The notes below the pieces were generated by a model that made no database searches, was not told the origin of the DNA, and saw only the letters and a program-made list of their open reading frames with translations. A stretch of DNA of 64,000 bases, taken from assembly GCF_014268655.2 (NCBI RefSeq), contig NZ_JABWQX020000001.1, forward strand, positions 4,122,001-4,186,000, read 5' to 3'. Shown piece after piece: positions 1 to 64,000 of the stretch (positions are counted from its first letter, which is position 1; each line of letters opens with the position of its first letter). The DNA is from Pseudomonas marvdashtae (GTDB lineage: Bacteria; Pseudomonadota; Gammaproteobacteria; Pseudomonadales; Pseudomonadaceae). The position numbers and the translations under genes are program-made.

Positions 1-560
1 GCGGCGCTGTCGGAACCAAGGATGGTGACTGCCGAACCAACACCCAGGCTCGTAGCGTCGAAGCTGGCGCTCAGGGTCAAGGAGATCTGGTTGTCAGCAC
101 CGGTGTTCGAGCCGACCTGGAAGGTCATGGTGCTGGCGGTACCGTCAAGCAGGTTCTTGCCGTTCAGGTTGGTGCTGTTGGCGATACGGGTCAGTTCGTC
201 GCTCATCTGCGAGAACTCTTTGTTCAGAGCGATACGGTCATCTGCGCTGTTGCTATCGTTACGGGACTGGATGGCCAGTTCACGCATACGCTGCAGAATG
301 TTGGTCTGCTCTTGCATCGCGCCTTCAGCGGTCTGCGCCATGGAGATACCGTCGTTGGCGTTTTTGATCGCCATGGTCTGACCGCGGATTTGCGAGGTCA
401 TACGGGTAGCGATCTGCAGGCCGGCGGCGTCGTCTTTGGCGCTGTTGATTTTCAGGCCGGAAGACAAGCGAGTCATCGAAGTGGAGAGAGCGTCGGAAGC
501 CCGGTTGAGGTTCTTCTGAACGTTCAGCGATGTGGTGTTGGTGTTTACTGTTAAAGCCAT
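1..560 (-). CDS. fliC: Flagellin, N-terminal 186 codons (3' end outside window)
   Basis: Structural subunit of the flagellar filament, exported by the flagellar type III system. The visible part starts MALTVNTNTTSLNVQKNLN and contains the conserved D0/D1 coiled-coil region (SMTRLSSGLKINSAKDDAAGL and the following TRMTSQIRGQ stretch, residues about 28-65), which is diagnostic of bacterial flagellin. The reading frame runs off the left end without a stop. The start is set by a GAGGAA ribosome-binding site 6 nt upstream of ATG and by the match to the family N-terminus. A FliA-type promoter lies about 85 nt upstream. The serine/threonine-rich D2/D3 region, where glycan would attach, is only partly in the window. 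The neighbouring ketosynthase and glycosyltransferases suggest this flagellin is glycosylated. Confidence 0.97.
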   Translation of the reverse strand, partial: MALTVNTNTTSLNVQKNLNRASDALSTSMTRLSSGLKINSAKDDAAGLQIATRMTSQIRGQTMAIKNANDGISMAQTAEGAMQEQTNILQRMRELAIQSRNDSNSADDRIALNKEFSQMSDELTRIANSTNLNGKNLLDGTASTMTFQVGSNTGADNQISLTLSASFDATSLGVGSAVTILGSDSA

Positions 561-642
561 GACGAATTCCTCGTTGGTTGGGTACTGCGGCTTCCGGCCC
601 TTGGCAACCGCCGGGGTGTGGCCTAGAGAACCTTCGTAATAG

Positions 643-669
643 TTATCGTCGGATTAGGAACTTGCTTGA
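643..669 (-). promoter_or_regulatory. FliA (sigma-28) promoter of fliC
   Basis: Read on the minus strand there is TCAAG (665-669), a 14-nt spacer, then GACGATAA (643-650), close to the sigma-28 consensus (TAAA/TCAAG, about 15 nt, GCCGATAA). It is correctly placed to give a leader of about 75 nt before the fliC ATG at 560. One mismatch in the -10 element (A for C). Confidence 0.8.
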
Positions 670-783
670 GGGCTTTTTTCAAAATATTTGCTAGCAGACT
701 GCCACCCCTTGTGAAACAAGGGTTTAGCGGCTGGCAAAGGCCCGAAAAATGGCGCCAGGAAACCGCAGGACAGGGTCACGGAC

Positions 784-820
784 AAAAAAATAGCGCTTCA
801 GGCGAACCAGAAGCGCTATT
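784..820 (-). terminator. Rho-independent terminator after the ketosynthase gene
   Basis: Perfect 11-bp stem AATAGCGCTTC / GAAGCGCTATT (789-799 with 810-820), 10-nt loop, followed on the minus strand by a run of seven T (784-790). It lies just downstream of the ketosynthase stop and separates that transcript from fliC. Confidence 0.93.
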
Positions 821-838
821 GGAAGAACAGGGGTCGAA

Positions 839-1765
839 TCAGTCGCGATAGAGAATCGCCGAGCCCCATGACAGGCCAACACCGAAACCGCTGATCGCAA
901 CGCGCTTCCAGTCGGCATCCAAGACGTGCTTTTCCAGCAGCAGCGGAATGCTCGACGACACGGTGTTGCCGGTCTCGACCATGTCCTTGATGAATTTCTC
1001 TGGCTCGCCCTCGAAGCGCCGGGCCACGGCATCGACAATCGCCGCACTGCCCTGGTGGATGCAGAATGCATCGATGTCGCTGGCTTGCAATGAGGATTCA
1101 TTCAACAGTTCATGCAAATGAGCCGGTACTTTCAGCAAGGCGAAGTTGAACACCTGGCGACCGTTCATGAAAAACACGCCGTCGCTGACCTTCAGGTGCG
1201 GCGCGCCGGATCCGTCGGTGCCGAACTTGGCCTTGCCCAACTGCCAGCTCGCGCCTTCGGCCATCCAGGTGGCGGTGGCGGCATCGCCGAACAACATCGT
1301 GGTGTTGCGGTCTTCAGGGTCAACGATTTTCGAATACGGGTCAGCGGTGACCAACAGTCCGTTCTTCAATCCCGTGGCCTCCATGAAGCCTTTCAGGGCG
1401 TAGATGCCGTAGACGTAGCCCGAGCAACCCAACGAGATATCGAACGCCGCCACATGGGTCGGCAACCCAAGCTTGTCCTGCACGATGGCAGCCGTGTGCG
1501 GCAGCCCCTCTTCGTCACCGTTCTGGGTGACAACGATCAACGCGTCGATTGATTCGCGCGAAAGCTGCGGATTGTTGGCGAACAGTGCATTCACAGCTTC
1601 GACACACAGGTCCGACGTTTCCTGGTCGACGTCTTTGCGCGGCAGGAATGCCGAACCAATCTTGCCAAGGATGAACTCTTCATCCTTCTCGAATTTGGCA
1701 CCCTGAGCGTAGTTATCCACACCAGCGGTCGGCACATAACTCGCTATGCTTTTTATGCCAATCAT
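839..1765 (-). CDS. FabH-like 3-oxoacyl-ACP synthase III of the flagellar glycosylation locus
   Basis: Thiolase-fold ketosynthase III of 308 residues. The catalytic triad is intact: Cys114 (LGCSG), His237 (CIHQG) and Asn267 (ETGNTVSSS). Start chosen at ATG 1765 (MIGIKSIASYV) because GGGAAG lies 5 nt upstream; an ATG one codon earlier is also possible. Known family context: an ORF for a FabH-like enzyme lies between the flagellin glycosyltransferases and fliC in P. syringae, where its loss affects flagellin glycosylation. Inference: it makes or loads a short 3-hydroxyacyl group used to N-acylate the amino sugar of the flagellin glycan, rather than serving bulk fatty acid synthesis. It has its own terminator and a 333-bp upstream gap, so it may be a separate transcription unit. 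Confidence 0.9.
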   Translation of the reverse strand: MIGIKSIASYVPTAGVDNYAQGAKFEKDEEFILGKIGSAFLPRKDVDQETSDLCVEAVNALFANNPQLSRESIDALIVVTQNGDEEGLPHTAAIVQDKLGLPTHVAAFDISLGCSGYVYGIYALKGFMEATGLKNGLLVTADPYSKIVDPEDRNTTMLFGDAATATWMAEGASWQLGKAKFGTDGSGAPHLKVSDGVFFMNGRQVFNFALLKVPAHLHELLNESSLQASDIDAFCIHQGSAAIVDAVARRFEGEPEKFIKDMVETGNTVSSSIPLLLEKHVLDADWKRVAISGFGVGLSWGSAILYRD

Positions 1766-2098
1766 CATGGCTTCCCGATCATGTACTGCGACTAGGTTCA
1801 CCCCCAAAAGCTCAGGGGCGCTTTAAAAATGGTTGATTTCCGAGGGGCGGACGCCTTGTCCGGCGAACGAACAGGCCTCCACTCCGGGGAATACAATACA
1901 GTGAAGATGCACTTTGTGACCTATGCGTCACGCCGTTTTGTTCTGGAAAGGCATTTTTTCATGACAAACGAAGCTCCCGCGATGGCACGGGACGCCGAAA
2001 ACAAATTCGGGATGGCGGCGTGATTCGCAAAAGATGCCAGCAGGTTCTTGCCTGCCGACATCTATGGAAAGCCCCGCAAGGCGGGGCTATGGGGCAGG
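1766..2098. other. Intergenic region upstream of the ketosynthase gene
   Basis: No gene supported. It holds the terminator of the upstream glycosyltransferase (2068-2087) and an inverted repeat GTGAC-CTATGC-GTCAC at 1916-1931. The repeat resembles a dimeric regulator site but has the wrong half-site spacing for a standard CRP/Vfr site. No convincing RpoN or FliA promoter was found here, so how the ketosynthase gene is transcribed is unclear. Confidence 0.5.
2068..2087 (-). terminator. Probable terminator after the 964-residue glycosyltransferase
   Basis: Perfect 7-bp GC stem GCCCCGC-AAG-GCGGGGC (2071-2087); on the minus strand it is followed by TTT, 11 nt downstream of the stop codon. Short U-tract, so efficiency is uncertain. 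Confidence 0.65.
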
Positions 2099-4993
2099 TC
2101 AGTTGAGCAAGTCGGTCCAGGGTACGTTGCGCACCGGGCCGAGGGCGAAACCCTCGCCTTCCAGCGCCAGGTTGCCGTTGTAGAACCGATCCTGGGCAAA
2201 CGCCCCGAACCACTTCTCGCGCAACGCCGCAAGAGCCTGCGGCGTACTTGCCAGCACTCCGGACTGGATAACCTGCACATGGGGCGTCCATACCGTTAGA
2301 TAACCAGCCTGACCGACCCTCAGGCACAAGTCCACGTCACCCAAGGCATCGTCGAACAGCCCGCTGTCAACGCCATCAGCCGCTTCGAATAACTGCTTGG
2401 AAATCATCAGGCAGGCAAAGGACACCGCCGAACAATTCTGCTCGACCACCAACCGGTTCATATAACCTTTGGCGGTCTTCGGCTCGCCGACGAATGCCGA
2501 GCCAACGCCGTCATTCAAACCCAGGATCAGGCCGGCCTGGGTGATACTGCCATCACGCTCGACCAGCTTGGCGCCGACCACGCCAACTTCCGGGCGCAAC
2601 ACTTGGTTGAGCAGCGATTCAATCCAATTGACGTTGACCACTTCGCTGTCGGCCGCCAGTGTCACCAGATAATCGCCCTTGGCTTCCTGGCTCGCAGCGT
2701 TGATCAGCGTCCCCGCCGCGACGCCCGCGTCGATATCCAACAGCCGAACGCGACTGGCCAGGTGTCCCTGGCCATCGAGCCAGGTGCGCAGCACGGAATG
2801 GTTTGCGGCCTCGGTGGGAACCAGTACTTCGTAACGCTGATATCGGGTGCGCTGCAGTACGCTGAGCAGGCAACGTTGTAGCGCCGTAAGATCGCCGATG
2901 CCATGGACGATAATCGACACCAGGGGGCGCTCGGCAAAGCGGTAGTCGATTTTATGCGTACCCGGCACGACCGCGCTCACGTCGGCTTGATAACCGCGAA
3001 CCGCCAGGTGACGCAGCAAGGTCTTGCGCTCATCGGCGTTGTCTTCCACCGCCAGCGCCTGGCAAGTCAGCAGCGGCTCATCCAAATGGGCAAGCCCGTC
3101 CAGGCCGTCTTGCTCGATCAAACGCAACAGCAGATCGAACTCCATCGCATTCTTGAACTCGCGCGAATAACCGCCGAGCCTTACCAACGTCTCGCGGCGT
3201 ACCAGCCAATGACGGGCCATCAAGGCCGGGGCGCTTTGCAGCAAGTCAAGGTTGAACCCTGGCCGAAAGACATCGACCAGCGTCCCGTCAGGCTGGCGCT
3301 GGAACTCGTCCATTGCCACGGCTTGGCATTGTGGTGCGGCCAGTAATTCCACACCCGCGCGGAACAGGCCGCCCGGCGTCAATTCATCACCGGCCTCGGC
3401 CATGACCATCCAATCGCAATCGCTCTGGTTGACGACCTGATTGATTTTGTCGACGTAATTGCTTTCGTTGACTCTCACGAAATGCAGGACGTTCTGTGGC
3501 GTCGTCTCGGCCGGCAGGGCACCGGTGGTAAACACGACGATCTTGAACGCCCGGCAATAGCCATTGATGATGCTGTCGAAGGTTGCCTGCATCTTAAAGA
3601 CGTCGGCTTCCAAATCCAGGATCAAAATACCGAACGTGGGGCCACCGTTACGAGCGGCCAAGTATTTGGATACTTGATGGGTTTCCCTGGCGCTGGGTTC
3701 ACGCGCCTCGAGCCAGCGCAGCAATTGACCTGAGCGCGTGGTGTCGAACAGCCTCGCGGTATTTTCAAATGCTGCCGCCTTGAGCCGTTGCACCCAGGCC
3801 TGGAGCACTTGCACGTAACGCTTGTCACCCTTGGCCTGCATAACCTCGAGCAGGTGCTTCACCAGATCCTGGTTGAAGGCATAGCTCAGGAAAGCCCTCG
3901 CCAGCTGTTCATCAAGCGGCTCGGCGCTGGTGTTGCGCTGGAGGCGAGACAGCTCCTTCTGCTTGAGCATGACGGCTTCCAGCTCCTTCAACTGCACCTG
4001 CCCGCTTGGCGCCGCATGAAGCAGGAATTCCAGCGACGTGAGCACGTCGAAAAAAGCCTGGTTGTAAAAGGGCAACTCAACGTATTGCGTCGGCTCGAAA
4101 CGCCGAACCGGTTCGCCGCGCCGCGAATCCCAAGTCGACTCGAACAGTTTTTCTGTTTGCGGTACCGAACGCTCGCCCAGCTTCTTGACAATGATCTTGG
4201 CCTGTTCCCGCGCCGTGGCATCCGTGCCGAAGGCACTGGCCAAGGCCGTGGCAAAACGCTCCTGTTCAGCGACCGCACGCATGTCCACGGAGCCAGGCGC
4301 CGTGGTGACCGAGCCCTGTGGCTTCACCACGCGGCTGCGCTCCTGCACCCCATAGGGAATGTCCAGCAAGCGGACCCTTGCCTGGGCCACCACTCCATAG
4401 GAATGGCCGGCCTGCTGCAATCGCGAATCAAAACCGGCGGGCAACGAAGCGTAACTGCGCCGCAGGGTTTCAGTGCGCGTAAGTGCGCTCACCAACGATG
4501 GGCAATCCTCGGCGAACACGGCCAGCCGGGCTTCGGCCGATGCGCCGGAATAATCCTCACAACCCTTGCGATCGAGCAAGTAATAGTCGACACGGTCGGC
4601 ATGGGCCTCGAACGCCAGGCTGTAGCCTTGGCAGGCACCGTACTCGGCGTGTGCTTCGAGGAACATCAACGATTGTTCGAGCGCTTGGGGCAGCAGGAAA
4701 CTCTCGGCATCGGCAATCGCCAGGTAAGGCGTAGACACCCGCTCGACGGCCTGGCGAACCTTGTCACCGAACCCACCCGCCGTGGGCGCGTGCAGGTATT
4801 GCACGCTGGGGAATGCTGCCGCGATCCCAGCGTCAATCAGGCTGGATGAGTCGATCACCAGCACGGCGAACGAACTGTCGCGATAGTGGCGCAACGCCCG
4901 CCGCAGGGCAGTCGACTGGTCGTGGGCGAGCAGCACCAGGGTAAACCGTTCATTCAACGGCGCAGTCGATCCTGTTGGGACATTGCTTTGCAT
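2099..4993 (-). CDS. Multidomain family 2 glycosyltransferase (flagellin glycosylation), 964 aa
   Basis: Cytoplasmic protein with three GT-A-like segments, numbered from the longer ORF start (4999): residues about 17-210 (FTLVLLAHDQSTALRRALR), 455-650 (with AEAGDELTPGG) and 691-905 (PLVSIIVHGIGDL, with AADSEV and GDVDLCLRV). The second and third segments are clearly homologous to the middle of the 1168-residue glycosyltransferase at 17494-21000. The start is moved to ATG 4993 because AAGGA sits 6 nt before it, whereas it abuts ATG 4999. It follows the 1198-residue glycosyltransferase by about 60 bp in the same operon. Position between flgL and fliC matches the fgt1/fgt2 flagellin glycosyltransferases of P. 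syringae; that substrate assignment is inference. Confidence 0.88.
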   Translation of the reverse strand: MQSNVPTGSTAPLNERFTLVLLAHDQSTALRRALRHYRDSSFAVLVIDSSSLIDAGIAAAFPSVQYLHAPTAGGFGDKVRQAVERVSTPYLAIADAESFLLPQALEQSLMFLEAHAEYGACQGYSLAFEAHADRVDYYLLDRKGCEDYSGASAEARLAVFAEDCPSLVSALTRTETLRRSYASLPAGFDSRLQQAGHSYGVVAQARVRLLDIPYGVQERSRVVKPQGSVTTAPGSVDMRAVAEQERFATALASAFGTDATAREQAKIIVKKLGERSVPQTEKLFESTWDSRRGEPVRRFEPTQYVELPFYNQAFFDVLTSLEFLLHAAPSGQVQLKELEAVMLKQKELSRLQRNTSAEPLDEQLARAFLSYAFNQDLVKHLLEVMQAKGDKRYVQVLQAWVQRLKAAAFENTARLFDTTRSGQLLRWLEAREPSARETHQVSKYLAARNGGPTFGILILDLEADVFKMQATFDSIINGYCRAFKIVVFTTGALPAETTPQNVLHFVRVNESNYVDKINQVVNQSDCDWMVMAEAGDELTPGGLFRAGVELLAAPQCQAVAMDEFQRQPDGTLVDVFRPGFNLDLLQSAPALMARHWLVRRETLVRLGGYSREFKNAMEFDLLLRLIEQDGLDGLAHLDEPLLTCQALAVEDNADERKTLLRHLAVRGYQADVSAVVPGTHKIDYRFAERPLVSIIVHGIGDLTALQRCLLSVLQRTRYQRYEVLVPTEAANHSVLRTWLDGQGHLASRVRLLDIDAGVAAGTLINAASQEAKGDYLVTLAADSEVVNVNWIESLLNQVLRPEVGVVGAKLVERDGSITQAGLILGLNDGVGSAFVGEPKTAKGYMNRLVVEQNCSAVSFACLMISKQLFEAADGVDSGLFDDALGDVDLCLRVGQAGYLTVWTPHVQVIQSGVLASTPQALAALREKWFGAFAQDRFYNGNLALEGEGFALGPVRNVPWTDLLN

Positions 4994-5056
4994 ATTCATT
5001 CCTTAACAAGTGGGTGGCCGCACCAGCGACACCGGGAGTTTCGTGGTTGAAACTCA

Positions 5057-8000
5057 TCAATCCGGTAGCCAACCATTGGCCCAGTACTGCAGGTTATCGC
5101 CGCGCAAGACAAAGTCGCGCAGCACCACTTCACGTAATTCGTCGCCCATCCGGTAACTGGCAATCGGATCCGCCAGGTGCATGCGGATGGCCTCCAGCCA
5201 TTCTTCGGTGCTGTTGGTGAGGACCCGGGTACAAGGCAGGTGCCCCCGGTAAGCCTCGGTATCCGAACAAATGACCGGATAGCCACACGCACCGTATTCC
5301 AGCAGGCGAAGGTTACTTTTGCAGTCGTTGAAAATATGAAATTCCAGCGGCGCCAAGGCCAAGTCCAGATTCAGGCTGGCAAGTTTTGCCGGATAAAGCG
5401 ACAGGCTCACGCCAGGATGAAACTCATGGATATAGGGCTTGAGCAAGTCGGGGCACATGCCAAAGAACACCCATTCAACTTCGTCAGCCAATTCCCGAAC
5501 GACATCGGCGATGAGTTCCAGGTCGCCACGGTGGCTGGTGCCGCCGCCCCAACCGATACGCGGCTTGCTGGAGGTTGCACGCTGGCTCCTGAGCTGATTC
5601 CACAGGCCGGCCGCCAGCATGTTCGGCACCACGCGGATGTCGTGGTGCATGCTGGACAAGACGTCCGCCAGCGGATGGGTGGACACCACGACCCGATCAC
5701 ACAGGCCGACTCCTCGGCGCAGCAGGTCCTCGAGATTGTCCGGCATATTACGCCTGTGCTCGTTTTTCTCCGGGATCCTGGCCACATAGTCATCCAGCTC
5801 GTAGATGCGCAGGGCCTTGGAGTAATTCTTGACCTGAGTGATGTCCTTGAATTTACCGGTGTTATAGCGGCCTTGAAGCACGATCACATCCGGTGATTGA
5901 CGCTCGATGTCGATGATCGAAGGCATGTCGTAGGCAACACGTCCCACAATTCGACCCGCCGCTTCCAGTTCGAACAGCGGTTGGCTGACCCGGTAATGCC
6001 CCACCGCCGAGGTGTTGAGCGCCAGCCCCAGGATCGAAGGTACGTTGCGGGCGATCAACGGATTCCATCCGGTGCGTGGGCCGGGCTCAAGACTGAAGCT
6101 TTTCCCGACCAGGGTCAGGTTACGGTTGTAGGCAGGATCGTTGGCGATCCTCGGCAACCAGCGCTGATAGAACACCTCTTGCTCATGCTCTAGCCGCTGC
6201 TTCCACGAAGGATCACGAGTCGCTTCCACGCCGGACGCCAGCACGACATTGCTGTAAGGTGTAGTGACGATCAAGTAACCATTTTTTCCGACCTGCTGGC
6301 ACAACTCCAGAGAGTTGATGCCCTGTGTTGTGATCGTCTCGTCAAACCCGCCCACCTCCCCCAGCACCTGCTTGCGCACCAACAGACAATGATCGCCGAC
6401 GGCGCTCCAGTTCTGCACCACCTGCAAGCGTTGCATGTAGCCGCCAGACGTCACCGGTTCGTTGACAAAGGCCCTACCCGCCAAGCCACCCAGCCCCATG
6501 ATCAAGCCGGAGTCGATGACCCGGCCTTGCAGGTTGAGTGTGCGAGGGCCGACGATACCGACTTCAGGACGCTGCCCATGATTGAGCAGTTCATCCAGCC
6601 AGGCCGCTTCACAAACGACGCAATTGGGGTTGAGCAACAACAGGTACTCGCCGCGGGCCTGTTGCGCGGCGAAGTTACGGACCACCGCCTCGCTGGCACT
6701 TTCGGAGTGCACGAAGATTCGCAACTTCTCGCTGCCCAGCTCGGCCATGGCCTGCAGCCAGTGCTGCAACTCGGCGTTTTCACTGGCGTTATCGACAATG
6801 ATGATTTCATAGTGCGGATACGCGGTTGTACTGATCAGGCTGTTGACGCAACGCTCCAGCGCGCTCAGATCATCCTTGACGCTGATGATGATCGACACCA
6901 GTGGACACTCGGCGAACAGGTACTCGATGCGTGGGATCAACGCCAGGAGCGACCCTGGGTGAAGCCGGTGCGGCACGCCGATACGCTGTAGATGAGCGCC
7001 GATCAGCCCGACGTTTTGCTGGATGACTTCCCGCAGGGATAGCCATTGGGCGAACGAAAACGTCGACTCGACCTGGACTTCTGGAATATGACCAATGACC
7101 TGCGGTCCATCCGTTTCCACCAGCCGCCAGATCAAGTCATGGGGCGCCAGTTCGCCCAGGCTCGAATCAAACCCACCCGAGGTCAGGAACCGCGCGCGCT
7201 CGAAAGCCAATGTCCGACCGACATAGGGATAACCGCGCATCAGGTCGAGATTGAAGTCGGGCTTGAAGATCGGCTCCGCCGACTTGTCATCCACCAGCGC
7301 ACCTTCATCACTGTAGATACAGGCAGCACTTGGTGAACTGACAATCCGGTCGGCCATGATCAGCAGCGCGGACTCAGTCAAGCGATCGCCGGCACGCAGC
7401 AGGTAGAACCAATCGGCGCCGTCCAGTTGAGGCAACAGCCCATTGAGCTGCTGCGCCCAGTCCGTTTGCAGACCAAGGCGCAGGACATGGTTGTCCATCG
7501 TCTGGCGACCGTTGGACAACAGCAGCACCGATTCGCAGGCATAGGCTTGGGCAGCGATGCTCTGCAGGGTAATGCTCAACGCATAAGGATCGTCATGCTC
7601 GTCGATAATGACGGGGACGATCATCGGACGATAGGCCCAGCGGGCGATCTGCCGGGACAAGACTTGCTTGCGCAACGAACTGAAACGCCGACACGCCAAC
7701 CACTGGGCATAAAGGTCTGCATAGCTTTCGGTGTCCGTACCGACTTGCGAACCGATAACGCCCTGACGAGTTGCAAGGATCGAGTAGACGTTGATTTCTT
7801 CCCACTCGGGCGCCCCTGGCTCCTTGGCCTGCCCCAGCGCCTGGTAACGTACCCAGCCACTGGCTGGCGCCGGCTCGCCGCTGCGCTGAGTCAGCATTTC
7901 CTTGAGCCATGTCAGCTCAAGCGTAGCCGCCGTAATCATCTTGGGCTGACGACTCAAGCGTTCCGGATACAACCGCTGGACGCTGCCCACGGAGCAAAGC

Positions 8001-8653
8001 TCGACCAGATTACCGCGGCGCAACAGGCAGATGAACAACGCGAAGTCGAGTACAGCTTCAAAGCCTTCACCGACCTGCGCCAGCGCTGGCAACAAGGTCT
8101 CGACATCCAGACGGCGCATCAGCGCACCACTGAAACCACCGAGGATGTTACGCGGTGATTTTTCAAAATACGCTAACAGGTCGTCGCCTTTGAACATCGC
8201 ATCGAATAGCGTGATGCCGGTGTTTTCCAAGCGGACCGGTAAGGCATAGCTGTCGGCATCGACCAAATGATGCTTGTTGATCACCAGCGAGACTTGCGCA
8301 TGCTCCTGGAGGATGGCCGCCTGTTGACTGACGCAGTACGCCAGCAACTGGTCGTCGTCGCAGAGGAACTTTATGAACTCGCCCCGGGCCTCCTCAAGAC
8401 AGCGCAACAGGTTCTGCTGGAACCCAAGCCGAGTCGGGTTACGCAGGTAGCGCACTGAAACATTGGAGCCTGTGCCAAGTTCTTGAACGATCTGCTCGAT
8501 TTCATCGGTGCGACAATCGTCGCAGATGACAATCTCAAGATTTTCGTAGGTCTGGTCGAGCGCACTTTGCAAGGCAAGATTGAAAAAGCATGGATTGAAC
8601 GCGGGGATGGCAATGCTGACAAGAGGAGCTGATTTCACACGCTTGGCTCTCAA
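5057..8653 (-). CDS. Giant glycosyltransferase: GT2 + GT2-like modules + C-terminal GT-B domain, 1198 aa
   Basis: Residues 10-230 form an apparently intact GT2 domain (PLVSIAIPAFN, DXD-type CDDD at 98-101). Residues about 345-545 are a second GT-A-like segment (IYSDEGALVDDK). Residues 584-800 are a third, beginning PLVSIIISVKDDL, but its metal-binding motif reads NPN (675-677) and the downstream acidic motif reads INSLELCQQ, so it looks degenerate. Residues about 870-1198 are a GT-B (GT1/GT4-like) domain with IGWGGGTSHRGD and the C-terminal YGACGYPVICSD. The start codon is TTG (8653); a GTG at 8638 (VKSAPLVSI) is an alternative, and neither has a strong ribosome site. Likely transfers sugars to flagellin; acceptor is inferred from location between flgL and fliC. 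Confidence 0.88.
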   Translation of the reverse strand: MRAKRVKSAPLVSIAIPAFNPCFFNLALQSALDQTYENLEIVICDDCRTDEIEQIVQELGTGSNVSVRYLRNPTRLGFQQNLLRCLEEARGEFIKFLCDDDQLLAYCVSQQAAILQEHAQVSLVINKHHLVDADSYALPVRLENTGITLFDAMFKGDDLLAYFEKSPRNILGGFSGALMRRLDVETLLPALAQVGEGFEAVLDFALFICLLRRGNLVELCSVGSVQRLYPERLSRQPKMITAATLELTWLKEMLTQRSGEPAPASGWVRYQALGQAKEPGAPEWEEINVYSILATRQGVIGSQVGTDTESYADLYAQWLACRRFSSLRKQVLSRQIARWAYRPMIVPVIIDEHDDPYALSITLQSIAAQAYACESVLLLSNGRQTMDNHVLRLGLQTDWAQQLNGLLPQLDGADWFYLLRAGDRLTESALLIMADRIVSSPSAACIYSDEGALVDDKSAEPIFKPDFNLDLMRGYPYVGRTLAFERARFLTSGGFDSSLGELAPHDLIWRLVETDGPQVIGHIPEVQVESTFSFAQWLSLREVIQQNVGLIGAHLQRIGVPHRLHPGSLLALIPRIEYLFAECPLVSIIISVKDDLSALERCVNSLISTTAYPHYEIIIVDNASENAELQHWLQAMAELGSEKLRIFVHSESASEAVVRNFAAQQARGEYLLLLNPNCVVCEAAWLDELLNHGQRPEVGIVGPRTLNLQGRVIDSGLIMGLGGLAGRAFVNEPVTSGGYMQRLQVVQNWSAVGDHCLLVRKQVLGEVGGFDETITTQGINSLELCQQVGKNGYLIVTTPYSNVVLASGVEATRDPSWKQRLEHEQEVFYQRWLPRIANDPAYNRNLTLVGKSFSLEPGPRTGWNPLIARNVPSILGLALNTSAVGHYRVSQPLFELEAAGRIVGRVAYDMPSIIDIERQSPDVIVLQGRYNTGKFKDITQVKNYSKALRIYELDDYVARIPEKNEHRRNMPDNLEDLLRRGVGLCDRVVVSTHPLADVLSSMHHDIRVVPNMLAAGLWNQLRSQRATSSKPRIGWGGGTSHRGDLELIADVVRELADEVEWVFFGMCPDLLKPYIHEFHPGVSLSLYPAKLASLNLDLALAPLEFHIFNDCKSNLRLLEYGACGYPVICSDTEAYRGHLPCTRVLTNSTEEWLEAIRMHLADPIASYRMGDELREVVLRDFVLRGDNLQYWANGWLPD

Positions 8654-8712
8654 CCGGTGGGCGCCAACTCAGGCGAGAGCAGGACGTCCTGAATCGTATA
8701 AAGGAACGGGTC

Positions 8713-8740
8713 AGGGACCGCTTATAACGTCACGGTCCCT
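8713..8740. other. Hairpin between flgL and the glycosyltransferase operon
   Basis: AGGGACCG (8713-8720) and CGGTCCCT (8733-8740) form a perfect 8-bp stem with a 12-nt loop in the 95-bp gap after flgL. No clear T-run follows on the minus strand, so it may be an attenuator or mRNA-stabilising element rather than a full terminator. Confidence 0.5.
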
Positions 8741-8748
8741 GCCCTGGA

Positions 8749-10314
8749 TCACATTTTGTTGAACAAGCCCAATTGAGCGATCTTGCTAAACGCCAACTGC
8801 GACGCTTGAAGCATAGTCTGCTGCAAGGTCAGGCGCGTCATCACTTCCGCCGGGTCGGAATCACGGATGGCCGACTGGGTTTGCGAGTTCGCCAGGACAA
8901 AGCTCTGGTTGGTATCGCTCTGGGTATCGAGCGACTGGCCGCGCCCGCCGACCGAACTCAATGCACTGGTCAACTGGTCGGTGCCGCTGGCCAGGTTACC
9001 AATACCCGACGCCAGTGCCGCATTGAGTTTCTGGATAGCAATGTTGTTACCGTCGGCCGGCGTGTTCAAAGCGGTCCGCAACTGGTTCACGGTGTCCAGG
9101 ACGTTCTGCGTCTCGTGGGTATTGACCGCGATGCTGAACTGATCGTTGGTCGCCGGGGCTCCATTGAGTGTGAAACTCACGCCGGATGCGGTGGCGACGT
9201 TACCCGCCAGGGTGCCGCTGGACACCGGCTTGCTGTCGGCGGTCAGTGGCGCGGCGTACAGGTCGAAATCCGTGGCGCTGGTGAATTTCAGCACCGCCGA
9301 CCCCGTCGGGAAGCTGGCGTGGTAGGCCGCCGGATCGGTGATTGCGCTGCCGGTGATCTGGGTCGCGGTGGTATTGCCCGGGCTGCGGGCCGGCGTGAAC
9401 GAATCGGGTTTGGCGGCCAAGGTGAAGGTATGGCCGGGCAACACCGTGCCGGCAACGTCGCCCGCTTGAAGGTTGACGTTCAAGGTCAGGTCGACACCGC
9501 GAAAGCTCACCGTCTGCCCGATCTGGTTACTAGGCTCGATAACCCCGCCCTTGCTGGCTTCGGCGGTCACATCGTTGCCGCCCGAGTCGGTGATCTTCAA
9601 CTGGGTGCCGCTGACAAATTCCACCGTGTACGGCTCGCCGCCGCGGAACTGGCTGTTGTAGCTCACGCTGGACGACACTTGGCCGTTGGTCAACACGACG
9701 CGCCCATCATCCACCGCCGGCGCGGTCATGGTGACCTGGGTGCGGCTGGTGTTGACGGCTTGCTGGAACACTTCCCAACCGGTGCTGTTGGTGGCCATCG
9801 ACATGGTGTCGCCGATCGGCAGGTCCAGGGTGACCTGGTCGCCGTTGTAGCTGTAGGTGCCGTCGTCGTTGCGGGTGAACGGTACGACATCGCCCTTGGA
9901 GCCGGCGAAGATGTATTTGCCGTTTTCATCCTTGGTGTTCATCAGGCTCAACAATTGATCTTCGATCGAACCCAATTCCAACGCGACTGCTTTACGGTCT
10001 ACGTCGGTGTAAGCGGCGTTACCGGCACTCACGGCCAATTCCTTGGCGCGCTGCAACACGTTGCCGATGCTGGTCATAACCGCTTCGGTCGTGCCCAGGG
10101 TGGCCTTGATGGTGGTGACGTTGGCTTCGTACTGGGAAAGCATTGAAGCCTGGTTGCCCAATTGCAGCAGACGCGAAGCGCCCACCGGATCATCGGCGGC
10201 GGTGTTCACACGTACCAGGCTGCTGGCTTCCTCGCTGCTCTTGACCACCTTGGCGAAATTCTTCTGGTAGTTCGCAGCCGTGCTTTCGTAAAACTGAGAG
10301 GTAGAAATGCGCAT
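8749..10314 (-). CDS. flgL: Flagellar hook-filament junction protein FlgL (HAP3)
   Basis: Second of the two junction proteins linking hook and filament, secreted through the flagellar export apparatus. 521 residues; N-terminus MRISTSQFYESTAANYQKN with the flagellin-like D0/D1 coiled coil, and a C-terminal coiled coil ending LQASQLAFSKIAQLGLFNKM, typical of FlgL. The central region (about 150-400) is long and Thr/Ser/Gly-rich, making it larger than the roughly 320-residue enteric protein. Last gene of the flgFGHIJKL run, 13 bp after flgK. Confidence 0.96.
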   Translation of the reverse strand: MRISTSQFYESTAANYQKNFAKVVKSSEEASSLVRVNTAADDPVGASRLLQLGNQASMLSQYEANVTTIKATLGTTEAVMTSIGNVLQRAKELAVSAGNAAYTDVDRKAVALELGSIEDQLLSLMNTKDENGKYIFAGSKGDVVPFTRNDDGTYSYNGDQVTLDLPIGDTMSMATNSTGWEVFQQAVNTSRTQVTMTAPAVDDGRVVLTNGQVSSSVSYNSQFRGGEPYTVEFVSGTQLKITDSGGNDVTAEASKGGVIEPSNQIGQTVSFRGVDLTLNVNLQAGDVAGTVLPGHTFTLAAKPDSFTPARSPGNTTATQITGSAITDPAAYHASFPTGSAVLKFTSATDFDLYAAPLTADSKPVSSGTLAGNVATASGVSFTLNGAPATNDQFSIAVNTHETQNVLDTVNQLRTALNTPADGNNIAIQKLNAALASGIGNLASGTDQLTSALSSVGGRGQSLDTQSDTNQSFVLANSQTQSAIRDSDPAEVMTRLTLQQTMLQASQLAFSKIAQLGLFNKM

Positions 10315-10327
10315 GGGCTACGGCTCC

Positions 10328-12394
10328 TTAAAGACTGTTGATCAATGTGCTGAAGATTTGTTGCGCCGCCTTGATGATTTGCGAAGACGCGGTGTAGTAC
10401 TGCTGAAACTTGACCAGATTGCCGGTTTCTTCATCCAGGTCCACCCCGGACAGCGAGTCGCGGGCGTTCTTGGCGTTGTCCAGGATCGCGCCAGTGGCAG
10501 CGCTGTCGAGCTTGCCCTGGGCGGCCTTGGCGCCGACGCCTTCCACCAGCTTGCCATAGGCATCGTTCAGGGAAATGCCTTTGCTGGCGGAGTTGGTGTC
10601 CACGGTCTTGGCGGTCTGCAAGCCGGCCAGGATCGTGCCGTTACGGTTGTCCAGGCTGCCGGGCTGGCTGAGGCTGACGTTGATACCTGAACCGTCGGAT
10701 GGCGCTCCGGCGATGGACATGTCGAACGTGACGGTGCGCTGCACCGGCGGTACGGACGAATCCATGATCGGGGCGCCGGTTGCGTCCTTGAGTGGAACAC
10801 TCAGGCTCAGGGTGTTGTTCTGGCCGGGCGTGATCGTGCCGCTACTGATCAAGCCGCCCTGGGCATCGAGCAGCCGGTAGGCCTGGCTGGTGCCACCGGC
10901 CGAAGTCGCGCCGAACACCACTTTGACCGGCATGGAATTCTTGATGCCGTTCTGGATGATGCTGGTAGTCGCTTCGTCGTAGATGTCCAGCTTCGTCGTC
11001 ATGGTCGGCTGGCCGCTGGCCGGGATGGTCAGCGTGCCGCTGCCGCCCGGCGTGATGGCGGCGCCCAACGGCGCGGCAATCGCCAGCCGTTTGGAGTCGG
11101 TCATCTCGGTCTTGATGCTGCCTGCCGCGTTGCGGGTCGGGGTGATCTTGAACGAGTCGCCGGCCACCGCGGGGCCACTGCCGAACGTCAGGGCGAAACC
11201 ATCGACCACCGGTGGCGGCGTGGTCGTGGTGCTGAACGCGCCCATCGGCGTGTTATCAGGCAAGCGCTGTACGGTGTAGTTGGTGCCGCTGGTGAAGGTG
11301 ATCTTGTAGTCGTTGGTGGTCAGCTTGCCGGTGTCTTCGATGGACACGTTGAAGTTGCCGGATCCGGCGCTGTTGCCCAGCGAGGCGACACTGCGCTGGC
11401 TCATCTGCGCGGCGCTGTTGATGCTGCTGAACAGGTTTGAACCGAAGGCACCGTTCTTGTCGATGCCCGAAGCCTGGATGCTGTTCATCTGGTCGGCGAC
11501 GACCAGCGCCACGCGACCCAGCTCGTTCATCGCAGGATCAAGCACGGTACTGCGGTAGCGCATCAGGCCGCCGATCTCGCCGCCGGTGAGCACCTGGGTA
11601 AGGTCCATGACGCTGGAGCCGCTATTGAGCTGGATGCCAATGCGGCCCGGGTCATTCTTGTCCGGCACCGCTTCCAATTTATTGGTGATGTTGCCCATCA
11701 CCAGCGGCTGGCCGGAACCCAGGTAGATGTCCAGGCTGCTGCCGTTCTCGACGACTTGAGTGCCGGTGAAGGTCGACAGTTGGCGAATGGTCTCGCTGCG
11801 GGCGTCGAGCAGGTCGTTCGGGGCACCGCCGGCGTTGGAGACTTCGGCGATTTTCTTGTTCAACTGGGCGACGGTGGTGGCCAGGCTGTTGATCTGCTCG
11901 ACCATGTTCGACAGGTTGCCGTTGATGTTCTCGCTCTGGGCGGTCAACTGGCTGGCGACCGAGTTGAAACGGTTGCTCAAGGCCTGGGCATCGCTGAGCA
12001 GCAGTTGGCGAGACGCATCGTCACCCGGCTTGGCGTTGACGTTCTGCACCGAAGCAAAGAACTTGGTCAATGCGCCATTGAGGCCGGTGCCGCTGTCCGA
12101 CAACAGCGAGTCAAGCGGGGAGATCTGCCCTTGGTAGGCCGCCGCGTCGCTGTTGAGCGAGGTGGTGGTTTTCAACTGCGCTTCAAGGTACGAGTTATAC
12201 ACCCGGCGAACGTCCGCCAGGGTGGTGCCGGAGCCGATGAACACGTTGCCGTACTGGTTCGACGCCTTGGTGGTCTGCACGGTCTGCTGACGCGAATACC
12301 CAGCGGTATCGACGTTGGCGATGTTGTTACCCGTGGTCACCAGTGCGGTCTGGCTTGCGGACAGACCCGACATCCCGATATTGAGCAAACTCAT
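10328..12394 (-). CDS. flgK: Flagellar hook-associated protein FlgK (HAP1)
   Basis: First hook-filament junction protein; 688 residues. N-terminus MSLLNIGMSGLSASQTAL followed by GNNIANVDTAGYSRQ is the rod/hook/HAP N-terminal motif, and the C-terminus ends with the FlgK-type EETGNLVKFQQYYTASSQII followed by QQIFSTLINSL. The middle domain is expanded compared with the enteric protein (about 550 residues). Separated from flgJ by 10 bp and from flgL by 13 bp, so co-transcribed. Confidence 0.97.
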   Translation of the reverse strand: MSLLNIGMSGLSASQTALVTTGNNIANVDTAGYSRQQTVQTTKASNQYGNVFIGSGTTLADVRRVYNSYLEAQLKTTTSLNSDAAAYQGQISPLDSLLSDSGTGLNGALTKFFASVQNVNAKPGDDASRQLLLSDAQALSNRFNSVASQLTAQSENINGNLSNMVEQINSLATTVAQLNKKIAEVSNAGGAPNDLLDARSETIRQLSTFTGTQVVENGSSLDIYLGSGQPLVMGNITNKLEAVPDKNDPGRIGIQLNSGSSVMDLTQVLTGGEIGGLMRYRSTVLDPAMNELGRVALVVADQMNSIQASGIDKNGAFGSNLFSSINSAAQMSQRSVASLGNSAGSGNFNVSIEDTGKLTTNDYKITFTSGTNYTVQRLPDNTPMGAFSTTTTPPPVVDGFALTFGSGPAVAGDSFKITPTRNAAGSIKTEMTDSKRLAIAAPLGAAITPGGSGTLTIPASGQPTMTTKLDIYDEATTSIIQNGIKNSMPVKVVFGATSAGGTSQAYRLLDAQGGLISSGTITPGQNNTLSLSVPLKDATGAPIMDSSVPPVQRTVTFDMSIAGAPSDGSGINVSLSQPGSLDNRNGTILAGLQTAKTVDTNSASKGISLNDAYGKLVEGVGAKAAQGKLDSAATGAILDNAKNARDSLSGVDLDEETGNLVKFQQYYTASSQIIKAAQQIFSTLINSL

Positions 12395-12404
12395 GGTTCA
12401 GACC

Positions 12405-13709
12405 TTATAAAGTCGTGGTGGCGCCAGCCGAAGCGTAGTTTTGGTAACTCGTCATCTGCCGGGCTATGTTCGAAATCTTGCTGGCGTAGTTCGGGTCGGT
12501 GGCATAACCGGCCTTCTGCAACTCGCGTACAAACTGTTCCGGGTTATCGGCAGACTTCAGGACATCTTGATAGCGACTGTTGCTTTGCAGCAGGTTGACC
12601 AAGTCATGGAAGCTGTCGCGATAGGAGGCGTAGGAACGGAACTCGGCCGTCTCCTTGACCATCTCGCCATTGCGGAATTCGCTGGTGATGGCGCGCGCCG
12701 AATCGCCCGTCCAGTTCTTGCTGGCCTTGATGCCAAACAGGTTGTGGCTGCTGCTGCCATCGGGTTGGCGCATGACCGATTTGCCCCAACCGGTTTCCAG
12801 GGCAGCCTGGGCCACCAGATAGCGCGGATCGACACCGATGCGGTCGGCAGCTTCCTTGGCCATCGGCAGCATGGCGTCGACGAATTCATCGGCATCGCGG
12901 AAGGCCTTGCGAGCGGGTGCCAGCGGTGGCTGGGCCACGGCGCGGCCATAGACCTGCAGGTCGCCTTTGGGCTCGGCAGCCTTGAGCGCAGCCAGCCAGT
13001 CGCCATTGGCCAGCTCACCGGTGGCGGGCTTGACGGCGGTAACGGCGCGATCCGGCAGGACGTTATGGGCGACGACTTCAGCGTTGACCGCGGCTGGCGG
13101 CACCAAGCCGGCGAGCAAGCGATCAGCGAGCTTCGGCGGCAGGGCCAGGCGACGCTGGTTGATCAGCTCCATGTCGTTGCGATGAATGCCCTCGGCCCCT
13201 TGCGGCGCGCTCACGGCCCGCGAAGCCCAGAGTGGACGCTGGCCGTTGCTGCGCGACAAAGGTCCATCGGGCAACGTTCCGGCGGCCACTGGCGTAGGCA
13301 CCGGTGCCTTGGCGACTTTTTCCAGCGCCTCCTGCTGCTTGGCGGCCGACAACGTGGCCGCCTCGCCGGAGGCCAGCGGCTTGTTCTTGGACATCTGGCG
13401 CAGCAGCACATCGGCCAGGCCGATGCCGCCGCCTTCGCGAGACATGGAAACGGCCAACTGCTGGTCGTACATTTCCTGGTACTGCTTGGCTTCCGGCGTG
13501 TTCATCGGGTTGTCCTTGCCCAAGACCTCGGTGGCCGAGCGCATGGACTTGAGCATTTCGCCGAGGAACAGCGACTCGAATTCCTGCGCCACTTTGCGCA
13601 GGTTGCCTTCACTGTTCTTGTCGCCGACCTTGAGCTGGTTAAGACGGTTCAGGTCCGAATAGGAGGCTGAATCCCCGCTGGTCAAAGCGCCTTTGCGCAT
13701 ATCCACCAT
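12405..13709 (-). CDS. flgJ: Peptidoglycan hydrolase / rod scaffold FlgJ
   Basis: Bifunctional periplasmic protein. Residues about 35-108 are the rod-binding domain (FESLFLGEMLKSMRSATEVL; SREGGGIGLADVLLRQM). Residues about 270-430 are the glucosaminidase/muramidase domain with catalytic Glu305 in QAALETGWGKS and SHNLFGIKA downstream; it clears peptidoglycan for rod growth. At 434 residues it is longer than the Salmonella protein (316) because of a Pro/Ala-rich linker (about 110-265). Start ATG 13709 is preceded by AAGGA 8 nt upstream. Confidence 0.95.
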   Translation of the reverse strand: MVDMRKGALTSGDSASYSDLNRLNQLKVGDKNSEGNLRKVAQEFESLFLGEMLKSMRSATEVLGKDNPMNTPEAKQYQEMYDQQLAVSMSREGGGIGLADVLLRQMSKNKPLASGEAATLSAAKQQEALEKVAKAPVPTPVAAGTLPDGPLSRSNGQRPLWASRAVSAPQGAEGIHRNDMELINQRRLALPPKLADRLLAGLVPPAAVNAEVVAHNVLPDRAVTAVKPATGELANGDWLAALKAAEPKGDLQVYGRAVAQPPLAPARKAFRDADEFVDAMLPMAKEAADRIGVDPRYLVAQAALETGWGKSVMRQPDGSSSHNLFGIKASKNWTGDSARAITSEFRNGEMVKETAEFRSYASYRDSFHDLVNLLQSNSRYQDVLKSADNPEQFVRELQKAGYATDPNYASKISNIARQMTSYQNYASAGATTTL

Positions 13710-13720
13710 GGCCGTTTTCC

Positions 13721-14851
13721 TTAAATCACAATCAGGTCGGCTTGCAACGCGCCGGCCTGCTTCAAGGCTTCGAGAATCGCCATCAGGTCGCCCGGCGCCG
13801 CGCCGACCTGGTTCACCGCCCGGACGATTTCATCCAGGGTAGTGCCCGGGCCGAACTTGAACATCGGCTTCATTTCCTGCTCGGCGTTGACCCGCGAACG
13901 CGGTACCACGGCGGTCTGGCCGTTGGACAGCGGTCCGGGCTGGCTGACGATCGGGTCTTCGGTAATGGTCACGGTCAGGCTGCCGTGGGTCACGGCGGCC
14001 GGGGACACCTTGACGTTCTGGCCGATCACGATGGTGCCAGTGCGCGAATTGATGATGACTTTCGCCACCGCCTGGCCTGGATCGACCTCGAGGTTTTCCA
14101 GGATCGACAGGTAGTCGACGCGCTGGCTCGGATCCAGTGGCGCGGTGACGCGGATCGAGCCGCCGTCGATGGCCTGGGCCACGCCTGGGCCGAGCATGTC
14201 GTTGATCTTGTCGACGATGCGCTTGGCCGTGGTGAAGTCGGAACGGTTGAGGTTCAAGGTCAAGCTGTTGCCCTGGTTGAAACCGCTCGGCACCGCACGT
14301 TCCACCGACGCACCACCGGGGATGCGACCGGCCGACGGAACGTTGACGGTAATCTTCGAACCGTCGCGACCTTCGGCGTCGAAACCGCCTACCACCAGGT
14401 TGCCCTGGGCGATGGCGTAGACGTTGCCGTCGATACCCTTGAGCGGCGTCATCAACAAGGTGCCGCCGCGCAAGCTCTTGGAGTTACCGATGGACGCAAC
14501 GGTGATATCCACTTGCTGGCCCGGCTTGGCGAACGCCGGCAGATCGGCACTGATGGACACCGCCGCGACGTTCTTCAACTGCACGTTGCCGGAACCGGCC
14601 GGCACCTTGATGCCGAACTGCGACAACATGTTGTTGAAGGTCTGCAGGGTGAACGGAGTCTGGGTGGTCTGGTCACCGGTACCATTGAGGCCCACGACCA
14701 GGCCGTAGCCAATCAACTGGTTCGAACGCACGCCGGAAATGCTGGCGATGTCCTTCAGGCGCTCGGCTTGAGCGCTGAAGGCTGCCGTCATTGCCAGGGC
14801 GCCGATCAACAGCTGTTTGAGGTTCAACCGCTTAAGATTCAACTGGGCCAC
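13721..14851 (-). CDS. flgI: Flagellar P-ring protein FlgI
   Basis: Periplasmic P-ring subunit around the rod; 376 residues. A signal peptide (hydrophobic [16 protein letters not shown]) precedes the conserved [20 protein letters not shown], and the C-terminus has [22 protein letters not shown]. The start is ambiguous: GTG at 14851 directly abuts the flgH stop, with no good ribosome site, while a TTG three codons in has AGGTGG 5 nt before it. Either way translation is probably coupled to flgH. Confidence 0.96.
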
Positions 14852-15547
14852 CTAGAAAGGGAACTTCGGGCTGAGGAAGAAACGGTCGAACCAACCTGGC
14901 TGACTCGCATCGGCAAAGGCACCAGTGCCCGAATAGGTGATGCGCGCATCGGCCACGCGAGTGGACGAAACGGTGTTATCGGTGGCGATGTCATCGGCGC
15001 GGACCATGCCGGCGATGCGCACCAGTTCATCACCGGTGTTGAGGGTCAGCCATTTCTCGCCCCGTACGACGATGATGCCGTTGGGCAGGACATCGGAAAC
15101 GGTCACGGTGATCGAGCCGGTCAGGCTGTTGCTCTGTCCCGACTTGCTGTCGCCCTTGGTGGCACGGTCGGCGCCATAACCGGCGCTGAGGCTCAGGTCG
15201 TTGCTGCCGATCGGGTTGTTGGTGGTCAGGCTCGAGCCGAACAACGACGTCAAGCCGACGCTGGTCTCGCTGGTCTTGTCGACCTGCGAGTTAGCGTTCT
15301 TGCTGGCCTGGGTCCGCTCGTTCAGGGTGATGGTGATAAGGTCACCGACCCGGAAAGCCTTGCGGTCGCTGTACAGGTTCTGCTCGAAACCGGCCTGGTA
15401 GATCGAACCGTTATTGGCCGCAGCCGGCAACGGTGTGCGCGGCAACACCGGAGCGTAGTACGGGTCATTGGGCCGTGGCGTTGGCGCGACACAGCCCGCG
15501 AGTGCGGTGATCCCACTCAGTGCCAGAACAGATACGAAGCGATTCAT
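14852..15547 (-). CDS. flgH: Flagellar L-ring lipoprotein FlgH
   Basis: Outer-membrane L-ring subunit, 231 residues. The N-terminus [19 protein letters not shown] carries a lipobox with acylated Cys19. Conserved FlgH segments include [19 protein letters not shown] and [19 protein letters not shown], and the C-terminal [17 protein letters not shown]. Stop codon TAG is immediately followed by the flgI GTG. Confidence 0.97.
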
Positions 15548-15610
15548 GACCCTACCTCTTGGTGTTGCAGGCGGCCTCAGGCCGCCCTGTCTACGGATTT
15601 TGCGACGTAA

Positions 15611-16396
15611 TTACAGATTCTGCGTAACGAACGAGAGCATCTGGTCGGCGGTGGAAATCACCTTGGAGTTCATCTCGTAGGCGCGCTGGGTGGTGATCAT
15701 GTTGACCATCTCCTCAACGGTGCTCACGTTCGAGGTTTCCAGGGTGTTCTGCAGCGTGGTGCCGAAACCGTTCAGGCCCGGGGTGCCGACTTGCGGCGCG
15801 CCGCTGGCGGCGGTTTCCATGAACAGGTTGTTACCCACCGCTTGCAGGCCGGCCGGGTTGATGAAGTCAGCGGTCTGCAGGTTGCCGATCACTTGGGAGG
15901 CCGGGTTGCCCGCAATGGTGATGGACACGGTGCCGTCGCGGCCCACGGTGAAGGTCTGGGCATCGTTCGGAATGATGATGGCCGGCTCCAGGGCGAAACC
16001 GCTGGCGTTGACGATCTGGCCATTGGAATCGAGGTGGAACGTACCGTCACGGGTGTAGGACGTGGTGCCGTCCGGCTGCAGGATCTGGAAGAAACCGCGA
16101 CCGTCGATGGCCATGTCCAGCGGCTGCTCGGTGGTTTGCAGGCTGCCGGCGTTGAAGTTTTTCTGGGTGCCGACGATGCGCACACCGGTACCCACTTGCA
16201 GGCCCGACGGCAATTCGCTGTCCTGGGTCGACTGGGCGCCCGGCTGGCGTTTTACCTGGTAGAGCAAGTCCTGGAACTCGGCGCGATCACGCTTGAAACC
16301 CGTGGTCGAAACGTTCGCCAGGTTGTTGGAAATAGTGGAAAGGTTGGTGTCCTGGGCGGACAGGCCTGTTTTGGCAACCCAAAGAGCCGGAAGCAT
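15611..16396 (-). CDS. flgG: Distal rod protein FlgG
   Basis: 261 residues, the family's standard length. N-terminus MLPALWVAKTGLSAQDTNL followed by STISNNLANVSTTGFKRDRAEFQDLLYQ is characteristic, as is the C-terminal TSNVSTVEEMVNMITTQRAYE motif that packs in the rod core. Located 49 bp after flgF and 63 bp before flgH on the same transcript. Confidence 0.97.
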   Translation of the reverse strand: MLPALWVAKTGLSAQDTNLSTISNNLANVSTTGFKRDRAEFQDLLYQVKRQPGAQSTQDSELPSGLQVGTGVRIVGTQKNFNAGSLQTTEQPLDMAIDGRGFFQILQPDGTTSYTRDGTFHLDSNGQIVNASGFALEPAIIIPNDAQTFTVGRDGTVSITIAGNPASQVIGNLQTADFINPAGLQAVGNNLFMETAASGAPQVGTPGLNGFGTTLQNTLETSNVSTVEEMVNMITTQRAYEMNSKVISTADQMLSFVTQNL

Positions 16397-16445
16397 TCGA
16401 TTCTCCTCGTACGCCTGTTTTTCGGCGCAACGCTGTAATTAATAG

Positions 16446-17183
16446 TTAGATCTGCAAGACCCGAGCCATGGCTTCATCGCCTTCTTTGGCGGTGGTCATC
16501 ATCTTGACGTGGAGCTCGAACTGCTTGGCCAGGGCCAGCACCGAAGTCATCTCGTCCACGGCATTGACGTTGCTCGCCTCCTGGAACCCCGACACCAATT
16601 GCACGTTGGCATCGATGGGCGCCGCCTGGCCGTCCTTGGTACGGATCGAACCGTCCAGGCCCTTGGTCATGGTCTTGAGGTCCGGGTTGACCAGCTTGAT
16701 GCGATCCACTTCAGCCATCACGCGCGGGCCTTCGCCCATGGCGCGGATGCTGATGGTGCCGTCCTGGCCGATCTCGATTTTCTGCTCCGGCGGCACGGCG
16801 ATCGGACCACCGTTGCCCATCACCGGCATGCCGTTGCCGGCCCGCAGCACACCCAGCGCATCGACATTGAGGCTGCCGGTGCGCACGTAGCTTTCGCCGC
16901 CGTCTGGGTTCTGCACGGCCATCCAGCCCGGGCCGCTGACCGCCACGTCGAGGTCGCGACCGGTTTCAATCAGCGCACCCGGGGTGAAGTCGGTGGCGGG
17001 ACGCTCGGACATCGCAAACGCCCGCGCCGGAAAGCTGTCGCCAAACACCGGCATCGAACGTGCCTGCTCCAGGTCTTTCTGAAAACCATTGGTGGAGATG
17101 TTCGCCAGGTTGTTGGCATGGGCCCGTTGCGCCAGCGCGTTTTGGCTGGCGCCGGTCATTGCCACATAAAGGTACTTGTCCAC
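16446..17183 (-). CDS. flgF: Proximal rod protein FlgF
   Basis: 245 residues; starts VDKYLYVAMTGASQNALAQ and contains ANNLANISTNGFQKDLEQAR and the C-terminal SNVNAVDEMTSVLALAKQFE motif. Start set at GTG 17183, with AGAGG about 8 nt upstream, rather than a longer in-frame extension. First gene of flgFGHIJKL, about 47 nt downstream of the predicted RpoN transcription start. The partner operon flgBCDE is not in this window. Confidence 0.96.
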   Translation of the reverse strand: MDKYLYVAMTGASQNALAQRAHANNLANISTNGFQKDLEQARSMPVFGDSFPARAFAMSERPATDFTPGALIETGRDLDVAVSGPGWMAVQNPDGGESYVRTGSLNVDALGVLRAGNGMPVMGNGGPIAVPPEQKIEIGQDGTISIRAMGEGPRVMAEVDRIKLVNPDLKTMTKGLDGSIRTKDGQAAPIDANVQLVSGFQEASNVNAVDEMTSVLALAKQFELHVKMMTTAKEGDEAMARVLQI

Positions 17184-17493
17184 TGTCGTTCCTCTGCATG
17201 CCGGACGTTTGCCGTCCACTGCTGTGTTACACAGCCTCAAGCAATTTGCAGACCAACTTTTTTCTGGCGCGCAGGGGCCCGGTAAACAAAGGGCTTGGGG
17301 GTTTTGGCGGGGGGTGGGGAACTGTATCGGAGACGAAAAACCGGCGGTGTCATGCCGCTAAGTGGCAAGTGCCAGCCTTTGATCGCCCCCGCTCCAGCGC
17401 GGTATGGCGCAGTCTGCGCGAGCAGACCACGGATCGGTCGGATAAACAGTCGGGCGGCCGGGCGCACGCCCTACCGCCACTCTCAGGCCTCCG
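17184..17493. other. flgF promoter region (310-bp intergenic)
   Basis: Between the 1168-residue glycosyltransferase and flgF. It contains the RpoN promoter at 17241-17256, a perfect palindrome GCTGTGT-T-ACACAGC at 17221-17235 right at the expected start site, and a second palindrome TGGCA-AG-TGCCA at 17363-17374, about 135 bp upstream of the start, where an enhancer-binding protein (FleR or FleQ) site would be expected. No gene supported. Confidence 0.6.
17241..17256 (-). promoter_or_regulatory. RpoN (sigma-54) promoter of flgFGHIJKL
   Basis: Minus strand reads TTGGTCTGCAAATTGC: the invariant GG and GC dinucleotides are exactly 10 nt apart and TTGC matches the -12 element. In P. aeruginosa the flgFGHIJKL operon is RpoN/FleR-dependent, which supports the assignment. 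Confidence 0.75.
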
Positions 17494-20400
17494 TCAGTTG
17501 GGCAACCATCCCTGAACCCAGTGCGCCGCATAGGCATCGTCAAAGACCCAACGGCCCAGCACTTGCTCGCGCAGTCGCTCTCCTTGCTGCCGTGAGGCCT
17601 GCCGATCTGCCAGATGAGCATTGATCGCCTCCAGCCATTGTTCTGGGCTGTCAGCGACGCGCGTGATAGCGAGATCGCTCAGGCTACCGGCGGCATCGCT
17701 GCCGATTACGCTGTAACCGCAAGCGCCATACTGGAGATGATGAAGCGGACCGGCGCCTTCGTCGGCCTGGCCGAAGCCCTGTGGCGCGAGGACGATATCC
17801 AGATTGAGGCTGGCCATGACCTCGGGGTTGTCGTGTACCTCGTCATGAACCTCGCTGGCGAGCGGTTGCAGATATCCAGGTACATCCCCCCAGAGCACCC
17901 ACTCCACTTGACCGGCCAACGCTTGCATCAGGCCGAGGATCAACGGCTGGACGAAAGGCTTCGCCGGGTCGATCGCGCAACCTATGCGAGTGATACCAGA
18001 CGCCTGGCGCACAGTGGCGAGGTTGCGCCATTTGCTGCCCAGGCGTGTTTCGAGAACACGAATATCCTGGTGCAGCCCGGCACAGGCCTGGGCCATCGCA
18101 GGCGTTGGCACAACGATACGGTCGACCAGGTTCGCCGCTTGTTGCAGCGAAGCCATCCATCCGGGAGCCTGCGGCGTCAGTACATCCAGTTCAAGGATCT
18201 TGAACGCTTTGGAGAGGGTGTGGATGTGCCGCATCTGCTCCAGGCGCAGTGGGTCGGCCTGATGCTGGAAAATAATGACGTCGGGGTTGTAGCGCGCAAG
18301 CGTCGTCGCCGGTAACAGGCTGTTGCTGATGCAGCCTTCGATTCTGCCGCCGTCACGCAAAGCCGTGAACGGCTCGACAATACGTGGACTGGCGATTTTT
18401 GCCGACTTCCCAGGATGCACCAACACCACCGGAAGCGGCCGCCAGGACAGCGGTCGCCAGGTCAGTTCGTTGATGGCTTCCAGCTCGAAGCCGGCACCCC
18501 GTAGTGACAGATTGCTGTTGTAGGCGGGATCATTGGCCAGGACGCCCAGCCATTTGCTCAAGGCCTGCTCTTGCTCCATGGCGAAGCGTCGCTGGTTGAG
18601 TGGGTCCTTGCCGATGCTTGACCAGGTCGCTCCACCTTCATGCAAGAGCACGGCATGAGGCGTCCAGACATTCAGATAGCCAAGGTTCGCCACTTTCAGG
18701 CACAGGTCCAGGTCATTGCAGGTGACTTGAAACAGTGTGTCGTCCATGCCGCCAGCTTCCAGGTAGTTCGCCGTGCGGATCATCAGGCACGCGGCACTGA
18801 CCGCACTGGTGTTTTGGTCGACCAGCAGACGTTGCATGTAGCCACCGCCGCTGGCAGCCTGATCAATGAAGGGGCTACCAGCGGGGCCGCGCAGGCCAGT
18901 GATCAGACCCGCATGCTGGACGGTACCTGCCGGGGTAACCAGCTTGGCGCCGACAACCCCTACTTCCGGGCGCAAGGCGTGGTTGAGCAGCTCGTCCAAC
19001 CAATCTTCGCGAATGACTGCCGTATCGTTGTTCAACAACACCAAGTACTCGCCGCGGGCCTGGCTGGCCGCCAGATTGTTCATGGCGCTGAAGTTGAACG
19101 GATGGGGGAAGCGGATGACGCGGACCTTGTCACCCCCGATCGACTCCATCTCGCTCAGCCAGATGAGCGCCTCTTCGGCCTCGCTGCCATTGTCGATCAG
19201 GATGATCTCGAAGTGGGGATAGCGGGTCTTCGACAACAGGCTTTCCACGCAGCGCTGCAGCAGAGGCAACTGGTCTTGGGTAGGAATCAGGATCGACACC
19301 AGTGGTTGTTGATCATGACCGTACTTGATGTGGTAATGCCTGGCTGGTTCCTGCAGGATCCTGGCATTTGTATAACCGCGATTGTCCAGGTGCCTTTGCA
19401 AGGCATGCAACTCATCAGGGTTATCGGCAAGCGTCGGCGCGTTGCTGGCTACCAGCGGTTCGCTCAGGTGGGCAATGCCATTCATGCTCCCGGCTTCGAT
19501 CAAACGCAGGATCAGGTCCAGCTCAAGCGCCGCTGGCACCTGTGGATCGTATCCACCGACCTCCAACGCCAGTTTGCGACGGATCAGCCAATGGTTGGCC
19601 ATTGTCAATGGCAGGCTCAGGAGGTAGTCGAGGTTGATGCAAGGCCGAAAAACCGCTTGGGGCCCATTCTCCGAGCGATACATGCCATCGCAGTAAATCA
19701 TCCGGCAGCCATCGGCGCCCGGCAGCTCCAGGTCGAGCATCAACGTGCCGCCGGGCAGGACCTCGTCACCAGCCGTCAGCAGCATGACCCAGTCGCTGTC
19801 GTCTGCCTGCAGAACCTCGTTCAATTCGACGGCGCCCGGGTTGGCGCAGGTCAGCCAGTGGAGGTTGTCCGGCAGATTGACAGGCGATGGCGAGGTGCTC
19901 AGTACCACCATGCGCAAGCTGATCGAGGAACGCGATCGCCACAGCGCAAGACTTTCCAAGGTATCGCTCAAGGCATTGAAGTCGCCCAAAGGATCGCGCA
20001 TCAACAGCGTCAGGCTGGTTTGTCCGCTGAGTTGCTGACGACGCCCGTCGACAAGTCGCTGCTGGATCGGCGTCAGTACACGGTTGCGCAGCCAGTCCTT
20101 GACGGTGGGTACATGCGCGTCAATGGCGTACTGGATGGCAGTCTGCTGGGTGATATCAATGAAACGCTCCAGCTGGGGCCAAAAGGCCTTTTCGATGTCC
20201 AGCCAGCGCCTGCGCGCCTGCATCACGGTTGCGCGGGCGCGCTCTAGCCCCCCGGGCTCGTCGTAAAGCGCAGCGCCCGCGTTACCAAACTGCTCGACGA
20301 AAGGCTGAGTCTTGACGTGACCGCCGGGCATGTAGATAACCGGACAGCCACAGAGCATGGCCGCAGTGCACGTAGATGAGATTTCGTAACTGTAAAGCGT

Positions 20401-21000
20401 CGAAGCCGTGCGAAAAATCTGTGCCACCTGGGCCAGGGTCTTCGGGTTGGCCATGCTCAGGACTTCGATATCGTCCGGCAACGTCGAGTAGTCGACCTTA
20501 GATCTGTCGATGCGGTTCAGATACAGGTAGTTGCCGGTGCGCTGCACCGGCTCGGTTGGCGGTGAAAACAACTCCGAGTCGATGACCGGCAACAGGAGAA
20601 GGTTACTGTTATCGCTCTCGCCACCGAAATCCTGGGTGTAATAGAAAAACAGGTCTGATTTTTTCGCGTTTATCCCACGACCCGTGAGGAAGCCTTCACG
20701 GTTCAGCATGTAACGGACTACGATCGGTGCGTCTATTGGGTTACCGTCTATCACCTCGGAATACACAGCAATGGGCGCCAAGCCTAGCGACCTGTGCTGC
20801 CGACGCAACTCGTCGGTAAGGATCGGGGTGCGCAGTTTCGGATTGACCTGGCATGGCGTGAGATAGGCCTCGTAGCCGGACAGGTTCAGAACGTGACACA
20901 GGTGATGCAGTACGCATACGCCCGAGGATGTCTCCCGATAGTGGGGGGCGGCGATATAGTAAGGGTGACGCGGCTTGCCATGCAGGGATGGGGTGGTCAT
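17494..21000 (-). CDS. Giant glycosyltransferase with GT2 core and GT-B-like ends, 1168 aa
   Basis: Residues 1-300 resemble a GT-B type domain (YYIAAPHYRETSSGV at the start; CTAAMLCGCPVIYMPGG at 211-226). Residues about 325-530 are a GT-A-like segment with TAGDEVLPGGT. Residues 567-790 are a complete GT2 domain: PLVSILIPTQDQL, the DXD-type NND at 657-659 and CNDLDLCLK near 761-769. Residues about 858-1168 are another GT-B-like domain ending WVQGWLPN, homologous to the end of the 1198-residue enzyme (YWANGWLPD). ATG 21000 has CAAGG 8 nt upstream and overlaps the 59-codon ORF by ATGA. Last gene of the sugar operon; presumably builds the flagellin glycan. Confidence 0.88.
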   Translation of the reverse strand: MTTPSLHGKPRHPYYIAAPHYRETSSGVCVLHHLCHVLNLSGYEAYLTPCQVNPKLRTPILTDELRRQHRSLGLAPIAVYSEVIDGNPIDAPIVVRYMLNREGFLTGRGINAKKSDLFFYYTQDFGGESDNSNLLLLPVIDSELFSPPTEPVQRTGNYLYLNRIDRSKVDYSTLPDDIEVLSMANPKTLAQVAQIFRTASTLYSYEISSTCTAAMLCGCPVIYMPGGHVKTQPFVEQFGNAGAALYDEPGGLERARATVMQARRRWLDIEKAFWPQLERFIDITQQTAIQYAIDAHVPTVKDWLRNRVLTPIQQRLVDGRRQQLSGQTSLTLLMRDPLGDFNALSDTLESLALWRSRSSISLRMVVLSTSPSPVNLPDNLHWLTCANPGAVELNEVLQADDSDWVMLLTAGDEVLPGGTLMLDLELPGADGCRMIYCDGMYRSENGPQAVFRPCINLDYLLSLPLTMANHWLIRRKLALEVGGYDPQVPAALELDLILRLIEAGSMNGIAHLSEPLVASNAPTLADNPDELHALQRHLDNRGYTNARILQEPARHYHIKYGHDQQPLVSILIPTQDQLPLLQRCVESLLSKTRYPHFEIILIDNGSEAEEALIWLSEMESIGGDKVRVIRFPHPFNFSAMNNLAASQARGEYLVLLNNDTAVIREDWLDELLNHALRPEVGVVGAKLVTPAGTVQHAGLITGLRGPAGSPFIDQAASGGGYMQRLLVDQNTSAVSAACLMIRTANYLEAGGMDDTLFQVTCNDLDLCLKVANLGYLNVWTPHAVLLHEGGATWSSIGKDPLNQRRFAMEQEQALSKWLGVLANDPAYNSNLSLRGAGFELEAINELTWRPLSWRPLPVVLVHPGKSAKIASPRIVEPFTALRDGGRIEGCISNSLLPATTLARYNPDVIIFQHQADPLRLEQMRHIHTLSKAFKILELDVLTPQAPGWMASLQQAANLVDRIVVPTPAMAQACAGLHQDIRVLETRLGSKWRNLATVRQASGITRIGCAIDPAKPFVQPLILGLMQALAGQVEWVLWGDVPGYLQPLASEVHDEVHDNPEVMASLNLDIVLAPQGFGQADEGAGPLHHLQYGACGYSVIGSDAAGSLSDLAITRVADSPEQWLEAINAHLADRQASRQQGERLREQVLGRWVFDDAYAAHWVQGWLPN

Positions 21001-21176
21001 ACGGTTGCCTTGGGGCTGGAGAGTTGCTCACAAATGACAAAGACACTGGCGCACAGGACGCTCTTCAGGTAGGTACCGCTCGTGAAGGGTCGAGGGGATA
21101 CGGGCATACCACCCCAGCAGTGGGAGGGCAGACAGACGTAGCCGTTCGCTTGCAGCGCTTGCAACACCTGGCTCAT
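20997..21176 (-). CDS. 59-codon ORF coupled to both neighbours (small protein or gene remnant)
   Basis: Begins MSQVLQALQANGYVCLPSHC and ends SPKATV. Its ATG overlaps the acyltransferase stop as ATGA (21173-21176) and its stop overlaps the glycosyltransferase start as ATGA (20997-21000), the same coupling used elsewhere in this operon. The first half uses codons like its neighbours (GCG, CTG, GGC, TAC, GTC); the second half is rich in Cys and Ser and less convincing. I do not recognise a family. It could be a real small protein, a translational relay, or the N-terminus of a deleted gene. No transmembrane segment is evident. Confidence 0.4.
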   Translation of the reverse strand: MSQVLQALQANGYVCLPSHCWGGMPVSPRPFTSGTYLKSVLCASVFVICEQLSSPKATV

Positions 21177-21730
21177 AGGTTGTCTCCCCGCGCGGCTTGC
21201 CAGACGCGGTACTCTTCGGCGCTCACGCCCAGCATGATGCGGTCCCAACGCTGGCCCTTGCGGTAGTACCACTGGCGCTGCACCCCCTCGATGACCCAAG
21301 GGGTCTTGCGCGTGTAGGTCGCCAGGGACGCTGCGTTGTACTCGATGATGGTGGTCGAGAGACGGCTCAGGCCCAGTTCGTCGAAGGCATAGCGCATTAC
21401 CGTGGCAATCACGTCGGTGCCATGGCCTTGGCCACGCAGGGAGGGATCACCGATCATCATGCCGTGTTCGGCGGTGCGATTTTTCCAGTCGATGCCAACC
21501 AGATTCGCCGTACCAATCAGGCCATGGCCCGGGACCTCGATACCGAAGCGCTGGTTGAGCAAGTCTCCCTTGAGACCCAACAGCCAGTCCCGCTGCGCTT
21601 CCCGCGATGTGGGGAAATGCCAGCCGCCCAGCAGGCTCCAGAGAGCTTCGTCGTTGGACCACTGATGCAGCAGCGGCAAGTCCTCGAGCTCCAGCGCTCT
21701 GAGCAGGATGCGTTGACCTAGAATGCTCAT
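21173..21730 (-). CDS. GNAT-family N-acyltransferase
   Basis: 185 residues with a GNAT fold. The acetyl-CoA pyrophosphate loop is RGQGHGTDVI (about 98-107), preceded by EHGMMIGDPSLRG and followed by NAASLATYTRKTPWVIEGVQR, as in RimJ/RimL-like acyltransferases. Overlaps the upstream PLP enzyme by ATGA (21727-21730). Inference: N-acylates the 4-amino sugar made by the transaminase in the same operon, the role played by VioB-type enzymes in other bacteria. The acyl donor might be supplied by the ketosynthase at 839-1765. Confidence 0.82.
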   Translation of the reverse strand: MSILGQRILLRALELEDLPLLHQWSNDEALWSLLGGWHFPTSREAQRDWLLGLKGDLLNQRFGIEVPGHGLIGTANLVGIDWKNRTAEHGMMIGDPSLRGQGHGTDVIATVMRYAFDELGLSRLSTTIIEYNAASLATYTRKTPWVIEGVQRQWYYRKGQRWDRIMLGVSAEEYRVWQAARGDNL

Positions 21731-22722
21731 GATTTCCCCGTGTTCTGAAGGATGGCGTCGGCGAGACGATTCATGTCATCGACGTTGTAGCGCTGGTCGA
21801 TCGGCAGCGGCAGCAAGCACTGCGCCCAATCCCTTTCATTAGGCGGTGCCGTTGGATTGCTCAGCACTTCACGCCAGTAGCTGGGTACATAGATGTGTTG
21901 ATCCAGCAGTTGAGCGCGTAGCCGGGTAGCCGTCTCGGCGGACTTGACCAGCAGCGGATAGCACAATGCTGCAACAGGCTGCGCGGGCCAGATAGCGAAG
22001 CGGTTGAGGTGGTCCAGGCGACGGCGCAGTTGCGCCAGGTTGTCTATCCTGCGCCTGGCGACTTCCTGGTAATCGATACTGTCGAGCAAGCGTGCGGTAC
22101 TGGCAGCCATGGCCTTGATGCCATCGCTCTCCAGCGCCTGTTCCAATGCCTGGAATGCCGCATAATGATCTTGCGGAGCGTCTTCAAGGCGCCCCAGCAG
22201 CGCGGCAAACCGGGCCTGGGAGCGGCTGCCCTGCGCTTGCGGCAGATCAGCCGGCGCATTGACCAGCCAGCCGCCATCGGCAACGCCGACAAACTTGCGT
22301 GGTGAGTAAAGGGTTGCAATCCCGGGTTGCGGCTTGGAAAACAGCGCCTGGGAATTGTCGACGATCAGTTGCTCGCCGTAGCGAACAGCAAGTACTTCGC
22401 CCATGTAATCAGCCTTGAGCCCGAAGTAATCGACAAACAGCAGAGCCTCATCGGCTTGCAGGGCTGGGAAGTCCCGCAGCTCGAGCCGTTCGGTCAGCGC
22501 ATACCGCAACACCTCGATGCCGGATCCGCGCAGCACGTCCTGCATGACGTCGCAGATGTAGACAGGCAGGTGAACCCGGCGCAAGTTACGCGCCAACATC
22601 AATGCCTTGAAGGCCGAGCGGGCCGAGTTGAAGGCAACAGCCTGCGGGTAAGGATTGTGCCCTTTGCGCAGTTCCAGCTCGAAATAACCGCCGATGGCTT
22701 CACGCACGGAGAATTTCTCCAC
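21727..22722 (-). CDS. DegT/DnrJ-like PLP-fold protein
   Basis: 331 residues of fold-type I PLP enzyme character: FNSARSAFKALMLA (substrate loop, 31-44), VDNSQALFSK (121-130) and YSPRKFVGVADGGW (139-152), where Lys143 is the likely PLP Schiff base. It is shorter than normal sugar aminotransferases (about 370-390) and divergent. Start GTG 22722 overlaps the WbqC-like gene by 23 bp; a GTG a few codons later (VREAIGG) is possible. Role in nucleotide-sugar modification is inferred from the operon; activity cannot be told from sequence. Confidence 0.75.
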   Translation of the reverse strand: MEKFSVREAIGGYFELELRKGHNPYPQAVAFNSARSAFKALMLARNLRRVHLPVYICDVMQDVLRGSGIEVLRYALTERLELRDFPALQADEALLFVDYFGLKADYMGEVLAVRYGEQLIVDNSQALFSKPQPGIATLYSPRKFVGVADGGWLVNAPADLPQAQGSRSQARFAALLGRLEDAPQDHYAAFQALEQALESDGIKAMAASTARLLDSIDYQEVARRRIDNLAQLRRRLDHLNRFAIWPAQPVAALCYPLLVKSAETATRLRAQLLDQHIYVPSYWREVLSNPTAPPNERDWAQCLLPLPIDQRYNVDDMNRLADAILQNTGKS

Positions 22723-23458
22723 CTTTTGCCCAGGCCCCCACCGTCTGCGCGTCGTTGTACATCAGGACGTCGAGAATTGACAGGCCGGGCACGAAGGGTT
22801 GTTCGCGCCCTCCCTGCCGGTAGTTGGGTAAGGTCGCCTTGAGCAACTCAAGGGTAATACCAACCTGTTGGAATACCTCGACCTGATAAAGGTGACCGCC
22901 ATTGACCGGATTGAGGTAGTGGGTGCCAGCGCAGGCCTGAACCACTTCGAGTACCCGGTCCTGGGCTTTGCTATCCGCGCAAATCGACAGATCGCTGGAG
23001 CGGATGATCGGCGTTTGCAACCCGATCAGCGCGCAGCAGGCCCGTAGGATTCGTTCGTTGAGCTCGGCAATGCTCGAAGCCGGCTCGACCAGCAGCGCTT
23101 CCAGCCACCCCAGCATGCGCGGCGCGTGTGGAGCGCGGCGATAGGCGAAGCTCAACTTGTTGAGAATATCGCCAGGGTCGAACGTCTCGGCAATCCGTTT
23201 TTCCATGATCTGCTGGGTGTGACTGCTCTTGCTCAGCGGGACCCGAAACCACTTCGGCTCTTGCTCCAGCAGATAACGGTTACGTTCGATCCAGCCGTTC
23301 TTGATGAACTGCACATTGTCGTAGATGACAAAACAGTCGACTGCAGCGATCAGCTGGAAATAGCCCAGATAAGGCAGGAAATAAGGTTGCATGAGCGCAA
23401 CCCGGTACTGCTCGTCAGTTGCCGGGACGCACGTCTTCGAGGTGTTGGCTTGGCTCAT
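22700..23458 (-). CDS. WbqC-family protein
   Basis: 252 residues; the diagnostic N-terminal segment is VALMQPYFLPYLGYFQLI followed by VDCFVIYDNVQFIKNGWIERN and later YLNPVNGGHLY. WbqC-like proteins occur in O-antigen and flagellar glycan clusters; their biochemical role is not well established. Start ATG 23458 overlaps the transaminase stop by ATGA (23455-23458). Confidence 0.85.
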   Translation of the reverse strand: MSQANTSKTCVPATDEQYRVALMQPYFLPYLGYFQLIAAVDCFVIYDNVQFIKNGWIERNRYLLEQEPKWFRVPLSKSSHTQQIMEKRIAETFDPGDILNKLSFAYRRAPHAPRMLGWLEALLVEPASSIAELNERILRACCALIGLQTPIIRSSDLSICADSKAQDRVLEVVQACAGTHYLNPVNGGHLYQVEVFQQVGITLELLKATLPNYRQGGREQPFVPGLSILDVLMYNDAQTVGAWAKGGEILRA

Positions 23459-24573
23459 GCCGCCTGGGCCCTCATCAGCACCTCGATGATTTTCGCCTGG
23501 GTCTGCGGATCGAGATCCGGATAGATCGGCAGGCACAGTACCTGGCGGGACACGTTGTAGGCGTTGCCCAATTGAGAGAGGTCCGAACTGGGAAGACCTC
23601 GATACATTGGAAACTCGCATATCAGCGGGTAGAAATACCGGCGCACGAGAATGTTTTCTGCACGATAGCGGTCGTACAGTTCATCCCGGCTCACCCCGAA
23701 CCGCTCACCATCAACCAGGATCGGACAGTAAGCATAATTCCAATCCAGCCCCTGCGGTTGTTCCAGCAGGCTGATACCGGGAATGCCCTCCAGGGCGCTC
23801 CGATAATACTCAAACACCTTCTGCCGACGGCTGAGCGCCTCATCGATATAGCGCAACTGCAGCACACCGAATGCCGCCTGCAACTCATTCATCTTCCCGT
23901 TGATACCGGGAGCCATGACCGTGACTTCATCGGCAAAACCGAAGTTCTTCAGGTAATCGATACGCTGTTTGATCTTTTCATCACGGCAGATGATCGCGCC
24001 GCCTTCGAAAGTATTGAACACCTTGGTAGCGTGGAAGCTGAGGATCGACAGGTCGCCGTTATTGAGAATACTTGCACCGTTGTGTCGGACCCCGAAGGCA
24101 TGTGCGGCGTCATAGATAACCTTGAGTCCGTAGGTATCGGCTACGGCCTGGATCCCCTCGACATCGCAGGGAACGCCATAACAATGGACCGGGAGAATCG
24201 CCGAAGTTGCCGGAGTAATGGCTTCGGCGATACGTCGTGGGTCGAGGTTCTTGGTGACTGGATCGATGTCCACGAATACCGGCTTGAGATTGTTCCACAG
24301 CAGCGAATGGGAAGTGGCCACGAACGAATAAGGAGTGGTGATGACTTCGCCAGTAATGCGCAGGGCCTGGAGCGCCGTCACCAAGGCCAGGGTACCGTTG
24401 GAAAACAACGACAGATGCTGGACACCGAGGTATTCAGCCAACTCCCGCTCCAGTTGTTCGTGGAAGGGGCCGCCATTGGTCAGGCGCTTACTGTCCCAGA
24501 TTCGCTGCAGGTAAGGCGTGAATTCTTCCAGAGGAGGTAGCAGCGGGCTGGTAACGGTAATGGAATCGGCCAT
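23455..24573 (-). CDS. VioA-like nucleotide-sugar transaminase (DegT/DnrJ/EryC1/StrS)
   Basis: 372 residues, the usual family length. Contains LFSNGTLALVTALQAL (PLP phosphate site), YDAAHAFG with Asp155, and the PLP lysine Lys184 in SFHATKVFNTFEGGA. FHATK-V-FNT-FEGGA is typical of dTDP-4-amino-4,6-dideoxyglucose (viosamine) transaminases (VioA) and relatives that convert dTDP-4-keto-6-deoxyglucose using glutamate. First gene of the sugar operon, about 125 nt downstream of a predicted RpoN start. Its exact sugar product (gluco or galacto) cannot be decided from sequence alone. Confidence 0.88.
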   Translation of the reverse strand: MADSITVTSPLLPPLEEFTPYLQRIWDSKRLTNGGPFHEQLERELAEYLGVQHLSLFSNGTLALVTALQALRITGEVITTPYSFVATSHSLLWNNLKPVFVDIDPVTKNLDPRRIAEAITPATSAILPVHCYGVPCDVEGIQAVADTYGLKVIYDAAHAFGVRHNGASILNNGDLSILSFHATKVFNTFEGGAIICRDEKIKQRIDYLKNFGFADEVTVMAPGINGKMNELQAAFGVLQLRYIDEALSRRQKVFEYYRSALEGIPGISLLEQPQGLDWNYAYCPILVDGERFGVSRDELYDRYRAENILVRRYFYPLICEFPMYRGLPSSDLSQLGNAYNVSRQVLCLPIYPDLDPQTQAKIIEVLMRAQAA

Positions 24574-24630
24574 AGGTACACTACTCGGGTGACTGAAAAA
24601 TGGCACACGGCTCGGGAGGTCCTCTGACGC

Positions 24631-24669
24631 GGCGTTGCATCGCGGTCTATATCGGCGGGCTGCAACGCC
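24631..24669. repeat. Inverted repeat in the leader of the sugar operon
   Basis: GGCGTTGCA (24631-24639) and TGCAACGCC (24661-24669), perfect 9-bp arms separated by 21 nt. Lies between the predicted RpoN start (near 24698) and the transaminase ATG (24573), so it would form a hairpin in the 5' leader or act as an operator. Confidence 0.5.
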
Positions 24670-24708
24670 ATGAAACCGACAGCTGACTCTTGATGTGTAG
24701 GTACCCCA

Positions 24709-24723
24709 GCAAAAAATCGGCCA
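24709..24723 (-). promoter_or_regulatory. RpoN (sigma-54) promoter of the flagellin sugar operon
   Basis: Minus strand reads TTGGCCGATTTTTTGCT. GG (24721-24722) and GC (24709-24710) are exactly 10 nt apart and both half-sites fit TTGGCACG-N4-TTGCT with one clear mismatch. It lies about 30 bp past the phhR stop and upstream of the VioA-like gene. Confidence 0.75.
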
Positions 24724-24735
24724 ACTCCCGGAAAG

Positions 24736-24749
24736 ACCGATAAATCGGT
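24736..24749 (-). terminator. Short hairpin after phhR
   Basis: ACCGAT-AA-ATCGGT, 6-bp stem starting 4 nt after the phhR stop; followed on the minus strand by CTTTC. Weak candidate terminator. Confidence 0.4.
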
Positions 24750-24753
24750 GTCC

Positions 24754-26313
24754 TTAAGGTGCGTCTTTACCGACTTCATATTCACGCAACTTATTGGCAA
24801 TGGTCGTATGCGAAACACCCAGACGCTTGCCCAGTTGCCGACTGCTGGGGTGCTCGGAATACAAGCGCTCCAGCACGGCTTTCTCGAACCTTCCGACGAT
24901 ATCGTCCAACCCACCATCAAGGGAAAAATCGCCAAGGGGTTGGCGCACACCGTAGTCCGGCAGGCGGATATGCTCGGCCTTCACCGTGCCGCCGTCACAC
25001 AGGGAAACGGCCTGGAACAATACGTTTTCCAACTGCCGGACGTTGCCCGGCCAATGGTAGTGACTGAGACGGTCCATTGCCGCTGGGGCGAGCTTGGGCA
25101 GCGGGCAGCCGATCTGGCGACTGGCCTGGTCGAGGAAATGGTCCACCAGCGGCGCCAGGCCGTCGAGGCATTCGCGCAGGGGGGGAATGTGCAGGGAGAG
25201 CACATTCAAGCGGTGGTACAAATCCTGGCGAAATTCTCCCCGAGCGCAGAGCTCCGACAAATCGACCTGTGTCGCGCAGATCACCCTGACATCCAGATAA
25301 ACCTCTTCGTCACTGCCTACGCGACGGAAGCATCCGTCCTGCAGGAAGCGCAGCAGTTTCACTTGCAGGCGCGGGCTCATCTCCCCTACTCCGTCGAGGA
25401 ACAGCGTTCCTCCGGCGGTCAGTTCCAGCAGGCCGAGCTTGCCTTCGGCCCGGGCGCCTTCGAAAGCTCCGGGGCCGTAGCCGAACAGCTCGGTCTCGGC
25501 CATGGACTCCGGTAAACCGGCACAGTTGAGCGCCATCAGCGGCGACTGCCCACGCGGGCTCGCCAGATGACAGGCGCGGGCCAACAGCTCCTTGCCGGTG
25601 CCGGTTTCGCCTTCTATCAACAACGGCGCGTCCAGCGGCGCCATGCGCCGGGCCTCGCGGACCACCGCCGCCATGACCTTCGAACTTTGGAAAATACTGT
25701 CGAAGCCGCGCAACTCCTGCTTGCGCACGTTATAGATCCGTTCGCCAACCCGGTCGGCGCGGTGCAGGGTCAGCACCGCGCCGGCCATGGCCTCGCTGTC
25801 GTCGTGTTCCGACTGTAGCGGGGCGATATCCGCCAGGAACACGTCGCCCTTGACCTTGACCCGCAAGCCATTGATGCGCGACTGGTTGGCGCGCACCAGC
25901 TCCGGCAAGTCAAAGTCTTCGGCATATCGGGACAGGGGAATGCCTGGCACTTCGTCGACTCGCACCCCGAGCAACTGCGCTGCGGCCCGGTTGGCCGCGA
26001 CGATGGAGCCGCCCATGTCGATGGACAACACCGGAAACTCCAGGGCGCCGAGCAGCGCGTTGAGCTCCATGTGCCGACGCTCGCTGGGCATCAATCCTAC
26101 GCGCTTGACACCAAATACCCCGGCGATGCCTTCGAATTTCGGACGCAACGCCTGGAACTGGATGTTGATCAGGTTCGGGCAGTGCAAATAAATCGCATTG
26201 CCATGCTCGCCACCGACCTCGCCACGGGCGACGTTGATGCCGTACTCCACCAGCAGGTTGAGAATATCCCGCAGGATGCCGATGCGATTCTGACAATGGA
26301 CTTTGATACGCAT
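24754..26313 (-). CDS. phhR: PhhR, TyrR-family regulator of aromatic amino acid catabolism
   Basis: 519 residues: N-terminal ACT-like domain (MRIKVHCQNRIGILRDIL), PAS domain (about 90-185), AAA+ domain with Walker A GETGTGKE (235-242), and a C-terminal helix-turn-helix (SRQLGKRLGVSHTTIANKLR, 491-510). The loop normally GAFTGA in RpoN activators reads GAFEGA (282-287), and the Walker B segment reads LFLDGVGE, with Gly308 in place of the usual Glu. E. coli TyrR, which acts on sigma-70 promoters, also lacks GAFTGA. Start moved to ATG 26313 to match TyrR (513 residues). Divergent from phhABC, which it activates in other pseudomonads in response to Phe/Tyr. Confidence 0.95.
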   Translation of the reverse strand: MRIKVHCQNRIGILRDILNLLVEYGINVARGEVGGEHGNAIYLHCPNLINIQFQALRPKFEGIAGVFGVKRVGLMPSERRHMELNALLGALEFPVLSIDMGGSIVAANRAAAQLLGVRVDEVPGIPLSRYAEDFDLPELVRANQSRINGLRVKVKGDVFLADIAPLQSEHDDSEAMAGAVLTLHRADRVGERIYNVRKQELRGFDSIFQSSKVMAAVVREARRMAPLDAPLLIEGETGTGKELLARACHLASPRGQSPLMALNCAGLPESMAETELFGYGPGAFEGARAEGKLGLLELTAGGTLFLDGVGEMSPRLQVKLLRFLQDGCFRRVGSDEEVYLDVRVICATQVDLSELCARGEFRQDLYHRLNVLSLHIPPLRECLDGLAPLVDHFLDQASRQIGCPLPKLAPAAMDRLSHYHWPGNVRQLENVLFQAVSLCDGGTVKAEHIRLPDYGVRQPLGDFSLDGGLDDIVGRFEKAVLERLYSEHPSSRQLGKRLGVSHTTIANKLREYEVGKDAP

Positions 26314-26404
26314 GAAAAAGGCCCAGGTGTTTGAGATAAAAAAGAGCACCCTCGCACAAAGGTTTCTGCGAGGCGGCGAAAATAATCGTCAAGATTATGT
26401 GACA

Positions 26405-26422
26405 CGTGTAGGACGTTTTACA
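26405..26422. promoter_or_regulatory. Weak TyrR/PhhR box
   Basis: CGTGTA-GGACGT-TTTACA against consensus TGTAAA-N6-TTTACA: right half perfect, left half 3 of 6. Its centre is 55 bp from the stronger box, about five helical turns. Confidence 0.45.
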
Positions 26423-26459
26423 GCTGAAAATCCCAACAGCGCCGTGACACGCCTAAATA

Positions 26460-26477
26460 CGTAACGAAAACTTTACA
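26460..26477. promoter_or_regulatory. TyrR/PhhR box
   Basis: CGTAAC-GAAAAC-TTTACA against consensus TGTAAA-N6-TTTACA: right half perfect, left half 4 of 6. Located about 150 bp upstream of the phhA ATG. Confidence 0.65.
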
Positions 26478-26624
26478 CATTTTAACCAAAAGGCTTGTAG
26501 GAACCTGAATCAACCTACTGCACCGCATGCTGCTTCGGGTTATCTCTAATGCATCGCTGGACATAAAAATAAACAGCCTTTCTCCCGGCTCGAAACGCCG
26601 GAGGAAAAACAGCAGGAGAGCAGC

Positions 26625-27410
26625 ATGAAGCAGACGCAATACGTGGCCCGTGAGCCCGATGCGCAAGGTTTTATCCACTACACTGCTGAAGAACACGCTG
26701 TGTGGAACACGCTGATCACCCGCCAACTGAAAGTCATCGAAGGCCGTGCGTGCCAGGAATACCTGGACGGCATCGACAAGCTGGGCCTGCCCCACGACCG
26801 TATCCCGCAACTGAACGAAGTCAACAAAGTGCTGGGCGAAACCACGGGCTGGCAAGTCGCCCGGGTGCCGGCGCTGATCCCCTTCCAGACGTTTTTCGAA
26901 TTGCTCGCCAACAAACAGTTTCCGGTCGCGACGTTTATCCGTACCCGCGAAGAACTGGATTACCTGCAAGAGCCGGACATTTTCCACGAGATCTTCGGCC
27001 ATTGCCCGCTACTGACCAACCCCTGGTTCGCGGAATTTACCCACACCTACGGCAAACTTGGCCTTCAAGCGTCCAAGGAAGAACGCGTCTACCTGGCGCG
27101 CCTGTATTGGATGACCATCGAGTTCGGCCTGGTCCAGACTCCGCAAGGCCGGCGCATCTATGGCGGTGGCATCCTCTCGTCGCCGAAGGAAACTGTGTAC
27201 TGCCTGTCCAACGAGCCCGAGCATCAAGCCTTCGATCCGCTGGAGGCCATGCGCACGCCGTATCGCATCGACATCCTGCAGCCCGTGTATTTCGTCCTGC
27301 CCGAGCTCAAGCGCCTGTTCGACCTCGCTCATGAAGACATCATGGGCATGGTCAAGCGCGGTCGGGAGCTGGGCCTGCACGCGCCAAAATTTCCACCGAA
27401 AGCGGCGTGA
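26625..27410 (+). CDS. phhA: Phenylalanine 4-monooxygenase
   Basis: Converts L-phenylalanine to L-tyrosine using tetrahydrobiopterin-type cofactor, O2 and non-heme iron. 261 residues, the bacterial catalytic-domain-only form. Iron ligands His121 and His126 ([10 protein letters not shown]) and Glu166 (TIEFGLV) sit at the same numbers as in characterised Pseudomonas enzymes. [13 protein letters not shown] is the conserved pterin-site segment. GGAG ribosome site about 8 nt before the ATG. First gene of phhABC under PhhR control. Confidence 0.98.
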
Positions 27411-27507
27411 ACCGCTACTTTTGATTGCAATTGAGTCTGTTGCGCCACATGCCTTTGCTTTAGCGTGGCGGCATCGACGTTTTCCATATTCGATTCGGGA
27501 ACACACC

Positions 27508-27864
27508 ATGAACACTCTGAACCAAGCCCATTGCGAAGCCTGCCGCGCCGACGCCCCGCAAGTCAGCGACGAAGAATTGCCAGTGTTGATCAAGCAGATC
27601 CCCGACTGGAATATCGAAGTGCGCGACGGCGTGATGCAGCTGGAAAAAACGTTCCTGTTCAAGAATTTCAAGCATGCCCTGGCCTTCACCAATGCCGTCG
27701 GCGAGATCTCCGAGGCCGAGGGCCATCACCCAGGCCTGCTCACCGAATGGGGCAAAGTCACCGTGACCTGGTGGAGCCACTCCATCAAGGGCTTGCACCG
27801 CAACGACTTCATCATGGCCGCCCGCACCGATGACGTAGCCAAGACCGCCGAGGGGCGCAAGTAA
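27508..27864 (+). CDS. phhB: Pterin-4a-carbinolamine dehydratase
   Basis: 118 residues. Recycles the oxidised pterin produced by PhhA and in Pseudomonas also supports PhhA levels. The family motif is present: [20 protein letters not shown] followed by H and D (KGLHRND). Stop TAA shares its last base with the phhC ATG (TAATG), giving translational coupling. Confidence 0.97.
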
Positions 27865-29057
27865 TGCATTTCGATGCCATCGGTCGCGTGCCCGGCGACC
27901 CGATCCTCGGCCTGATGGAGGCCTACGGGGCGGACAGCAATCCCGGCAAGTTCGACCTCGGCGTCGGTGTGTACAAGGATGCCCAAGGCCTGACGCCGAT
28001 TCTTCAGTCGGTGAAACAGGCTGAGCAGCACCTGGTAGACCGCCAATCCACCAAGACCTACATCGGTGGCCATGGCGACGCCGCGTTCGGCCAACTGATC
28101 AATGCACTGGTGCTGGGTGCCGACTCGCCGCTGCTCGCTGGGAAACGCGTCGGCGCCACCCAGACCCCGGGCGGCACCGGCGCCCTGCGCCTGAGCGCCG
28201 ACTTCATCGCCCAATGCCTACCGGGCCGTGGCGTGTGGCTTAGCAACCCGACCTGGCCGATTCACGAAACCATCTTCGCCGCCGCGGGCGTCAAGGCCAG
28301 TCACTATCCCTACGTGGGCGCCGACAATCGCCTGGATTTCGAAGCAATGTTGGCGACCCTGAACCAGGCGCCCAAAGGGGATGTGGTGCTGCTGCATGCC
28401 TGCTGCCACAACCCCACCGGCTTCGACCTGACCCACGAGCAATGGCGCCAGGTGCTGGATGTGGTTCGCAGCCGCGGCCTGCTGCCGTTGATCGACTTCG
28501 CTTACCAGGGCTTTGGCGACGGGCTGGAACAGGACGCATGGGCCGTGCGGTTGTTTGCCGAAGCGTTGCCGGAAGTGCTGATCACCAGTTCATGCTCGAA
28601 GAACTTCGGGCTCTATCGCGACCGCACCGGCGCGCTGATTGTCTGTGCCCGCGATGCCGACAAATTGGTCGACATTCGCAGCCAACTGGCCAACATCGCC
28701 CGCAATCTGTGGTCAACGCCACCGGATCACGGCGCGGCGGTAGTGGCGACGATCCTGGGCAACCCGGACCTCAAGGGCCTGTGGGCCGACGAAGTGGAAG
28801 CCATGCGCCTGCGCATCGCTCAGTTGCGCGGTGGCCTGCTGGAGGCGCTCGAGCCCCACGGCTTGCGTGAGCGCTTCGCTCATATGGGCGTGCAACGAGG
28901 GATGTTTTCCTACACCGGCCTGTCGCCGGAGCAGGTCAAGCAATTGCGCGAGCGCCACAGCGTCTACATGGTCGGCACCGGCCGGGCCAACGTGGCCGGC
29001 ATCGATGCGACGCGCCTGGATGCGCTGGCCGAGGCGATTGCGGATGTTTGCAGGTAA
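27864..29057 (+). CDS. phhC: Aromatic amino acid aminotransferase
   Basis: 397 residues, class I PLP aminotransferase of the TyrB/AspC type. PLP lysine Lys246 in TSSCSKNFGLYRDR; CCHNPTGFDLT (Asn site), DFAYQGFGDGL and the C-terminal Arg of the NVAGID region are typical. Converts tyrosine and phenylalanine to their keto acids for entry into the homogentisate route. Overlaps phhB by 1 nt. Followed by a REPIN-like element. Confidence 0.95.
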   Translation: MHFDAIGRVPGDPILGLMEAYGADSNPGKFDLGVGVYKDAQGLTPILQSVKQAEQHLVDRQSTKTYIGGHGDAAFGQLINALVLGADSPLLAGKRVGATQTPGGTGALRLSADFIAQCLPGRGVWLSNPTWPIHETIFAAAGVKASHYPYVGADNRLDFEAMLATLNQAPKGDVVLLHACCHNPTGFDLTHEQWRQVLDVVRSRGLLPLIDFAYQGFGDGLEQDAWAVRLFAEALPEVLITSSCSKNFGLYRDRTGALIVCARDADKLVDIRSQLANIARNLWSTPPDHGAAVVATILGNPDLKGLWADEVEAMRLRIAQLRGGLLEALEPHGLRERFAHMGVQRGMFSYTGLSPEQVKQLRERHSVYMVGTGRANVAGIDATRLDALAEAIADVCR

Positions 29058-29079
29058 CACCATCGTCGGCCGTTGATTT

Positions 29080-29211
29080 TGTGGCGAGGGAGCTTGCTCC
29101 CGCTCGGCTGCGCAGCAGTCGTAAACAGGCCTGGCGCGGTGTGCCAGGCAGATAGCGTCGTTCCATTTGGGGCGGCTTCGCCGCCCAGCGGGAGCAAGCT
29201 CCCTCGCCACA
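29080..29211. repeat. REPIN-like inverted pair of REP elements
   Basis: Two 25-nt arms (29080-29104 and 29187-29211) are exact reverse complements; each contains the core GGGAGCTTGCTCCC. The 82-nt centre contains a further hairpin GGCGGC-TTC-GCCGCC (29171-29185). This is the common fluorescent-pseudomonad REP family, usually intergenic and spread by a RAYT transposase elsewhere in the genome. It sits between convergent phhC and the nitroreductase gene and may also end transcription. Confidence 0.9.
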
Positions 29212-29251
29212 GTGGATCAAACCAGCCTCAAATAATCCGCTGCCCTTGAGG

Positions 29252-29815
29252 TTATTGGCCTGTCCACTCGCTGACAAATTCTGCGGTTTCAACCTTCGGC
29301 GCCGTGCGCGCTTCTTTCTGCGGCGTGCCCAGGTAGAGGAAACCAATCACCTCTTCCCCCTCTTCAAGGCCCAATCCCCGGGCCACATGCGGCGAATACG
29401 CCAACTCACCAGTACGCCACACGCCACCTACCCCTTGGGCATAAGCGGCCAGCAGGATGCCGTGGGCCGCGCAGCCGGCCGCCAGCAATTGTTCGGATTT
29501 CGGAATCTTGAAATGGTCCTGCAAACGCGCAATTACCACCACGACCAGCGGCGCGCGCAGCGGACCGTTGAGGGCCTTTTCCACAACGGCTTCGGGCACC
29601 AGCGGGTCATTGAAGCGAGCCGCTTCGGCCAGCAGTTCACCCATGCGATTGCGCGCTTGTCCTTCTACCGTCAGGAAACGCCATGGGCGCAACTGGCCGT
29701 GATCAGGCGCACGCATCGCGGCCGCGAACATCACCTCGCGCTGTTCGGGCGTGGGCGCCGGGTCCACCAGACGCGGGACAGAAACACGGTTGAGCAAAGC
29801 ATCTAAAGCCTGCAT
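29252..29815 (-). CDS. Nitroreductase family protein (YdjA-like)
   Basis: 187 residues, FMN-dependent NAD(P)H oxidoreductase fold. Conserved features: RAPDHGQLRPWRFL near the N-terminus (FMN phosphate), AAGCAAHGILLAAYAQGVGGVWRTG and the C-terminal EVIGFLYLGTP. Length and motifs match E. coli YdjA (183 residues), a small homodimeric member with unknown physiological substrate. Monocistronic and convergent with phhC. Confidence 0.9.
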   Translation of the reverse strand: MQALDALLNRVSVPRLVDPAPTPEQREVMFAAAMRAPDHGQLRPWRFLTVEGQARNRMGELLAEAARFNDPLVPEAVVEKALNGPLRAPLVVVVIARLQDHFKIPKSEQLLAAGCAAHGILLAAYAQGVGGVWRTGELAYSPHVARGLGLEEGEEVIGFLYLGTPQKEARTAPKVETAEFVSEWTGQ

Positions 29816-29970
29816 CGGCGACCTCCTGGAAAAAATGTTCGGCTATTCTAGTGGCTTGTGCCGCCAGTTCGTTAGTTCAAATTCAGATACAAGCGACCCC
29901 GGACGCCGGTTTACATGCCGCCTGTCGCAGGTAGAATGGCGCCCCTTCCCTTTCAGCCCGAGCGGACTCC

Positions 29971-31425
29971 ATGGCGTTGCCGACCCTGCGGATCATTGGT
30001 TTTATCATCGGCATCTTCCTGATCACCCTGGCGATCTTCATGGTCGTGCCGATGGCCACGTTGCTGATCTACGAGCGCACCAGCGACCTGCCGTCGTTCC
30101 TCTGGTCAAGCATGATTACCTTTGTTGCCGGGCTGGCCCTGGTTCTTCCGGGACGTCCCGAACACATTCACCTGCGCCCTCGTGACATGTATTTGCTGAC
30201 CGTTAGCAGTTGGCTGGTGGTGTGCGTGTTTGCGGCGCTGCCCTTTTTGCTGACCCAGCACATCAGTTACACGGATTCGTTCTTTGAGAGCATGTCGGGC
30301 ATCACCGCCACTGGCGCCACGGTCTTGAGCGGCCTGGACACGATGTCGCCGGGAATCCTGATGTGGCGCTCGCTGTTGCACTGGCTCGGTGGCATCGGTT
30401 TTATCGGCATGGCGGTGGCGATCCTGCCGCTGTTGCGAATCGGTGGCATGCGGCTGTTCCAGACCGAGTCTTCCGACCGTTCGGAAAAGGTCATGCCTCG
30501 CTCGCACATGGTAGCGCGGCTGATCGTGGCGTCCTACGTGGGCATCACCATCCTCGGCACCCTGGCCCTATGGTGGGCTGGGATGAGCCTGTTCGATGCA
30601 ATCAACCACTCGATGTCGGCCATTTCCACCGGTGGTTTTTCCACTTCGGACCTGTCCCTGGCCAAATGGACCCAACCTGCCGTGCACTGGGTCATCATTG
30701 TCATCATGATCCTGGGCAGCCTGCCTTTCGCCTTGTATGTCTCGACGCTGCGCGGCAATCGCCGGGCGCTGATCAAGGACCAACAGGTCCAGGGGCTGCT
30801 CGGCGTGTTGCTGGTCACCTGGCTGGTGCTCGGCACCTGGTATTGGATCACCACCGACCTGCATTGGCTGGAAGCACTGCGGCACGTGGCGCTGAACGTG
30901 ACGTCCATCGTCACCACCACCGGTTTCGCCCTTGGGGATTACAGCCTGTGGGGCAATTTTTCATTGATGCTGTTCTTTTACCTGGGGTTCGTCGGCGGTT
31001 GCTCGGGCTCGACGGCCGGTGGGATCAAGATCTTCCGTTTCCAGGTTGCCTACATCCTGCTCCGAGCCAACCTTAACCAACTGATCCACCCGCGCGCGGT
31101 GATCAAGCAGAAGTACAACGGTCATCGCCTCGATGAAGAAATTGTGCGTTCGATCCTGACGTTTTCGTTCTTCTTCGCCATCACCATCTGCGTGATCGCC
31201 CTGCTGCTGTCGCTGTTGGGCGTGGAATGGATGACGGCGCTGACCGGCGCAGCCAGCACCGTATCCGGCGTCGGCCCGGGCCTTGGCGAAACCATCGGCC
31301 CGGCCGGCAACTTCGCGCCGCTGCCGGACGCGGCCAAATGGATTCTTTCGGGCGGCATGCTGCTGGGCCGACTGGAGATCATCACGGTGTTCGTGCTGTG
31401 TATTCCGGCGTTCTGGCGTCACTGA
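29971..31425 (+). CDS. trkH: TrkH-family potassium uptake protein
   Basis: 484 residues, inner-membrane translocating subunit of the Trk system. The four selectivity-filter repeats are visible: SGITATGATVLSGL, SAISTGGFSTSD, TSIVTTTGFALGD and STVSGVGPGLGE. Hydrophobic hairpins flank each. TrkA, the NAD-binding regulator, is not in the window. The gene's 3' end overlaps the convergent AraC-family gene by 44 bp. Confidence 0.95.
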   Translation: MALPTLRIIGFIIGIFLITLAIFMVVPMATLLIYERTSDLPSFLWSSMITFVAGLALVLPGRPEHIHLRPRDMYLLTVSSWLVVCVFAALPFLLTQHISYTDSFFESMSGITATGATVLSGLDTMSPGILMWRSLLHWLGGIGFIGMAVAILPLLRIGGMRLFQTESSDRSEKVMPRSHMVARLIVASYVGITILGTLALWWAGMSLFDAINHSMSAISTGGFSTSDLSLAKWTQPAVHWVIIVIMILGSLPFALYVSTLRGNRRALIKDQQVQGLLGVLLVTWLVLGTWYWITTDLHWLEALRHVALNVTSIVTTTGFALGDYSLWGNFSLMLFFYLGFVGGCSGSTAGGIKIFRFQVAYILLRANLNQLIHPRAVIKQKYNGHRLDEEIVRSILTFSFFFAITICVIALLLSLLGVEWMTALTGAASTVSGVGPGLGETIGPAGNFAPLPDAAKWILSGGMLLGRLEIITVFVLCIPAFWRH

Positions 31426-32434
31426 GCGGAGTCGCGCTGCGCGTCCGGTATTCGCCGGGCGTGGTCCCGAACCAGCGACGAAAGGCCCGGAAAAAATTGC
31501 TCGGGTCGGCAAAACCCAGTAGATAGGCGACTTCCAGCAAGGTCATGCCCGGTTGCGCCAGGTATTGCTCGGCCAGCTCGCGACGGGTGTCGTCCAGCAG
31601 ACTCTGGAAACTGGTGCCCTCTTCCTGCAAGCGCCGCTGCAAGGTGCGCTGCGACAGGTGCAACGTCTGCGCCACGACGTCACGCTTGGGCTCGCCCTGG
31701 GGCAGCAGCCGGCAAAGCACTTGCCGCGCCTGGTGTGTCACGCGGCTTTCGGAGAAACGCGCCAAGTACTCCCCGGCAAACCGATCGTGAAGCAGCGCCA
31801 TCGCCTCGTTCGCCGTGGGCAGCGGCGCCTCCACGTCGCCCTGCTGGAAAATCAGCGCGTCATAGGGCGCATCGAACACCAGCGGCGCACCGAAAACCTG
31901 TTGATAAGGCGCAACGTCAACGGGCTCTGCGCCTTGGAAAAGCGCCTTCACCGGGTGCAAGGTGCGTCCGGTCAACCAGGTGCACAAGGCCAGCGCACAA
32001 GCCATGGACGCTTCGGCACTTTGGCGGGTGGGCGGAAGGTGGTCGCCGTGCACCGTCAGGATCAGCCCGTAGCCTTCCTCCAGGCGACGAAAACTCAGCT
32101 CGGCACTTTCGGCGATGATTCGCTGATAACGCACCAGGCGCTGGAAGCCTTCGACCAACGTTCGACTGGACATCAAGGCGTAACCAACCACATGGAACGA
32201 TGCCGGGCGCACCACCTTGCCCATGTTCAGACCTATGGCAGGGTTACCCGACAGCGTCACCGCCAACTGCCAGAGCCGCGTCATCGAGTCCTGGGGAAAA
32301 CGCGCGTCCGGATCCTCCAGCGCCGCATAATCCAACCCCAACTGCTTGAACAGCGCCCGACAGTCCAGGCCATCCATTTCCAACGCTTTGACAATCCCCA
32401 TCGCCCAGCTCGAAGAGGTCGTTCGTTCGCTCAT
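31382..32434 (-). CDS. AraC-family transcriptional regulator (arabinose-binding-like N-domain)
   Basis: 350 residues starting MSERTTSSSWAMGIV. Residues about 1-190 match the N-terminal sensor domain of the OruR/ArgR-like subgroup (LFKQLGLDYAALEDPDARFPQ; HVVGYALMSSRTLVEGFQRL). Residues about 245-345 are the HTH_18 domain (LHLSQRTLQRRLQEEGTSFQ; LLEVAYLLGFADPSNFFRAFRRWFG, shown here as key parts). Start ATG 32434 chosen because the longer frame reads into the long palindrome. Its last 14 codons lie antisense within the end of trkH. Target genes unknown. Confidence 0.9.
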   Translation of the reverse strand: MSERTTSSSWAMGIVKALEMDGLDCRALFKQLGLDYAALEDPDARFPQDSMTRLWQLAVTLSGNPAIGLNMGKVVRPASFHVVGYALMSSRTLVEGFQRLVRYQRIIAESAELSFRRLEEGYGLILTVHGDHLPPTRQSAEASMACALALCTWLTGRTLHPVKALFQGAEPVDVAPYQQVFGAPLVFDAPYDALIFQQGDVEAPLPTANEAMALLHDRFAGEYLARFSESRVTHQARQVLCRLLPQGEPKRDVVAQTLHLSQRTLQRRLQEEGTSFQSLLDDTRRELAEQYLAQPGMTLLEVAYLLGFADPSNFFRAFRRWFGTTPGEYRTRSATPLSDARTPEYTARTP

Positions 32435-32488
32435 GACGTTTACTTGCATGACGAGCCGCGGGGTACGGCCGGATTTGCGAAGGATATC

Positions 32489-32647
32489 AGTGTCCTGTCT
32501 TACGAATACGTTCCTTTTGGACGAGTGGCTGTTGTCGTCAGGCAAGGCGCCGCGACGAGTCATAGCCAGCTATGGCGAGGAGCGGCAACGCAGCATGATG
32601 GCAACAGACGCCGTCCAGAAGGAACAGTATTTGTAAGACAGGACACT
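32489..32647. repeat. 159-bp long imperfect palindrome
   Basis: Outer arms AGTGTCCTGTCTTAC (32489-32503) and GTAAGACAGGACACT (32633-32647) are exact inverted copies. Similarity continues inward through about 36 nt per side with few differences (GTTCCTTTTGGACG against CGTCCAGAAGGAAC), drops in the middle, and is perfect again at the apex CATAGC-CA-GCTATG (32561-32574). It fills the 319-bp gap between the AraC gene and the Mpo1-like gene. It resembles a dispersed non-coding repeat or miniature element; no coding capacity is credible. Confidence 0.8.
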
Positions 32648-32753
32648 AGACTGGCGCTGATTGTCACTGGCTGTTGCAGGCGGTCGCTCTAGACTGAATG
32701 TAAGCGGTTCGAAACATCGGCCGCCAAAAACAATAACCAAAGAGCCCGCAGTC

Positions 32754-33065
32754 TTGGAAAACGCCAAACGATTCACTACGTTCGCCGAGTTCTACCCGTA
32801 TTACCTGGGCGAACACAGCAACAGCACCTGCCGGCGCTTGCATTTCGTCGGCACCTCCCTGGTCATCCTGATTCTCGCCATGGCCCTTGTCGTCGGCGCC
32901 TGGTGGCTGTGGGCCGCCGTGCCGGTGGCGGGCTACGGCTTCGCCTGGGTCGGGCACTTCTTCTTCGAAAAAAACCGCCCCGCCACCTTCCAGCATCCGC
33001 TCTATAGCCTGCTTGGCGATTTCGTCATGTACCGCGACATGTTGCTGGGCAAGGTTGCGTTCTAG
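32754..33065 (+). CDS. DUF962 / Mpo1-like membrane protein
   Basis: 103 residues from TTG 32754 (reads MENAKRFTTFAEFYPYYLGE). The motif HSNSTCRRLHFVGT and the later GHFFFEKNRPATFQHPLYSLLGDFVMYRDM (given here as the key His, Phe-Glu-Lys-Asn and His-Pro positions) define the family, with two membrane segments between (LVILILAMALVVGAWWL and neighbours). The yeast homologue Mpo1 is an iron-dependent fatty-acid alpha-dioxygenase; function in Pseudomonas is unproven. No ATG near the conserved start, hence TTG; the ribosome site is weak. Confidence 0.82.
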   Translation: MENAKRFTTFAEFYPYYLGEHSNSTCRRLHFVGTSLVILILAMALVVGAWWLWAAVPVAGYGFAWVGHFFFEKNRPATFQHPLYSLLGDFVMYRDMLLGKVAF

Positions 33066-33104
33066 CCAAAGGATTGCCAATGAACAGCCATGCACGGCAA
33101 GCGC

Positions 33105-33923
33105 CTAGGCAGGCTCGGTCACTTTCAACTCTGCCTTGACCAGCGCCTCGCGCGCCTGGGCGTCCGCCAGTCGATACAGCTCGATCGTCCCGTCCCAATG
33201 CTCGATCAATGCCGTGCACGACTCGACCCAGTCGCCGCAGTTGAGGTATTCCACTTCGCCCACCTTGCGCATCTCCGCGTGGTGGATGTGCCCGCACACC
33301 ACACCGTGCAACTCGCGCTTCACGCATTCATGGGCGATGGCTTCTTCAAAATCGCTGATGAAACTGACGGCGGTCTTGACCTTGTGCTTGAGGTACGCCG
33401 ACAGCGACCAGTAGCCGTAGCCATAACGGGCCCGCCAATGGTTGAGCCAGCGGTTCAGCGTGAGGGTGAACTCGTAGGCCGAATCCCCGAGGAACGCCAG
33501 CCAGCGGTGGTAACGGGTGATGACGTCAAACTGATCGCCATGGATCACCAACAAGTGCCGGCCATCGGCGGTCACGTGCACCGCTTCGTCCACCAACTGG
33601 ATATTGCCCAGGATCAGCTTTGAATAACGTCGCAGGAACTCGTCGTGATTGCCGGTGACGTAGATCACTTCGGTGCCGCGCTTGCTCATGGTCAACAAGC
33701 GGCGAATGACGTTGGTATGGGCTTGAGGCCAATACATGCCACCGCGCAGCTTCCAGCCGTCGATGATGTCTCCCACCAAGTAGATCTTGTCGGTGTGGTA
33801 GCCCTTGAGAAACTGCGACAGGTGCTCGGCCTGGCAGTCCCGGGTGCCCAGATGGACATCGGAAATCCACAGGGTGCGAACACGCTGCTTGCGGCTGGGT
33901 CTGGCGAGCTCGGCGCTGGTCAT
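33105..33923 (-). CDS. LpxH-like calcineurin-type phosphoesterase
   Basis: 272 residues. Metallophosphoesterase motifs in order: ISDVHLGTRDC (two-metal site), VGDIIDGW, TGNHDEF, VIHGDQFD and GHIHHAE. The pattern fits UDP-2,3-diacylglucosamine pyrophosphatase relatives, but the true lpxH of pseudomonads lies elsewhere, and LpxH2-type paralogues without proven lipid A activity exist. Start ATG 33923 is set by AGAGGG 7 nt upstream. Confidence 0.85.
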   Translation of the reverse strand: MTSAELARPSRKQRVRTLWISDVHLGTRDCQAEHLSQFLKGYHTDKIYLVGDIIDGWKLRGGMYWPQAHTNVIRRLLTMSKRGTEVIYVTGNHDEFLRRYSKLILGNIQLVDEAVHVTADGRHLLVIHGDQFDVITRYHRWLAFLGDSAYEFTLTLNRWLNHWRARYGYGYWSLSAYLKHKVKTAVSFISDFEEAIAHECVKRELHGVVCGHIHHAEMRKVGEVEYLNCGDWVESCTALIEHWDGTIELYRLADAQAREALVKAELKVTEPA

Positions 33924-34057
33924 GGGCAACCCTCTGATCGTTTTCACCACAGTGCACGCCAGCGGTTAATGCGTCATGACAGCAATAAGTCGGTTACATG
34001 ACAGCGCGGGACGCCGCGCCCCCGGTGTAGACTGGCCGTCAGCCACGGGAGACCGCG

Positions 34058-34807
34058 ATGAGACCGATCCTCACGCTACGCCATTACAGCCACGACCTGA
34101 TTGTCCACAGCCACGACCATGCGCAGCTGGTGTTCGGGTTGTCGGGCGCGCTGGACTTCGAAGTCGAAGGTTGCGGCAGCCAAGTGGTGCAGCAGAGTTT
34201 CGTGGTGGTGCCAGCGGGTGCCCATCACGCCTGCGGCAGTCCCCAAGGCAGTCGCTGCCTGGTGCTGGACGTGCCTGACGATGACTGGGTCGGGCAATGC
34301 CTGGGCAATCACGCCGATGCCAGTCGCAGATTGCTCGACAACACCGCCCGCCTGCCCTTGGATGCGGGGCAAAGCCAGTTGGTCAACTGGCTCGCGGGCA
34401 GCCCGGTGGACGATCCGCTGATCGCTCAGCAAGGCGCGGTGTTGTTGCTGGCCAGCCTCAACGGCGCCCGTCACGAAACGACCGGCGGCCGGCGCCTGCC
34501 TTATGCCGCGTTGGATGCTCACATCGACCAATATGCCGCCTATCCGCTGCAGGTCGCGGACTTGGCCCGGGTCGCCGGGCTTTCGAGCGCTCGCCTGCAT
34601 GTCCGTTTCGTCGCCGAATGTGGGCAGACGCCGATGGAGTACATTCGCAGCCGTCGTTTGCACAAGGCCGTGGCGCTGTTGCGTGAGACAGGCCTGCCCA
34701 TCGGGGAGATCGCCCACCGGGTCGGCTACAGCTCCCAGAGTGCCTTCGCCGCGGCGGTACTGCGCGAGTTCGGCGCCACGCCGGGCAAACTCCGACGCCA
34801 ACACTAG
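34058..34807 (+). CDS. AraC-family regulator with cupin sensor domain
   Basis: 249 residues. The N-terminal cupin-like part contains HSHDHAQLVFGLSGALDFEVE and VVVPAGAHHACG; the C-terminal HTH pair is VADLARVAGLSSARLHVRF and IGEIAHRVGYSSQSAFAAAV. It ends 92 bp upstream of the EamA exporter on the same strand, the usual arrangement in which the regulator controls the adjacent exporter; the effector is unknown. Confidence 0.9.
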   Translation: MRPILTLRHYSHDLIVHSHDHAQLVFGLSGALDFEVEGCGSQVVQQSFVVVPAGAHHACGSPQGSRCLVLDVPDDDWVGQCLGNHADASRRLLDNTARLPLDAGQSQLVNWLAGSPVDDPLIAQQGAVLLLASLNGARHETTGGRRLPYAALDAHIDQYAAYPLQVADLARVAGLSSARLHVRFVAECGQTPMEYIRSRRLHKAVALLRETGLPIGEIAHRVGYSSQSAFAAAVLREFGATPGKLRRQH

Positions 34808-34899
34808 ATCCGCGTTAAAAATCGCTAGGATCGCGACAGACAAAAACGCTCGGCACCGGGTTCAATACCCGCACGTCCAACCGTTCAACAAGGATTGCA

Positions 34900-35790
34900 A
34901 TGACACCCCGTACCGCCCTCGGCGCCCTGCACATTGGCGCACTCATGTTTGGCCTGACCGGTGTGTTCGGCAAACTCGCCGCCGCCTCGCCGGCCGTCAT
35001 TGTGTTTGGCCGCGCGGTGTTCGCCGTGTTGGCCCTGGCGATTTTCGCCCGGTTCGCCAGCAGCACCCGCTGGCAGAAACTTCGGGCCCGGGACGCTCGC
35101 CGGTTGCTGCTTGGCGGGCTGCTGCTGGCCGCGCACTGGGTGAGTTTTTTCATTTCGGTGAAAATTGCCGGCGTGGCGATCGCCACACTGGGGTTCGCCA
35201 GTTTCCCGGCGTTCACGGTGCTGCTCGAAGGGCTGATTTTCCGCGAACGGATCCGCGCCAACGAAATCCTCCTGGTGGTCCTGGTGAGCATCGGCCTGGT
35301 GTTGGTCACGCCGGACTTCGACCTGGCCAGCGGCGCCACCACCGGCCTGCTGTGGGCCGTGGCGTCGGGGCTGCTGTTCTCACTGCTGTCGCTGACCAAC
35401 CGCGCCGGCTCCGGGCATGTCCCTCCGGTACAGGCCGCGCTCTGCCAGAACCTGGTGGTCGGGCTGTGCCTGCTGCCGATGGCCGCGCCGCAATTGAGCG
35501 ACGTTCGCCCCATCGACTGGTTGTGGATCGGCCTGCTCGGCGTGTTCTGCACCGGCCTGGCCCACAGCCTGTTCGTCGCCAGCCTGGCGGTGATCAAGGC
35601 CCGCACCGCAGCGGTGGTGTTCGCCATGGAGCCGGTCTATGGCATCACCATCGCCTGGCTGCTGTTCGATGAGAATCCGACGTTGCGCATGCTGCTGGGA
35701 GGCATGTTGATCATCGTCGCGATTGTGGTATCTAGCCAACTCAGTGGCACGAAAAAATCCAGTGTCAACGCCCAAGCGCCGTCTCACTGA
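34900..35790 (+). CDS. EamA/DMT-family transporter
   Basis: 296 residues with about ten predicted transmembrane helices in two EamA repeats (first from FGLTGVFGKLAAASPAVIVF, second from TTGLLWAVASGLLFSLLSLT). The end of the first repeat ASFPAFTVLLEGLIFRERI and of the second AMEPVYGITIAWLLFDE carry the family's conserved acidic signature. Likely exports a metabolite or amino acid; substrate unknown. Its 3' end overlaps the convergent Rdx gene by 7 bp. Confidence 0.9.
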   Translation: MTPRTALGALHIGALMFGLTGVFGKLAAASPAVIVFGRAVFAVLALAIFARFASSTRWQKLRARDARRLLLGGLLLAAHWVSFFISVKIAGVAIATLGFASFPAFTVLLEGLIFRERIRANEILLVVLVSIGLVLVTPDFDLASGATTGLLWAVASGLLFSLLSLTNRAGSGHVPPVQAALCQNLVVGLCLLPMAAPQLSDVRPIDWLWIGLLGVFCTGLAHSLFVASLAVIKARTAAVVFAMEPVYGITIAWLLFDENPTLRMLLGGMLIIVAIVVSSQLSGTKKSSVNAQAPSH

Positions 35791-36071
35791 ATCCGGTCGT
35801 TGTGCCCCAGGTCGCGCTCCGGATCGATCCGGTCGCGGACCCGCTGCTTGAGGACCTTGGCCTCGGGAAAGCCGCCGTCGGCCTTGCGCTCCCACAGCTG
35901 CGTGCCGTCGCAACTGACGTGAAACACCCCACCGGTGCCCGGCACCAGCGACACCTTGCCCAAGTCGTCAGCGAACGTGCTGAGCAGCTCCTGTGCCAGC
36001 CACGCGGCGCGCAGCAGCCATTGGCATTGGGTGCAATAGGTGATGACGACTTCTGGTTTTGGCTCGGTCAT
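35784..36071 (-). CDS. SelW/Rdx-family protein
   Basis: 95 residues with the thioredoxin-like CxxC of the SelT/SelW/SelH family near the N-terminus (ITYCTQCQWLLRAAWLAQEL) and the conserved GTGGVFHVSCDGTQLWERK. Cys replaces selenocysteine. A small redox protein of unknown partner. Confidence 0.9.
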   Translation of the reverse strand: MTEPKPEVVITYCTQCQWLLRAAWLAQELLSTFADDLGKVSLVPGTGGVFHVSCDGTQLWERKADGGFPEAKVLKQRVRDRIDPERDLGHNDRIQ

Positions 36072-36142
36072 GGCGGATGAACTCCTGGCTTCAAAGGCGT
36101 CGTTATACTACTCGCCTTTGATTGCCTGCCTCGAGATTGACG

Positions 36143-38332
36143 ATGCGCCGCCTGCTGCCTTGCCTGCTTCTGTTACTGCTGCCCTTGTTTGCCGACGCGG
36201 TCGAACCGCCGCGCCCGAAAATCGGCCTGGTGTTGTCCGGCGGCGCGGCCCGTGGCCTCGCCCACATCGGCGTGCTCAAAGCCCTGGAAGAACAAGGCAT
36301 CAAGATCGACGCCATCGCCGGCACTAGCATGGGCGCGGTGATCGGCGGGCTTTATGCCTCGGGCTACAAGATCGACGAACTGGAAAAACTTGCCCTGGGC
36401 ATCGACTGGCAACAGGCCTTGTCCGATGCGCCGCCGCGCAAGGACGTACCCTTCCGGCGCAAGCAGGATGACCGGGACTTCTTGGTAAAACAGAAACTCA
36501 GCTTTCGCGATGACGGGAGCCTGGGCCTGCCGTTGGGGGTTATCCAGGGACAGAACCTGGCCTTGCTGCTCGAAAGCCTGCTGGCCCATGCCAGCGATAC
36601 CCGGGATTTCGACAAGTTGCCGATCCCTTTCCGGGCCGTGGCGACCGACATCGCCACAGGCGAAAAAGTCGTGTTCCGCAAGGGTCACCTGCCCAAGGTG
36701 ATCCGCGCCAGCATGTCGATCCCGGCCGTGTTCGCCCCGGTGGAACTGGACGGCCGACTGCTGGTGGATGGCGGCATGGCCGATAACATACCGCTGGATG
36801 TGGCACGGGAAATGGGCGTAGACATGGCAATCGTCGTCGACATCGGCACTCCGCTGCGCAATCGCAAGCAATTGGTCACGGTGGTGGACGTTCTGAATCA
36901 GTCGACCACCCTGATGACCCGACGCAACTCCGAAGAACAATTGGCGACGCTGAGAAAAGACGACGTGTTGATCCAACCGGCGCTGGCGAGCTACGGCTCC
37001 ACCGATTTTGGCCGGGCCCAGGAAATGATCGATGCCGGCTATCGCGCCACCCGCATACTCGAGGCGCGCCTGGCGCACCTGCGTCCCGTCAAACAAGTCG
37101 ATGCCGACCTGATGGCGGCGCGCACGCCCAGCGAGCGCAACCCGGTCATTACCGGGATCCGGGTGGAGAACGATTCGAAAGTCGGCGACGACGTGATCCG
37201 CTATTACATCCGCCAGCAGATCGGCGAGCCGCTGGACCTGGGTCGCCTGCAGACCGACATGGGCACGCTGTACGGCCTGGATTATTTCGAGCAGGTGCAA
37301 TACCGCGTGGTGCACAAAGGCGCTGACAATACCTTGGTGATCAGCGCCCGCGGCAGGCGCACCGGCACCGACTACCTGCGTCTGGGCCTGAGCCTGTCGG
37401 ACGACATGCGCGGCGACAGCGCCTTCAACCTCGGCGCCAGCTACCGGGTCAATGGCATCAATCGCCTCGGTGCGGAATGGCTGACCCGGGCGCAGATCGG
37501 CGACAAGCAGGAGCTGTACAGCGAGTTCTATCAGCCGCTGGACGTCGGTTCGCGCTACTTCATCGCGCCCTATGGGCAATTCGAATCGCGCAACGTCGAG
37601 TCGATCCTCGATAACGATCCGGTCGCTCAGTACCGGGTCGAGCGCTATGGATTCGGCTTGAACCTGGGCCGCCAGATTGGTAACAGCGGGGAGATCCGCT
37701 TCGGCGTCGGCCAGGCCTGGGGCAAGGCCGATGTGCGCATCGGCGATCACGACCAACCCAGCGAAAACTTCAACGAAGGCTTCTACGAGCTCAAATATTC
37801 GTTCGACTCGCTCGACAGCGTGTACTTCCCTCACGAAGGCGAGGACATCGGCCTGTCGTGGCGCCAATACGAACCGGGCCTGGGTTCCGACCAGCGTTAT
37901 CGTCAGTGGGAGTTCAAGCTGGACAAGGCCCTGAGCAGCGGCCCGGACACCTTCATCCTGGGCGGCCGCTACGGCCGGACCCTGGACACCGCCGAGGTGG
38001 TGACTTCAAGTTTCGTACTGGGCGGTGCGCGGCAGTTGTCGGGCTTTCGCGAGGATGGGATATCCGGACAGAACATGAGCCTGATGCGTGCCGTGTATTA
38101 CCGCAGGCTCACCCCGCGCGCCTATCTGCCGCTGGATTTTCCGTTGTACGTCGGCGGGTCGCTGGAGCGCGGTCGGGCCTGGAACAACGACAACGAATTC
38201 GACAGCGGCTACATCAACGCCGCCAGTGTCTTCCTCGGGTTCGATACGCCGCTGGGGCCGCTGAATTTCAGCTATGGCTTTAACGATGACGACGAGCAGG
38301 CGGTGTATTTGAATCTTGGGCAGACGTTCTAG
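36143..38332 (+). CDS. PlpD-like patatin phospholipase, type Vd autotransporter
   Basis: 729 residues, almost the same length as P. aeruginosa PlpD (728). Signal peptide MRRLLPCLLLLLLPLFADA; patatin domain with oxyanion motif GGAARG (33-38), nucleophile Ser62 in GTSMG and catalytic Asp209 in DGG. One POTRA domain follows (about 330-400, NPVITGIRVENDSKVGDDV) and then a C-terminal 16-strand-type barrel of the BamA/Omp85 fold ending in Phe (LNLGQTF). Start ATG 36143 chosen over an upstream in-frame TTG because the signal peptide begins there. Secretes its own phospholipase A1-type domain to the surface. Confidence 0.93.
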   Translation: MRRLLPCLLLLLLPLFADAVEPPRPKIGLVLSGGAARGLAHIGVLKALEEQGIKIDAIAGTSMGAVIGGLYASGYKIDELEKLALGIDWQQALSDAPPRKDVPFRRKQDDRDFLVKQKLSFRDDGSLGLPLGVIQGQNLALLLESLLAHASDTRDFDKLPIPFRAVATDIATGEKVVFRKGHLPKVIRASMSIPAVFAPVELDGRLLVDGGMADNIPLDVAREMGVDMAIVVDIGTPLRNRKQLVTVVDVLNQSTTLMTRRNSEEQLATLRKDDVLIQPALASYGSTDFGRAQEMIDAGYRATRILEARLAHLRPVKQVDADLMAARTPSERNPVITGIRVENDSKVGDDVIRYYIRQQIGEPLDLGRLQTDMGTLYGLDYFEQVQYRVVHKGADNTLVISARGRRTGTDYLRLGLSLSDDMRGDSAFNLGASYRVNGINRLGAEWLTRAQIGDKQELYSEFYQPLDVGSRYFIAPYGQFESRNVESILDNDPVAQYRVERYGFGLNLGRQIGNSGEIRFGVGQAWGKADVRIGDHDQPSENFNEGFYELKYSFDSLDSVYFPHEGEDIGLSWRQYEPGLGSDQRYRQWEFKLDKALSSGPDTFILGGRYGRTLDTAEVVTSSFVLGGARQLSGFREDGISGQNMSLMRAVYYRRLTPRAYLPLDFPLYVGGSLERGRAWNNDNEFDSGYINAASVFLGFDTPLGPLNFSYGFNDDDEQAVYLNLGQTF

Positions 38333-38367
38333 ACCCGTTCATTGATCACGTCCGCCCCAAGAGCAAC

Positions 38368-40335
38368 TCAACGAATCCCGGCCAACAACACCCGGGCGGT
38401 CTCTTTGAGCGGTTCATCGCCCTCTTCCAGCAACTCTTCTAGCAGGGTGATGGCGCTCTTCAAATCGCCCTCATCGATACAATTCTGGGCTTCTTCCAGT
38501 TTGAGCGAGTGTTCCGGCGGCGGCGGTTCGAAGGAGACCGGTTCGAGCGACAGCGGCTCAAGCGTCATCGGTTCCAGCTCCAGCGACTGTTCTTCATCGG
38601 CAAATCCGTCGAGGAAATCATCGTCCAGCGATTCGGTTTCCAGCGGCGCGCCCCATTGCAGGTCGGGCTCGTCGAATCCCGAGAGCGACAACGTCTCGGT
38701 CCTGGCGGACGGCGGCGTCTTTGGCCCAGGGGACATCGGTTGGGCATCGCCCAGGTCCCAGCTGTTTTCCAGGGAGAGCCCGTCGAGTTTCAATTCGAAT
38801 TCGTCGCCGGCTTCGGGGGCTGGTTCGGGTGTCAGTGGGGGCTCCGCTGCCTGGATCTGTGCCGGCGTCTCGATCGGCGCGTTGATCACCGCAACCTTGG
38901 GATAGCGCTTGCGGATCTCTTCCAGCGCCTCGTGATCGACGCCCTGGGCCAACAGGTGATTCTCCTGCGCCTGGAAGCCGATGACATCACCTTGCTTACC
39001 CAGTACCTCCAACAACTTCAGGCCGAGGTCGGTGCGCCCAGGCTCCGCCAGCAACGCAGCGCGCAGCAGCCCAGCGGCTTCGGTGAAACGGCCATAGGTC
39101 AGGTAGATGCCTACGCCCTCGAGCACATCGCCCAACGGAGCATCGCCGTTATGGAACGATGCGGCGACCTCGGGACGCTCGGCGTCGGCGGCTTCTGCAT
39201 AGGTTTCGGTGTCATCATCCACCGTCGGGTCGGGACGACCCTGCATGGGCTCGGGGTTGGCCATTTCCTGCTGTTGCCGGCGACGGAGAAACAGCAACAG
39301 CGCAAGCAACCCTAGCAGCCCCACCAGTCCCGTCATCCACAACCAGTCGATGCCCTCGCCTTGCGCGACTGGCACTGCCTCGACGAATGGCTCTGCCTCA
39401 ACCGCCGGAGCGGATTCGTCGGGTTCCGGGGCTGACGATGGTGACGCATCGGCCGGCGGCGTGGCTTGGGTCAGTTGCGCTTGCAGATCGCTGATCTGCT
39501 GCCGCTGGGCAGCAATTTCCTCATCCTGGGCCTGGATCCTGGCCTGCAGTTGCTCGATGGTCTGCTGTTGCTGCTGGCTTTGCAGCACGCTGGTCGCCAA
39601 TTGCTCGGCGTTGTTGTCAGGCGCGACGGGAGCCGCGGCCGGGGTGCGTTCGGCGGGCGGCAATATCGCCGAATCCGGTAACAACAAGCGCTGGCCGATT
39701 GAGAGTCGCTCGCTACCGGGATTGAGCGCCTGGATCCCCTGCATCAGCTCGTTGACCGACGCATTGCTGCCGGCATCATGCAGGCGCTTGGCGATGATCC
39801 AAGGGTTATCGCCCTGCACGACGGTGTAGCGCTTGCCTTGTGTCGCCGGCGGCGGCTTGGTGGCAGGCTTTGCCTCGGCGGGGGTGGAAGGCTCGTCGCG
39901 GATGGGCACGATACCCGGAGTTCCCGGCGGATCGATCAGCACGGTGTATTCGCGCAGCAGGCGCCCGTTGGGCTGGTTGAGCTGCACGAGGAAATTGAGG
40001 AAGGGTTCTTCGACCGGTTTGCTGGAAGTGACCCGAATGAAACTGCGCTCGCCGCGCAGCACCGGCGTGAAGCGCAGGTTATTGAGAAAGAACACCCGCT
40101 CTACGCCGGCACGACTGAAGTCGTCCGGACCCGCCAGGCTCGCGGACAAGTCACCTTCACTGAGGCCGGCCACGTCGACCAGCGCGATATCGGCGCGAAA
40201 CGGCTGGTTGAGCGCGGAATGAAGCGTGATCTCACCCAGGCCCAGCGCCGACGCCAAGGCCGGAAAACCAAGGGCACCCACGACGATCGACACGTTGATC
40301 CAACTGCGCAACGTGGATTTCAAACTTTCAAGCAT
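38368..40335 (-). CDS. FimV/HubP-like inner-membrane protein
   Basis: About 655 residues. N-terminal signal segment, a FimV N-domain (LGLGEITLHSALNQPFRADI), LysM peptidoglycan-binding module (about 170-222, YTVVQGDNPWIIAKRLHD), Gln-rich coiled coil (about 245-293), one transmembrane helix (about 332-352, WLWMTGLVGLLGLLALLLFL), a very acidic cytoplasmic region, and a C-terminal FimV/TPR-like motif (ALNCIDEGDLKSAI-type, residues about 615-650). Start ATG 40335 has AAGG 6 nt upstream. P. aeruginosa FimV is about 919 residues and sits near truA; this copy is shorter and in an unrelated context, so it may be a paralogue. Confidence 0.85.
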   Translation of the reverse strand: MLESLKSTLRSWINVSIVVGALGFPALASALGLGEITLHSALNQPFRADIALVDVAGLSEGDLSASLAGPDDFSRAGVERVFFLNNLRFTPVLRGERSFIRVTSSKPVEEPFLNFLVQLNQPNGRLLREYTVLIDPPGTPGIVPIRDEPSTPAEAKPATKPPPATQGKRYTVVQGDNPWIIAKRLHDAGSNASVNELMQGIQALNPGSERLSIGQRLLLPDSAILPPAERTPAAAPVAPDNNAEQLATSVLQSQQQQQTIEQLQARIQAQDEEIAAQRQQISDLQAQLTQATPPADASPSSAPEPDESAPAVEAEPFVEAVPVAQGEGIDWLWMTGLVGLLGLLALLLFLRRRQQQEMANPEPMQGRPDPTVDDDTETYAEAADAERPEVAASFHNGDAPLGDVLEGVGIYLTYGRFTEAAGLLRAALLAEPGRTDLGLKLLEVLGKQGDVIGFQAQENHLLAQGVDHEALEEIRKRYPKVAVINAPIETPAQIQAAEPPLTPEPAPEAGDEFELKLDGLSLENSWDLGDAQPMSPGPKTPPSARTETLSLSGFDEPDLQWGAPLETESLDDDFLDGFADEEQSLELEPMTLEPLSLEPVSFEPPPPEHSLKLEEAQNCIDEGDLKSAITLLEELLEEGDEPLKETARVLLAGIR

Positions 40336-40447
40336 GGGCATCCTTTTGATTCACTAACCAGTGCGAAACGCTTCCAATACGAACGCTCACTACTGGTTAT
40401 AGTTCGCTAACGGCCGAATCTCAAAAGTCTGGCGCCGGGGATATGCC

Positions 40448-40882
40448 TCAGGATTTTTCCAGGTTGGCCAGGATGGTGCCGTGGACGCGCATGCATACCC
40501 GCATGTCCTCCTCGTCGACGCCTTCGAACAATTCCCGGCGCAACTGGGTGGCAATGGTTTCGATTTGCTCGATCAACGGCAGCGCCGGTGCGCACAGGAC
40601 GATTTTCTTGGCCCTGCGGTCCTCGGCCACCGCTTGGCGCTGCACCAGTCCCTGGATTTCCAGGCTGTCGAGCAAACGGGCCAGGGTCGGGCCTTCTACG
40701 GCAACGCTCTGGGCCAATTCGCGCTGGGTCGGCGCCTGTTCGAACCGGGCCAGGTGCAGCAGCACCAGCCAGCGCGCCTGGGACAGGCCCAGCCCGGCCA
40801 GGCGACGGTCCAACTCGGCGCGCCAGCCGCGGGACATCTGTGCCAGCTGCATGCCAAAACGGTGTTGATCGGTCAAGGACAT
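40448..40882 (-). CDS. SlyA/MarR-family transcriptional regulator
   Basis: 144 residues, winged-helix. Alignable with E. coli SlyA through the recognition helix and wing: RELAQSVAVEGPTLARLLDS then LEIQGLVQRQAVAEDRRAKK, and ALPLIEQIETIATQLRREL. The DRRAK wing is the SlyA/RovA signature. A SlyA-like box is present in its own upstream region (40915-40933), suggesting autoregulation. No adjacent efflux or stress gene on the same strand hints at its other targets. Confidence 0.88.
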   Translation of the reverse strand: MSLTDQHRFGMQLAQMSRGWRAELDRRLAGLGLSQARWLVLLHLARFEQAPTQRELAQSVAVEGPTLARLLDSLEIQGLVQRQAVAEDRRAKKIVLCAPALPLIEQIETIATQLRRELFEGVDEEDMRVCMRVHGTILANLEKS

Positions 40883-40914
40883 AAAAAACTCATAGGATCT
40901 GAAATAGAGAAAAA

Positions 40915-40933
40915 CTAATTATTAGTCAGCTAA
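40915..40933. promoter_or_regulatory. Candidate operator of the SlyA-like regulator
   Basis: Two overlapping palindromes: CTAAT-T-ATTAG (40915-40925) and TTAG-TCAG-CTAA (40922-40933). The second differs from the SlyA consensus TTAGCAAGCTAA at two central positions. It lies 33-51 bp upstream of the regulator's ATG, in the likely promoter. Confidence 0.65.
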
Positions 40934-40999
40934 GCATGAGCTTTGGATTCAGGCAAGGCTGGCACTGTAGTGAATCGTTAAAGGAATGTAACTGACTGA

Positions 41000-43126
41000 T
41001 CAGACTTCGAATTCCGATTGCAGTGCAGCCCTGACGCAATACAAGACGCCTTCCGGGACCCGACCGGTAAACAGCGCGGCCACTTCCGATACCGGGGGCA
41101 GTTCGCCTTCGCCATCGAGAAAAGCGTCCTGCACTTCGCCCATCAGTTCCTCGGGCAGGTCCAGCGCCTGCTCCAACGACAGTTGTTGTTGGCCGATGGC
41201 CTCGGCCAGCATCGTGTAGACGTTCTTTTCCGAACATTGCAATTGCCCGGCGATCTGCATCGGGGTCATGCCGGCCCTGGCCAGCGTGATGAGTTCGTGA
41301 CGTACATCGGCGACTGCCGGGAGGGCCTCGACTTCGCCGCCGAGCACTTGCAGGAAGGCCTCGCCATAACGCTCCAGCTTGCGTGCGCCGACGCCGCTGA
41401 CCCGGGCCATTTCCGCCAGGGAAGTCGGTTGGCTGCGGAGCATTTCGAGCAAGGTGGAATCGGGGAAAATGACATACGGCGGCACACCGTGTTCCTCGGC
41501 CAGCTTGCGGCGCAGGGCACGCAAGGCTTCCCACTGATCGCGCTCCTCGCCGCGCACCAGTTGGCTGGCCTGGCTCTTGCTGCTCTTGACCGCCGTGGCG
41601 GGCTTGAGGTCACGGCGCAACTCGAGGGTGACCTCGCCTTTGAGCAACGGCCGGCAGCTCGCGCTCAAGCGCAGGCCGCCGTAGCCTTCCAGGTCGATGT
41701 CCGCCAGGCCACGCGCGACGAGCTGTCGAAACAATGACCGCCATTCGCTCTCGCTGCGGGCCTTGCCCACGCCGAATACCGAAAGGTGCTGGTGGCCGAA
41801 GCTGCGCACTTTTTCGTTGTCCTTGCCCAGCAGCACGTCCACCAGGTGCCCCACGCCATAACGCTGGCCGGTGCGATAAATCGCCGACAGGGCCTGGCGC
41901 GCCGGTTCGGTGGCGTCCCAGGTTTCCACGCCATCGACGCAGTTGTCGCAATGCCCGCAAGGTTGCGGCATGTCTTCATCGAAATAGGCCAGCAAGGTCT
42001 GGCGACGGCAGCGGGTTTCTTCGCAGAGCGAAAGCATCGCGTCGAGCTTGTGTTGCTCCAGGCGTTTGTGGCGCTCATCGCCTTCGGAGTTCTGCAACAT
42101 CTGCTTGAGCATCACCACGTCTTGCAGGCCGTAGGCCATCCAGGCATCGGCCGGCAGCCCATCGCGGCCGCCACGCCCGGTTTCCTGGTAGTACGCCTCG
42201 AGGGACTTGGGCAAGTCCAGGTGCGCGACAAACCGCACGTTGGGCTTGTCGATACCCATGCCGAACGCCACGGTGGCGACCATGATCAGGCCTTCCTCAT
42301 TAAGGAAACGCTTCTGGTGATAGGCGCGCAGGTCGTTGGGCAGGCCGGCGTGGTAAGGCAATGCGGGAAAACCCTGTGCGCTCAGGAACGCCGCCACTTC
42401 CTCGACCTTCTTGCGCGACAGGCAGTAGACAATACCGGCGTCGCTGCGCCGCTCGGCAAGGAACGCCAGCAACTGCTTGCGCGGCTGCTCCTTGGGCACG
42501 ATGCGGTAGAAAATGTTCGGACGGTCGAAACTTGAGAGGAACCGCTCGGCGTTCTGCAGATGCAGTCGTTCGACGATTTCTTCACGGGTACGCTTGTCGG
42601 CGGTGGCGGTCAGGGCGATGCGCGGCACATCGGGAAACAGTTCGGCCAGTTGCCCTAGCTGCAGGTACTCGCGGCGGAAATCATGACCCCACTGCGACAC
42701 ACAGTGTGCTTCGTCGATGGCGAACAGGGCGATTTCCAGGCTCTGCAAAAACGCCAGCATGCGCGGTTGCACCAGGCGCTCCGGCGCCAGGTAGAGCATT
42801 TTCACTTCGCCGCGCTTGATCCGCGCCGCCAGGTCCCGCTGCTGTTCGGCGCTAAGGGTGGAGTTCAGCGCAGCGGCAGCGACACCGAGTTCTTCAAGGG
42901 TGGCAACCTGGTCGTCCATCAAGGCGATCAGCGGCGAAACCACCACCGCCAGGCCATCGCGCAACAGCGCCGGGACTTGGAAACACAAGGACTTGCCGCC
43001 GCCGGTGGGCATGAGCACCAACGCATCGCCACCGCTGGCCACGCGCTCAATAATGGCACCTTGGCGGCCACGGAAACTGTCGTAGCCGAAGATGTCCTTA
43101 AGGACGCGTTGAGCCTGTTCGAGCAT
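41000..43126 (-). CDS. recQ: ATP-dependent DNA helicase RecQ
   Basis: 708 residues. Superfamily 2 helicase with Walker [13 protein letters not shown] (about 39-50), DEAH box 138-141 ([17 protein letters not shown]), the RecQ zinc-binding cysteines ([12 protein letters not shown] and CGHCDNC), winged helix and a C-terminal HRDC domain (around 520-600, [20 protein letters not shown]). Start ATG 43126 ([20 protein letters not shown]) matches the family start. Unwinds 3'-overhang DNA in recombination and replication restart. Confidence 0.97.
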
Positions 43127-43319
43127 AGAAACTCCAAAATCACCGAAACATCCCTGCAAGGCTGGTTGAGAATCCAAAAAACGCACCGACAAATCGTAAG
43201 TGTGCGTTTCAAACCGGCCGGACACCGCAGGGCATCACAAAACGCGGCAGTATACCCGAGCCCTTCGTTGCAAAGGGCGCCGCTGACAAGAGGTGTGGAG
43301 TTCGGCCATGCCCGTGGCG

Positions 43320-43760
43320 TCAAGCGGCTGTCCCTGCGTCGGCACGCAGCTGCAATGCCTCTACCGCCCTGATCGCGACCTGTTCGTCGACATCCGACAC
43401 ATCGCCGCTGATCCCAATGGCTCCCAACACCTTCCCGTCCTGATCGCGAATCAACACCCCGCCGGGTGCCGGCACGATAGTGCCCTGCCCCAGCCCGTTC
43501 AGCGCTGCAAAAAATGCCGGGCGCTGCTGGGCGTCCTGGGCCAGAAGGCGTGAGCCTTTGCCCAACGCGATGGCGCCCCAGGCCTTGCCGATGGCGATTT
43601 GTGGGCGCAGCAGGCTGGCGCCGTCTTCCCGTTGCAGGGCAATCAGGTGCCCTCCGCTGTCCAGAACCGCGACGGTCAGGGGCGCGGCGCTGATTTCACG
43701 ACCCGCGGCAAGGGCTTGCACCGCCAGGTTGACGGCGACTTCCAGGGTTAGAGGGTTCAT
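43320..43760 (-). CDS. GlcG/HbpS-family protein
   Basis: 146 residues. The family core is visible: LTVAVLDSGGHLIALQRED, SLLRPQIAIGKAWGAIALG and PAPGGVLIRDQDGKVLGAIG. GlcG-like proteins often accompany glycolate/glyoxylate genes; some homologues bind heme. Divergent from gcl with a shared 232-bp regulatory region carrying two GntR-type palindromes, so it is probably co-regulated with the glyoxylate genes. AAGGA ribosome site 8 nt before ATG. Confidence 0.88.
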   Translation of the reverse strand: MNPLTLEVAVNLAVQALAAGREISAAPLTVAVLDSGGHLIALQREDGASLLRPQIAIGKAWGAIALGKGSRLLAQDAQQRPAFFAALNGLGQGTIVPAPGGVLIRDQDGKVLGAIGISGDVSDVDEQVAIRAVEALQLRADAGTAA

Positions 43761-43817
43761 GGATGCTGTCCTTCTCGGTTATGTGAGGTGCCAAATAGAA
43801 CACAACAAACGTATATT

Positions 43818-43827
43818 TTGTATACAA
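43818..43827. promoter_or_regulatory. GntR-type operator, copy 1
   Basis: Perfect 10-bp palindrome TTGTATACAA in the AT-rich stretch in front of the GlcG-like gene. Identical to the copy at 43957-43966, 139 bp away. Confidence 0.65.
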
Positions 43828-43911
43828 TAATTATCGATAACTGGAGCGATATTCGAGCAAGCCGGCCAAATACCGACTTCGACGAGTAAAACAGCTGCTT
43901 GAGAAAATGCG

Positions 43912-43941
43912 TTGACCTGCGCCGCTCGCTCTGAATACACT
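43912..43941 (+). promoter_or_regulatory. Sigma-70 promoter of gcl
   Basis: TTGACC (43912-43917), 18-nt spacer, TACACT (43936-43941). Predicted start near 43948, placing operator copy 2 at about +10 to +19, a repressing position. Leader to the gcl ATG is about 45 nt. Confidence 0.55.
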
Positions 43942-43956
43942 CCATTCAGAAGCCAC

Positions 43957-43966
43957 TTGTATACAA
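43957..43966. promoter_or_regulatory. GntR-type operator, copy 2
   Basis: Perfect palindrome TTGTATACAA just after the predicted gcl transcription start. Fits the GT-N-AC-centred operators of FadR/VanR-type GntR repressors. The regulator gene is not in this window. Confidence 0.65.
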
Positions 43967-43992
43967 TTACAAAACGTAAGAGGCACAAAAAC

Positions 43993-45768
43993 ATGAGCAA
44001 AATGAGAGCAATCGAAGCCGCCGTCCTGGTGATGCGTCGTGAAGGCGTGGACACCGCCTTCGGCATCCCGGGTGCTGCGATCAACCCGCTGTACTCTGCC
44101 CTGCAAAAGGTTGGCGGCATCGATCATGTCCTCGCTCGCCACGTTGAAGGCGCCTCGCACATGGCCGAGGGTTACACCCGGACCAAGGCTGGCAATATCG
44201 GCGTCTGCATCGGCACCTCCGGGCCGGCTGGCACCGACATGGTCACCGGGCTCTACAGCGCTTCGGCCGACTCGATCCCGATCCTGTGCATTACCGGGCA
44301 AGCACCCCGCGCCCGCATGCACAAGGAAGATTTCCAGGCTGTGGATATCACCAGCATCGTCAAGCCAGTGACCAAGTGGGCGACCACCGTCCTGGAGCCG
44401 GGCCAGGTGCCCTACGCATTCCAGAAGGCGTTTTTTGAGATGCGCTCAGGCCGTCCGGGTCCGGTGCTGATCGACTTGCCGTTCGATGTGCAGATGGCCG
44501 AGATCGAATTCGACATCGACGCCTACCAGCCGCTGCCCCTGGCCAAACCTTCGGCCAACCGCGTGCAGATCGAGAAAGCCCTGGCGATGCTGGACCAGGC
44601 CGAGCGTCCATTGCTGGTCGCCGGTGGCGGCATCATCAACGCCGATGCCAGTGACCTGCTGGTGGAATTTGCCGAACTGACCGGCATCCCAGTCATCCCC
44701 ACATTGATGGGCTGGGGCACGATCCCGGACGATCACCCGCTGATGGTCGGCATGGTCGGCCTGCAAACCTCGCACCGCTACGGCAACGCAACGTTGCTCA
44801 AGTCGGACGTGGTGCTGGGCGTAGGCAACCGTTGGGCCAACCGTCATACCGGCTCGGTGGATGTCTACACCGAAGGTCGCACATTCATTCACGTGGACAT
44901 CGAGCCGACCCAGATCGGCCGCGTATTCACCCCCGACCTCGGCATCGTTTCCGACGCTGCCTCGGCCCTGACCGTGTTCCTCGAAGTAGCCCGCGAGTGG
45001 CAAGCCGCCGGCAAGCTGAAGGACCGCAGCGCCTGGCTCCAGGATTGCCAGCAACGCAAGGCCAGCCTGCAGCGCAAGACCCATTTCGACAACGTGCCGG
45101 TCAAGCCGCAACGGGTCTATGAGGAAATGAACCAGGTGTTCGGCAAGGACACTTGCTACGTCAGCACCATCGGTCTCTCGCAGATCGCCGGGGCGCAGTT
45201 CCTCCACGTCTACAAGCCGCGCCACTGGATCAACTGCGGCCAGGCCGGTCCCTTGGGCTGGACCATTCCGGCCGCGCTGGGGGTGGTCAAGGCCGACCCG
45301 AGCCGCAAGGTCGTGGCGCTGTCGGGCGACTATGATTTCCAATTCATGATCGAAGAACTGGCGGTGGGCGCGCAGTTCAAGCTGCCGTACATCCATGTCG
45401 TGGTGAACAACTCTTACCTGGGCCTGATTCGCCAGGCCCAGCGCGGTTTCGACATGGATTACTGTGTGCAACTGTCGTTCGACAACCTCAACGCGCCGGA
45501 ACTCAACGGTTATGGCGTGGACCACGTCGCCGTCGCCGAGGGCCTGGGCTGCAAGGCGTTGCGGGTATTCGAACCCTCTGGCATCCAGCCGGCATTGCGC
45601 AAGGCCCAGGCGATGATCGAGGAGTTCAAGGTACCGGTGATCGTCGAGATCATCCTGGAGCGGGTGACCAATATCTCCATGGGCACCGAGATCAACGCAG
45701 TCAATGAGTTTGAAGACTTGGCGCTGGTGGGCAACGATGCACCGACCGCCATTTCGCTGCTCGACTGA
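43993..45768 (+). CDS. gcl: Glyoxylate carboligase (tartronate-semialdehyde synthase)
   Basis: 591 residues. ThDP- and FAD-dependent; condenses two glyoxylate to tartronate semialdehyde and CO2. Diagnostic feature: Val51 ([16 protein letters not shown]) where nearly all other ThDP enzymes have the catalytic Glu. The ThDP/Mg motif begins [15 protein letters not shown]. Start ATG 43993 with AAGAGG upstream. Heads gcl-hyi-glxR-ttuD-pyk, which takes glyoxylate (for instance from allantoin or glycolate) to pyruvate. Confidence 0.97.
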
Positions 45769-45784
45769 TAGCCCCGTGTTTGAT

Positions 45785-45817
45785 TGATCGTTCCCACGCT
45801 CCGTGTGGGAACGATCA
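45785..45817. repeat. REP hairpin (second family) between gcl and hyi
   Basis: TGATCGTTCCCAC and GTGGGAACGATCA form a perfect 13-bp stem with a 7-nt loop (45785-45797, 45805-45817). Same family as the arms of the element at 53270-53378. Sits within the operon and could affect the relative mRNA levels of gcl and the downstream genes. Confidence 0.88.
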
Positions 45818-45847
45818 GAAACAACCTTACTTTTACAGGAGACCACC

Positions 45848-46630
<783 letters not shown>

Positions 46631-46683
46631 CCCGATAGTGCTTTTGCGAGACCCGGGACATTTAAATAAGAGAGGATTTTCCC

Positions 46684-47574
46684 ATGGCTAAAATCGGATT
46701 CATCGGCACCGGCATCATGGGCCACCCCATGGCACTGAACCTGCAAAAGGCCGGTCACAGCCTGTTCCTGTCCCAGCACCACGACGCCGCCCCCGCCGAC
46801 TTGGTGGCCGGTGGCGCGGTGGCGTTGGCCAACCCGAAAGAAGTCGCCCAGGAAGCCGAGTTCATCATTGTGATGGTCCCGGATACCCCGCAGGTCGAAG
46901 ACGTGCTGTTGCGCGCCGACGGCGTGGCGGCCGGCGTGGGTGCGGGCAAGGTGGTGATCGACATGAGTTCGATCTCGCCCACCGCCACCAAGGCGTTTGC
47001 GGCGAAGATCAACGAGAAAGGCGCGCAGTACCTCGACGCCCCGGTGTCCGGCGGTGAAGTCGGCGCCAAGGCCGCGACACTGAGCATTATGGTCGGTGGC
47101 GACAGCGCGGCCTTCGAGCGCGCCCTGCCGCTGTTCCAGGCCATGGGCAAGAACATCACCTTGGTCGGCGGCAACGGCGATGGCCAGACCGCCAAAGTGG
47201 CGAACCAGATCATCGTTGCGCTGAACATCCAGGCCGTGGCCGAAGCCCTGCTGTTCGCCGCGAAGAACGGCGCCGATCCGGCCAAGGTCCGCGAAGCGTT
47301 GATGGGCGGTTTCGCTTCGTCGAAGATCCTCGAAGTACACGGCGAGCGCATGATCAAGGGCACCTTCGACCCGGGCTTCCGCATCAGCCTGCACCAGAAG
47401 GACCTGAACCTCGCGCTGCAAGGCGCCAAGGAACTGAACATCAACCTGCCCAACACCGCCAATGCCCAACAAGTGTTCAGCACCTGCGCGGCCATCGGCG
47501 GCAGCAACTGGGACCATTCGGCGCTGATCAAGGGCCTGGAGCACATGGCCAACTTCTCGATCCGCGACAAATAA
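46684..47574 (+). CDS. glxR: Tartronate semialdehyde reductase
   Basis: 296 residues, beta-hydroxyacid dehydrogenase family. Nucleotide-binding GFIGTGIMGHPMALNL at the N-terminus, substrate-binding DAPVSGGEVGAKAATLSIM, and catalytic-lysine segment GQTAKVANQIIVALN. Reduces tartronate semialdehyde to D-glycerate with NAD(P)H. 53 bp after hyi with a GAGAGG ribosome site. Confidence 0.96.
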   Translation: MAKIGFIGTGIMGHPMALNLQKAGHSLFLSQHHDAAPADLVAGGAVALANPKEVAQEAEFIIVMVPDTPQVEDVLLRADGVAAGVGAGKVVIDMSSISPTATKAFAAKINEKGAQYLDAPVSGGEVGAKAATLSIMVGGDSAAFERALPLFQAMGKNITLVGGNGDGQTAKVANQIIVALNIQAVAEALLFAAKNGADPAKVREALMGGFASSKILEVHGERMIKGTFDPGFRISLHQKDLNLALQGAKELNINLPNTANAQQVFSTCAAIGGSNWDHSALIKGLEHMANFSIRDK

Positions 47575-47588
47575 GCCCTGCCGCTCCA

Positions 47589-47621
47589 CCCGTGGGAACG
47601 GGTTCGCTCGCTCCCCACGGG
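47589..47621. other. Hairpin between glxR and ttuD
   Basis: CCCGTGGG (47589-47596) and CCCACGGG (47614-47621), a perfect 8-bp stem with a 17-nt loop. Possibly a degenerate REP or an mRNA-processing site; no T-run, so not an obvious terminator. Confidence 0.5.
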
Positions 47622-47658
47622 CCTGCATCACACCCATAATAAAAATCGGGAGCCCGCC

Positions 47659-48942
47659 ATGTCGGTCGATCCGCAACAATTGCTCCGCGAGCTGTTCGCC
47701 ACAGCCATCGACGCGGCCCATCCGCAGCAAGTCCTCGAACAATACCTGCCCGCTGACCGCAGCGGCCGGGTGATCGTCATCGGTGCCGGCAAAGCCGCGG
47801 CGGCCATGGCGCAGGTGGTCGAGCGTTGCTGGCAGGGCGAAGTCACGGGCCTGGTGGTGACCCGCTATGGCCACGGCGCGCCCTGCCAGAAAATCGAAGT
47901 GGTCGAAGCCGCCCATCCGGTGCCGGACGCCGCAGGCCTGGAAGTGGCCGGACGAGTACTCGAACGGGTGAGCAACCTGAACGAAGACGACCGGGTGATT
48001 TTCCTGCTGTCAGGGGGTGGCTCCGCGTTGCTGGCGTTGCCCGCAGCCGGCATCACCTTGGCTGACAAGCAATCGATCAACAAAGCCCTGCTCAAATCCG
48101 GCGCCACCATTGGCGAGATGAATTGCGTGCGCAAGCATCTCTCGGCGATCAAGGGTGGGCGGCTGGGCAAAGCCTGCTGGCCGGCGACGGTCTATACCTA
48201 CGCAATTTCCGATGTGCCGGGCGACCTGGCCACGGTCATCGCCTCCGGCCCGACGGTGGCCGACCCCAGCACGTCGACCGATGCGCTGGCGATCCTCAAG
48301 CGCTACGACATCGACGTACCGGCCTCGGTGCGCGCCTGGCTGCAAAGCCCCGAGTCGGAGACCGTCAAGCCCGGCGACCCGAGCCTGGCCCGCAGTCATT
48401 TCCAACTGATCGCCCGCCCGCAACAATCGCTGGAGGCCGCCGCGGTGAAAGCCCGCCAGGCCGGTTTCAGTCCGCTGATCCTGGGCGACCTGGAAGGCGA
48501 ATCCCGGGAGGTGGCGAAAGTCCACGCCGGCATCGCCCGACAAATCGCCCAACACGGCCAGCCCTTGGCGGCGCCGTGCGTGATCCTGTCCGGCGGCGAA
48601 ACCACGGTCACCGTTCGTGGCAATGGCCGTGGCGGACGTAACGCCGAATTTCTCCTGAGCCTCACCGACAGCCTCAAGGGCTACCCCGGCATTTATGCGC
48701 TGGCGGGCGACACCGACGGCATCGACGGGTCCGAGGACAACGCCGGCGCGCTCATGACCCCGAACAGCTATCGCCGCGCCGCCGAATTGGGCCTGAGCGC
48801 CAGCGACGAATTGGATAACAACAACGGCTACGGCTACTTCGCTGCCCTGGATGCGTTGATCGTCACCGAACCGACCCGCACCAACGTCAACGACTTCCGC
48901 GCCATCCTGATCCTTGAGAATCCAAAAAATGACGCCCGATAA
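47659..48942 (+). CDS. ttuD: Glycerate 2-kinase / hydroxypyruvate reductase family (MOFRL)
   Basis: 427 residues of the GckA/TtuD family: N-terminal DUF4147 domain (VIVIGAGKAAAAMAQVVE; FLLSGGGSALLALPAAG; NCVRKHLSAIKGGRL) and C-terminal MOFRL domain (CVILSGGETTVTVRGNGRGG; ALAGDTDGIDGSEDNAGA). Annotated in many genomes as hydroxypyruvate reductase, but family biochemistry favours D-glycerate 2-kinase, which fits this operon: glycerate to 2-phosphoglycerate. Overlaps pyk by 14 bp. Confidence 0.92.
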   Translation: MSVDPQQLLRELFATAIDAAHPQQVLEQYLPADRSGRVIVIGAGKAAAAMAQVVERCWQGEVTGLVVTRYGHGAPCQKIEVVEAAHPVPDAAGLEVAGRVLERVSNLNEDDRVIFLLSGGGSALLALPAAGITLADKQSINKALLKSGATIGEMNCVRKHLSAIKGGRLGKACWPATVYTYAISDVPGDLATVIASGPTVADPSTSTDALAILKRYDIDVPASVRAWLQSPESETVKPGDPSLARSHFQLIARPQQSLEAAAVKARQAGFSPLILGDLEGESREVAKVHAGIARQIAQHGQPLAAPCVILSGGETTVTVRGNGRGGRNAEFLLSLTDSLKGYPGIYALAGDTDGIDGSEDNAGALMTPNSYRRAAELGLSASDELDNNNGYGYFAALDALIVTEPTRTNVNDFRAILILENPKNDAR

Positions 48943-50344
48943 GAAGGTCAAGATCCTCGCGACACTAGGCCCTGCCACCCGTGGGATCGATGATATTCGC
49001 CAACTGGTGCAGGCCGGCGTGAATATCTTTCGCCTGAACTTCAGCCATGGCGACCACGCCGACCACGCCCAGCGCTACCAGTGGATTCGCGAAGTCGAGC
49101 AGCAGCTCAATTATCCACTGGGCATCCTGATGGACTTGCAGGGCCCGAAACTGCGGGTCGGTAGATTCGCCGACGGCAAGGTACTGCTGCAAAGGGGCCA
49201 GGCCTTGCGCCTGGACCTGGATCCGACGCCGGGGGATCAACGTCGGGTAAACCTGCCCCATCCGCAAATCATTGCGGCTCTGGAGCCTGGCATGGACCTG
49301 CTGCTGGACGACGGCAAGCTGCGCCTGCGGGTGGTCGCCCGGCACGCTGACGCCATCGACACCGAAGTGCTCAATGGCGGCGAATTGTCGGACCGCAAAG
49401 GCGTGAACGTGCCACAAGCCGTGCTGGACCTGAGCCCGCTGACCGCCAAGGACCGTCGCGACTTGAGCTTCGGCCTGGAGCTGGGCGTGGACTGGGTGGC
49501 GCTGTCGTTCGTGCAGCGCCCCGAGGATATCCGCGAAGCCCGCGCGCTGATCGGCAACAAGGCGTTCTTGATGGCCAAGATCGAGAAACCCTCGGCCGTC
49601 GCCCAGTTGCGGGAAATCGCCGAGTTGAGCGACGCAATCATGGTTGCCCGCGGTGACCTGGGTGTGGAGGTGCCGGCCGAGAGCGTGCCGCAAATCCAGA
49701 AAAACATCATCAGCACCTGCCGCGCCCTCGGCAAACCGGTGGTCGTCGCGACGCAGATGCTTGAGTCGATGCGTTTTTCCCCGGCGCCGACCCGCGCCGA
49801 GGTCACCGACGTCGCCAACGCCGTGGCCGAAGGCGCCGATGCGGTGATGCTGTCGGCGGAAACCGCCTCGGGCGACTATCCCCTCGAAGCCGTGCAGATG
49901 ATGAGCAAGATCATTCGCCAGGTGGAAAGCGGCCCGGACTACCAGGCGCAGTTGGACGTCAGCCGGCCGAAAGCCGAGGCCACGGTGTCGGACGCGATCA
50001 GTTGCGCGATCCGTCGGATCAGCAACGTGCTGCCGGTGGCGGTGCTGGTGAATTACAGCGAATCGGGCAGTTCCAGCTTGCGGGCGGCGCGGGAACGGCC
50101 GACGGTGCCGATCCTCAACCTGACGCCGAATCTGCAGGCGGCGCGCCGCCTGACCGTGGCGTGGGGTGTGCACTCGGTGGTCAACGATCGGTTGAAGCAA
50201 GTGGATGAGGTGTGCTCCACGGCACTGGAAATCGCCCAGGCCCAAGGCATGGCCCAGCGCGGTGACACCTTGCTGATCACCGCGGGCGTGCCGTTTGGAC
50301 AGCCGGGGTCAACCAATTCGCTGCGCATTGAGACGTTGATCTGA
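48929..50344 (+). CDS. pyk: Pyruvate kinase
   Basis: 471 residues. Motifs: KVKILATLGPATRG at the start, RLNFSHGDH, the substrate/metal segment MAKIEKPSAVAQLREIAEL then DAIMVARGDLGVEVP, and VVVATQMLESM. Starts at ATG 48929 within the last codons of ttuD, so translation is coupled. As the last glyoxylate-route gene it converts PEP to pyruvate; an enolase step is supplied elsewhere. Probably a route-dedicated isoenzyme in addition to a housekeeping one. Confidence 0.96.
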   Translation: MTPDKKVKILATLGPATRGIDDIRQLVQAGVNIFRLNFSHGDHADHAQRYQWIREVEQQLNYPLGILMDLQGPKLRVGRFADGKVLLQRGQALRLDLDPTPGDQRRVNLPHPQIIAALEPGMDLLLDDGKLRLRVVARHADAIDTEVLNGGELSDRKGVNVPQAVLDLSPLTAKDRRDLSFGLELGVDWVALSFVQRPEDIREARALIGNKAFLMAKIEKPSAVAQLREIAELSDAIMVARGDLGVEVPAESVPQIQKNIISTCRALGKPVVVATQMLESMRFSPAPTRAEVTDVANAVAEGADAVMLSAETASGDYPLEAVQMMSKIIRQVESGPDYQAQLDVSRPKAEATVSDAISCAIRRISNVLPVAVLVNYSESGSSSLRAARERPTVPILNLTPNLQAARRLTVAWGVHSVVNDRLKQVDEVCSTALEIAQAQGMAQRGDTLLITAGVPFGQPGSTNSLRIETLI

Positions 50345-50349
50345 TTTCC

Positions 50350-50377
50350 GTGGCGAGGGGGCTTGCTTTCTCGCCAC
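50350..50377. repeat. Degenerate single REP hairpin after pyk
   Basis: GTGGCGAG (50350-50357) and CTCGCCAC (50370-50377) form an 8-bp stem around GGGGCTTGC; a variant of the repeat family at 29080-29211. Starts 6 nt after the pyk stop and may end or stabilise the transcript. Confidence 0.75.
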
Positions 50378-50401
50378 CATGTTTCCTTATCCCTGACCCA
50401 T

Positions 50402-51316
50402 ATGCCCAACCATTGCTCACCCTCCCAGTGCCCCGACTGGGCCACCGCCCTGCTCAACGGCTTCAGCCAGATTTTCCTCCAGCGTCATCCGCTGTGCGGC
50501 TTGCTGTGTCTGGTGGCCATTCTGGTGACCGCGCCCGCCTTGCTCGGCGGCGCGCTGCTGGGCGGCGTGGCGGGTTTGTTGACCGCGCAACGACGCGGTT
50601 ATGCCAAGGAACATCGGCAGGCCGGGCTGTTCAGCTACAACGGCATCCTATTGGGATTGCTGCTGAGCCTGATATTTCCCTGGTCGGTTTTGCTGCCACT
50701 GTTGATCATCGCCAGCGCAGGCCTCAGCGCGATGCTGACCCAGCAATGGCTCAAGCGAACCCCAGGCCCACGCTGCCTGCCGGCCTACACCGCGCCTTTC
50801 GTCGGGCTTGGCTGGCTGCTGCTGGGTTTTGTCCCGCAGGCACCCTCGCCCACATCGTTGGATATGACTTATCCCTCTTTGCTGGCCGCCCCTTTGAACG
50901 GCCTCGGACAGGTGATGTTTCTCGACCATCCGCTCGCCGGTGCGCTGATCGCCATCGGTTTGCTGATTGCCAACCGTCGCGCCGCTGCCTGGGCGCTGTC
51001 CGGTTCGGTCGCCGGCCTGGTTTTCACCGGATTGCATCAAGACACGCTGCAAGCCCTGTCCGGACTGGGCGGCTACAACCCGGCGCTGGCCGCCCTGGCG
51101 CTGGGCCAACAGCGCGGTCAACCATGGAAGCCGCTGGCCGGCATCCTGCTGGCGGTCCTGCTCACGCCGGGTTTCGCGGCGCTGGGCCTGGCACCGCTGA
51201 CAGCGCCGTTCATCCTCGCGTGCTGGTTGGTGCAAGCGACCGAGCGGCTGTGGCATCAGGCCAGCCTCGACACTGCGCCTTGCACTCTGCGGGGCAATCA
51301 CCCTAGGCTTCGCTGA
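50402..51316 (+). CDS. Urea transporter (UT family)
   Basis: 304 residues, about ten membrane segments in two repeats. The UT-type signature is visible: LFSYNGILLGLLLSLIF and TAPFVGLGW in the first repeat, GGYNPALAALALG in the second. Start ATG 50402 (MPNHCSPSQ). Immediately downstream of the glyoxylate operon, which fits recovery of urea from purine/ureide breakdown, although the two may be separate transcripts. 20 bp upstream of the channel gene. Confidence 0.88.
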   Translation: MPNHCSPSQCPDWATALLNGFSQIFLQRHPLCGLLCLVAILVTAPALLGGALLGGVAGLLTAQRRGYAKEHRQAGLFSYNGILLGLLLSLIFPWSVLLPLLIIASAGLSAMLTQQWLKRTPGPRCLPAYTAPFVGLGWLLLGFVPQAPSPTSLDMTYPSLLAAPLNGLGQVMFLDHPLAGALIAIGLLIANRRAAAWALSGSVAGLVFTGLHQDTLQALSGLGGYNPALAALALGQQRGQPWKPLAGILLAVLLTPGFAALGLAPLTAPFILACWLVQATERLWHQASLDTAPCTLRGNHPRLR

Positions 51317-51336
51317 ATATCGATCAGGCGAAGGTT

Positions 51337-52161
51337 ATGGACAACAGCAACAATTGGCGTGAACGCCTCTACGTGATCATTTTCCAGACCGACACCGTGG
51401 CCGGCCGGCGCTTCGACAGCGCGCTGCTGCTGATCATCCTCGCCAGCCTGGTGATCGTGATGCTCGACAGCATCGACAGCGTGCACAAGAACTACGCCAC
51501 GCTGCTGGCCGCCATCGAATGGGGCTTCACCTTCATCTTCATCGTGGAGTACGGCTTGCGCCTGTACTGCTCGCCAAAGCCGCTGCGCTACGCGTTCAGT
51601 TTCTACGGGCTGGTGGATTTGCTGGCGATCGTGCCGGGCATCCTCGCGCTGTACTACAGCGACGCCCAATATCTGTTGATCGTGCGGATCATCCGCATGC
51701 TGCGGATTTTCCGGGTGCTCAAGCTCAGCCCGTACCTCAAGCAGGCCAACTACCTGTTGGCCGCGCTACGGGGCAGCAAGCAGAAAATCATCGTGTTCCT
51801 GGTCAGCGTATCGACCTTGGTCACGGTGTTCGGCACGCTGATGTATGTCATCGAAGGGCCCGAGCACGGCTTCACCAGCATTCCCAAGGGAATCTATTGG
51901 GCTATCGTGACATTGACCACGGTGGGCTTCGGCGACATCGTGCCGAAGACTCCGCTGGGCCAAGTGGTTTCCTCCTTGGTGATGATCACCGGTTACTCGA
52001 TCATCGCCGTGCCCACGGGAATTTTCACCGCCGAGCTGGCCAACGCCATGCGCGGCGACCAGCTCAAGCACAACTGCCCGGTGTGCAGTAAAAACAACCA
52101 TGAACATGGCGCCGCCTTCTGCTCCCGTTGTGGCAACGCGCTGTTCAAGAAATTGGAATAA
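51337..52161 (+). CDS. Voltage-gated-type K+ channel with C-terminal zinc ribbon
   Basis: 274 residues. Six membrane segments with an S4-like helix carrying regularly spaced arginines (IVRIIRMLRIFRVLK, 115-129), a pore helix and K+ filter TVGFGD (195-200). After the S6 helix a compact zinc ribbon follows: CPVC (247-250) and CSRC (262-265), a tail I do not expect on the basic Kv architecture but seen in some bacterial ion-transporter proteins. Probably cotranscribed with the urea transporter. Physiological trigger unknown. Confidence 0.9.
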   Translation: MDNSNNWRERLYVIIFQTDTVAGRRFDSALLLIILASLVIVMLDSIDSVHKNYATLLAAIEWGFTFIFIVEYGLRLYCSPKPLRYAFSFYGLVDLLAIVPGILALYYSDAQYLLIVRIIRMLRIFRVLKLSPYLKQANYLLAALRGSKQKIIVFLVSVSTLVTVFGTLMYVIEGPEHGFTSIPKGIYWAIVTLTTVGFGDIVPKTPLGQVVSSLVMITGYSIIAVPTGIFTAELANAMRGDQLKHNCPVCSKNNHEHGAAFCSRCGNALFKKLE

Positions 52162-52190
52162 GCAAAGCACTTTTAAATACTTGATGGCCT

Positions 52191-52219
52191 ATAAGCCAAT
52201 CGCTAGTGTGCTGGCTTAT
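52191..52219. promoter_or_regulatory. Inverted repeat upstream of sbp
   Basis: ATAAGCCA (52191-52198) and TGGCTTAT (52212-52219), 8-bp perfect arms 13 nt apart, in the AT-rich region before sbp. Could be a sulfur-status operator (CysB-type) but the motif is not distinctive. Confidence 0.4.
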
Positions 52220-52252
52220 CGCCCTACTCTTTCAAATAAAAAGGAATTCGCA

Positions 52253-53251
52253 GTGAAGAAATTCTTTGGCGCCACCCTTCTCGCCGCCGGCCTGACGTTC
52301 GGCAGCCTGGCTCACGCCGCCCCGACCCTGCTCAATGTTTCCTACGACGTGATGCGTGATTTCTACAAGGACTACAACGCTGCGTTCCAGAAACATTGGC
52401 AGGCCGAGCACAACGAGAACATCACCGTGCAGATGTCCTTCGGCGGTTCCAGCAAACAGGCGCGCTCGGTGATCGATGGATTGCCGGCGGATGTCATCAC
52501 CATGAACATGGCCACCGACATCAATGCCCTGGCGGACAACGGCAAACTGGTCCCAGAGAACTGGGTCACCCGCCTGCCGGACAACAGCGCGCCGTTCACC
52601 TCGGCCACGGTGTTTATCGTGCGCAAGGGCAACCCGAAGGCACTGAAGGACTGGCCGGACCTGCTCAAGGACGGCGTGCAAGTGATCGTGCCCAACCCGA
52701 AAACCTCCGGCAATGGCCGCTACACCTATCTGTCGGCGTGGGGTTATGTGCTCAAGAATGGCGGCGACGAGACCAAGGCCAAGGACTTCGTCGGCAAGCT
52801 GTTCAAGCAAGCGCCCGTGCTGGACACCGGTGGACGCGCGGCCACGACGACCTTCATGACCAACCAGATCGGCGACGTGTTGGTGACCTTTGAAAACGAA
52901 GCGGAAATGATCGCCCGTGAATTTGGCCGCGACCAGTTCGAAGTGGTTTACCCAAGCGTGTCCGCCGAAGCCGAGCCACCGGTCAGTGTTGTGGATAAAG
53001 TCGTCGAGAAAAAAGGCTCCCGCGCCGCCGCCGAGGCTTACCTGAAATACTTGTGGTCGCCAGAAGGCCAGGAAATCGCTGCGGCCAATTACCTGCGCCC
53101 TCGGGACCCGGCGGTGTTGGCGAAATACACCGACCGCTTCCCGAAAGTCGACTTCCTCTCGGTGGAAAAAACCTTCGGCGACTGGCGTACCGTGCAGAAG
53201 ACCCACTTCAATGACGGTGGGATTTTCGACCAGATCTATAACGGGCAGTGA
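52253..53251 (+). CDS. sbp: Sulfate-binding protein of an ABC transporter
   Basis: 332 residues. Start GTG 52253 with AAGGAA 6 nt upstream gives signal peptide MKKFFGATLLAAGLTFGSLA ending HA. Conserved: LLNVSYDVMRDFYKDYNAAF, SFGGSSKQARSVIDGLPADV, NPKTSGNGRYTYLSAWGY. Periplasmic sulfate (or thiosulfate) receptor for a CysTWA permease, which is not adjacent; orphan gene flanked by an upstream inverted repeat and a downstream REPIN. Confidence 0.95.
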   Translation: MKKFFGATLLAAGLTFGSLAHAAPTLLNVSYDVMRDFYKDYNAAFQKHWQAEHNENITVQMSFGGSSKQARSVIDGLPADVITMNMATDINALADNGKLVPENWVTRLPDNSAPFTSATVFIVRKGNPKALKDWPDLLKDGVQVIVPNPKTSGNGRYTYLSAWGYVLKNGGDETKAKDFVGKLFKQAPVLDTGGRAATTTFMTNQIGDVLVTFENEAEMIAREFGRDQFEVVYPSVSAEAEPPVSVVDKVVEKKGSRAAAEAYLKYLWSPEGQEIAAANYLRPRDPAVLAKYTDRFPKVDFLSVEKTFGDWRTVQKTHFNDGGIFDQIYNGQ

Positions 53252-53269
53252 GCTGAGCGCGGTCCTGTG

Positions 53270-53378
53270 TTGATCGTTCCCACGCTCCGCGTGGGAATGC
53301 CGCCCGGGACGCTCCGAGTCCTTTTGTGACGCAGAGCGTCATTGGATGCATTCCCACGCAGAGCGTGGGAACGATCAA
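53270..53378. repeat. REPIN-like inverted pair (second REP family)
   Basis: 31-nt arms at 53270-53300 and 53348-53378 are reverse complements with one mismatch. Each arm is itself a hairpin around TTCCCACGC / GCGTGGGAA. The centre (53301-53347) includes GACGCTC and GAGCGTC inverted copies. Same family as the single element at 45785-45817. Confidence 0.9.
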
Positions 53379-53491
53379 GCAGCAATTACCATCAACCGCA
53401 GGCATGACTGCTATCAACCCCAAGCCCTGTTCCAGAGCCCCGCAAGTCTTTAGCCTCTCGCCATCCCTTTCAATCGATCGATGAGATTGCC

Positions 53492-54691
53492 ATGAGTGCT
53501 CATTCACCCGCCTCGCCCGCCCCCCTGACACGGGGCATGGTCCTGTTGTTCGCCTTCTGCTGCGGCGCCATTGTTGCCAACATCTACTACGCCCAGCCCA
53601 TCATCGAACTGATTGCGCCGGACGTCGGCCTGTCCAGCACCATGGCCAGCCTGATCGTCTCGCTCACCCAGATCGGTTATGCCCTGGGGCTGTTTTTCCT
53701 GGTGCCGCTGGGCGACCTGTTGGAAAACCGCCGCCTGATGATCCTCACCACCGTGGTCGCGATTGCCAGCCTGTTGGGCGCGGCGTTCACCGAGCAACCG
53801 AACGTATTCCTGCTGGTTTCGTTGCTGGTGGGGTTCAGTTCGGTCTCGGTCCAGGTGCTGATTCCGCTTGCCGCGCACTTGGCGCCGGAAGAATCGCGCG
53901 GTCGCGTCGTGGGCGGGATCATGGGCGGGCTGTTGCTCGGGATCCTGTTGGCACGGCCGGTGTCCAGCCTCGTGGCGGATCATTTCGGTTGGCGGGCGAT
54001 GTTCATGATCGCCGCAGCGCTGATGGCCGCGATCAGTATCGTCCTGGCGGTCACCGTGCCCAAGCGCCAGCCCGACCACCGCGCGTCCTACGGGCAACTG
54101 CTGGGCTCGCTCGGCACGCTGCTGCGCCAGCAACCGCAGTTGCGCCAGCGCGCTTTCTACCAGGCTTGCATGTTCGCCACGTTCAGCCTGTTCTGGACCG
54201 CCGTGCCCCTGGAGCTGTCGCGCAACCACGGCCTGTCCCAGACGGAGATCGCGCTGTTCGCCCTGGTGGGTGCCATCGGCGCCATCGCCGCGCCCATTGC
54301 TGGCCGCCTCGCCGATGCCGGACACACGCGCATCGCCTCGCTGCTGGCCATGCTGTTCGCCGCCCTGAGTTTCCTGCCTGCATTCATTCACCCGCTGTAC
54401 AGCGTCATCGGCCTGGCAGTGACCGGTGTGGTGCTGGACTTCTGCGTGCAGATGAACATGGTCCTGGGCCAACGCACTATTTATGCCCTGGATGCGAAAA
54501 GTCGCAGCCGGCTGAACGCGCTGTACATGACCAGCATTTTTGTCGGCGGCGCGTTTGGCTCGTCGATCGCCAGTGCGGTCTACGAACATGGCGGCTGGCT
54601 GTGGGTGGTGATCGTCGGCAGTGCCTTCCCGTTGCTGGCATTGCTGCGCTTCTTGAGTGCTTCGCAGAAATCCACGCTGGCACCGGCCTGA
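53492..54691 (+). CDS. MFS transporter (YgaY-like)
   Basis: 399 residues, 12 predicted membrane helices. The A-motif-like loop reads PLGDLLENRRLM and the helix 4-5 region MGGLLLGILLARPVSSLVADHFGWR resembles the NreB/YgaY group of exporters; N-terminus includes NIYYAQPIIELI, a marker of this subgroup. Substrate unknown. Single-gene unit ending at a strong terminator. Confidence 0.9.
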   Translation: MSAHSPASPAPLTRGMVLLFAFCCGAIVANIYYAQPIIELIAPDVGLSSTMASLIVSLTQIGYALGLFFLVPLGDLLENRRLMILTTVVAIASLLGAAFTEQPNVFLLVSLLVGFSSVSVQVLIPLAAHLAPEESRGRVVGGIMGGLLLGILLARPVSSLVADHFGWRAMFMIAAALMAAISIVLAVTVPKRQPDHRASYGQLLGSLGTLLRQQPQLRQRAFYQACMFATFSLFWTAVPLELSRNHGLSQTEIALFALVGAIGAIAAPIAGRLADAGHTRIASLLAMLFAALSFLPAFIHPLYSVIGLAVTGVVLDFCVQMNMVLGQRTIYALDAKSRSRLNALYMTSIFVGGAFGSSIASAVYEHGGWLWVVIVGSAFPLLALLRFLSASQKSTLAPA

Positions 54692-54718
54692 GAGCCTGAC
54701 GCGATAAAGTCAGGCCAT

Positions 54719-54757
54719 AAAAAATGCCCGACAGGTCAGTACCTGTCGGGCATTTTT
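54719..54757. terminator. Strong bidirectional rho-independent terminator
   Basis: 17-bp perfect stem (54720-54736 with 54741-54757), core TGCCCGACAGGT-CAGT-ACCTGTCGGGCA, with A-run before and T-run after. Serves the convergent MFS gene and the small membrane protein gene. Confidence 0.96.
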
Positions 54758-54767
54758 GCTGGAGCGG

Positions 54768-54959
54768 TCAGATCCGCACGTTGCCACGCGGCCCGGCAAT
54801 CGCCCAGATAATCAGGCCCAACACCGGCAGCAGGAGGATCAGCAGCACCCACAGGACCTTCGCCCCGGTGCCCGCGCCGCTCTTGAGCACATTGATGATG
54901 GCCCAGATATCGAGCGCCAGGATGATCAGGCCAATCAGGCCGTTGAAAGTGGAACCCAT
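54768..54959 (-). CDS. PLDc_N-domain small membrane protein
   Basis: 63 residues: MGSTFNGLIGLIILALDIWA, then INVLKSGAGTGAKVLWVLLI and LLPVLGLIIWAIAGPRG. Two membrane helices with the W-x-A-I-x-N-V-L and P-x-x-G-L-I-I-W pattern of the phospholipase D nuclease N-terminal domain, here as a stand-alone protein. GGGAG ribosome site before ATG 54959. Function unknown. Confidence 0.88.
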   Translation of the reverse strand: MGSTFNGLIGLIILALDIWAIINVLKSGAGTGAKVLWVLLILLLPVLGLIIWAIAGPRGNVRI

Positions 54960-55030
54960 GGTGTCGCTCCCAAATGGTGATATGCACACTTAGGATAGCG
55001 GCGCCAGGGCAAGGGTTCCGTATTATTGTT

Positions 55031-55561
55031 TCAGACGTGAACCGCGACCTTGAGCGCTTCCAGGGCGGGCGCAGCGGCGATGCCGACTTCGGCGCACAGC
55101 GCCAGCACGCGCGGCAGGTCATTGCCGTACACCAGTACCATTTGCAATTCATCGTCGAGCAACTGACTGAAGTTCATCAGCACGTAGCCGCCGTTTTCCT
55201 TGTTCAGGCTGCTCATCTGGATCTGGATGCGGTTGAGTGCGGTCAGCGCTTCGGTCTTGGCCAGTTGCTTGGGCTTGAGGTTGAAGGCGACACCGGGGCC
55301 GAACGAGGCGACGATCTGCTCGAACAACTCGACGTAGGCGTCAGCCTGGAACAACACCGTGTCCGGCAGGCTGCCCACCACCACCCATTCGCCCAACGGG
55401 ATGGGGAAGGTGTCGTCGTAGTTGATGTCCGGATTGGCCGCCAGGAAAGCCACCGGATCAGCGTAGGCCTGGGCCGCTTCGTCGGCAATTTTCTCAATGT
55501 CCGCATCACCGAGGCAGCCGGAGCTGATTTTACTGATGAGTTCGGCGAGTGCGGCTTTCAT
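55031..55561 (-). CDS. Uncharacterised conserved-type protein, 176 aa
   Basis: Starts MKAALAELISKISSGCLGDA. No signal peptide or membrane segment. The sequence is mixed alpha/beta with even codon usage like its neighbours and contains LGEWVVVGSLPDTVLFQADA and SLNKENGGYVLMNFSQLLDD. I do not recognise the family. Soluble cytoplasmic protein; gene stands alone between two small genes on the same strand. Confidence 0.75.
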   Translation of the reverse strand: MKAALAELISKISSGCLGDADIEKIADEAAQAYADPVAFLAANPDINYDDTFPIPLGEWVVVGSLPDTVLFQADAYVELFEQIVASFGPGVAFNLKPKQLAKTEALTALNRIQIQMSSLNKENGGYVLMNFSQLLDDELQMVLVYGNDLPRVLALCAEVGIAAAPALEALKVAVHV

Positions 55562-55654
55562 TGGGCGAATCCTGTGGCTGAATTTTCAGGCGCGCAGGAT
55601 AGCGCATCACATCGGCTGATGTCAGGGCACATCCTCTGGCGGTGGAGCTGGCTC

Positions 55655-56173
55655 TCAGCCCAACAGTTTCTCCAACTGCGCCGTGGTATCCACCGCGCCC
55701 ATGGTCTTGGCCGCATCCAGTGCCGAGACGCCGTTGGCGTCCTTGGCCTTGGGATCGGCGCCTTTGCTGATCAGGTAATCGACGATTTCCACCCGGTTGA
55801 ACATCGCCGCCATCATCAAGGCCGTGCGGCCATCAAATGAGCAACCTTCCACTTGCGCGCCGCCATCTACCAAGGCCGAGACCACCGCCAGGTCGCCCTT
55901 GAACGCCGCGCCGGCAATCGGACTCTGGCCGTTGTCATTGCGAATTTCCGGATCGGCCTGGTTTTCCAGCAACACTTTCACGGTTTCCACATGCCCGTGG
56001 TAAGCGGCGAGCATCAGCAAGGTGTCGCCCTTGTGGTTACGCAGGTTCGGCGGCAGGCCTTTGCTCAGCAGCGCAGCCATCATCGCGGCATCGCCCTGGC
56101 GCGCGACGTTGAACACCTGCTCGGCAAATTCCGCAGCCTCTTCCGGGGTCATCTGGCGGCTTGTATCGGACAT
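55655..56173 (-). CDS. Ankyrin-repeat protein
   Basis: 172 residues with at least four ankyrin repeats: GDTLLMLAAYHGHVETVKVL (about 50-69), GQSPIAGAAFKGDLAVVSAL, GRTALMMAAMFNRVEIVDYL and GVSALDAAKTMGAVDTTAQL. No signal peptide, so cytoplasmic. Start ATG 56173 has GGAG 8 nt before it; the frame extends further upstream but into the acyl-CoA synthetase gene. Similar small ankyrin proteins (AnkB) support catalase in P. aeruginosa; no catalase gene is nearby here. Confidence 0.9.
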   Translation of the reverse strand: MSDTSRQMTPEEAAEFAEQVFNVARQGDAAMMAALLSKGLPPNLRNHKGDTLLMLAAYHGHVETVKVLLENQADPEIRNDNGQSPIAGAAFKGDLAVVSALVDGGAQVEGCSFDGRTALMMAAMFNRVEIVDYLISKGADPKAKDANGVSALDAAKTMGAVDTTAQLEKLLG

Positions 56174-56268
56174 GGGAAAACTCCAGTTGGCTCTTCGCAA
56201 AGCCGCTAGTTTCCCGAGGGACTCCGGCGCTGTCATCCCTTTTTTCTCTGCCACTGCCATAGCCAGAA

Positions 56269-58095
56269 TCAATAGCGGTACTGCCCGCCCTGGATCTGCG
56301 TCGCCAGTTGCCGGTCTACTCGCACGTAGGTCGCGGTATCGGGCAGCCACGCGTAGATCGGTTCATCGCCCGCAAGGCAAGGGTCGAAGCCTTCGGCCTT
56401 GAGCCGGGTCTTCTGGTATTTGAAGGTGCCCGTGGTCTCCATCTTCACTTTGATGCGCAGGAACAGCGGCACCGCGTAGCCAGGCAACTTGCACCGGAGA
56501 AACTGCAACAGTTCACTGAAGTCCAGCGTCGCGAGGGATTCGGACGGCGTGATCGCGGCCATGCCGGCACGGCCATTGGTGCCGCTGACTGCTACGCCAT
56601 AGGCCACCGCCTCGCAAATCTGCGAGTGTTGCAGCAGCACGTTCTCGACTTCCGTGGTCGAGACGTTCTCGCCCTTCCAGCGATAGGTGTCGCCGAGGCG
56701 ATCGACGAACTGGCCGTGGCCGAACCCGATATTGCGCAGCAAGTCGCCGGTGTTGAAATAACGATCGCCGGGAGCAAAGACGTCCCGGCAGACGGTCTTT
56801 TCGGTCTTCGCCGCATCGGTGTAGCCGTCCAGCGGCGCCTTGTCGTCGATGCGCGCCAAGAGCAAGCCCGGCTCGCCCTTGGGAACCTTCTGCATGCGTC
56901 CTTGCAGATTTCGCAAAGGCGCGCCGCTGTCATGGTCGTACTGCACCAGCTCCCAGCCCATCAGGGAAAACCCCACCGTGTTATCGAAATTCAGAATATT
57001 GGTGAAGCCGATATTGCCGTCGCTGGCCGCATACAACTCGCAGATGTGGCCGACGCCGAAGCGGGTCTTGAAGGCCGCCCAGGCACCTGGGCGCAGGCCA
57101 TTGCCAATCATTTTGGTCACGGCGTGCTGCCGGTCCGTGCCGCTCTCGGGCTGGTCGACCAGATAGCGGCACAGCTCGCCGACATAACCCAAGGTGGTCG
57201 CCCGATAGCGGCGCACGTCGTTCCAGAACTGACTGGCGCTGAACTTGCGGCGGATCACAAACCCCGACGCACCACAAACCGCCGCGCCCCAGCACACACA
57301 CAGACCGGTGGCGTGATACAGCGGCAGCGTGCAATAGACGATGTCCTCCGGCTGCATGTCCAGAGCGATCAGGCCGAAACTGGTGGCGGTGCGCATCCAA
57401 CGGCCATGGCGGAAAACGCCGGCCTTGGGCAGTCCGGTAGTCCCGGAGGTGTAGAGGTAGAAGCACGGGTCGTTGAGGAAGACCTGCTGGCTGCTGGCCG
57501 GATTATCGCCCGGGTATTGCTCGCTGTTGCTTATCAGGTCAACGAATCCGCGCGCAGCCGCAGCGTTTTCCTGATCTGCCACCCACCAGGTACGAGCTTC
57601 CGACAGCGCGGTCCGACCGCGCACGTCGTTGAACACTGCGACTCGTTCGTCCCCGACCACCACGGCAACGGGCGCGACCAGCGCCAGGCTATGGACCAAC
57701 GCATCGCCGGTTTGCGACGTATTGATCATCGCGCTGACGGCGCCGACCTTTGCCACTGCCAGCACGGTTATTAACAGCTGGGGACGGTTTTCCAGGAAAA
57801 CCGCCACGCAGTCGCCCTTGCCGATGCCTTGCGCCTGGAGGTAATGAGCGATGCGGTTGGCCTGCGCGTTGACCTGTGCATAACTCAGCACCGTGTCGCC
57901 GTACAGCAACGCCGGGCCTTGGGGATTACGTTGCGTGGCCTGCTCGAAGCACCAGCCCAAGCCGCAGGGCTGGCTGGGGTCCTGGACGTTGGCGAGCTTC
58001 ATGCCTTTGACAATGCGGGGAACAGCCCTGGCGATGGCCGGCAGTTTGCGCAGCATCATGCCCCAGGTAATAGCGTCGCTGGGTGTACGACTCAT
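56269..58095 (-). CDS. Long-chain fatty acyl-CoA synthetase (FATP-like)
   Basis: 608 residues, adenylate-forming family. P-loop YTSGTTGLPK at 215-224, later YAASDGNIGFTN, GDRYFNTGDLLRN and DRLGDTYRWKGENVSTTEVE (A8-type hinge), C-terminal TGTFKYQKTRLKAEGFDP. The GENVSTTEVE pattern is that of very-long-chain acyl-CoA synthetase/FATP proteins. Activates fatty acids for beta-oxidation or lipid synthesis. Monocistronic; a few dozen bp before the ankyrin gene. Confidence 0.93.
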   Translation of the reverse strand: MSRTPSDAITWGMMLRKLPAIARAVPRIVKGMKLANVQDPSQPCGLGWCFEQATQRNPQGPALLYGDTVLSYAQVNAQANRIAHYLQAQGIGKGDCVAVFLENRPQLLITVLAVAKVGAVSAMINTSQTGDALVHSLALVAPVAVVVGDERVAVFNDVRGRTALSEARTWWVADQENAAAARGFVDLISNSEQYPGDNPASSQQVFLNDPCFYLYTSGTTGLPKAGVFRHGRWMRTATSFGLIALDMQPEDIVYCTLPLYHATGLCVCWGAAVCGASGFVIRRKFSASQFWNDVRRYRATTLGYVGELCRYLVDQPESGTDRQHAVTKMIGNGLRPGAWAAFKTRFGVGHICELYAASDGNIGFTNILNFDNTVGFSLMGWELVQYDHDSGAPLRNLQGRMQKVPKGEPGLLLARIDDKAPLDGYTDAAKTEKTVCRDVFAPGDRYFNTGDLLRNIGFGHGQFVDRLGDTYRWKGENVSTTEVENVLLQHSQICEAVAYGVAVSGTNGRAGMAAITPSESLATLDFSELLQFLRCKLPGYAVPLFLRIKVKMETTGTFKYQKTRLKAEGFDPCLAGDEPIYAWLPDTATYVRVDRQLATQIQGGQYRY

Positions 58096-58294
58096 GGGTG
58101 ATCCTTCCCCGTCCGGCCTTATGGACCGCGGTTCTTGTTATAGGTTGTGCGAAATCTGGATTCGAAAGTACGCCAGCGATTCAGCGGCTGTACACGCGGT
58201 TTTTGCAATGTTTTGTATCCGCAGCCCGGGGCCAGGCGAAGCGTGAGCGTGCGGGCGTCGGTTTGGTTCCAAAAATCTGCTCCAACCACGCAAA

Positions 58295-58333
58295 ATGCAG
58301 GATGCACGATGGCCGTTCATGCAAGATGCACGA
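58295..58333. repeat. Tandem 15-bp repeats, candidate enhancer sites
   Basis: ATGCAGGATGCACGA (58295-58309) and ATGCAAGATGCACGA (58319-58333), one mismatch, 24 bp period. Located about 90-128 bp upstream of the predicted RpoN start, the normal position for an enhancer-binding protein. Confidence 0.7.
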
Positions 58334-58395
58334 AAGCAAAAAACCGATAAAAATATAACTTGTTGTTTTAGAAGGAATTTTCTACGCATCAAATG

Positions 58396-58413
58396 CTGGC
58401 ACAGACACTGCAA
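58396..58413 (+). promoter_or_regulatory. RpoN (sigma-54) promoter of the DUF3509 gene
   Basis: CTGGCACAGACACTGCAA: TGGCAC at -24 and TGCA at -12, GG and GC exactly 10 nt apart, a near-consensus site. Predicted start near 58423, about 31 nt before the ATG. Confidence 0.85.
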
Positions 58414-58453
58414 CTACCCCTCCACGGTTTGCCACACCATGGAGCAGTCAACT

Positions 58454-58732
58454 ATGAACATGATTCAAGAGAAGTTTGCATCGCTGTTTTCCAACTACGA
58501 AGTCACTACCCAGCCTCGCCCGGATGGCGGCATCCTGCTGACCTTGCGCAACAGCGACGGCAAACTGTTCAAACGCACGATTTCCTACGCTCAGTTGCAC
58601 GCTGGGGACCAGTTGTCCTGGGCAATCAGCGCCATTCGCCGTGACCTGGCTGAACAGGCCAGCGAGCTGCCGCCGGTCGCCATGCTGCAGAGCCAGCATC
58701 GCTTTGCGCTGCCGACTTATCACAGCGCCTGA
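58454..58732 (+). CDS. DUF3509 family small protein
   Basis: 92 residues: MNMIQEKFASLFSNYEVTTQ followed by RPDGGILLTLRNSDGKLFKR and a helical C-terminal half (AISAIRRDLAEQASELPP). DUF3509 proteins are small and largely confined to Pseudomonas; function unknown. ATG 58454 is preceded by GGAG about 10 nt upstream. Its promoter has strong RpoN features, suggesting inducible expression. Monocistronic with a terminator directly after. Confidence 0.88.
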   Translation: MNMIQEKFASLFSNYEVTTQPRPDGGILLTLRNSDGKLFKRTISYAQLHAGDQLSWAISAIRRDLAEQASELPPVAMLQSQHRFALPTYHSA

Positions 58733-58760
58733 TAGCAACGTCCCTGTAACAACGTCCCTG

Positions 58761-58800
58761 ATCGGGCCATGAAGCTTTGCGGCTCCATGGCCCGATTTCG
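58761..58800. terminator. Terminator between the DUF3509 gene and mtnC
   Basis: ATCGGGCCATG (58761-58771) and CATGGCCCGAT (58786-58796), perfect 11-bp stem, 14-nt loop, followed by TTCG then TTT. Serves the two convergent genes. A 10-bp direct repeat AACGTCCCTG precedes it (58738-58747, 58751-58760). Confidence 0.88.
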
Positions 58801-58821
58801 TTTGAGCGGCAGTGCTGCGAC

Positions 58822-59505
58822 TCAGAAACCAGCCGGATCGATCCTTGCAAAGCTTTCCACGGTTTCGTGGCCCACCAGCTCACCGCCTTCACGGGCCAGG
58901 CCACAGGTCGCCATGCCGGCACCGCGAGCCGCGTCCAGCTCCTCGACGATATCCGACAGGAACAGGATTTCCCCCGGCGCAGCACCCACCGCCTCGCTGA
59001 TCCGCTGGTAAGACTGCACGTCCCGCTTGGGCCCCGACGTGGTGTCGAAATAGCCGCTGAACAGCGGCGACAAGTCGCCCGCTTCGCAACAGCCGAAAAT
59101 CAGTTTCTGCGCCTGGATCGAACCCGAGGAATAGACAAACAGGCGATAGCCTTGCTGGTGCCAGTCTTTGAGCGCCTGTACCGCGTCCGGATAAACATGA
59201 CCTTTCAACTGTCCGGCCTGGTAGCCCTGTTCCCAGACCATGCCCTGCAACGCCTTGAGCGGCGTGGCCTTGCGGTCCTCGGCGATCCAGCCCAAGAGGA
59301 TCGCGATGACCCGCTCGGTATCGGCGTGGCCTTCACCACTGTCGCGGCGCACGGCATCCAATTGCTCGGCTACATCAACGCGCGCGGCGTTCTGCCGGAC
59401 AAAATCGGGCAGGTGTTCAGCGGCGTAGGGAAACAGCACGTCGAATACAAAACTCACCGCGCTGGTGGTGCCTTCGATGTCAGTGAGGATGGCTTTGATC
59501 GTCAT
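58822..59505 (-). CDS. mtnC: Enolase-phosphatase E1
   Basis: 227 residues, HAD superfamily. Motif I reads [15 protein letters not shown] (Asp nucleophile near position 8), with [15 protein letters not shown] (motif II) and [20 protein letters not shown] (motifs III/IV). Carries out both enolisation and dephosphorylation to 1,2-dihydroxy-3-keto-5-methylthiopentene in methionine salvage. 4 bp after mtnD. Confidence 0.96.
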
Positions 59506-59509
59506 GAGC

Positions 59510-60055
59510 TCAGTCCTCCAGGCGTGGGAAACGGCTGGCGATGTCGTCGCCGGTAAACTTCGCGACCCAACCTTCGGGATTGTTGAACAGGCGAATGGCA
59601 ACGAAATGCGGGTGTTCGCCCATGTCGAACCAATGCGGCGTACCGGCGGGCACCGAGATCAGGTCGTTCTTTTCGCACAGCACCGCGTAGACATAATCGT
59701 CGATGTGCAAGGTAAACAAGCCACGACCGGCGACGAAAAATCGCACCTCGTCCTCTCCATGGCGGTGTTCGTCGAGGAACTTGGCGCGCAGTTCGGCTTT
59801 TTGCGGGTGATCGCTGTTGAGGCTGATGACATCGACCGTGACGTAGCCGCGCTCGGTCATCAGCTTGTCGATCTGGGTCCGGTAGGCGGCAATCACTTCC
59901 TCTTGGCTGGCGCCAGGCTGGATCCTGGCCGCGGCTTCCCAACGGTCGAAGCGCACGCCCTTCTCGGCCAGGGTCGAGGCAATGTCTTCAAAGTGGGTCA
60001 GCACCTTGTTCGGAATCTCGGGACTCGATACGTGGTAGACGGACAGGCTGCTCAT
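59510..60055 (-). CDS. mtnD: Acireductone dioxygenase
   Basis: 181 residues, cupin fold. Metal ligands His97, His99 and Glu103 ([13 protein letters not shown]) and His141 ([10 protein letters not shown]) match the Klebsiella enzyme at one residue offset. Fe form makes the ketoacid precursor of methionine. 18 bp after mtnB and 4 bp before mtnC, so operonic. Confidence 0.97.
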
Positions 60056-60073
60056 GGCAATGGCTCCAGCAAA

Positions 60074-60694
60074 TTAACGGTTCAGGAGTGCGCGGGTCTT
60101 GAGTTCGCACTCGAACAGGAATTCGAACGCTTCGATCTGCCGCAGCGCATCGTTCATGCGCGGCCCCCAGGTGTACAGGCCGTGGCCACGAATCAGGTAG
60201 CCAACGCAATCGGGGTGCGCCTCCAGCCATGGCTGCACCTTGGCGGCCAAGCGCGCGATGTCCTGGTCGTTGTCGAAAATCGGCACGCGGACCTGGGATT
60301 CGTGCGTGGTGATCCCACTGAAGGCTTTTTGCAGTTCGTAGTCTTCAAAGTCAATGAAGGTTTCGCTCGTCAGGCGCGACAGTACCGTGGCGTTCACTGA
60401 ATGGGTGTGCAGTACGGCGCCGATTTGCGGGCGCCAGCGATACAACTGAGTGTGCAGCAGGGTTTCGGCGGACGGTTTCTTGCCCGGTTCCAGGCTGTTG
60501 CCGTCGAGGTCGGTGGCGAGCACGTCGTCGATGCCCAACTGACCCTTGTGTTTTCCCGACACGGTGAGCAAGGCCTGGTCGGGCGATAGCCGCGCCGAAT
60601 AGTTGCTGCTGGTGGCCGGGGACCAGCCGCGACCATACAAAAAACGCCCGGCGTCGATGATTTCCTGGGCGAGCTGTTCACGGGTAAGGCTCAT
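60074..60694 (-). CDS. mtnB: Methylthioribulose-1-phosphate dehydratase
   Basis: 206 residues, class II aldolase fold. Zinc ligands His96 and His98 (AVLHTHSVNATV) and His171 (LIRGHGLYTWG); Glu77 region SAETLLHTQLY. Start ATG 60694 overlaps the MFS stop as ATGA. First enzyme of the mtnB-mtnD-mtnC set here; mtnA and the MTA phosphorylase are elsewhere. Confidence 0.96.
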   Translation of the reverse strand: MSLTREQLAQEIIDAGRFLYGRGWSPATSSNYSARLSPDQALLTVSGKHKGQLGIDDVLATDLDGNSLEPGKKPSAETLLHTQLYRWRPQIGAVLHTHSVNATVLSRLTSETFIDFEDYELQKAFSGITTHESQVRVPIFDNDQDIARLAAKVQPWLEAHPDCVGYLIRGHGLYTWGPRMNDALRQIEAFEFLFECELKTRALLNR

Positions 60695-61836
60695 GGCCTG
60701 TCCTCTTGCATGCGTGTGGCAATGATAACGGCTGCAGCCAAGGCTGCGAGGCTGGCGATGTTGAACGTCCATCCGGCGCCCAACGCATTCCAGCTGTAGC
60801 CGGAATACAACGCGCCCAGCGCCCCGCCGGTGCCAGCCAGCGCGGCGTACAGCGCCTGGCCCTGGCCTTGTTGGCGAGGGCCGAAGCTACGTTGCACGAA
60901 ATGAATGGCGGCGGCGTGAAAGCTGCCGAATGTCGCCGCGTGCAACACCTGGGCAAACAACAGCACCCAGAGAAACTCCGCCAGCGACCCGAGCAGCAAC
61001 CAGCGCAGCGCCGCCAGCAGGAAGCTGGCCATCAGCACCCGGCGCACGGAAAATCGTGCCAGGATCCGGCTCATCAGCAGGAACACCAGCACCTCGGCGA
61101 CCACGCCAACGGCCCAGAGCACGCCGATCAATCCACGGCTGTAACCCAGGCGCTCCAGGTGCAAGGTCAGAAATGTGTAGTACGGCCCATGGCTCAGTTG
61201 CATCAAACCGACGCAGGCATAAAACGCCAGCACCCCCGGGTTGCGCAATTGCCGCAGAAAACCGTCCCCGGCCACTCGCGGCCCCTGCGCCGGCTGGGCG
61301 TTGGGCACCCAGAAACTGCTGAGCACAATGCCGGCCATGATCAGGGCCAGGGCAACGGGATAGACGTCCAGGCTCAGCCACTGGAACAACCGCCCCAGCA
61401 CGACCACGGTGATGATGAAACCGATGGAGCCCCACAGGCGGACCTGGCTGTAGCGCGACGCCTGCCCGCTCAGGTGGGCCAGGGTGATGACCTCGAATTG
61501 CGGCAGCACCGCATGCCAGAAGAAGGCATGCAGCGCCATGACCATCGCCAGCCAGGCGTAGCTTTTATCAATGAAAATCAGCGAGAAGCTCAGCAGCGTA
61601 CAGATCGCGCCGAAGCGCACGATCGCCAGGCGCCGGCCGGTGTAGTCCCCCAGCCAGCCCCAGAGATTCGGCGCCACGCAGCGCATCAGCATGGGAATCG
61701 CCACCAGCTCGCCGATACGCGCCGCGTTGAAACCCAGGTGATCGAAGTACAGCGCCAGGAACGGCGCGGTCGAACCGAGCAACGCAAAGTAAAACAGATA
61801 AAAACTGGAAAGCCGCCAGTACGGCAACGCCGCCAT
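60691..61836 (-). CDS. MFS transporter (HcaT/MFS_1_like) of the methionine salvage block
   Basis: 381 residues, 12 membrane helices, PF12832-like: WRLSSFYLFYFALLGSTAPF at the start, GWLGDYTGRRL as the A-motif, and LHAATFGSFHAAAIHFVQRS near helix 9. Same position between aroC and mtnB in P. aeruginosa. Overlaps mtnB by 4 bp, which suggests a link with salvage, perhaps uptake of methylthioribose or a related nucleoside; that role is inference. Confidence 0.9.
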   Translation of the reverse strand: MAALPYWRLSSFYLFYFALLGSTAPFLALYFDHLGFNAARIGELVAIPMLMRCVAPNLWGWLGDYTGRRLAIVRFGAICTLLSFSLIFIDKSYAWLAMVMALHAFFWHAVLPQFEVITLAHLSGQASRYSQVRLWGSIGFIITVVVLGRLFQWLSLDVYPVALALIMAGIVLSSFWVPNAQPAQGPRVAGDGFLRQLRNPGVLAFYACVGLMQLSHGPYYTFLTLHLERLGYSRGLIGVLWAVGVVAEVLVFLLMSRILARFSVRRVLMASFLLAALRWLLLGSLAEFLWVLLFAQVLHAATFGSFHAAAIHFVQRSFGPRQQGQGQALYAALAGTGGALGALYSGYSWNALGAGWTFNIASLAALAAAVIIATRMQEDRP

Positions 61837-61870
61837 GGTCGTCAGGCCACGGCGGTCGGCAGGCCAGCCA

Positions 61871-62962
61871 TCAAAGCTGACCCAACACCGGCGTGCCGAC
61901 CCGAACGTCGGCGTTCTGGCCGCGATGACGCAGCAGATGATCCATCAACACAATCGCCATCATCGCTTCGGCGATCGGCGTCGCGCGGATGCCCACGCAA
62001 GGGTCGTGGCGGCCCTTGGTGATGACGTCAACCGGATTGCCGTGAACGTCGATGGAACGGCCGGGCGTGGTGATGCTGGACGTCGGCTTCAGGGCCAGGT
62101 GCGCGACAATCGGCTGGCCCGAGGAAATGCCGCCAAGGATGCCGCCGGCGTTGTTGCTGAGGAAACCTTGCGGGGTCAGTTCGTCGCGGTGCTCGGTACC
62201 ACGCTGGGCGACACAGGCGAAACCGGCGCCGATCTCCACGCCCTTCACCGCGTTGATGCTCATCAGCGCGTGGGCCAGTTCGGCGTCGAGGCGGTCGAAG
62301 ATCGGCTCGCCCAGGCCAGGCATCACGCCCTCGGCAACCACGGTGATCTTCGCGCCGACCGAATCCTGGTCCCGGCGCAGCTGGTCCATGTAGGCCTCCA
62401 GTTCCGGCACCTTGTCCGGGTCGGGACAGAAGAAAGCGTTCTGTTCCACCGAATCCCAGGTCTTGAACGGGATTTCGATCGGGCCCAATTGGCTCATGTA
62501 GCCTCGGATGACGATGCCCTGGCTGGCCAGGTACTTCTTGGCAATCGCCCCGGCCGCCACGCGCATGGCGGTTTCCCGCGCCGAGCTGCGGCCGCCGCCA
62601 CGGTAGTCGCGCTCGCCGTATTTGTGATGATAGGTGTAGTCGGCATGGGCCGGGCGGAACAGGTCCTTGATGGCCGAGTAGTCCTTGGACTTCTGGTCGG
62701 TATTGCGGATCAGCAGGCCAATCGCGCAACCGGTGGTGCGCCCCTCGAACACCCCGGAAAGGATTTCGACTTCATCGGCTTCCTGGCGCTGGGTGGTGTG
62801 GCGGCTGGTGCCGGGCTTGCGGCGGTCCAGGTCACGCTGCAGGTCCTCCAGGGAAATTTCCAGGCCCGGCGGGCAGCCGTCGACAATGGCGACCAACGCC
62901 GGGCCATGGCTTTCGCCCGCGGTGGTGACGGTGAACAGCTTGCCGTAGGTATTGCCGGACAT
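61871..62962 (-). CDS. aroC: Chorismate synthase
   Basis: 363 residues, FMN-dependent last step of the shikimate pathway. Motifs: [20 protein letters not shown] at the start (conserved His in GESHGPALV), [20 protein letters not shown], and [20 protein letters not shown]. 34 bp upstream of the MFS gene on the same strand, possibly cotranscribed. The downstream frame extension past ATG 62962 is rejected on family length. Confidence 0.98.
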
Positions 62963-63104
62963 GCAGGGTGCTCCGTGAAATCGCTGAGAGACTCAACCTT
63001 GGATTCGTAGTGGGCGCCAGTATACGCAGGCTCCTCAAGTAGTTCATCCTCGAACCTTATCGGTGCCCGCCAGTCCAACCGGCACCTTCGCAACTAATGG
63101 CGTC

Positions 63105-64000
63105 ATGATGTTAAGAGCGTTTGCCTTGAGTCTTACCCTGTTGACCGGCCTGCTTCCTGGCTTCGCCCAAGCCACCGTGCTGCAACGTCCCATCAGCCTC
63201 GACACCGGTAGCGGTGAGCTTTTCGGCTCGATGCTGCTGCCCAAGTCCGACACGCCGGTGCCGGTTGTCCTGATCATTTCAGGGTCAGGTCCTACGGATC
63301 GTGACGGAAACAACCCCGAGGGCGGGCGCAACGACAGCCTCAAGCGACTGGCCTGGGTGTTGGCCAGGCACAACATCGCCAGCGTGCGCTACGACAAGCG
63401 CGGCGTGGCGGCCAGCCTCGCGGCCACGCCCGACGAACGCAACCTGAGCGTCGAAGCCTATGTCGCCGATGCCGTGGCCTGGAGCCACAAACTGGCCGCT
63501 GATCCTCGGCTGGGCCCGTTGATTCTGCTCGGTCACAGCGAAGGCGCGCTGATCGCCAGCCTCGCCGCGCCCCAGGCCAACGCGGCGGCTGTCATCTCGG
63601 TGTCCGGCAGCGCTCGTCCGATTGACCAAGTGCTGCGCCAACAGCTCGGCAGCCGCCTGCCACCGGCGCTGATGTTGCGCAGCAACGAATTGCTCGACAG
63701 CCTCAAGGCCGGCCGCCCCGACACTGACGTGCCGCCCCAACTGCATGTCATCTTCCGCCCCAGCGTGCAGCCGTACCTCATTTCCTTGTTCCGCCAGGAC
63801 CCGGCCCACGCCTTCGCCGCGCTGAAGATGCCGGCATTGATTATCCAGGGCAGCAACGATATCCAGGTCAGCGTCGACGACGCCAAGCGGTTGAAGGCCG
63901 CCAAGCCCGATGCGCAGTTGGCGTTGATCGAGGGCATGAACCATGTGATGCGCATCGTGCCCAACGACGTAAAACGGCAACTGGCTTCCTACAAGGATCC
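63105..64000 (+). CDS. Secreted alpha/beta hydrolase (C-terminus outside window)
   Basis: 298 codons visible, frame open to the right edge. Signal peptide MMLRAFALSLTLLTGLLPGF followed by AQA. Hydrolase elements: IISGSGPTDRDGNNPE (oxyanion region), Ser nucleophile in LLGHSEGALIA, Asp in IQGSNDIQV and His in GMNHVMRIV, so the catalytic triad is complete. Resembles the periplasmic hydrolase next to aroC in P. aeruginosa. Substrate unknown. Divergent from aroC with a 142-bp gap. Confidence 0.9.
   Translation, partial: MMLRAFALSLTLLTGLLPGFAQATVLQRPISLDTGSGELFGSMLLPKSDTPVPVVLIISGSGPTDRDGNNPEGGRNDSLKRLAWVLARHNIASVRYDKRGVAASLAATPDERNLSVEAYVADAVAWSHKLAADPRLGPLILLGHSEGALIASLAAPQANAAAVISVSGSARPIDQVLRQQLGSRLPPALMLRSNELLDSLKAGRPDTDVPPQLHVIFRPSVQPYLISLFRQDPAHAFAALKMPALIIQGSNDIQVSVDDAKRLKAAKPDAQLALIEGMNHVMRIVPNDVKRQLASYKD

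Follow-up and report, generated by a model that had tools for sequence, protein, structure and literature searches.

A viosamine-type cassette beside the flagellar rod/ring operon of Pseudomonas marvdashtae, proposed to place an amino acid on the flagellin sugar

The closest described counterparts of the locus analyzed here belong to the flagellin of Pseudomonas syringae and to the O-antigens of enteric bacteria. In P. syringae, six flagellin positions of pv. tabaci are glycosylated (143, 164, 176, 183, 193 and 201), the acyl group is assigned to vioS, vioR, acp and vioB, which lie in an island of their own flanked by gs and hk, Table 1 of the published account lists no WbqC or PLP-fold gene, and loss of vioM still allows the demethylated sugar to be transferred (PMC3927599). 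Among O-antigens, the published structures contain Qui4N bearing an N-(3-hydroxybutanoyl)-D-alanyl group in Escherichia coli O123/O186, and N-acetylglycyl-Qui4N for the module of E. coli O121 and Shigella dysenteriae type 7, for which the gene order was read in O121. Further literature was drawn on (PMC5867348, PMC6124807, PMC3210612, PMC7555982, PMC10609480, PMC4732683, PMC8036289).

We examined a 64-kb stretch of the P. marvdashtae genome (hereafter the window) with an acquired, probably mobile sugar cassette between phhR and flgF that probably modifies flagellin through a proposed amino-acid-bearing viosamine pathway. The phhR-flgF interval holds vioA, wbqC, a PLP-fold gene, a GNAT gene and GT1, while the flgL-fliC interval holds GT2, GT3 and a FabH-like gene, as follows.

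24754..26316, minus strand: phhR, a sigma-54 activator of the TyrR/PhhR type that forms the left edge of the insertion site (NCBIfam PRK10820 at 545.6 bits, under the cut-off of 576; HTH_TypR at 88 bits)
24708..24724, minus strand: sigma-54-like -24/-12 element TTGGCCGATTTTTTGCT from a pattern scan, starting 151 bp upstream of vioA (coordinates derived from that distance)
23455..24573, minus strand: vioA, dTDP-4-keto-6-deoxyglucose 4-aminotransferase, DegT family (PF01041, E 1.9e-100)
22700..23458, minus strand: wbqC, proposed amino-acid:amino-sugar ligase (WbqC as sole Pfam assignment)
21727..22707, minus strand: PLP-fold gene, whose product has a divergent DegT fold and an invariant Lys and may provide D-alanine or act as an epimerase
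21173..21730, minus strand: GNAT N-acyltransferase that may cap the amino acid (PF13302, E 2.7e-20)
21001..21172, minus strand: scar that retains pieces of a PhyH-type dioxygenase gene and a methyltransferase gene (tblastn)
17494..21000, minus strand: GT1, VioT-sized giant glycosyltransferase, 1168 aa (PF00535, E 9.8e-20)
8749..17183, minus strand: flgF-flgG-flgH-flgI-flgJ-flgK-flgL (NCBIfam)
5057..8653, minus strand: GT2, giant glycosyltransferase ORF (PF00535 in two stretches, E 1e-35), Fgt1-like by position only
2099..4999, minus strand: GT3, giant glycosyltransferase (TIGR04440 and PF00535), Fgt2-like by position only
839..1807, minus strand: FabH-like ketosynthase III in which the Cys, His and Asn motifs are present
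3..560, minus strand: fliC, first 186 codons (PF00669, E 1.4e-44; the entire gene is in locus L222)

This arrangement shares with P. syringae a 372-aa VioA (identified here by PF01041 and by similarity to VioA-type enzymes), a giant transferase (1173 aa in P. syringae and 1168 aa here, where the nearest relatives of GT1 are equally long Pseudomonas proteins) and two giant transferases near fliC; GT1, GT2 and GT3 are likened to VioT, Fgt1 and Fgt2 by length and position alone. The entire FliC (282 aa) also has serine at all six of the pv. tabaci acceptor positions, which supports the flagellin glycosylation role that an earlier sequence-only reading had given to the locus, and the gene inventory which that reading drew up on both sides of the flg operon was found as described. 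Identity with the P. syringae viosamine island is nevertheless rejected: the cassette sits between phhR and flgF instead of gs and hk, and none of vioS, vioR, acp and vioM is found among its five genes, the methyltransferase being present only as a C-terminal remnant. The FabH-like gene lies upstream of fliC, within 2 kb, in all 14 cassette-free genomes surveyed for the flgL-fliC slot (14 of the 249 genomes; <350 bp in seven and ~1.9 kb in seven), and four of these 14 have no GT2 or GT3 match between flgL and fliC. This gene is thus probably a constant neighbor of fliC, not a cassette member, and the earlier suggestion that it makes the acyl group is judged unlikely. A rival reading, in line with the sequence-only one, would have the cassette produce the P. 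syringae sugar, 4-N-(3-hydroxybutanoyl)viosamine, from an acyl chain provided by the FabH next to fliC. It agrees with the presence of VioA and a VioT-sized transferase and with the intact catalytic motifs of FabH, but it is very unlikely given the constancy of FabH beside fliC, a cassette that contains no reductase, ACP or VioS, a methyltransferase reduced to a remnant, and a WbqC and PLP protein that would be left without a role.

The likeness to the O-antigen modules is of a different kind. The E. coli O123/O186 cluster has vioA, wbqC, the PLP-fold gene and the GNAT gene in the same order as the window cassette, with identities of 56, 30, 37 and 49%, respectively, and its counterpart of the PLP-fold gene is annotated as a "hypothetical protein." The Qui4N module of O123/O186 (and Salmonella enterica O58) serves an O-antigen, whereas the window cassette probably serves flagellin, and it includes MaoC, its own rmlAB and wzx; no MaoC hydratase is found among the five window cassette genes, so an O123-type acyl group is no more than a candidate. 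Similarly, E. coli O121 has vioA (54%) and wbqC (33%) adjacent and followed by a GNAT-family gene, as in the window, but is without the PLP-fold gene, and its GNAT is not significantly similar to that of the window (E 0.20). In five E. coli vioA clusters that have no wbqC match (L122-L125 and L209), and in O7, vioB or another annotated acyltransferase lies beside vioA. Collectively, this gene content suggests an amino acid between the sugar and the acyl group, a feature absent from the sequence-only reading, whose acylated 4-amino-4,6-dideoxy sugar is otherwise supported. By analogy, WbqC is inferred to attach an amino acid to viosamine, and the flagellin to bear N-acyl-(D-)alanyl-viosamine; the D-alanine assignment draws on just two O-antigens, whose acyl groups differ. 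WbqC and the PLP protein could alternatively act on another nucleotide-sugar step, a second transamination or a sugar epimerization, with the GNAT N-acetylating the 4-amine. We consider this improbable because O123 and O121 both carry wbqC and their published residue is Qui4N with an amino acid and no extra sugar amine, and because an acyltransferase adjoins vioA where wbqC is missing.

WbqC itself is a protein of 252 aa, only ~30% identical to the E. coli WbqC proteins, and its predicted fold resembles that of BshC and class I tRNA synthetases. BshC (bacillithiol synthase) couples cysteine to an amino sugar. The likeness to BshC (PF10079) holds at the level of fold only and came from a second structure comparison: in Foldseek, the best match to WbqC was an unrelated chain of a Uba1-Ubc13 complex (E 0.09), followed by tyrosyl-tRNA synthetases, with no BshC among the 50 matches listed. 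No relationship was found by sequence: Pfam assigns only WbqC, and when three proteins of the BshC family (529-531 aa; the family is present in four of the seven genomes searched) were aligned with it by hhalign, the probability was 0.2%. Profile searches of the PDB returned no sequence relative of WbqC and nothing useful for the PLP-fold protein. The latter has the DegT/DnrJ/EryC1/StrS fold and the catalytic Lys, and neither it nor its O123 relative has a Pfam match at E 0.01, the PF01041 model included. The gene name wbqC stems from O121/S. dysenteriae type 7. No functional study of WbqC (PF08889), a large family, was found in the open literature, where 12 papers use the name and none, judged by title and opening of the abstract, deals with its function; subscription-journal papers on O121, O123 and S. 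dysenteriae type 7 may hold proposals.

The WbqC and PLP-fold families both occur well beyond Pseudomonas. Among the best 80 of 553 PLP-fold relatives, whose loci are related to one another, WbqC alone is present in 42, an ATP-grasp ligase alone, in the place of WbqC, in 23, both in four and neither in 11 (Fisher p 3e-8, an exclusion that follows in part from the definition, because only the neighborhood of the PLP gene was searched for either). That the two seldom occur together is read as no more than a hint of a slot for one ligase or the other. Counting against the proposed reading, a GNAT relative is found in only 27 of these 80 loci and any WbqC in 49, no GNAT match is found in the Pseudomonas module copies L103/L130, L131, L132, L134 and L139, and some PLP genes are orphans, accompanied by neither wbqC nor vioA (L133 and L135-L138).

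The phhR-flgF junction was compared across related genomes. The flgF gene was found in 245 of 249 genomes, and 100 loci with at least 82% identity to the FlgF of the window were taken among the matches listed; other flgF places, often near contig ends, fall outside this set, and the counts describe this Pseudomonas group and not the genus. Two of the 100 loci ended at a contig end and seven had no phhR match, so that phhR accompanies flgF in 91. The gap between them is <1 kb in 84 of these 91 genomes and holds inserts of about four kinds in the other seven; within this group, the junction is a repeated target of insertion. The sequence-only reading had the rod/ring operon inserted between two halves of a glycosylation locus. 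Because the near-empty site is the commonest state, with unrelated inserts elsewhere, that order is rejected, and the cassette was inserted beside the operon. The overall interpretation is supported for the flagellin role and the acylated amino sugar, but not for the operon insertion or for FabH as acyl maker.

The scar between the GNAT gene and GT1 matches C-terminal residues 241-261 of the PhyH-type dioxygenase and 232-242 of the methyltransferase (tblastn E values of 3e-8 and 8e-4 in the tiny search space of this one stretch, with the next chance matches from E 0.07). Both genes are intact at the same site in locus L127, and also in L128 and L129; the window thus keeps only fragments of two tailoring genes that P. 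brassicacearum (CCUG 51508) has in full. Such clear remnants would also fit a decayed, inactive cassette, in which loss of the dioxygenase and methyltransferase leaves the sugar untransferred, a state that the P. syringae authors suspect for the VioT of pv. syringae 642, which lacks other genes (PMC3927599). We consider decay unlikely, since all five remaining frames are open, WbqC, the PLP protein and GT1 are as long as their relatives, the promoter-like motif is kept, and transfer survived the loss of vioM in P. syringae.

A sigma-54-like element precedes vioA in 10 of 12 distinct loci scanned, the window included, and is absent from the O-antigen-type locus L107 and from L157; the locus sets overlap (L102 is L129, L103 is L130, L105 is L138 and L106 is L137), and repeats are excluded from the motif and FliC counts. 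A similar element lies 73 bp upstream of flgF by the same kind of scan. In the proposed pathway, the sigma-54-type promoter before vioA would put the cassette into the flagellar regulon, the RmlA and RmlB of the host would provide dTDP-4-keto-6-deoxyglucose, and VioA would convert it to dTDP-viosamine (dTDP-Qui4N). WbqC may then couple an amino acid, probably alanine, onto the 4-amino group, with the PLP-fold enzyme supplying that residue or epimerizing it to the D form, and the GNAT may acylate the free amino group of the amino acid with acetyl or 3-hydroxybutanoyl. GT1 would move the sugar onto the end of a glycan built by GT2 and GT3 on the FliC serines. The calculated mass of FliC lacking Met and any modification is 29,387 Da; six chains, each of two deoxyhexoses and the terminal sugar, would raise it to ~32.7 kDa with N-acetyl-alanyl-Qui4N (258.12 Da) or ~32.95 kDa with 3-hydroxybutanoyl-alanyl-Qui4N (302.15 Da) as terminal residue. 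The corresponding glycyl-acetyl residue would be 244.11 Da, and the mVio of P. syringae computes to 245.13 Da.

A broader proposal is put forward tentatively, as one that could well be right but that we would not yet favor: WbqC proteins (PF08889) may join amino acids to amino sugars independently of tRNA, as ligases that have a BshC/class I synthetase fold and for which ATP-grasp ligases can substitute, and may yield N-acyl-D-alanyl amino sugars when paired with a dedicated PLP enzyme, and the Pseudomonas module may be a sigma-54-controlled cassette that moves between flagellar sites and re-dresses flagellin. If true, this would give WbqC, and a PLP-fold family that has no Pfam model, a chemistry open to test, with the published O-antigen structures (O121, O123 and O7/O116) as calibration for the biochemistry. 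Flagellin is a main target of immune recognition in plants and animals, and knowing how its coat changes is therefore useful; if the reading of the cassette holds, this Pseudomonas group can alter the glycan chemistry of its flagellin by acquiring entire sugar cassettes at one fixed position.

The gene content that the sequence-only reading had observed is confirmed in the window, where the minus strand carries, in order, phhR, vioA, wbqC, a PLP-fold gene (divergent DegT fold), GNAT, GT1, flgF to flgL, GT2, GT3, the FabH-like gene and fliC, the cassette being vioA to GT1:

24754-26316, minus strand: phhR, the upstream end of this gene series
17494-21000, minus strand: GT1, the last cassette gene, directly before flgF

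From vioA through GNAT, each gene overlaps the next by a few bases, and the four look like a single operon. The cassette has a G+C content of 56-61% and the flgL-fliC slot one of 56-60%, compared with about 62-63% for the flg genes. Scanning for the promoter pattern YTGG-N8-TTGCW gave five matches in the whole window (both strands), with sigma-54-like elements 151 bp upstream of vioA and 73 bp upstream of flgF. Ten of the 12 distinct loci scanned have the pattern ahead of vioA, or 11 of 13 rows when L103 and L130, which belong to one genome, are counted separately; it was not found before vioA in the O-antigen-like locus L107 or in L157, which still has a GT1-like match.

The phhR-flgF junction was surveyed at 100 flgF loci in other genomes of the genus, 91 of which also show phhR (of the other nine, two are cut by a contig end and seven lack phhR). 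Among the 91, 84 have a gap of 213-868 bp, thus below 1 kb, and seven a gap of 1.6-9.1 kb; what these seven hold was identified by translating ORFs and by tblastn, not by family scans. Three inserts (L004, L009, L066) hold a different sugar cassette with a WbqC-like protein (26-28%), a VioT-sized glycosyltransferase 39-41% identical to GT1 and, as read from translations, a methyltransferase, epimerase, ATP-grasp, phosphoesterase and DegT protein. Two others (L020, L078) carry, by the same reading, about 4.5 kb of sequence that appears to be a nap-like periplasmic nitrate reductase cluster, and the junction therefore accepts non-sugar cargo too; the remaining inserts hold a methyltransferase-like gene in one case and a gene without family assignment in the other. 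Against nine near-empty sites, window similarity on the phhR side stops no more than about ten bases from that gene's stop codon and returns about 175-205 bp upstream of flgF, so that, on this comparison, the flgF promoter region is retained beside the cassette. Together with the prevailing short gap, this contradicts the proposal that the rod/ring operon was inserted between two glycosylation halves. In genome G108 (L014, L117), phhR and flgI each look split into two overlapping frames, probably a sequencing or assembly error.

The PLP gene is present in 7 of 249 genus genomes, the window's included (E 1e-20), and the module occupies the phhR-flgF junction of both the window and P. brassicacearum CCUG 51508 (L127). 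In L102 it sits next to a transporter and a fragment of glutamine synthetase, with flgN/flgM/flgB-like genes close by (names read from translations), a location reminiscent of the P. syringae site. It lies between GT3 and FabH in the flgL-fliC slot of L128 (complete) and L103 (without a GNAT match, with an extra ATP-grasp), has no recognised flagellar neighbours in L104, and belongs to rmlB-rmlA-vioA-wbqC-PLP-GNAT-wzx in L107. The PLP gene stands on its own in L105 and L106, which recur as L138 and L137 among the orphan PLP-fold genes of Pseudomonas with neither wbqC nor vioA nearby (L133, L135, L136, L137 and L138); the orphans of L135 and L138 are flanked by an htpG-like gene on one side and a likely amino-acid transporter gene on the other. 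A PhyH-type dioxygenase and a methyltransferase separate GNAT from GT1 in L127, L128, L102/L129 and L104 (families confirmed on the L104 copies), while a PhyH search of L130, L131, L132, L134 and L139 found none. Only residues 241-261 of the dioxygenase and 232-242 of the methyltransferase are recognisable in the window, and given these remnants its sugar should lack the two tailoring steps kept by the sister at the same site (L127).

The order vioA-wbqC-PLP-GNAT is that of E. coli O123/O186, where MaoC comes next (identities to the window's proteins 56, 30, 37 and 49%, respectively); the O123/O186 residue is Qui4N bearing an N-(3-hydroxybutanoyl)-D-alanyl group. A DNA search of 5,426 E. coli genomes found the O123/O186 wbqC-PLP pair in 10 genomes; the O121 wbqC was found in 13, one of them labelled O103. 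The O121 cluster reads vioA-wbqC-GNAT; its first 18.6 kb gave no match to the PLP gene, and the genes annotated from there up to gnd are all glycosyltransferases. Its residue, like that of S. dysenteriae type 7, is N-acetylglycyl-Qui4N (PMC10609480, PMC3210612). No wbqC match was found in five other E. coli vioA clusters (L122-L125, L209, which include O39, O49 and O116, labelled by flippase or strain name), nor is wbqC annotated in the O7 cluster; all of these have another acyltransferase beside vioA, and for O7 and O116 the literature cites N-acetyl. Since wbqC occurs in O123/O186 and O121 but is neither matched in the O116 cluster nor annotated in that of O7, its presence, in this comparison, tracks an amino acid on the sugar, and within the small cluster set compared the PLP gene tracks D-alanine, not glycine. 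E. coli plasmid pLAU-OXA3 (L126) carries a DegT-GNAT-ACC deaminase-like-ATP-grasp set, with no wbqC match beside the DegT gene, which may be another aminoacyl-sugar module.

The FabH-like protein has Cys, His and Asn motifs, and its assignment to the cassette's sugar pathway was not supported: the gene lies upstream of fliC in 14 of 14 cassette-free genomes examined (less than 350 bp away in seven, about 1.9 kb in seven), and by gene neighbourhood it associates with fliC, not with the cassette. No GT2/GT3 match was found between flgL and fliC in four of these genomes (L111, L116, L119, L121); L111 and L119 have a longer FliC, of 481 aa.

The complete FliC (L222, 282 aa) carries serine at each of the six sites that are glycosylated in the flagellin of P. 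syringae pv. tabaci (PMC3927599). We aligned 17 FliC proteins, 16 of them distinct; five further loci were excluded, three because FliC was too long, one because it was truncated and one because no FliC was found. With relatedness ignored, Ser143, Ser176 and Ser193 occur in all nine distinct FliC with the window's GT2-GT3-FabH-type neighbourhood, Ser164 and Ser183 in eight and Ser201 in three; among the seven whose GT2/GT3 relatives are more distant and whose flgL-fliC slot is larger, Ser143, Ser183, Ser193 and Ser201 occur in none, and Ser164 and Ser176 in four.

Flagellin glycosylation is an already known class, and we infer all of the enzymatic steps here; as predicted from the genes, the chemistry departs from that of the P. 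syringae island, a difference that opens WbqC function to testing.
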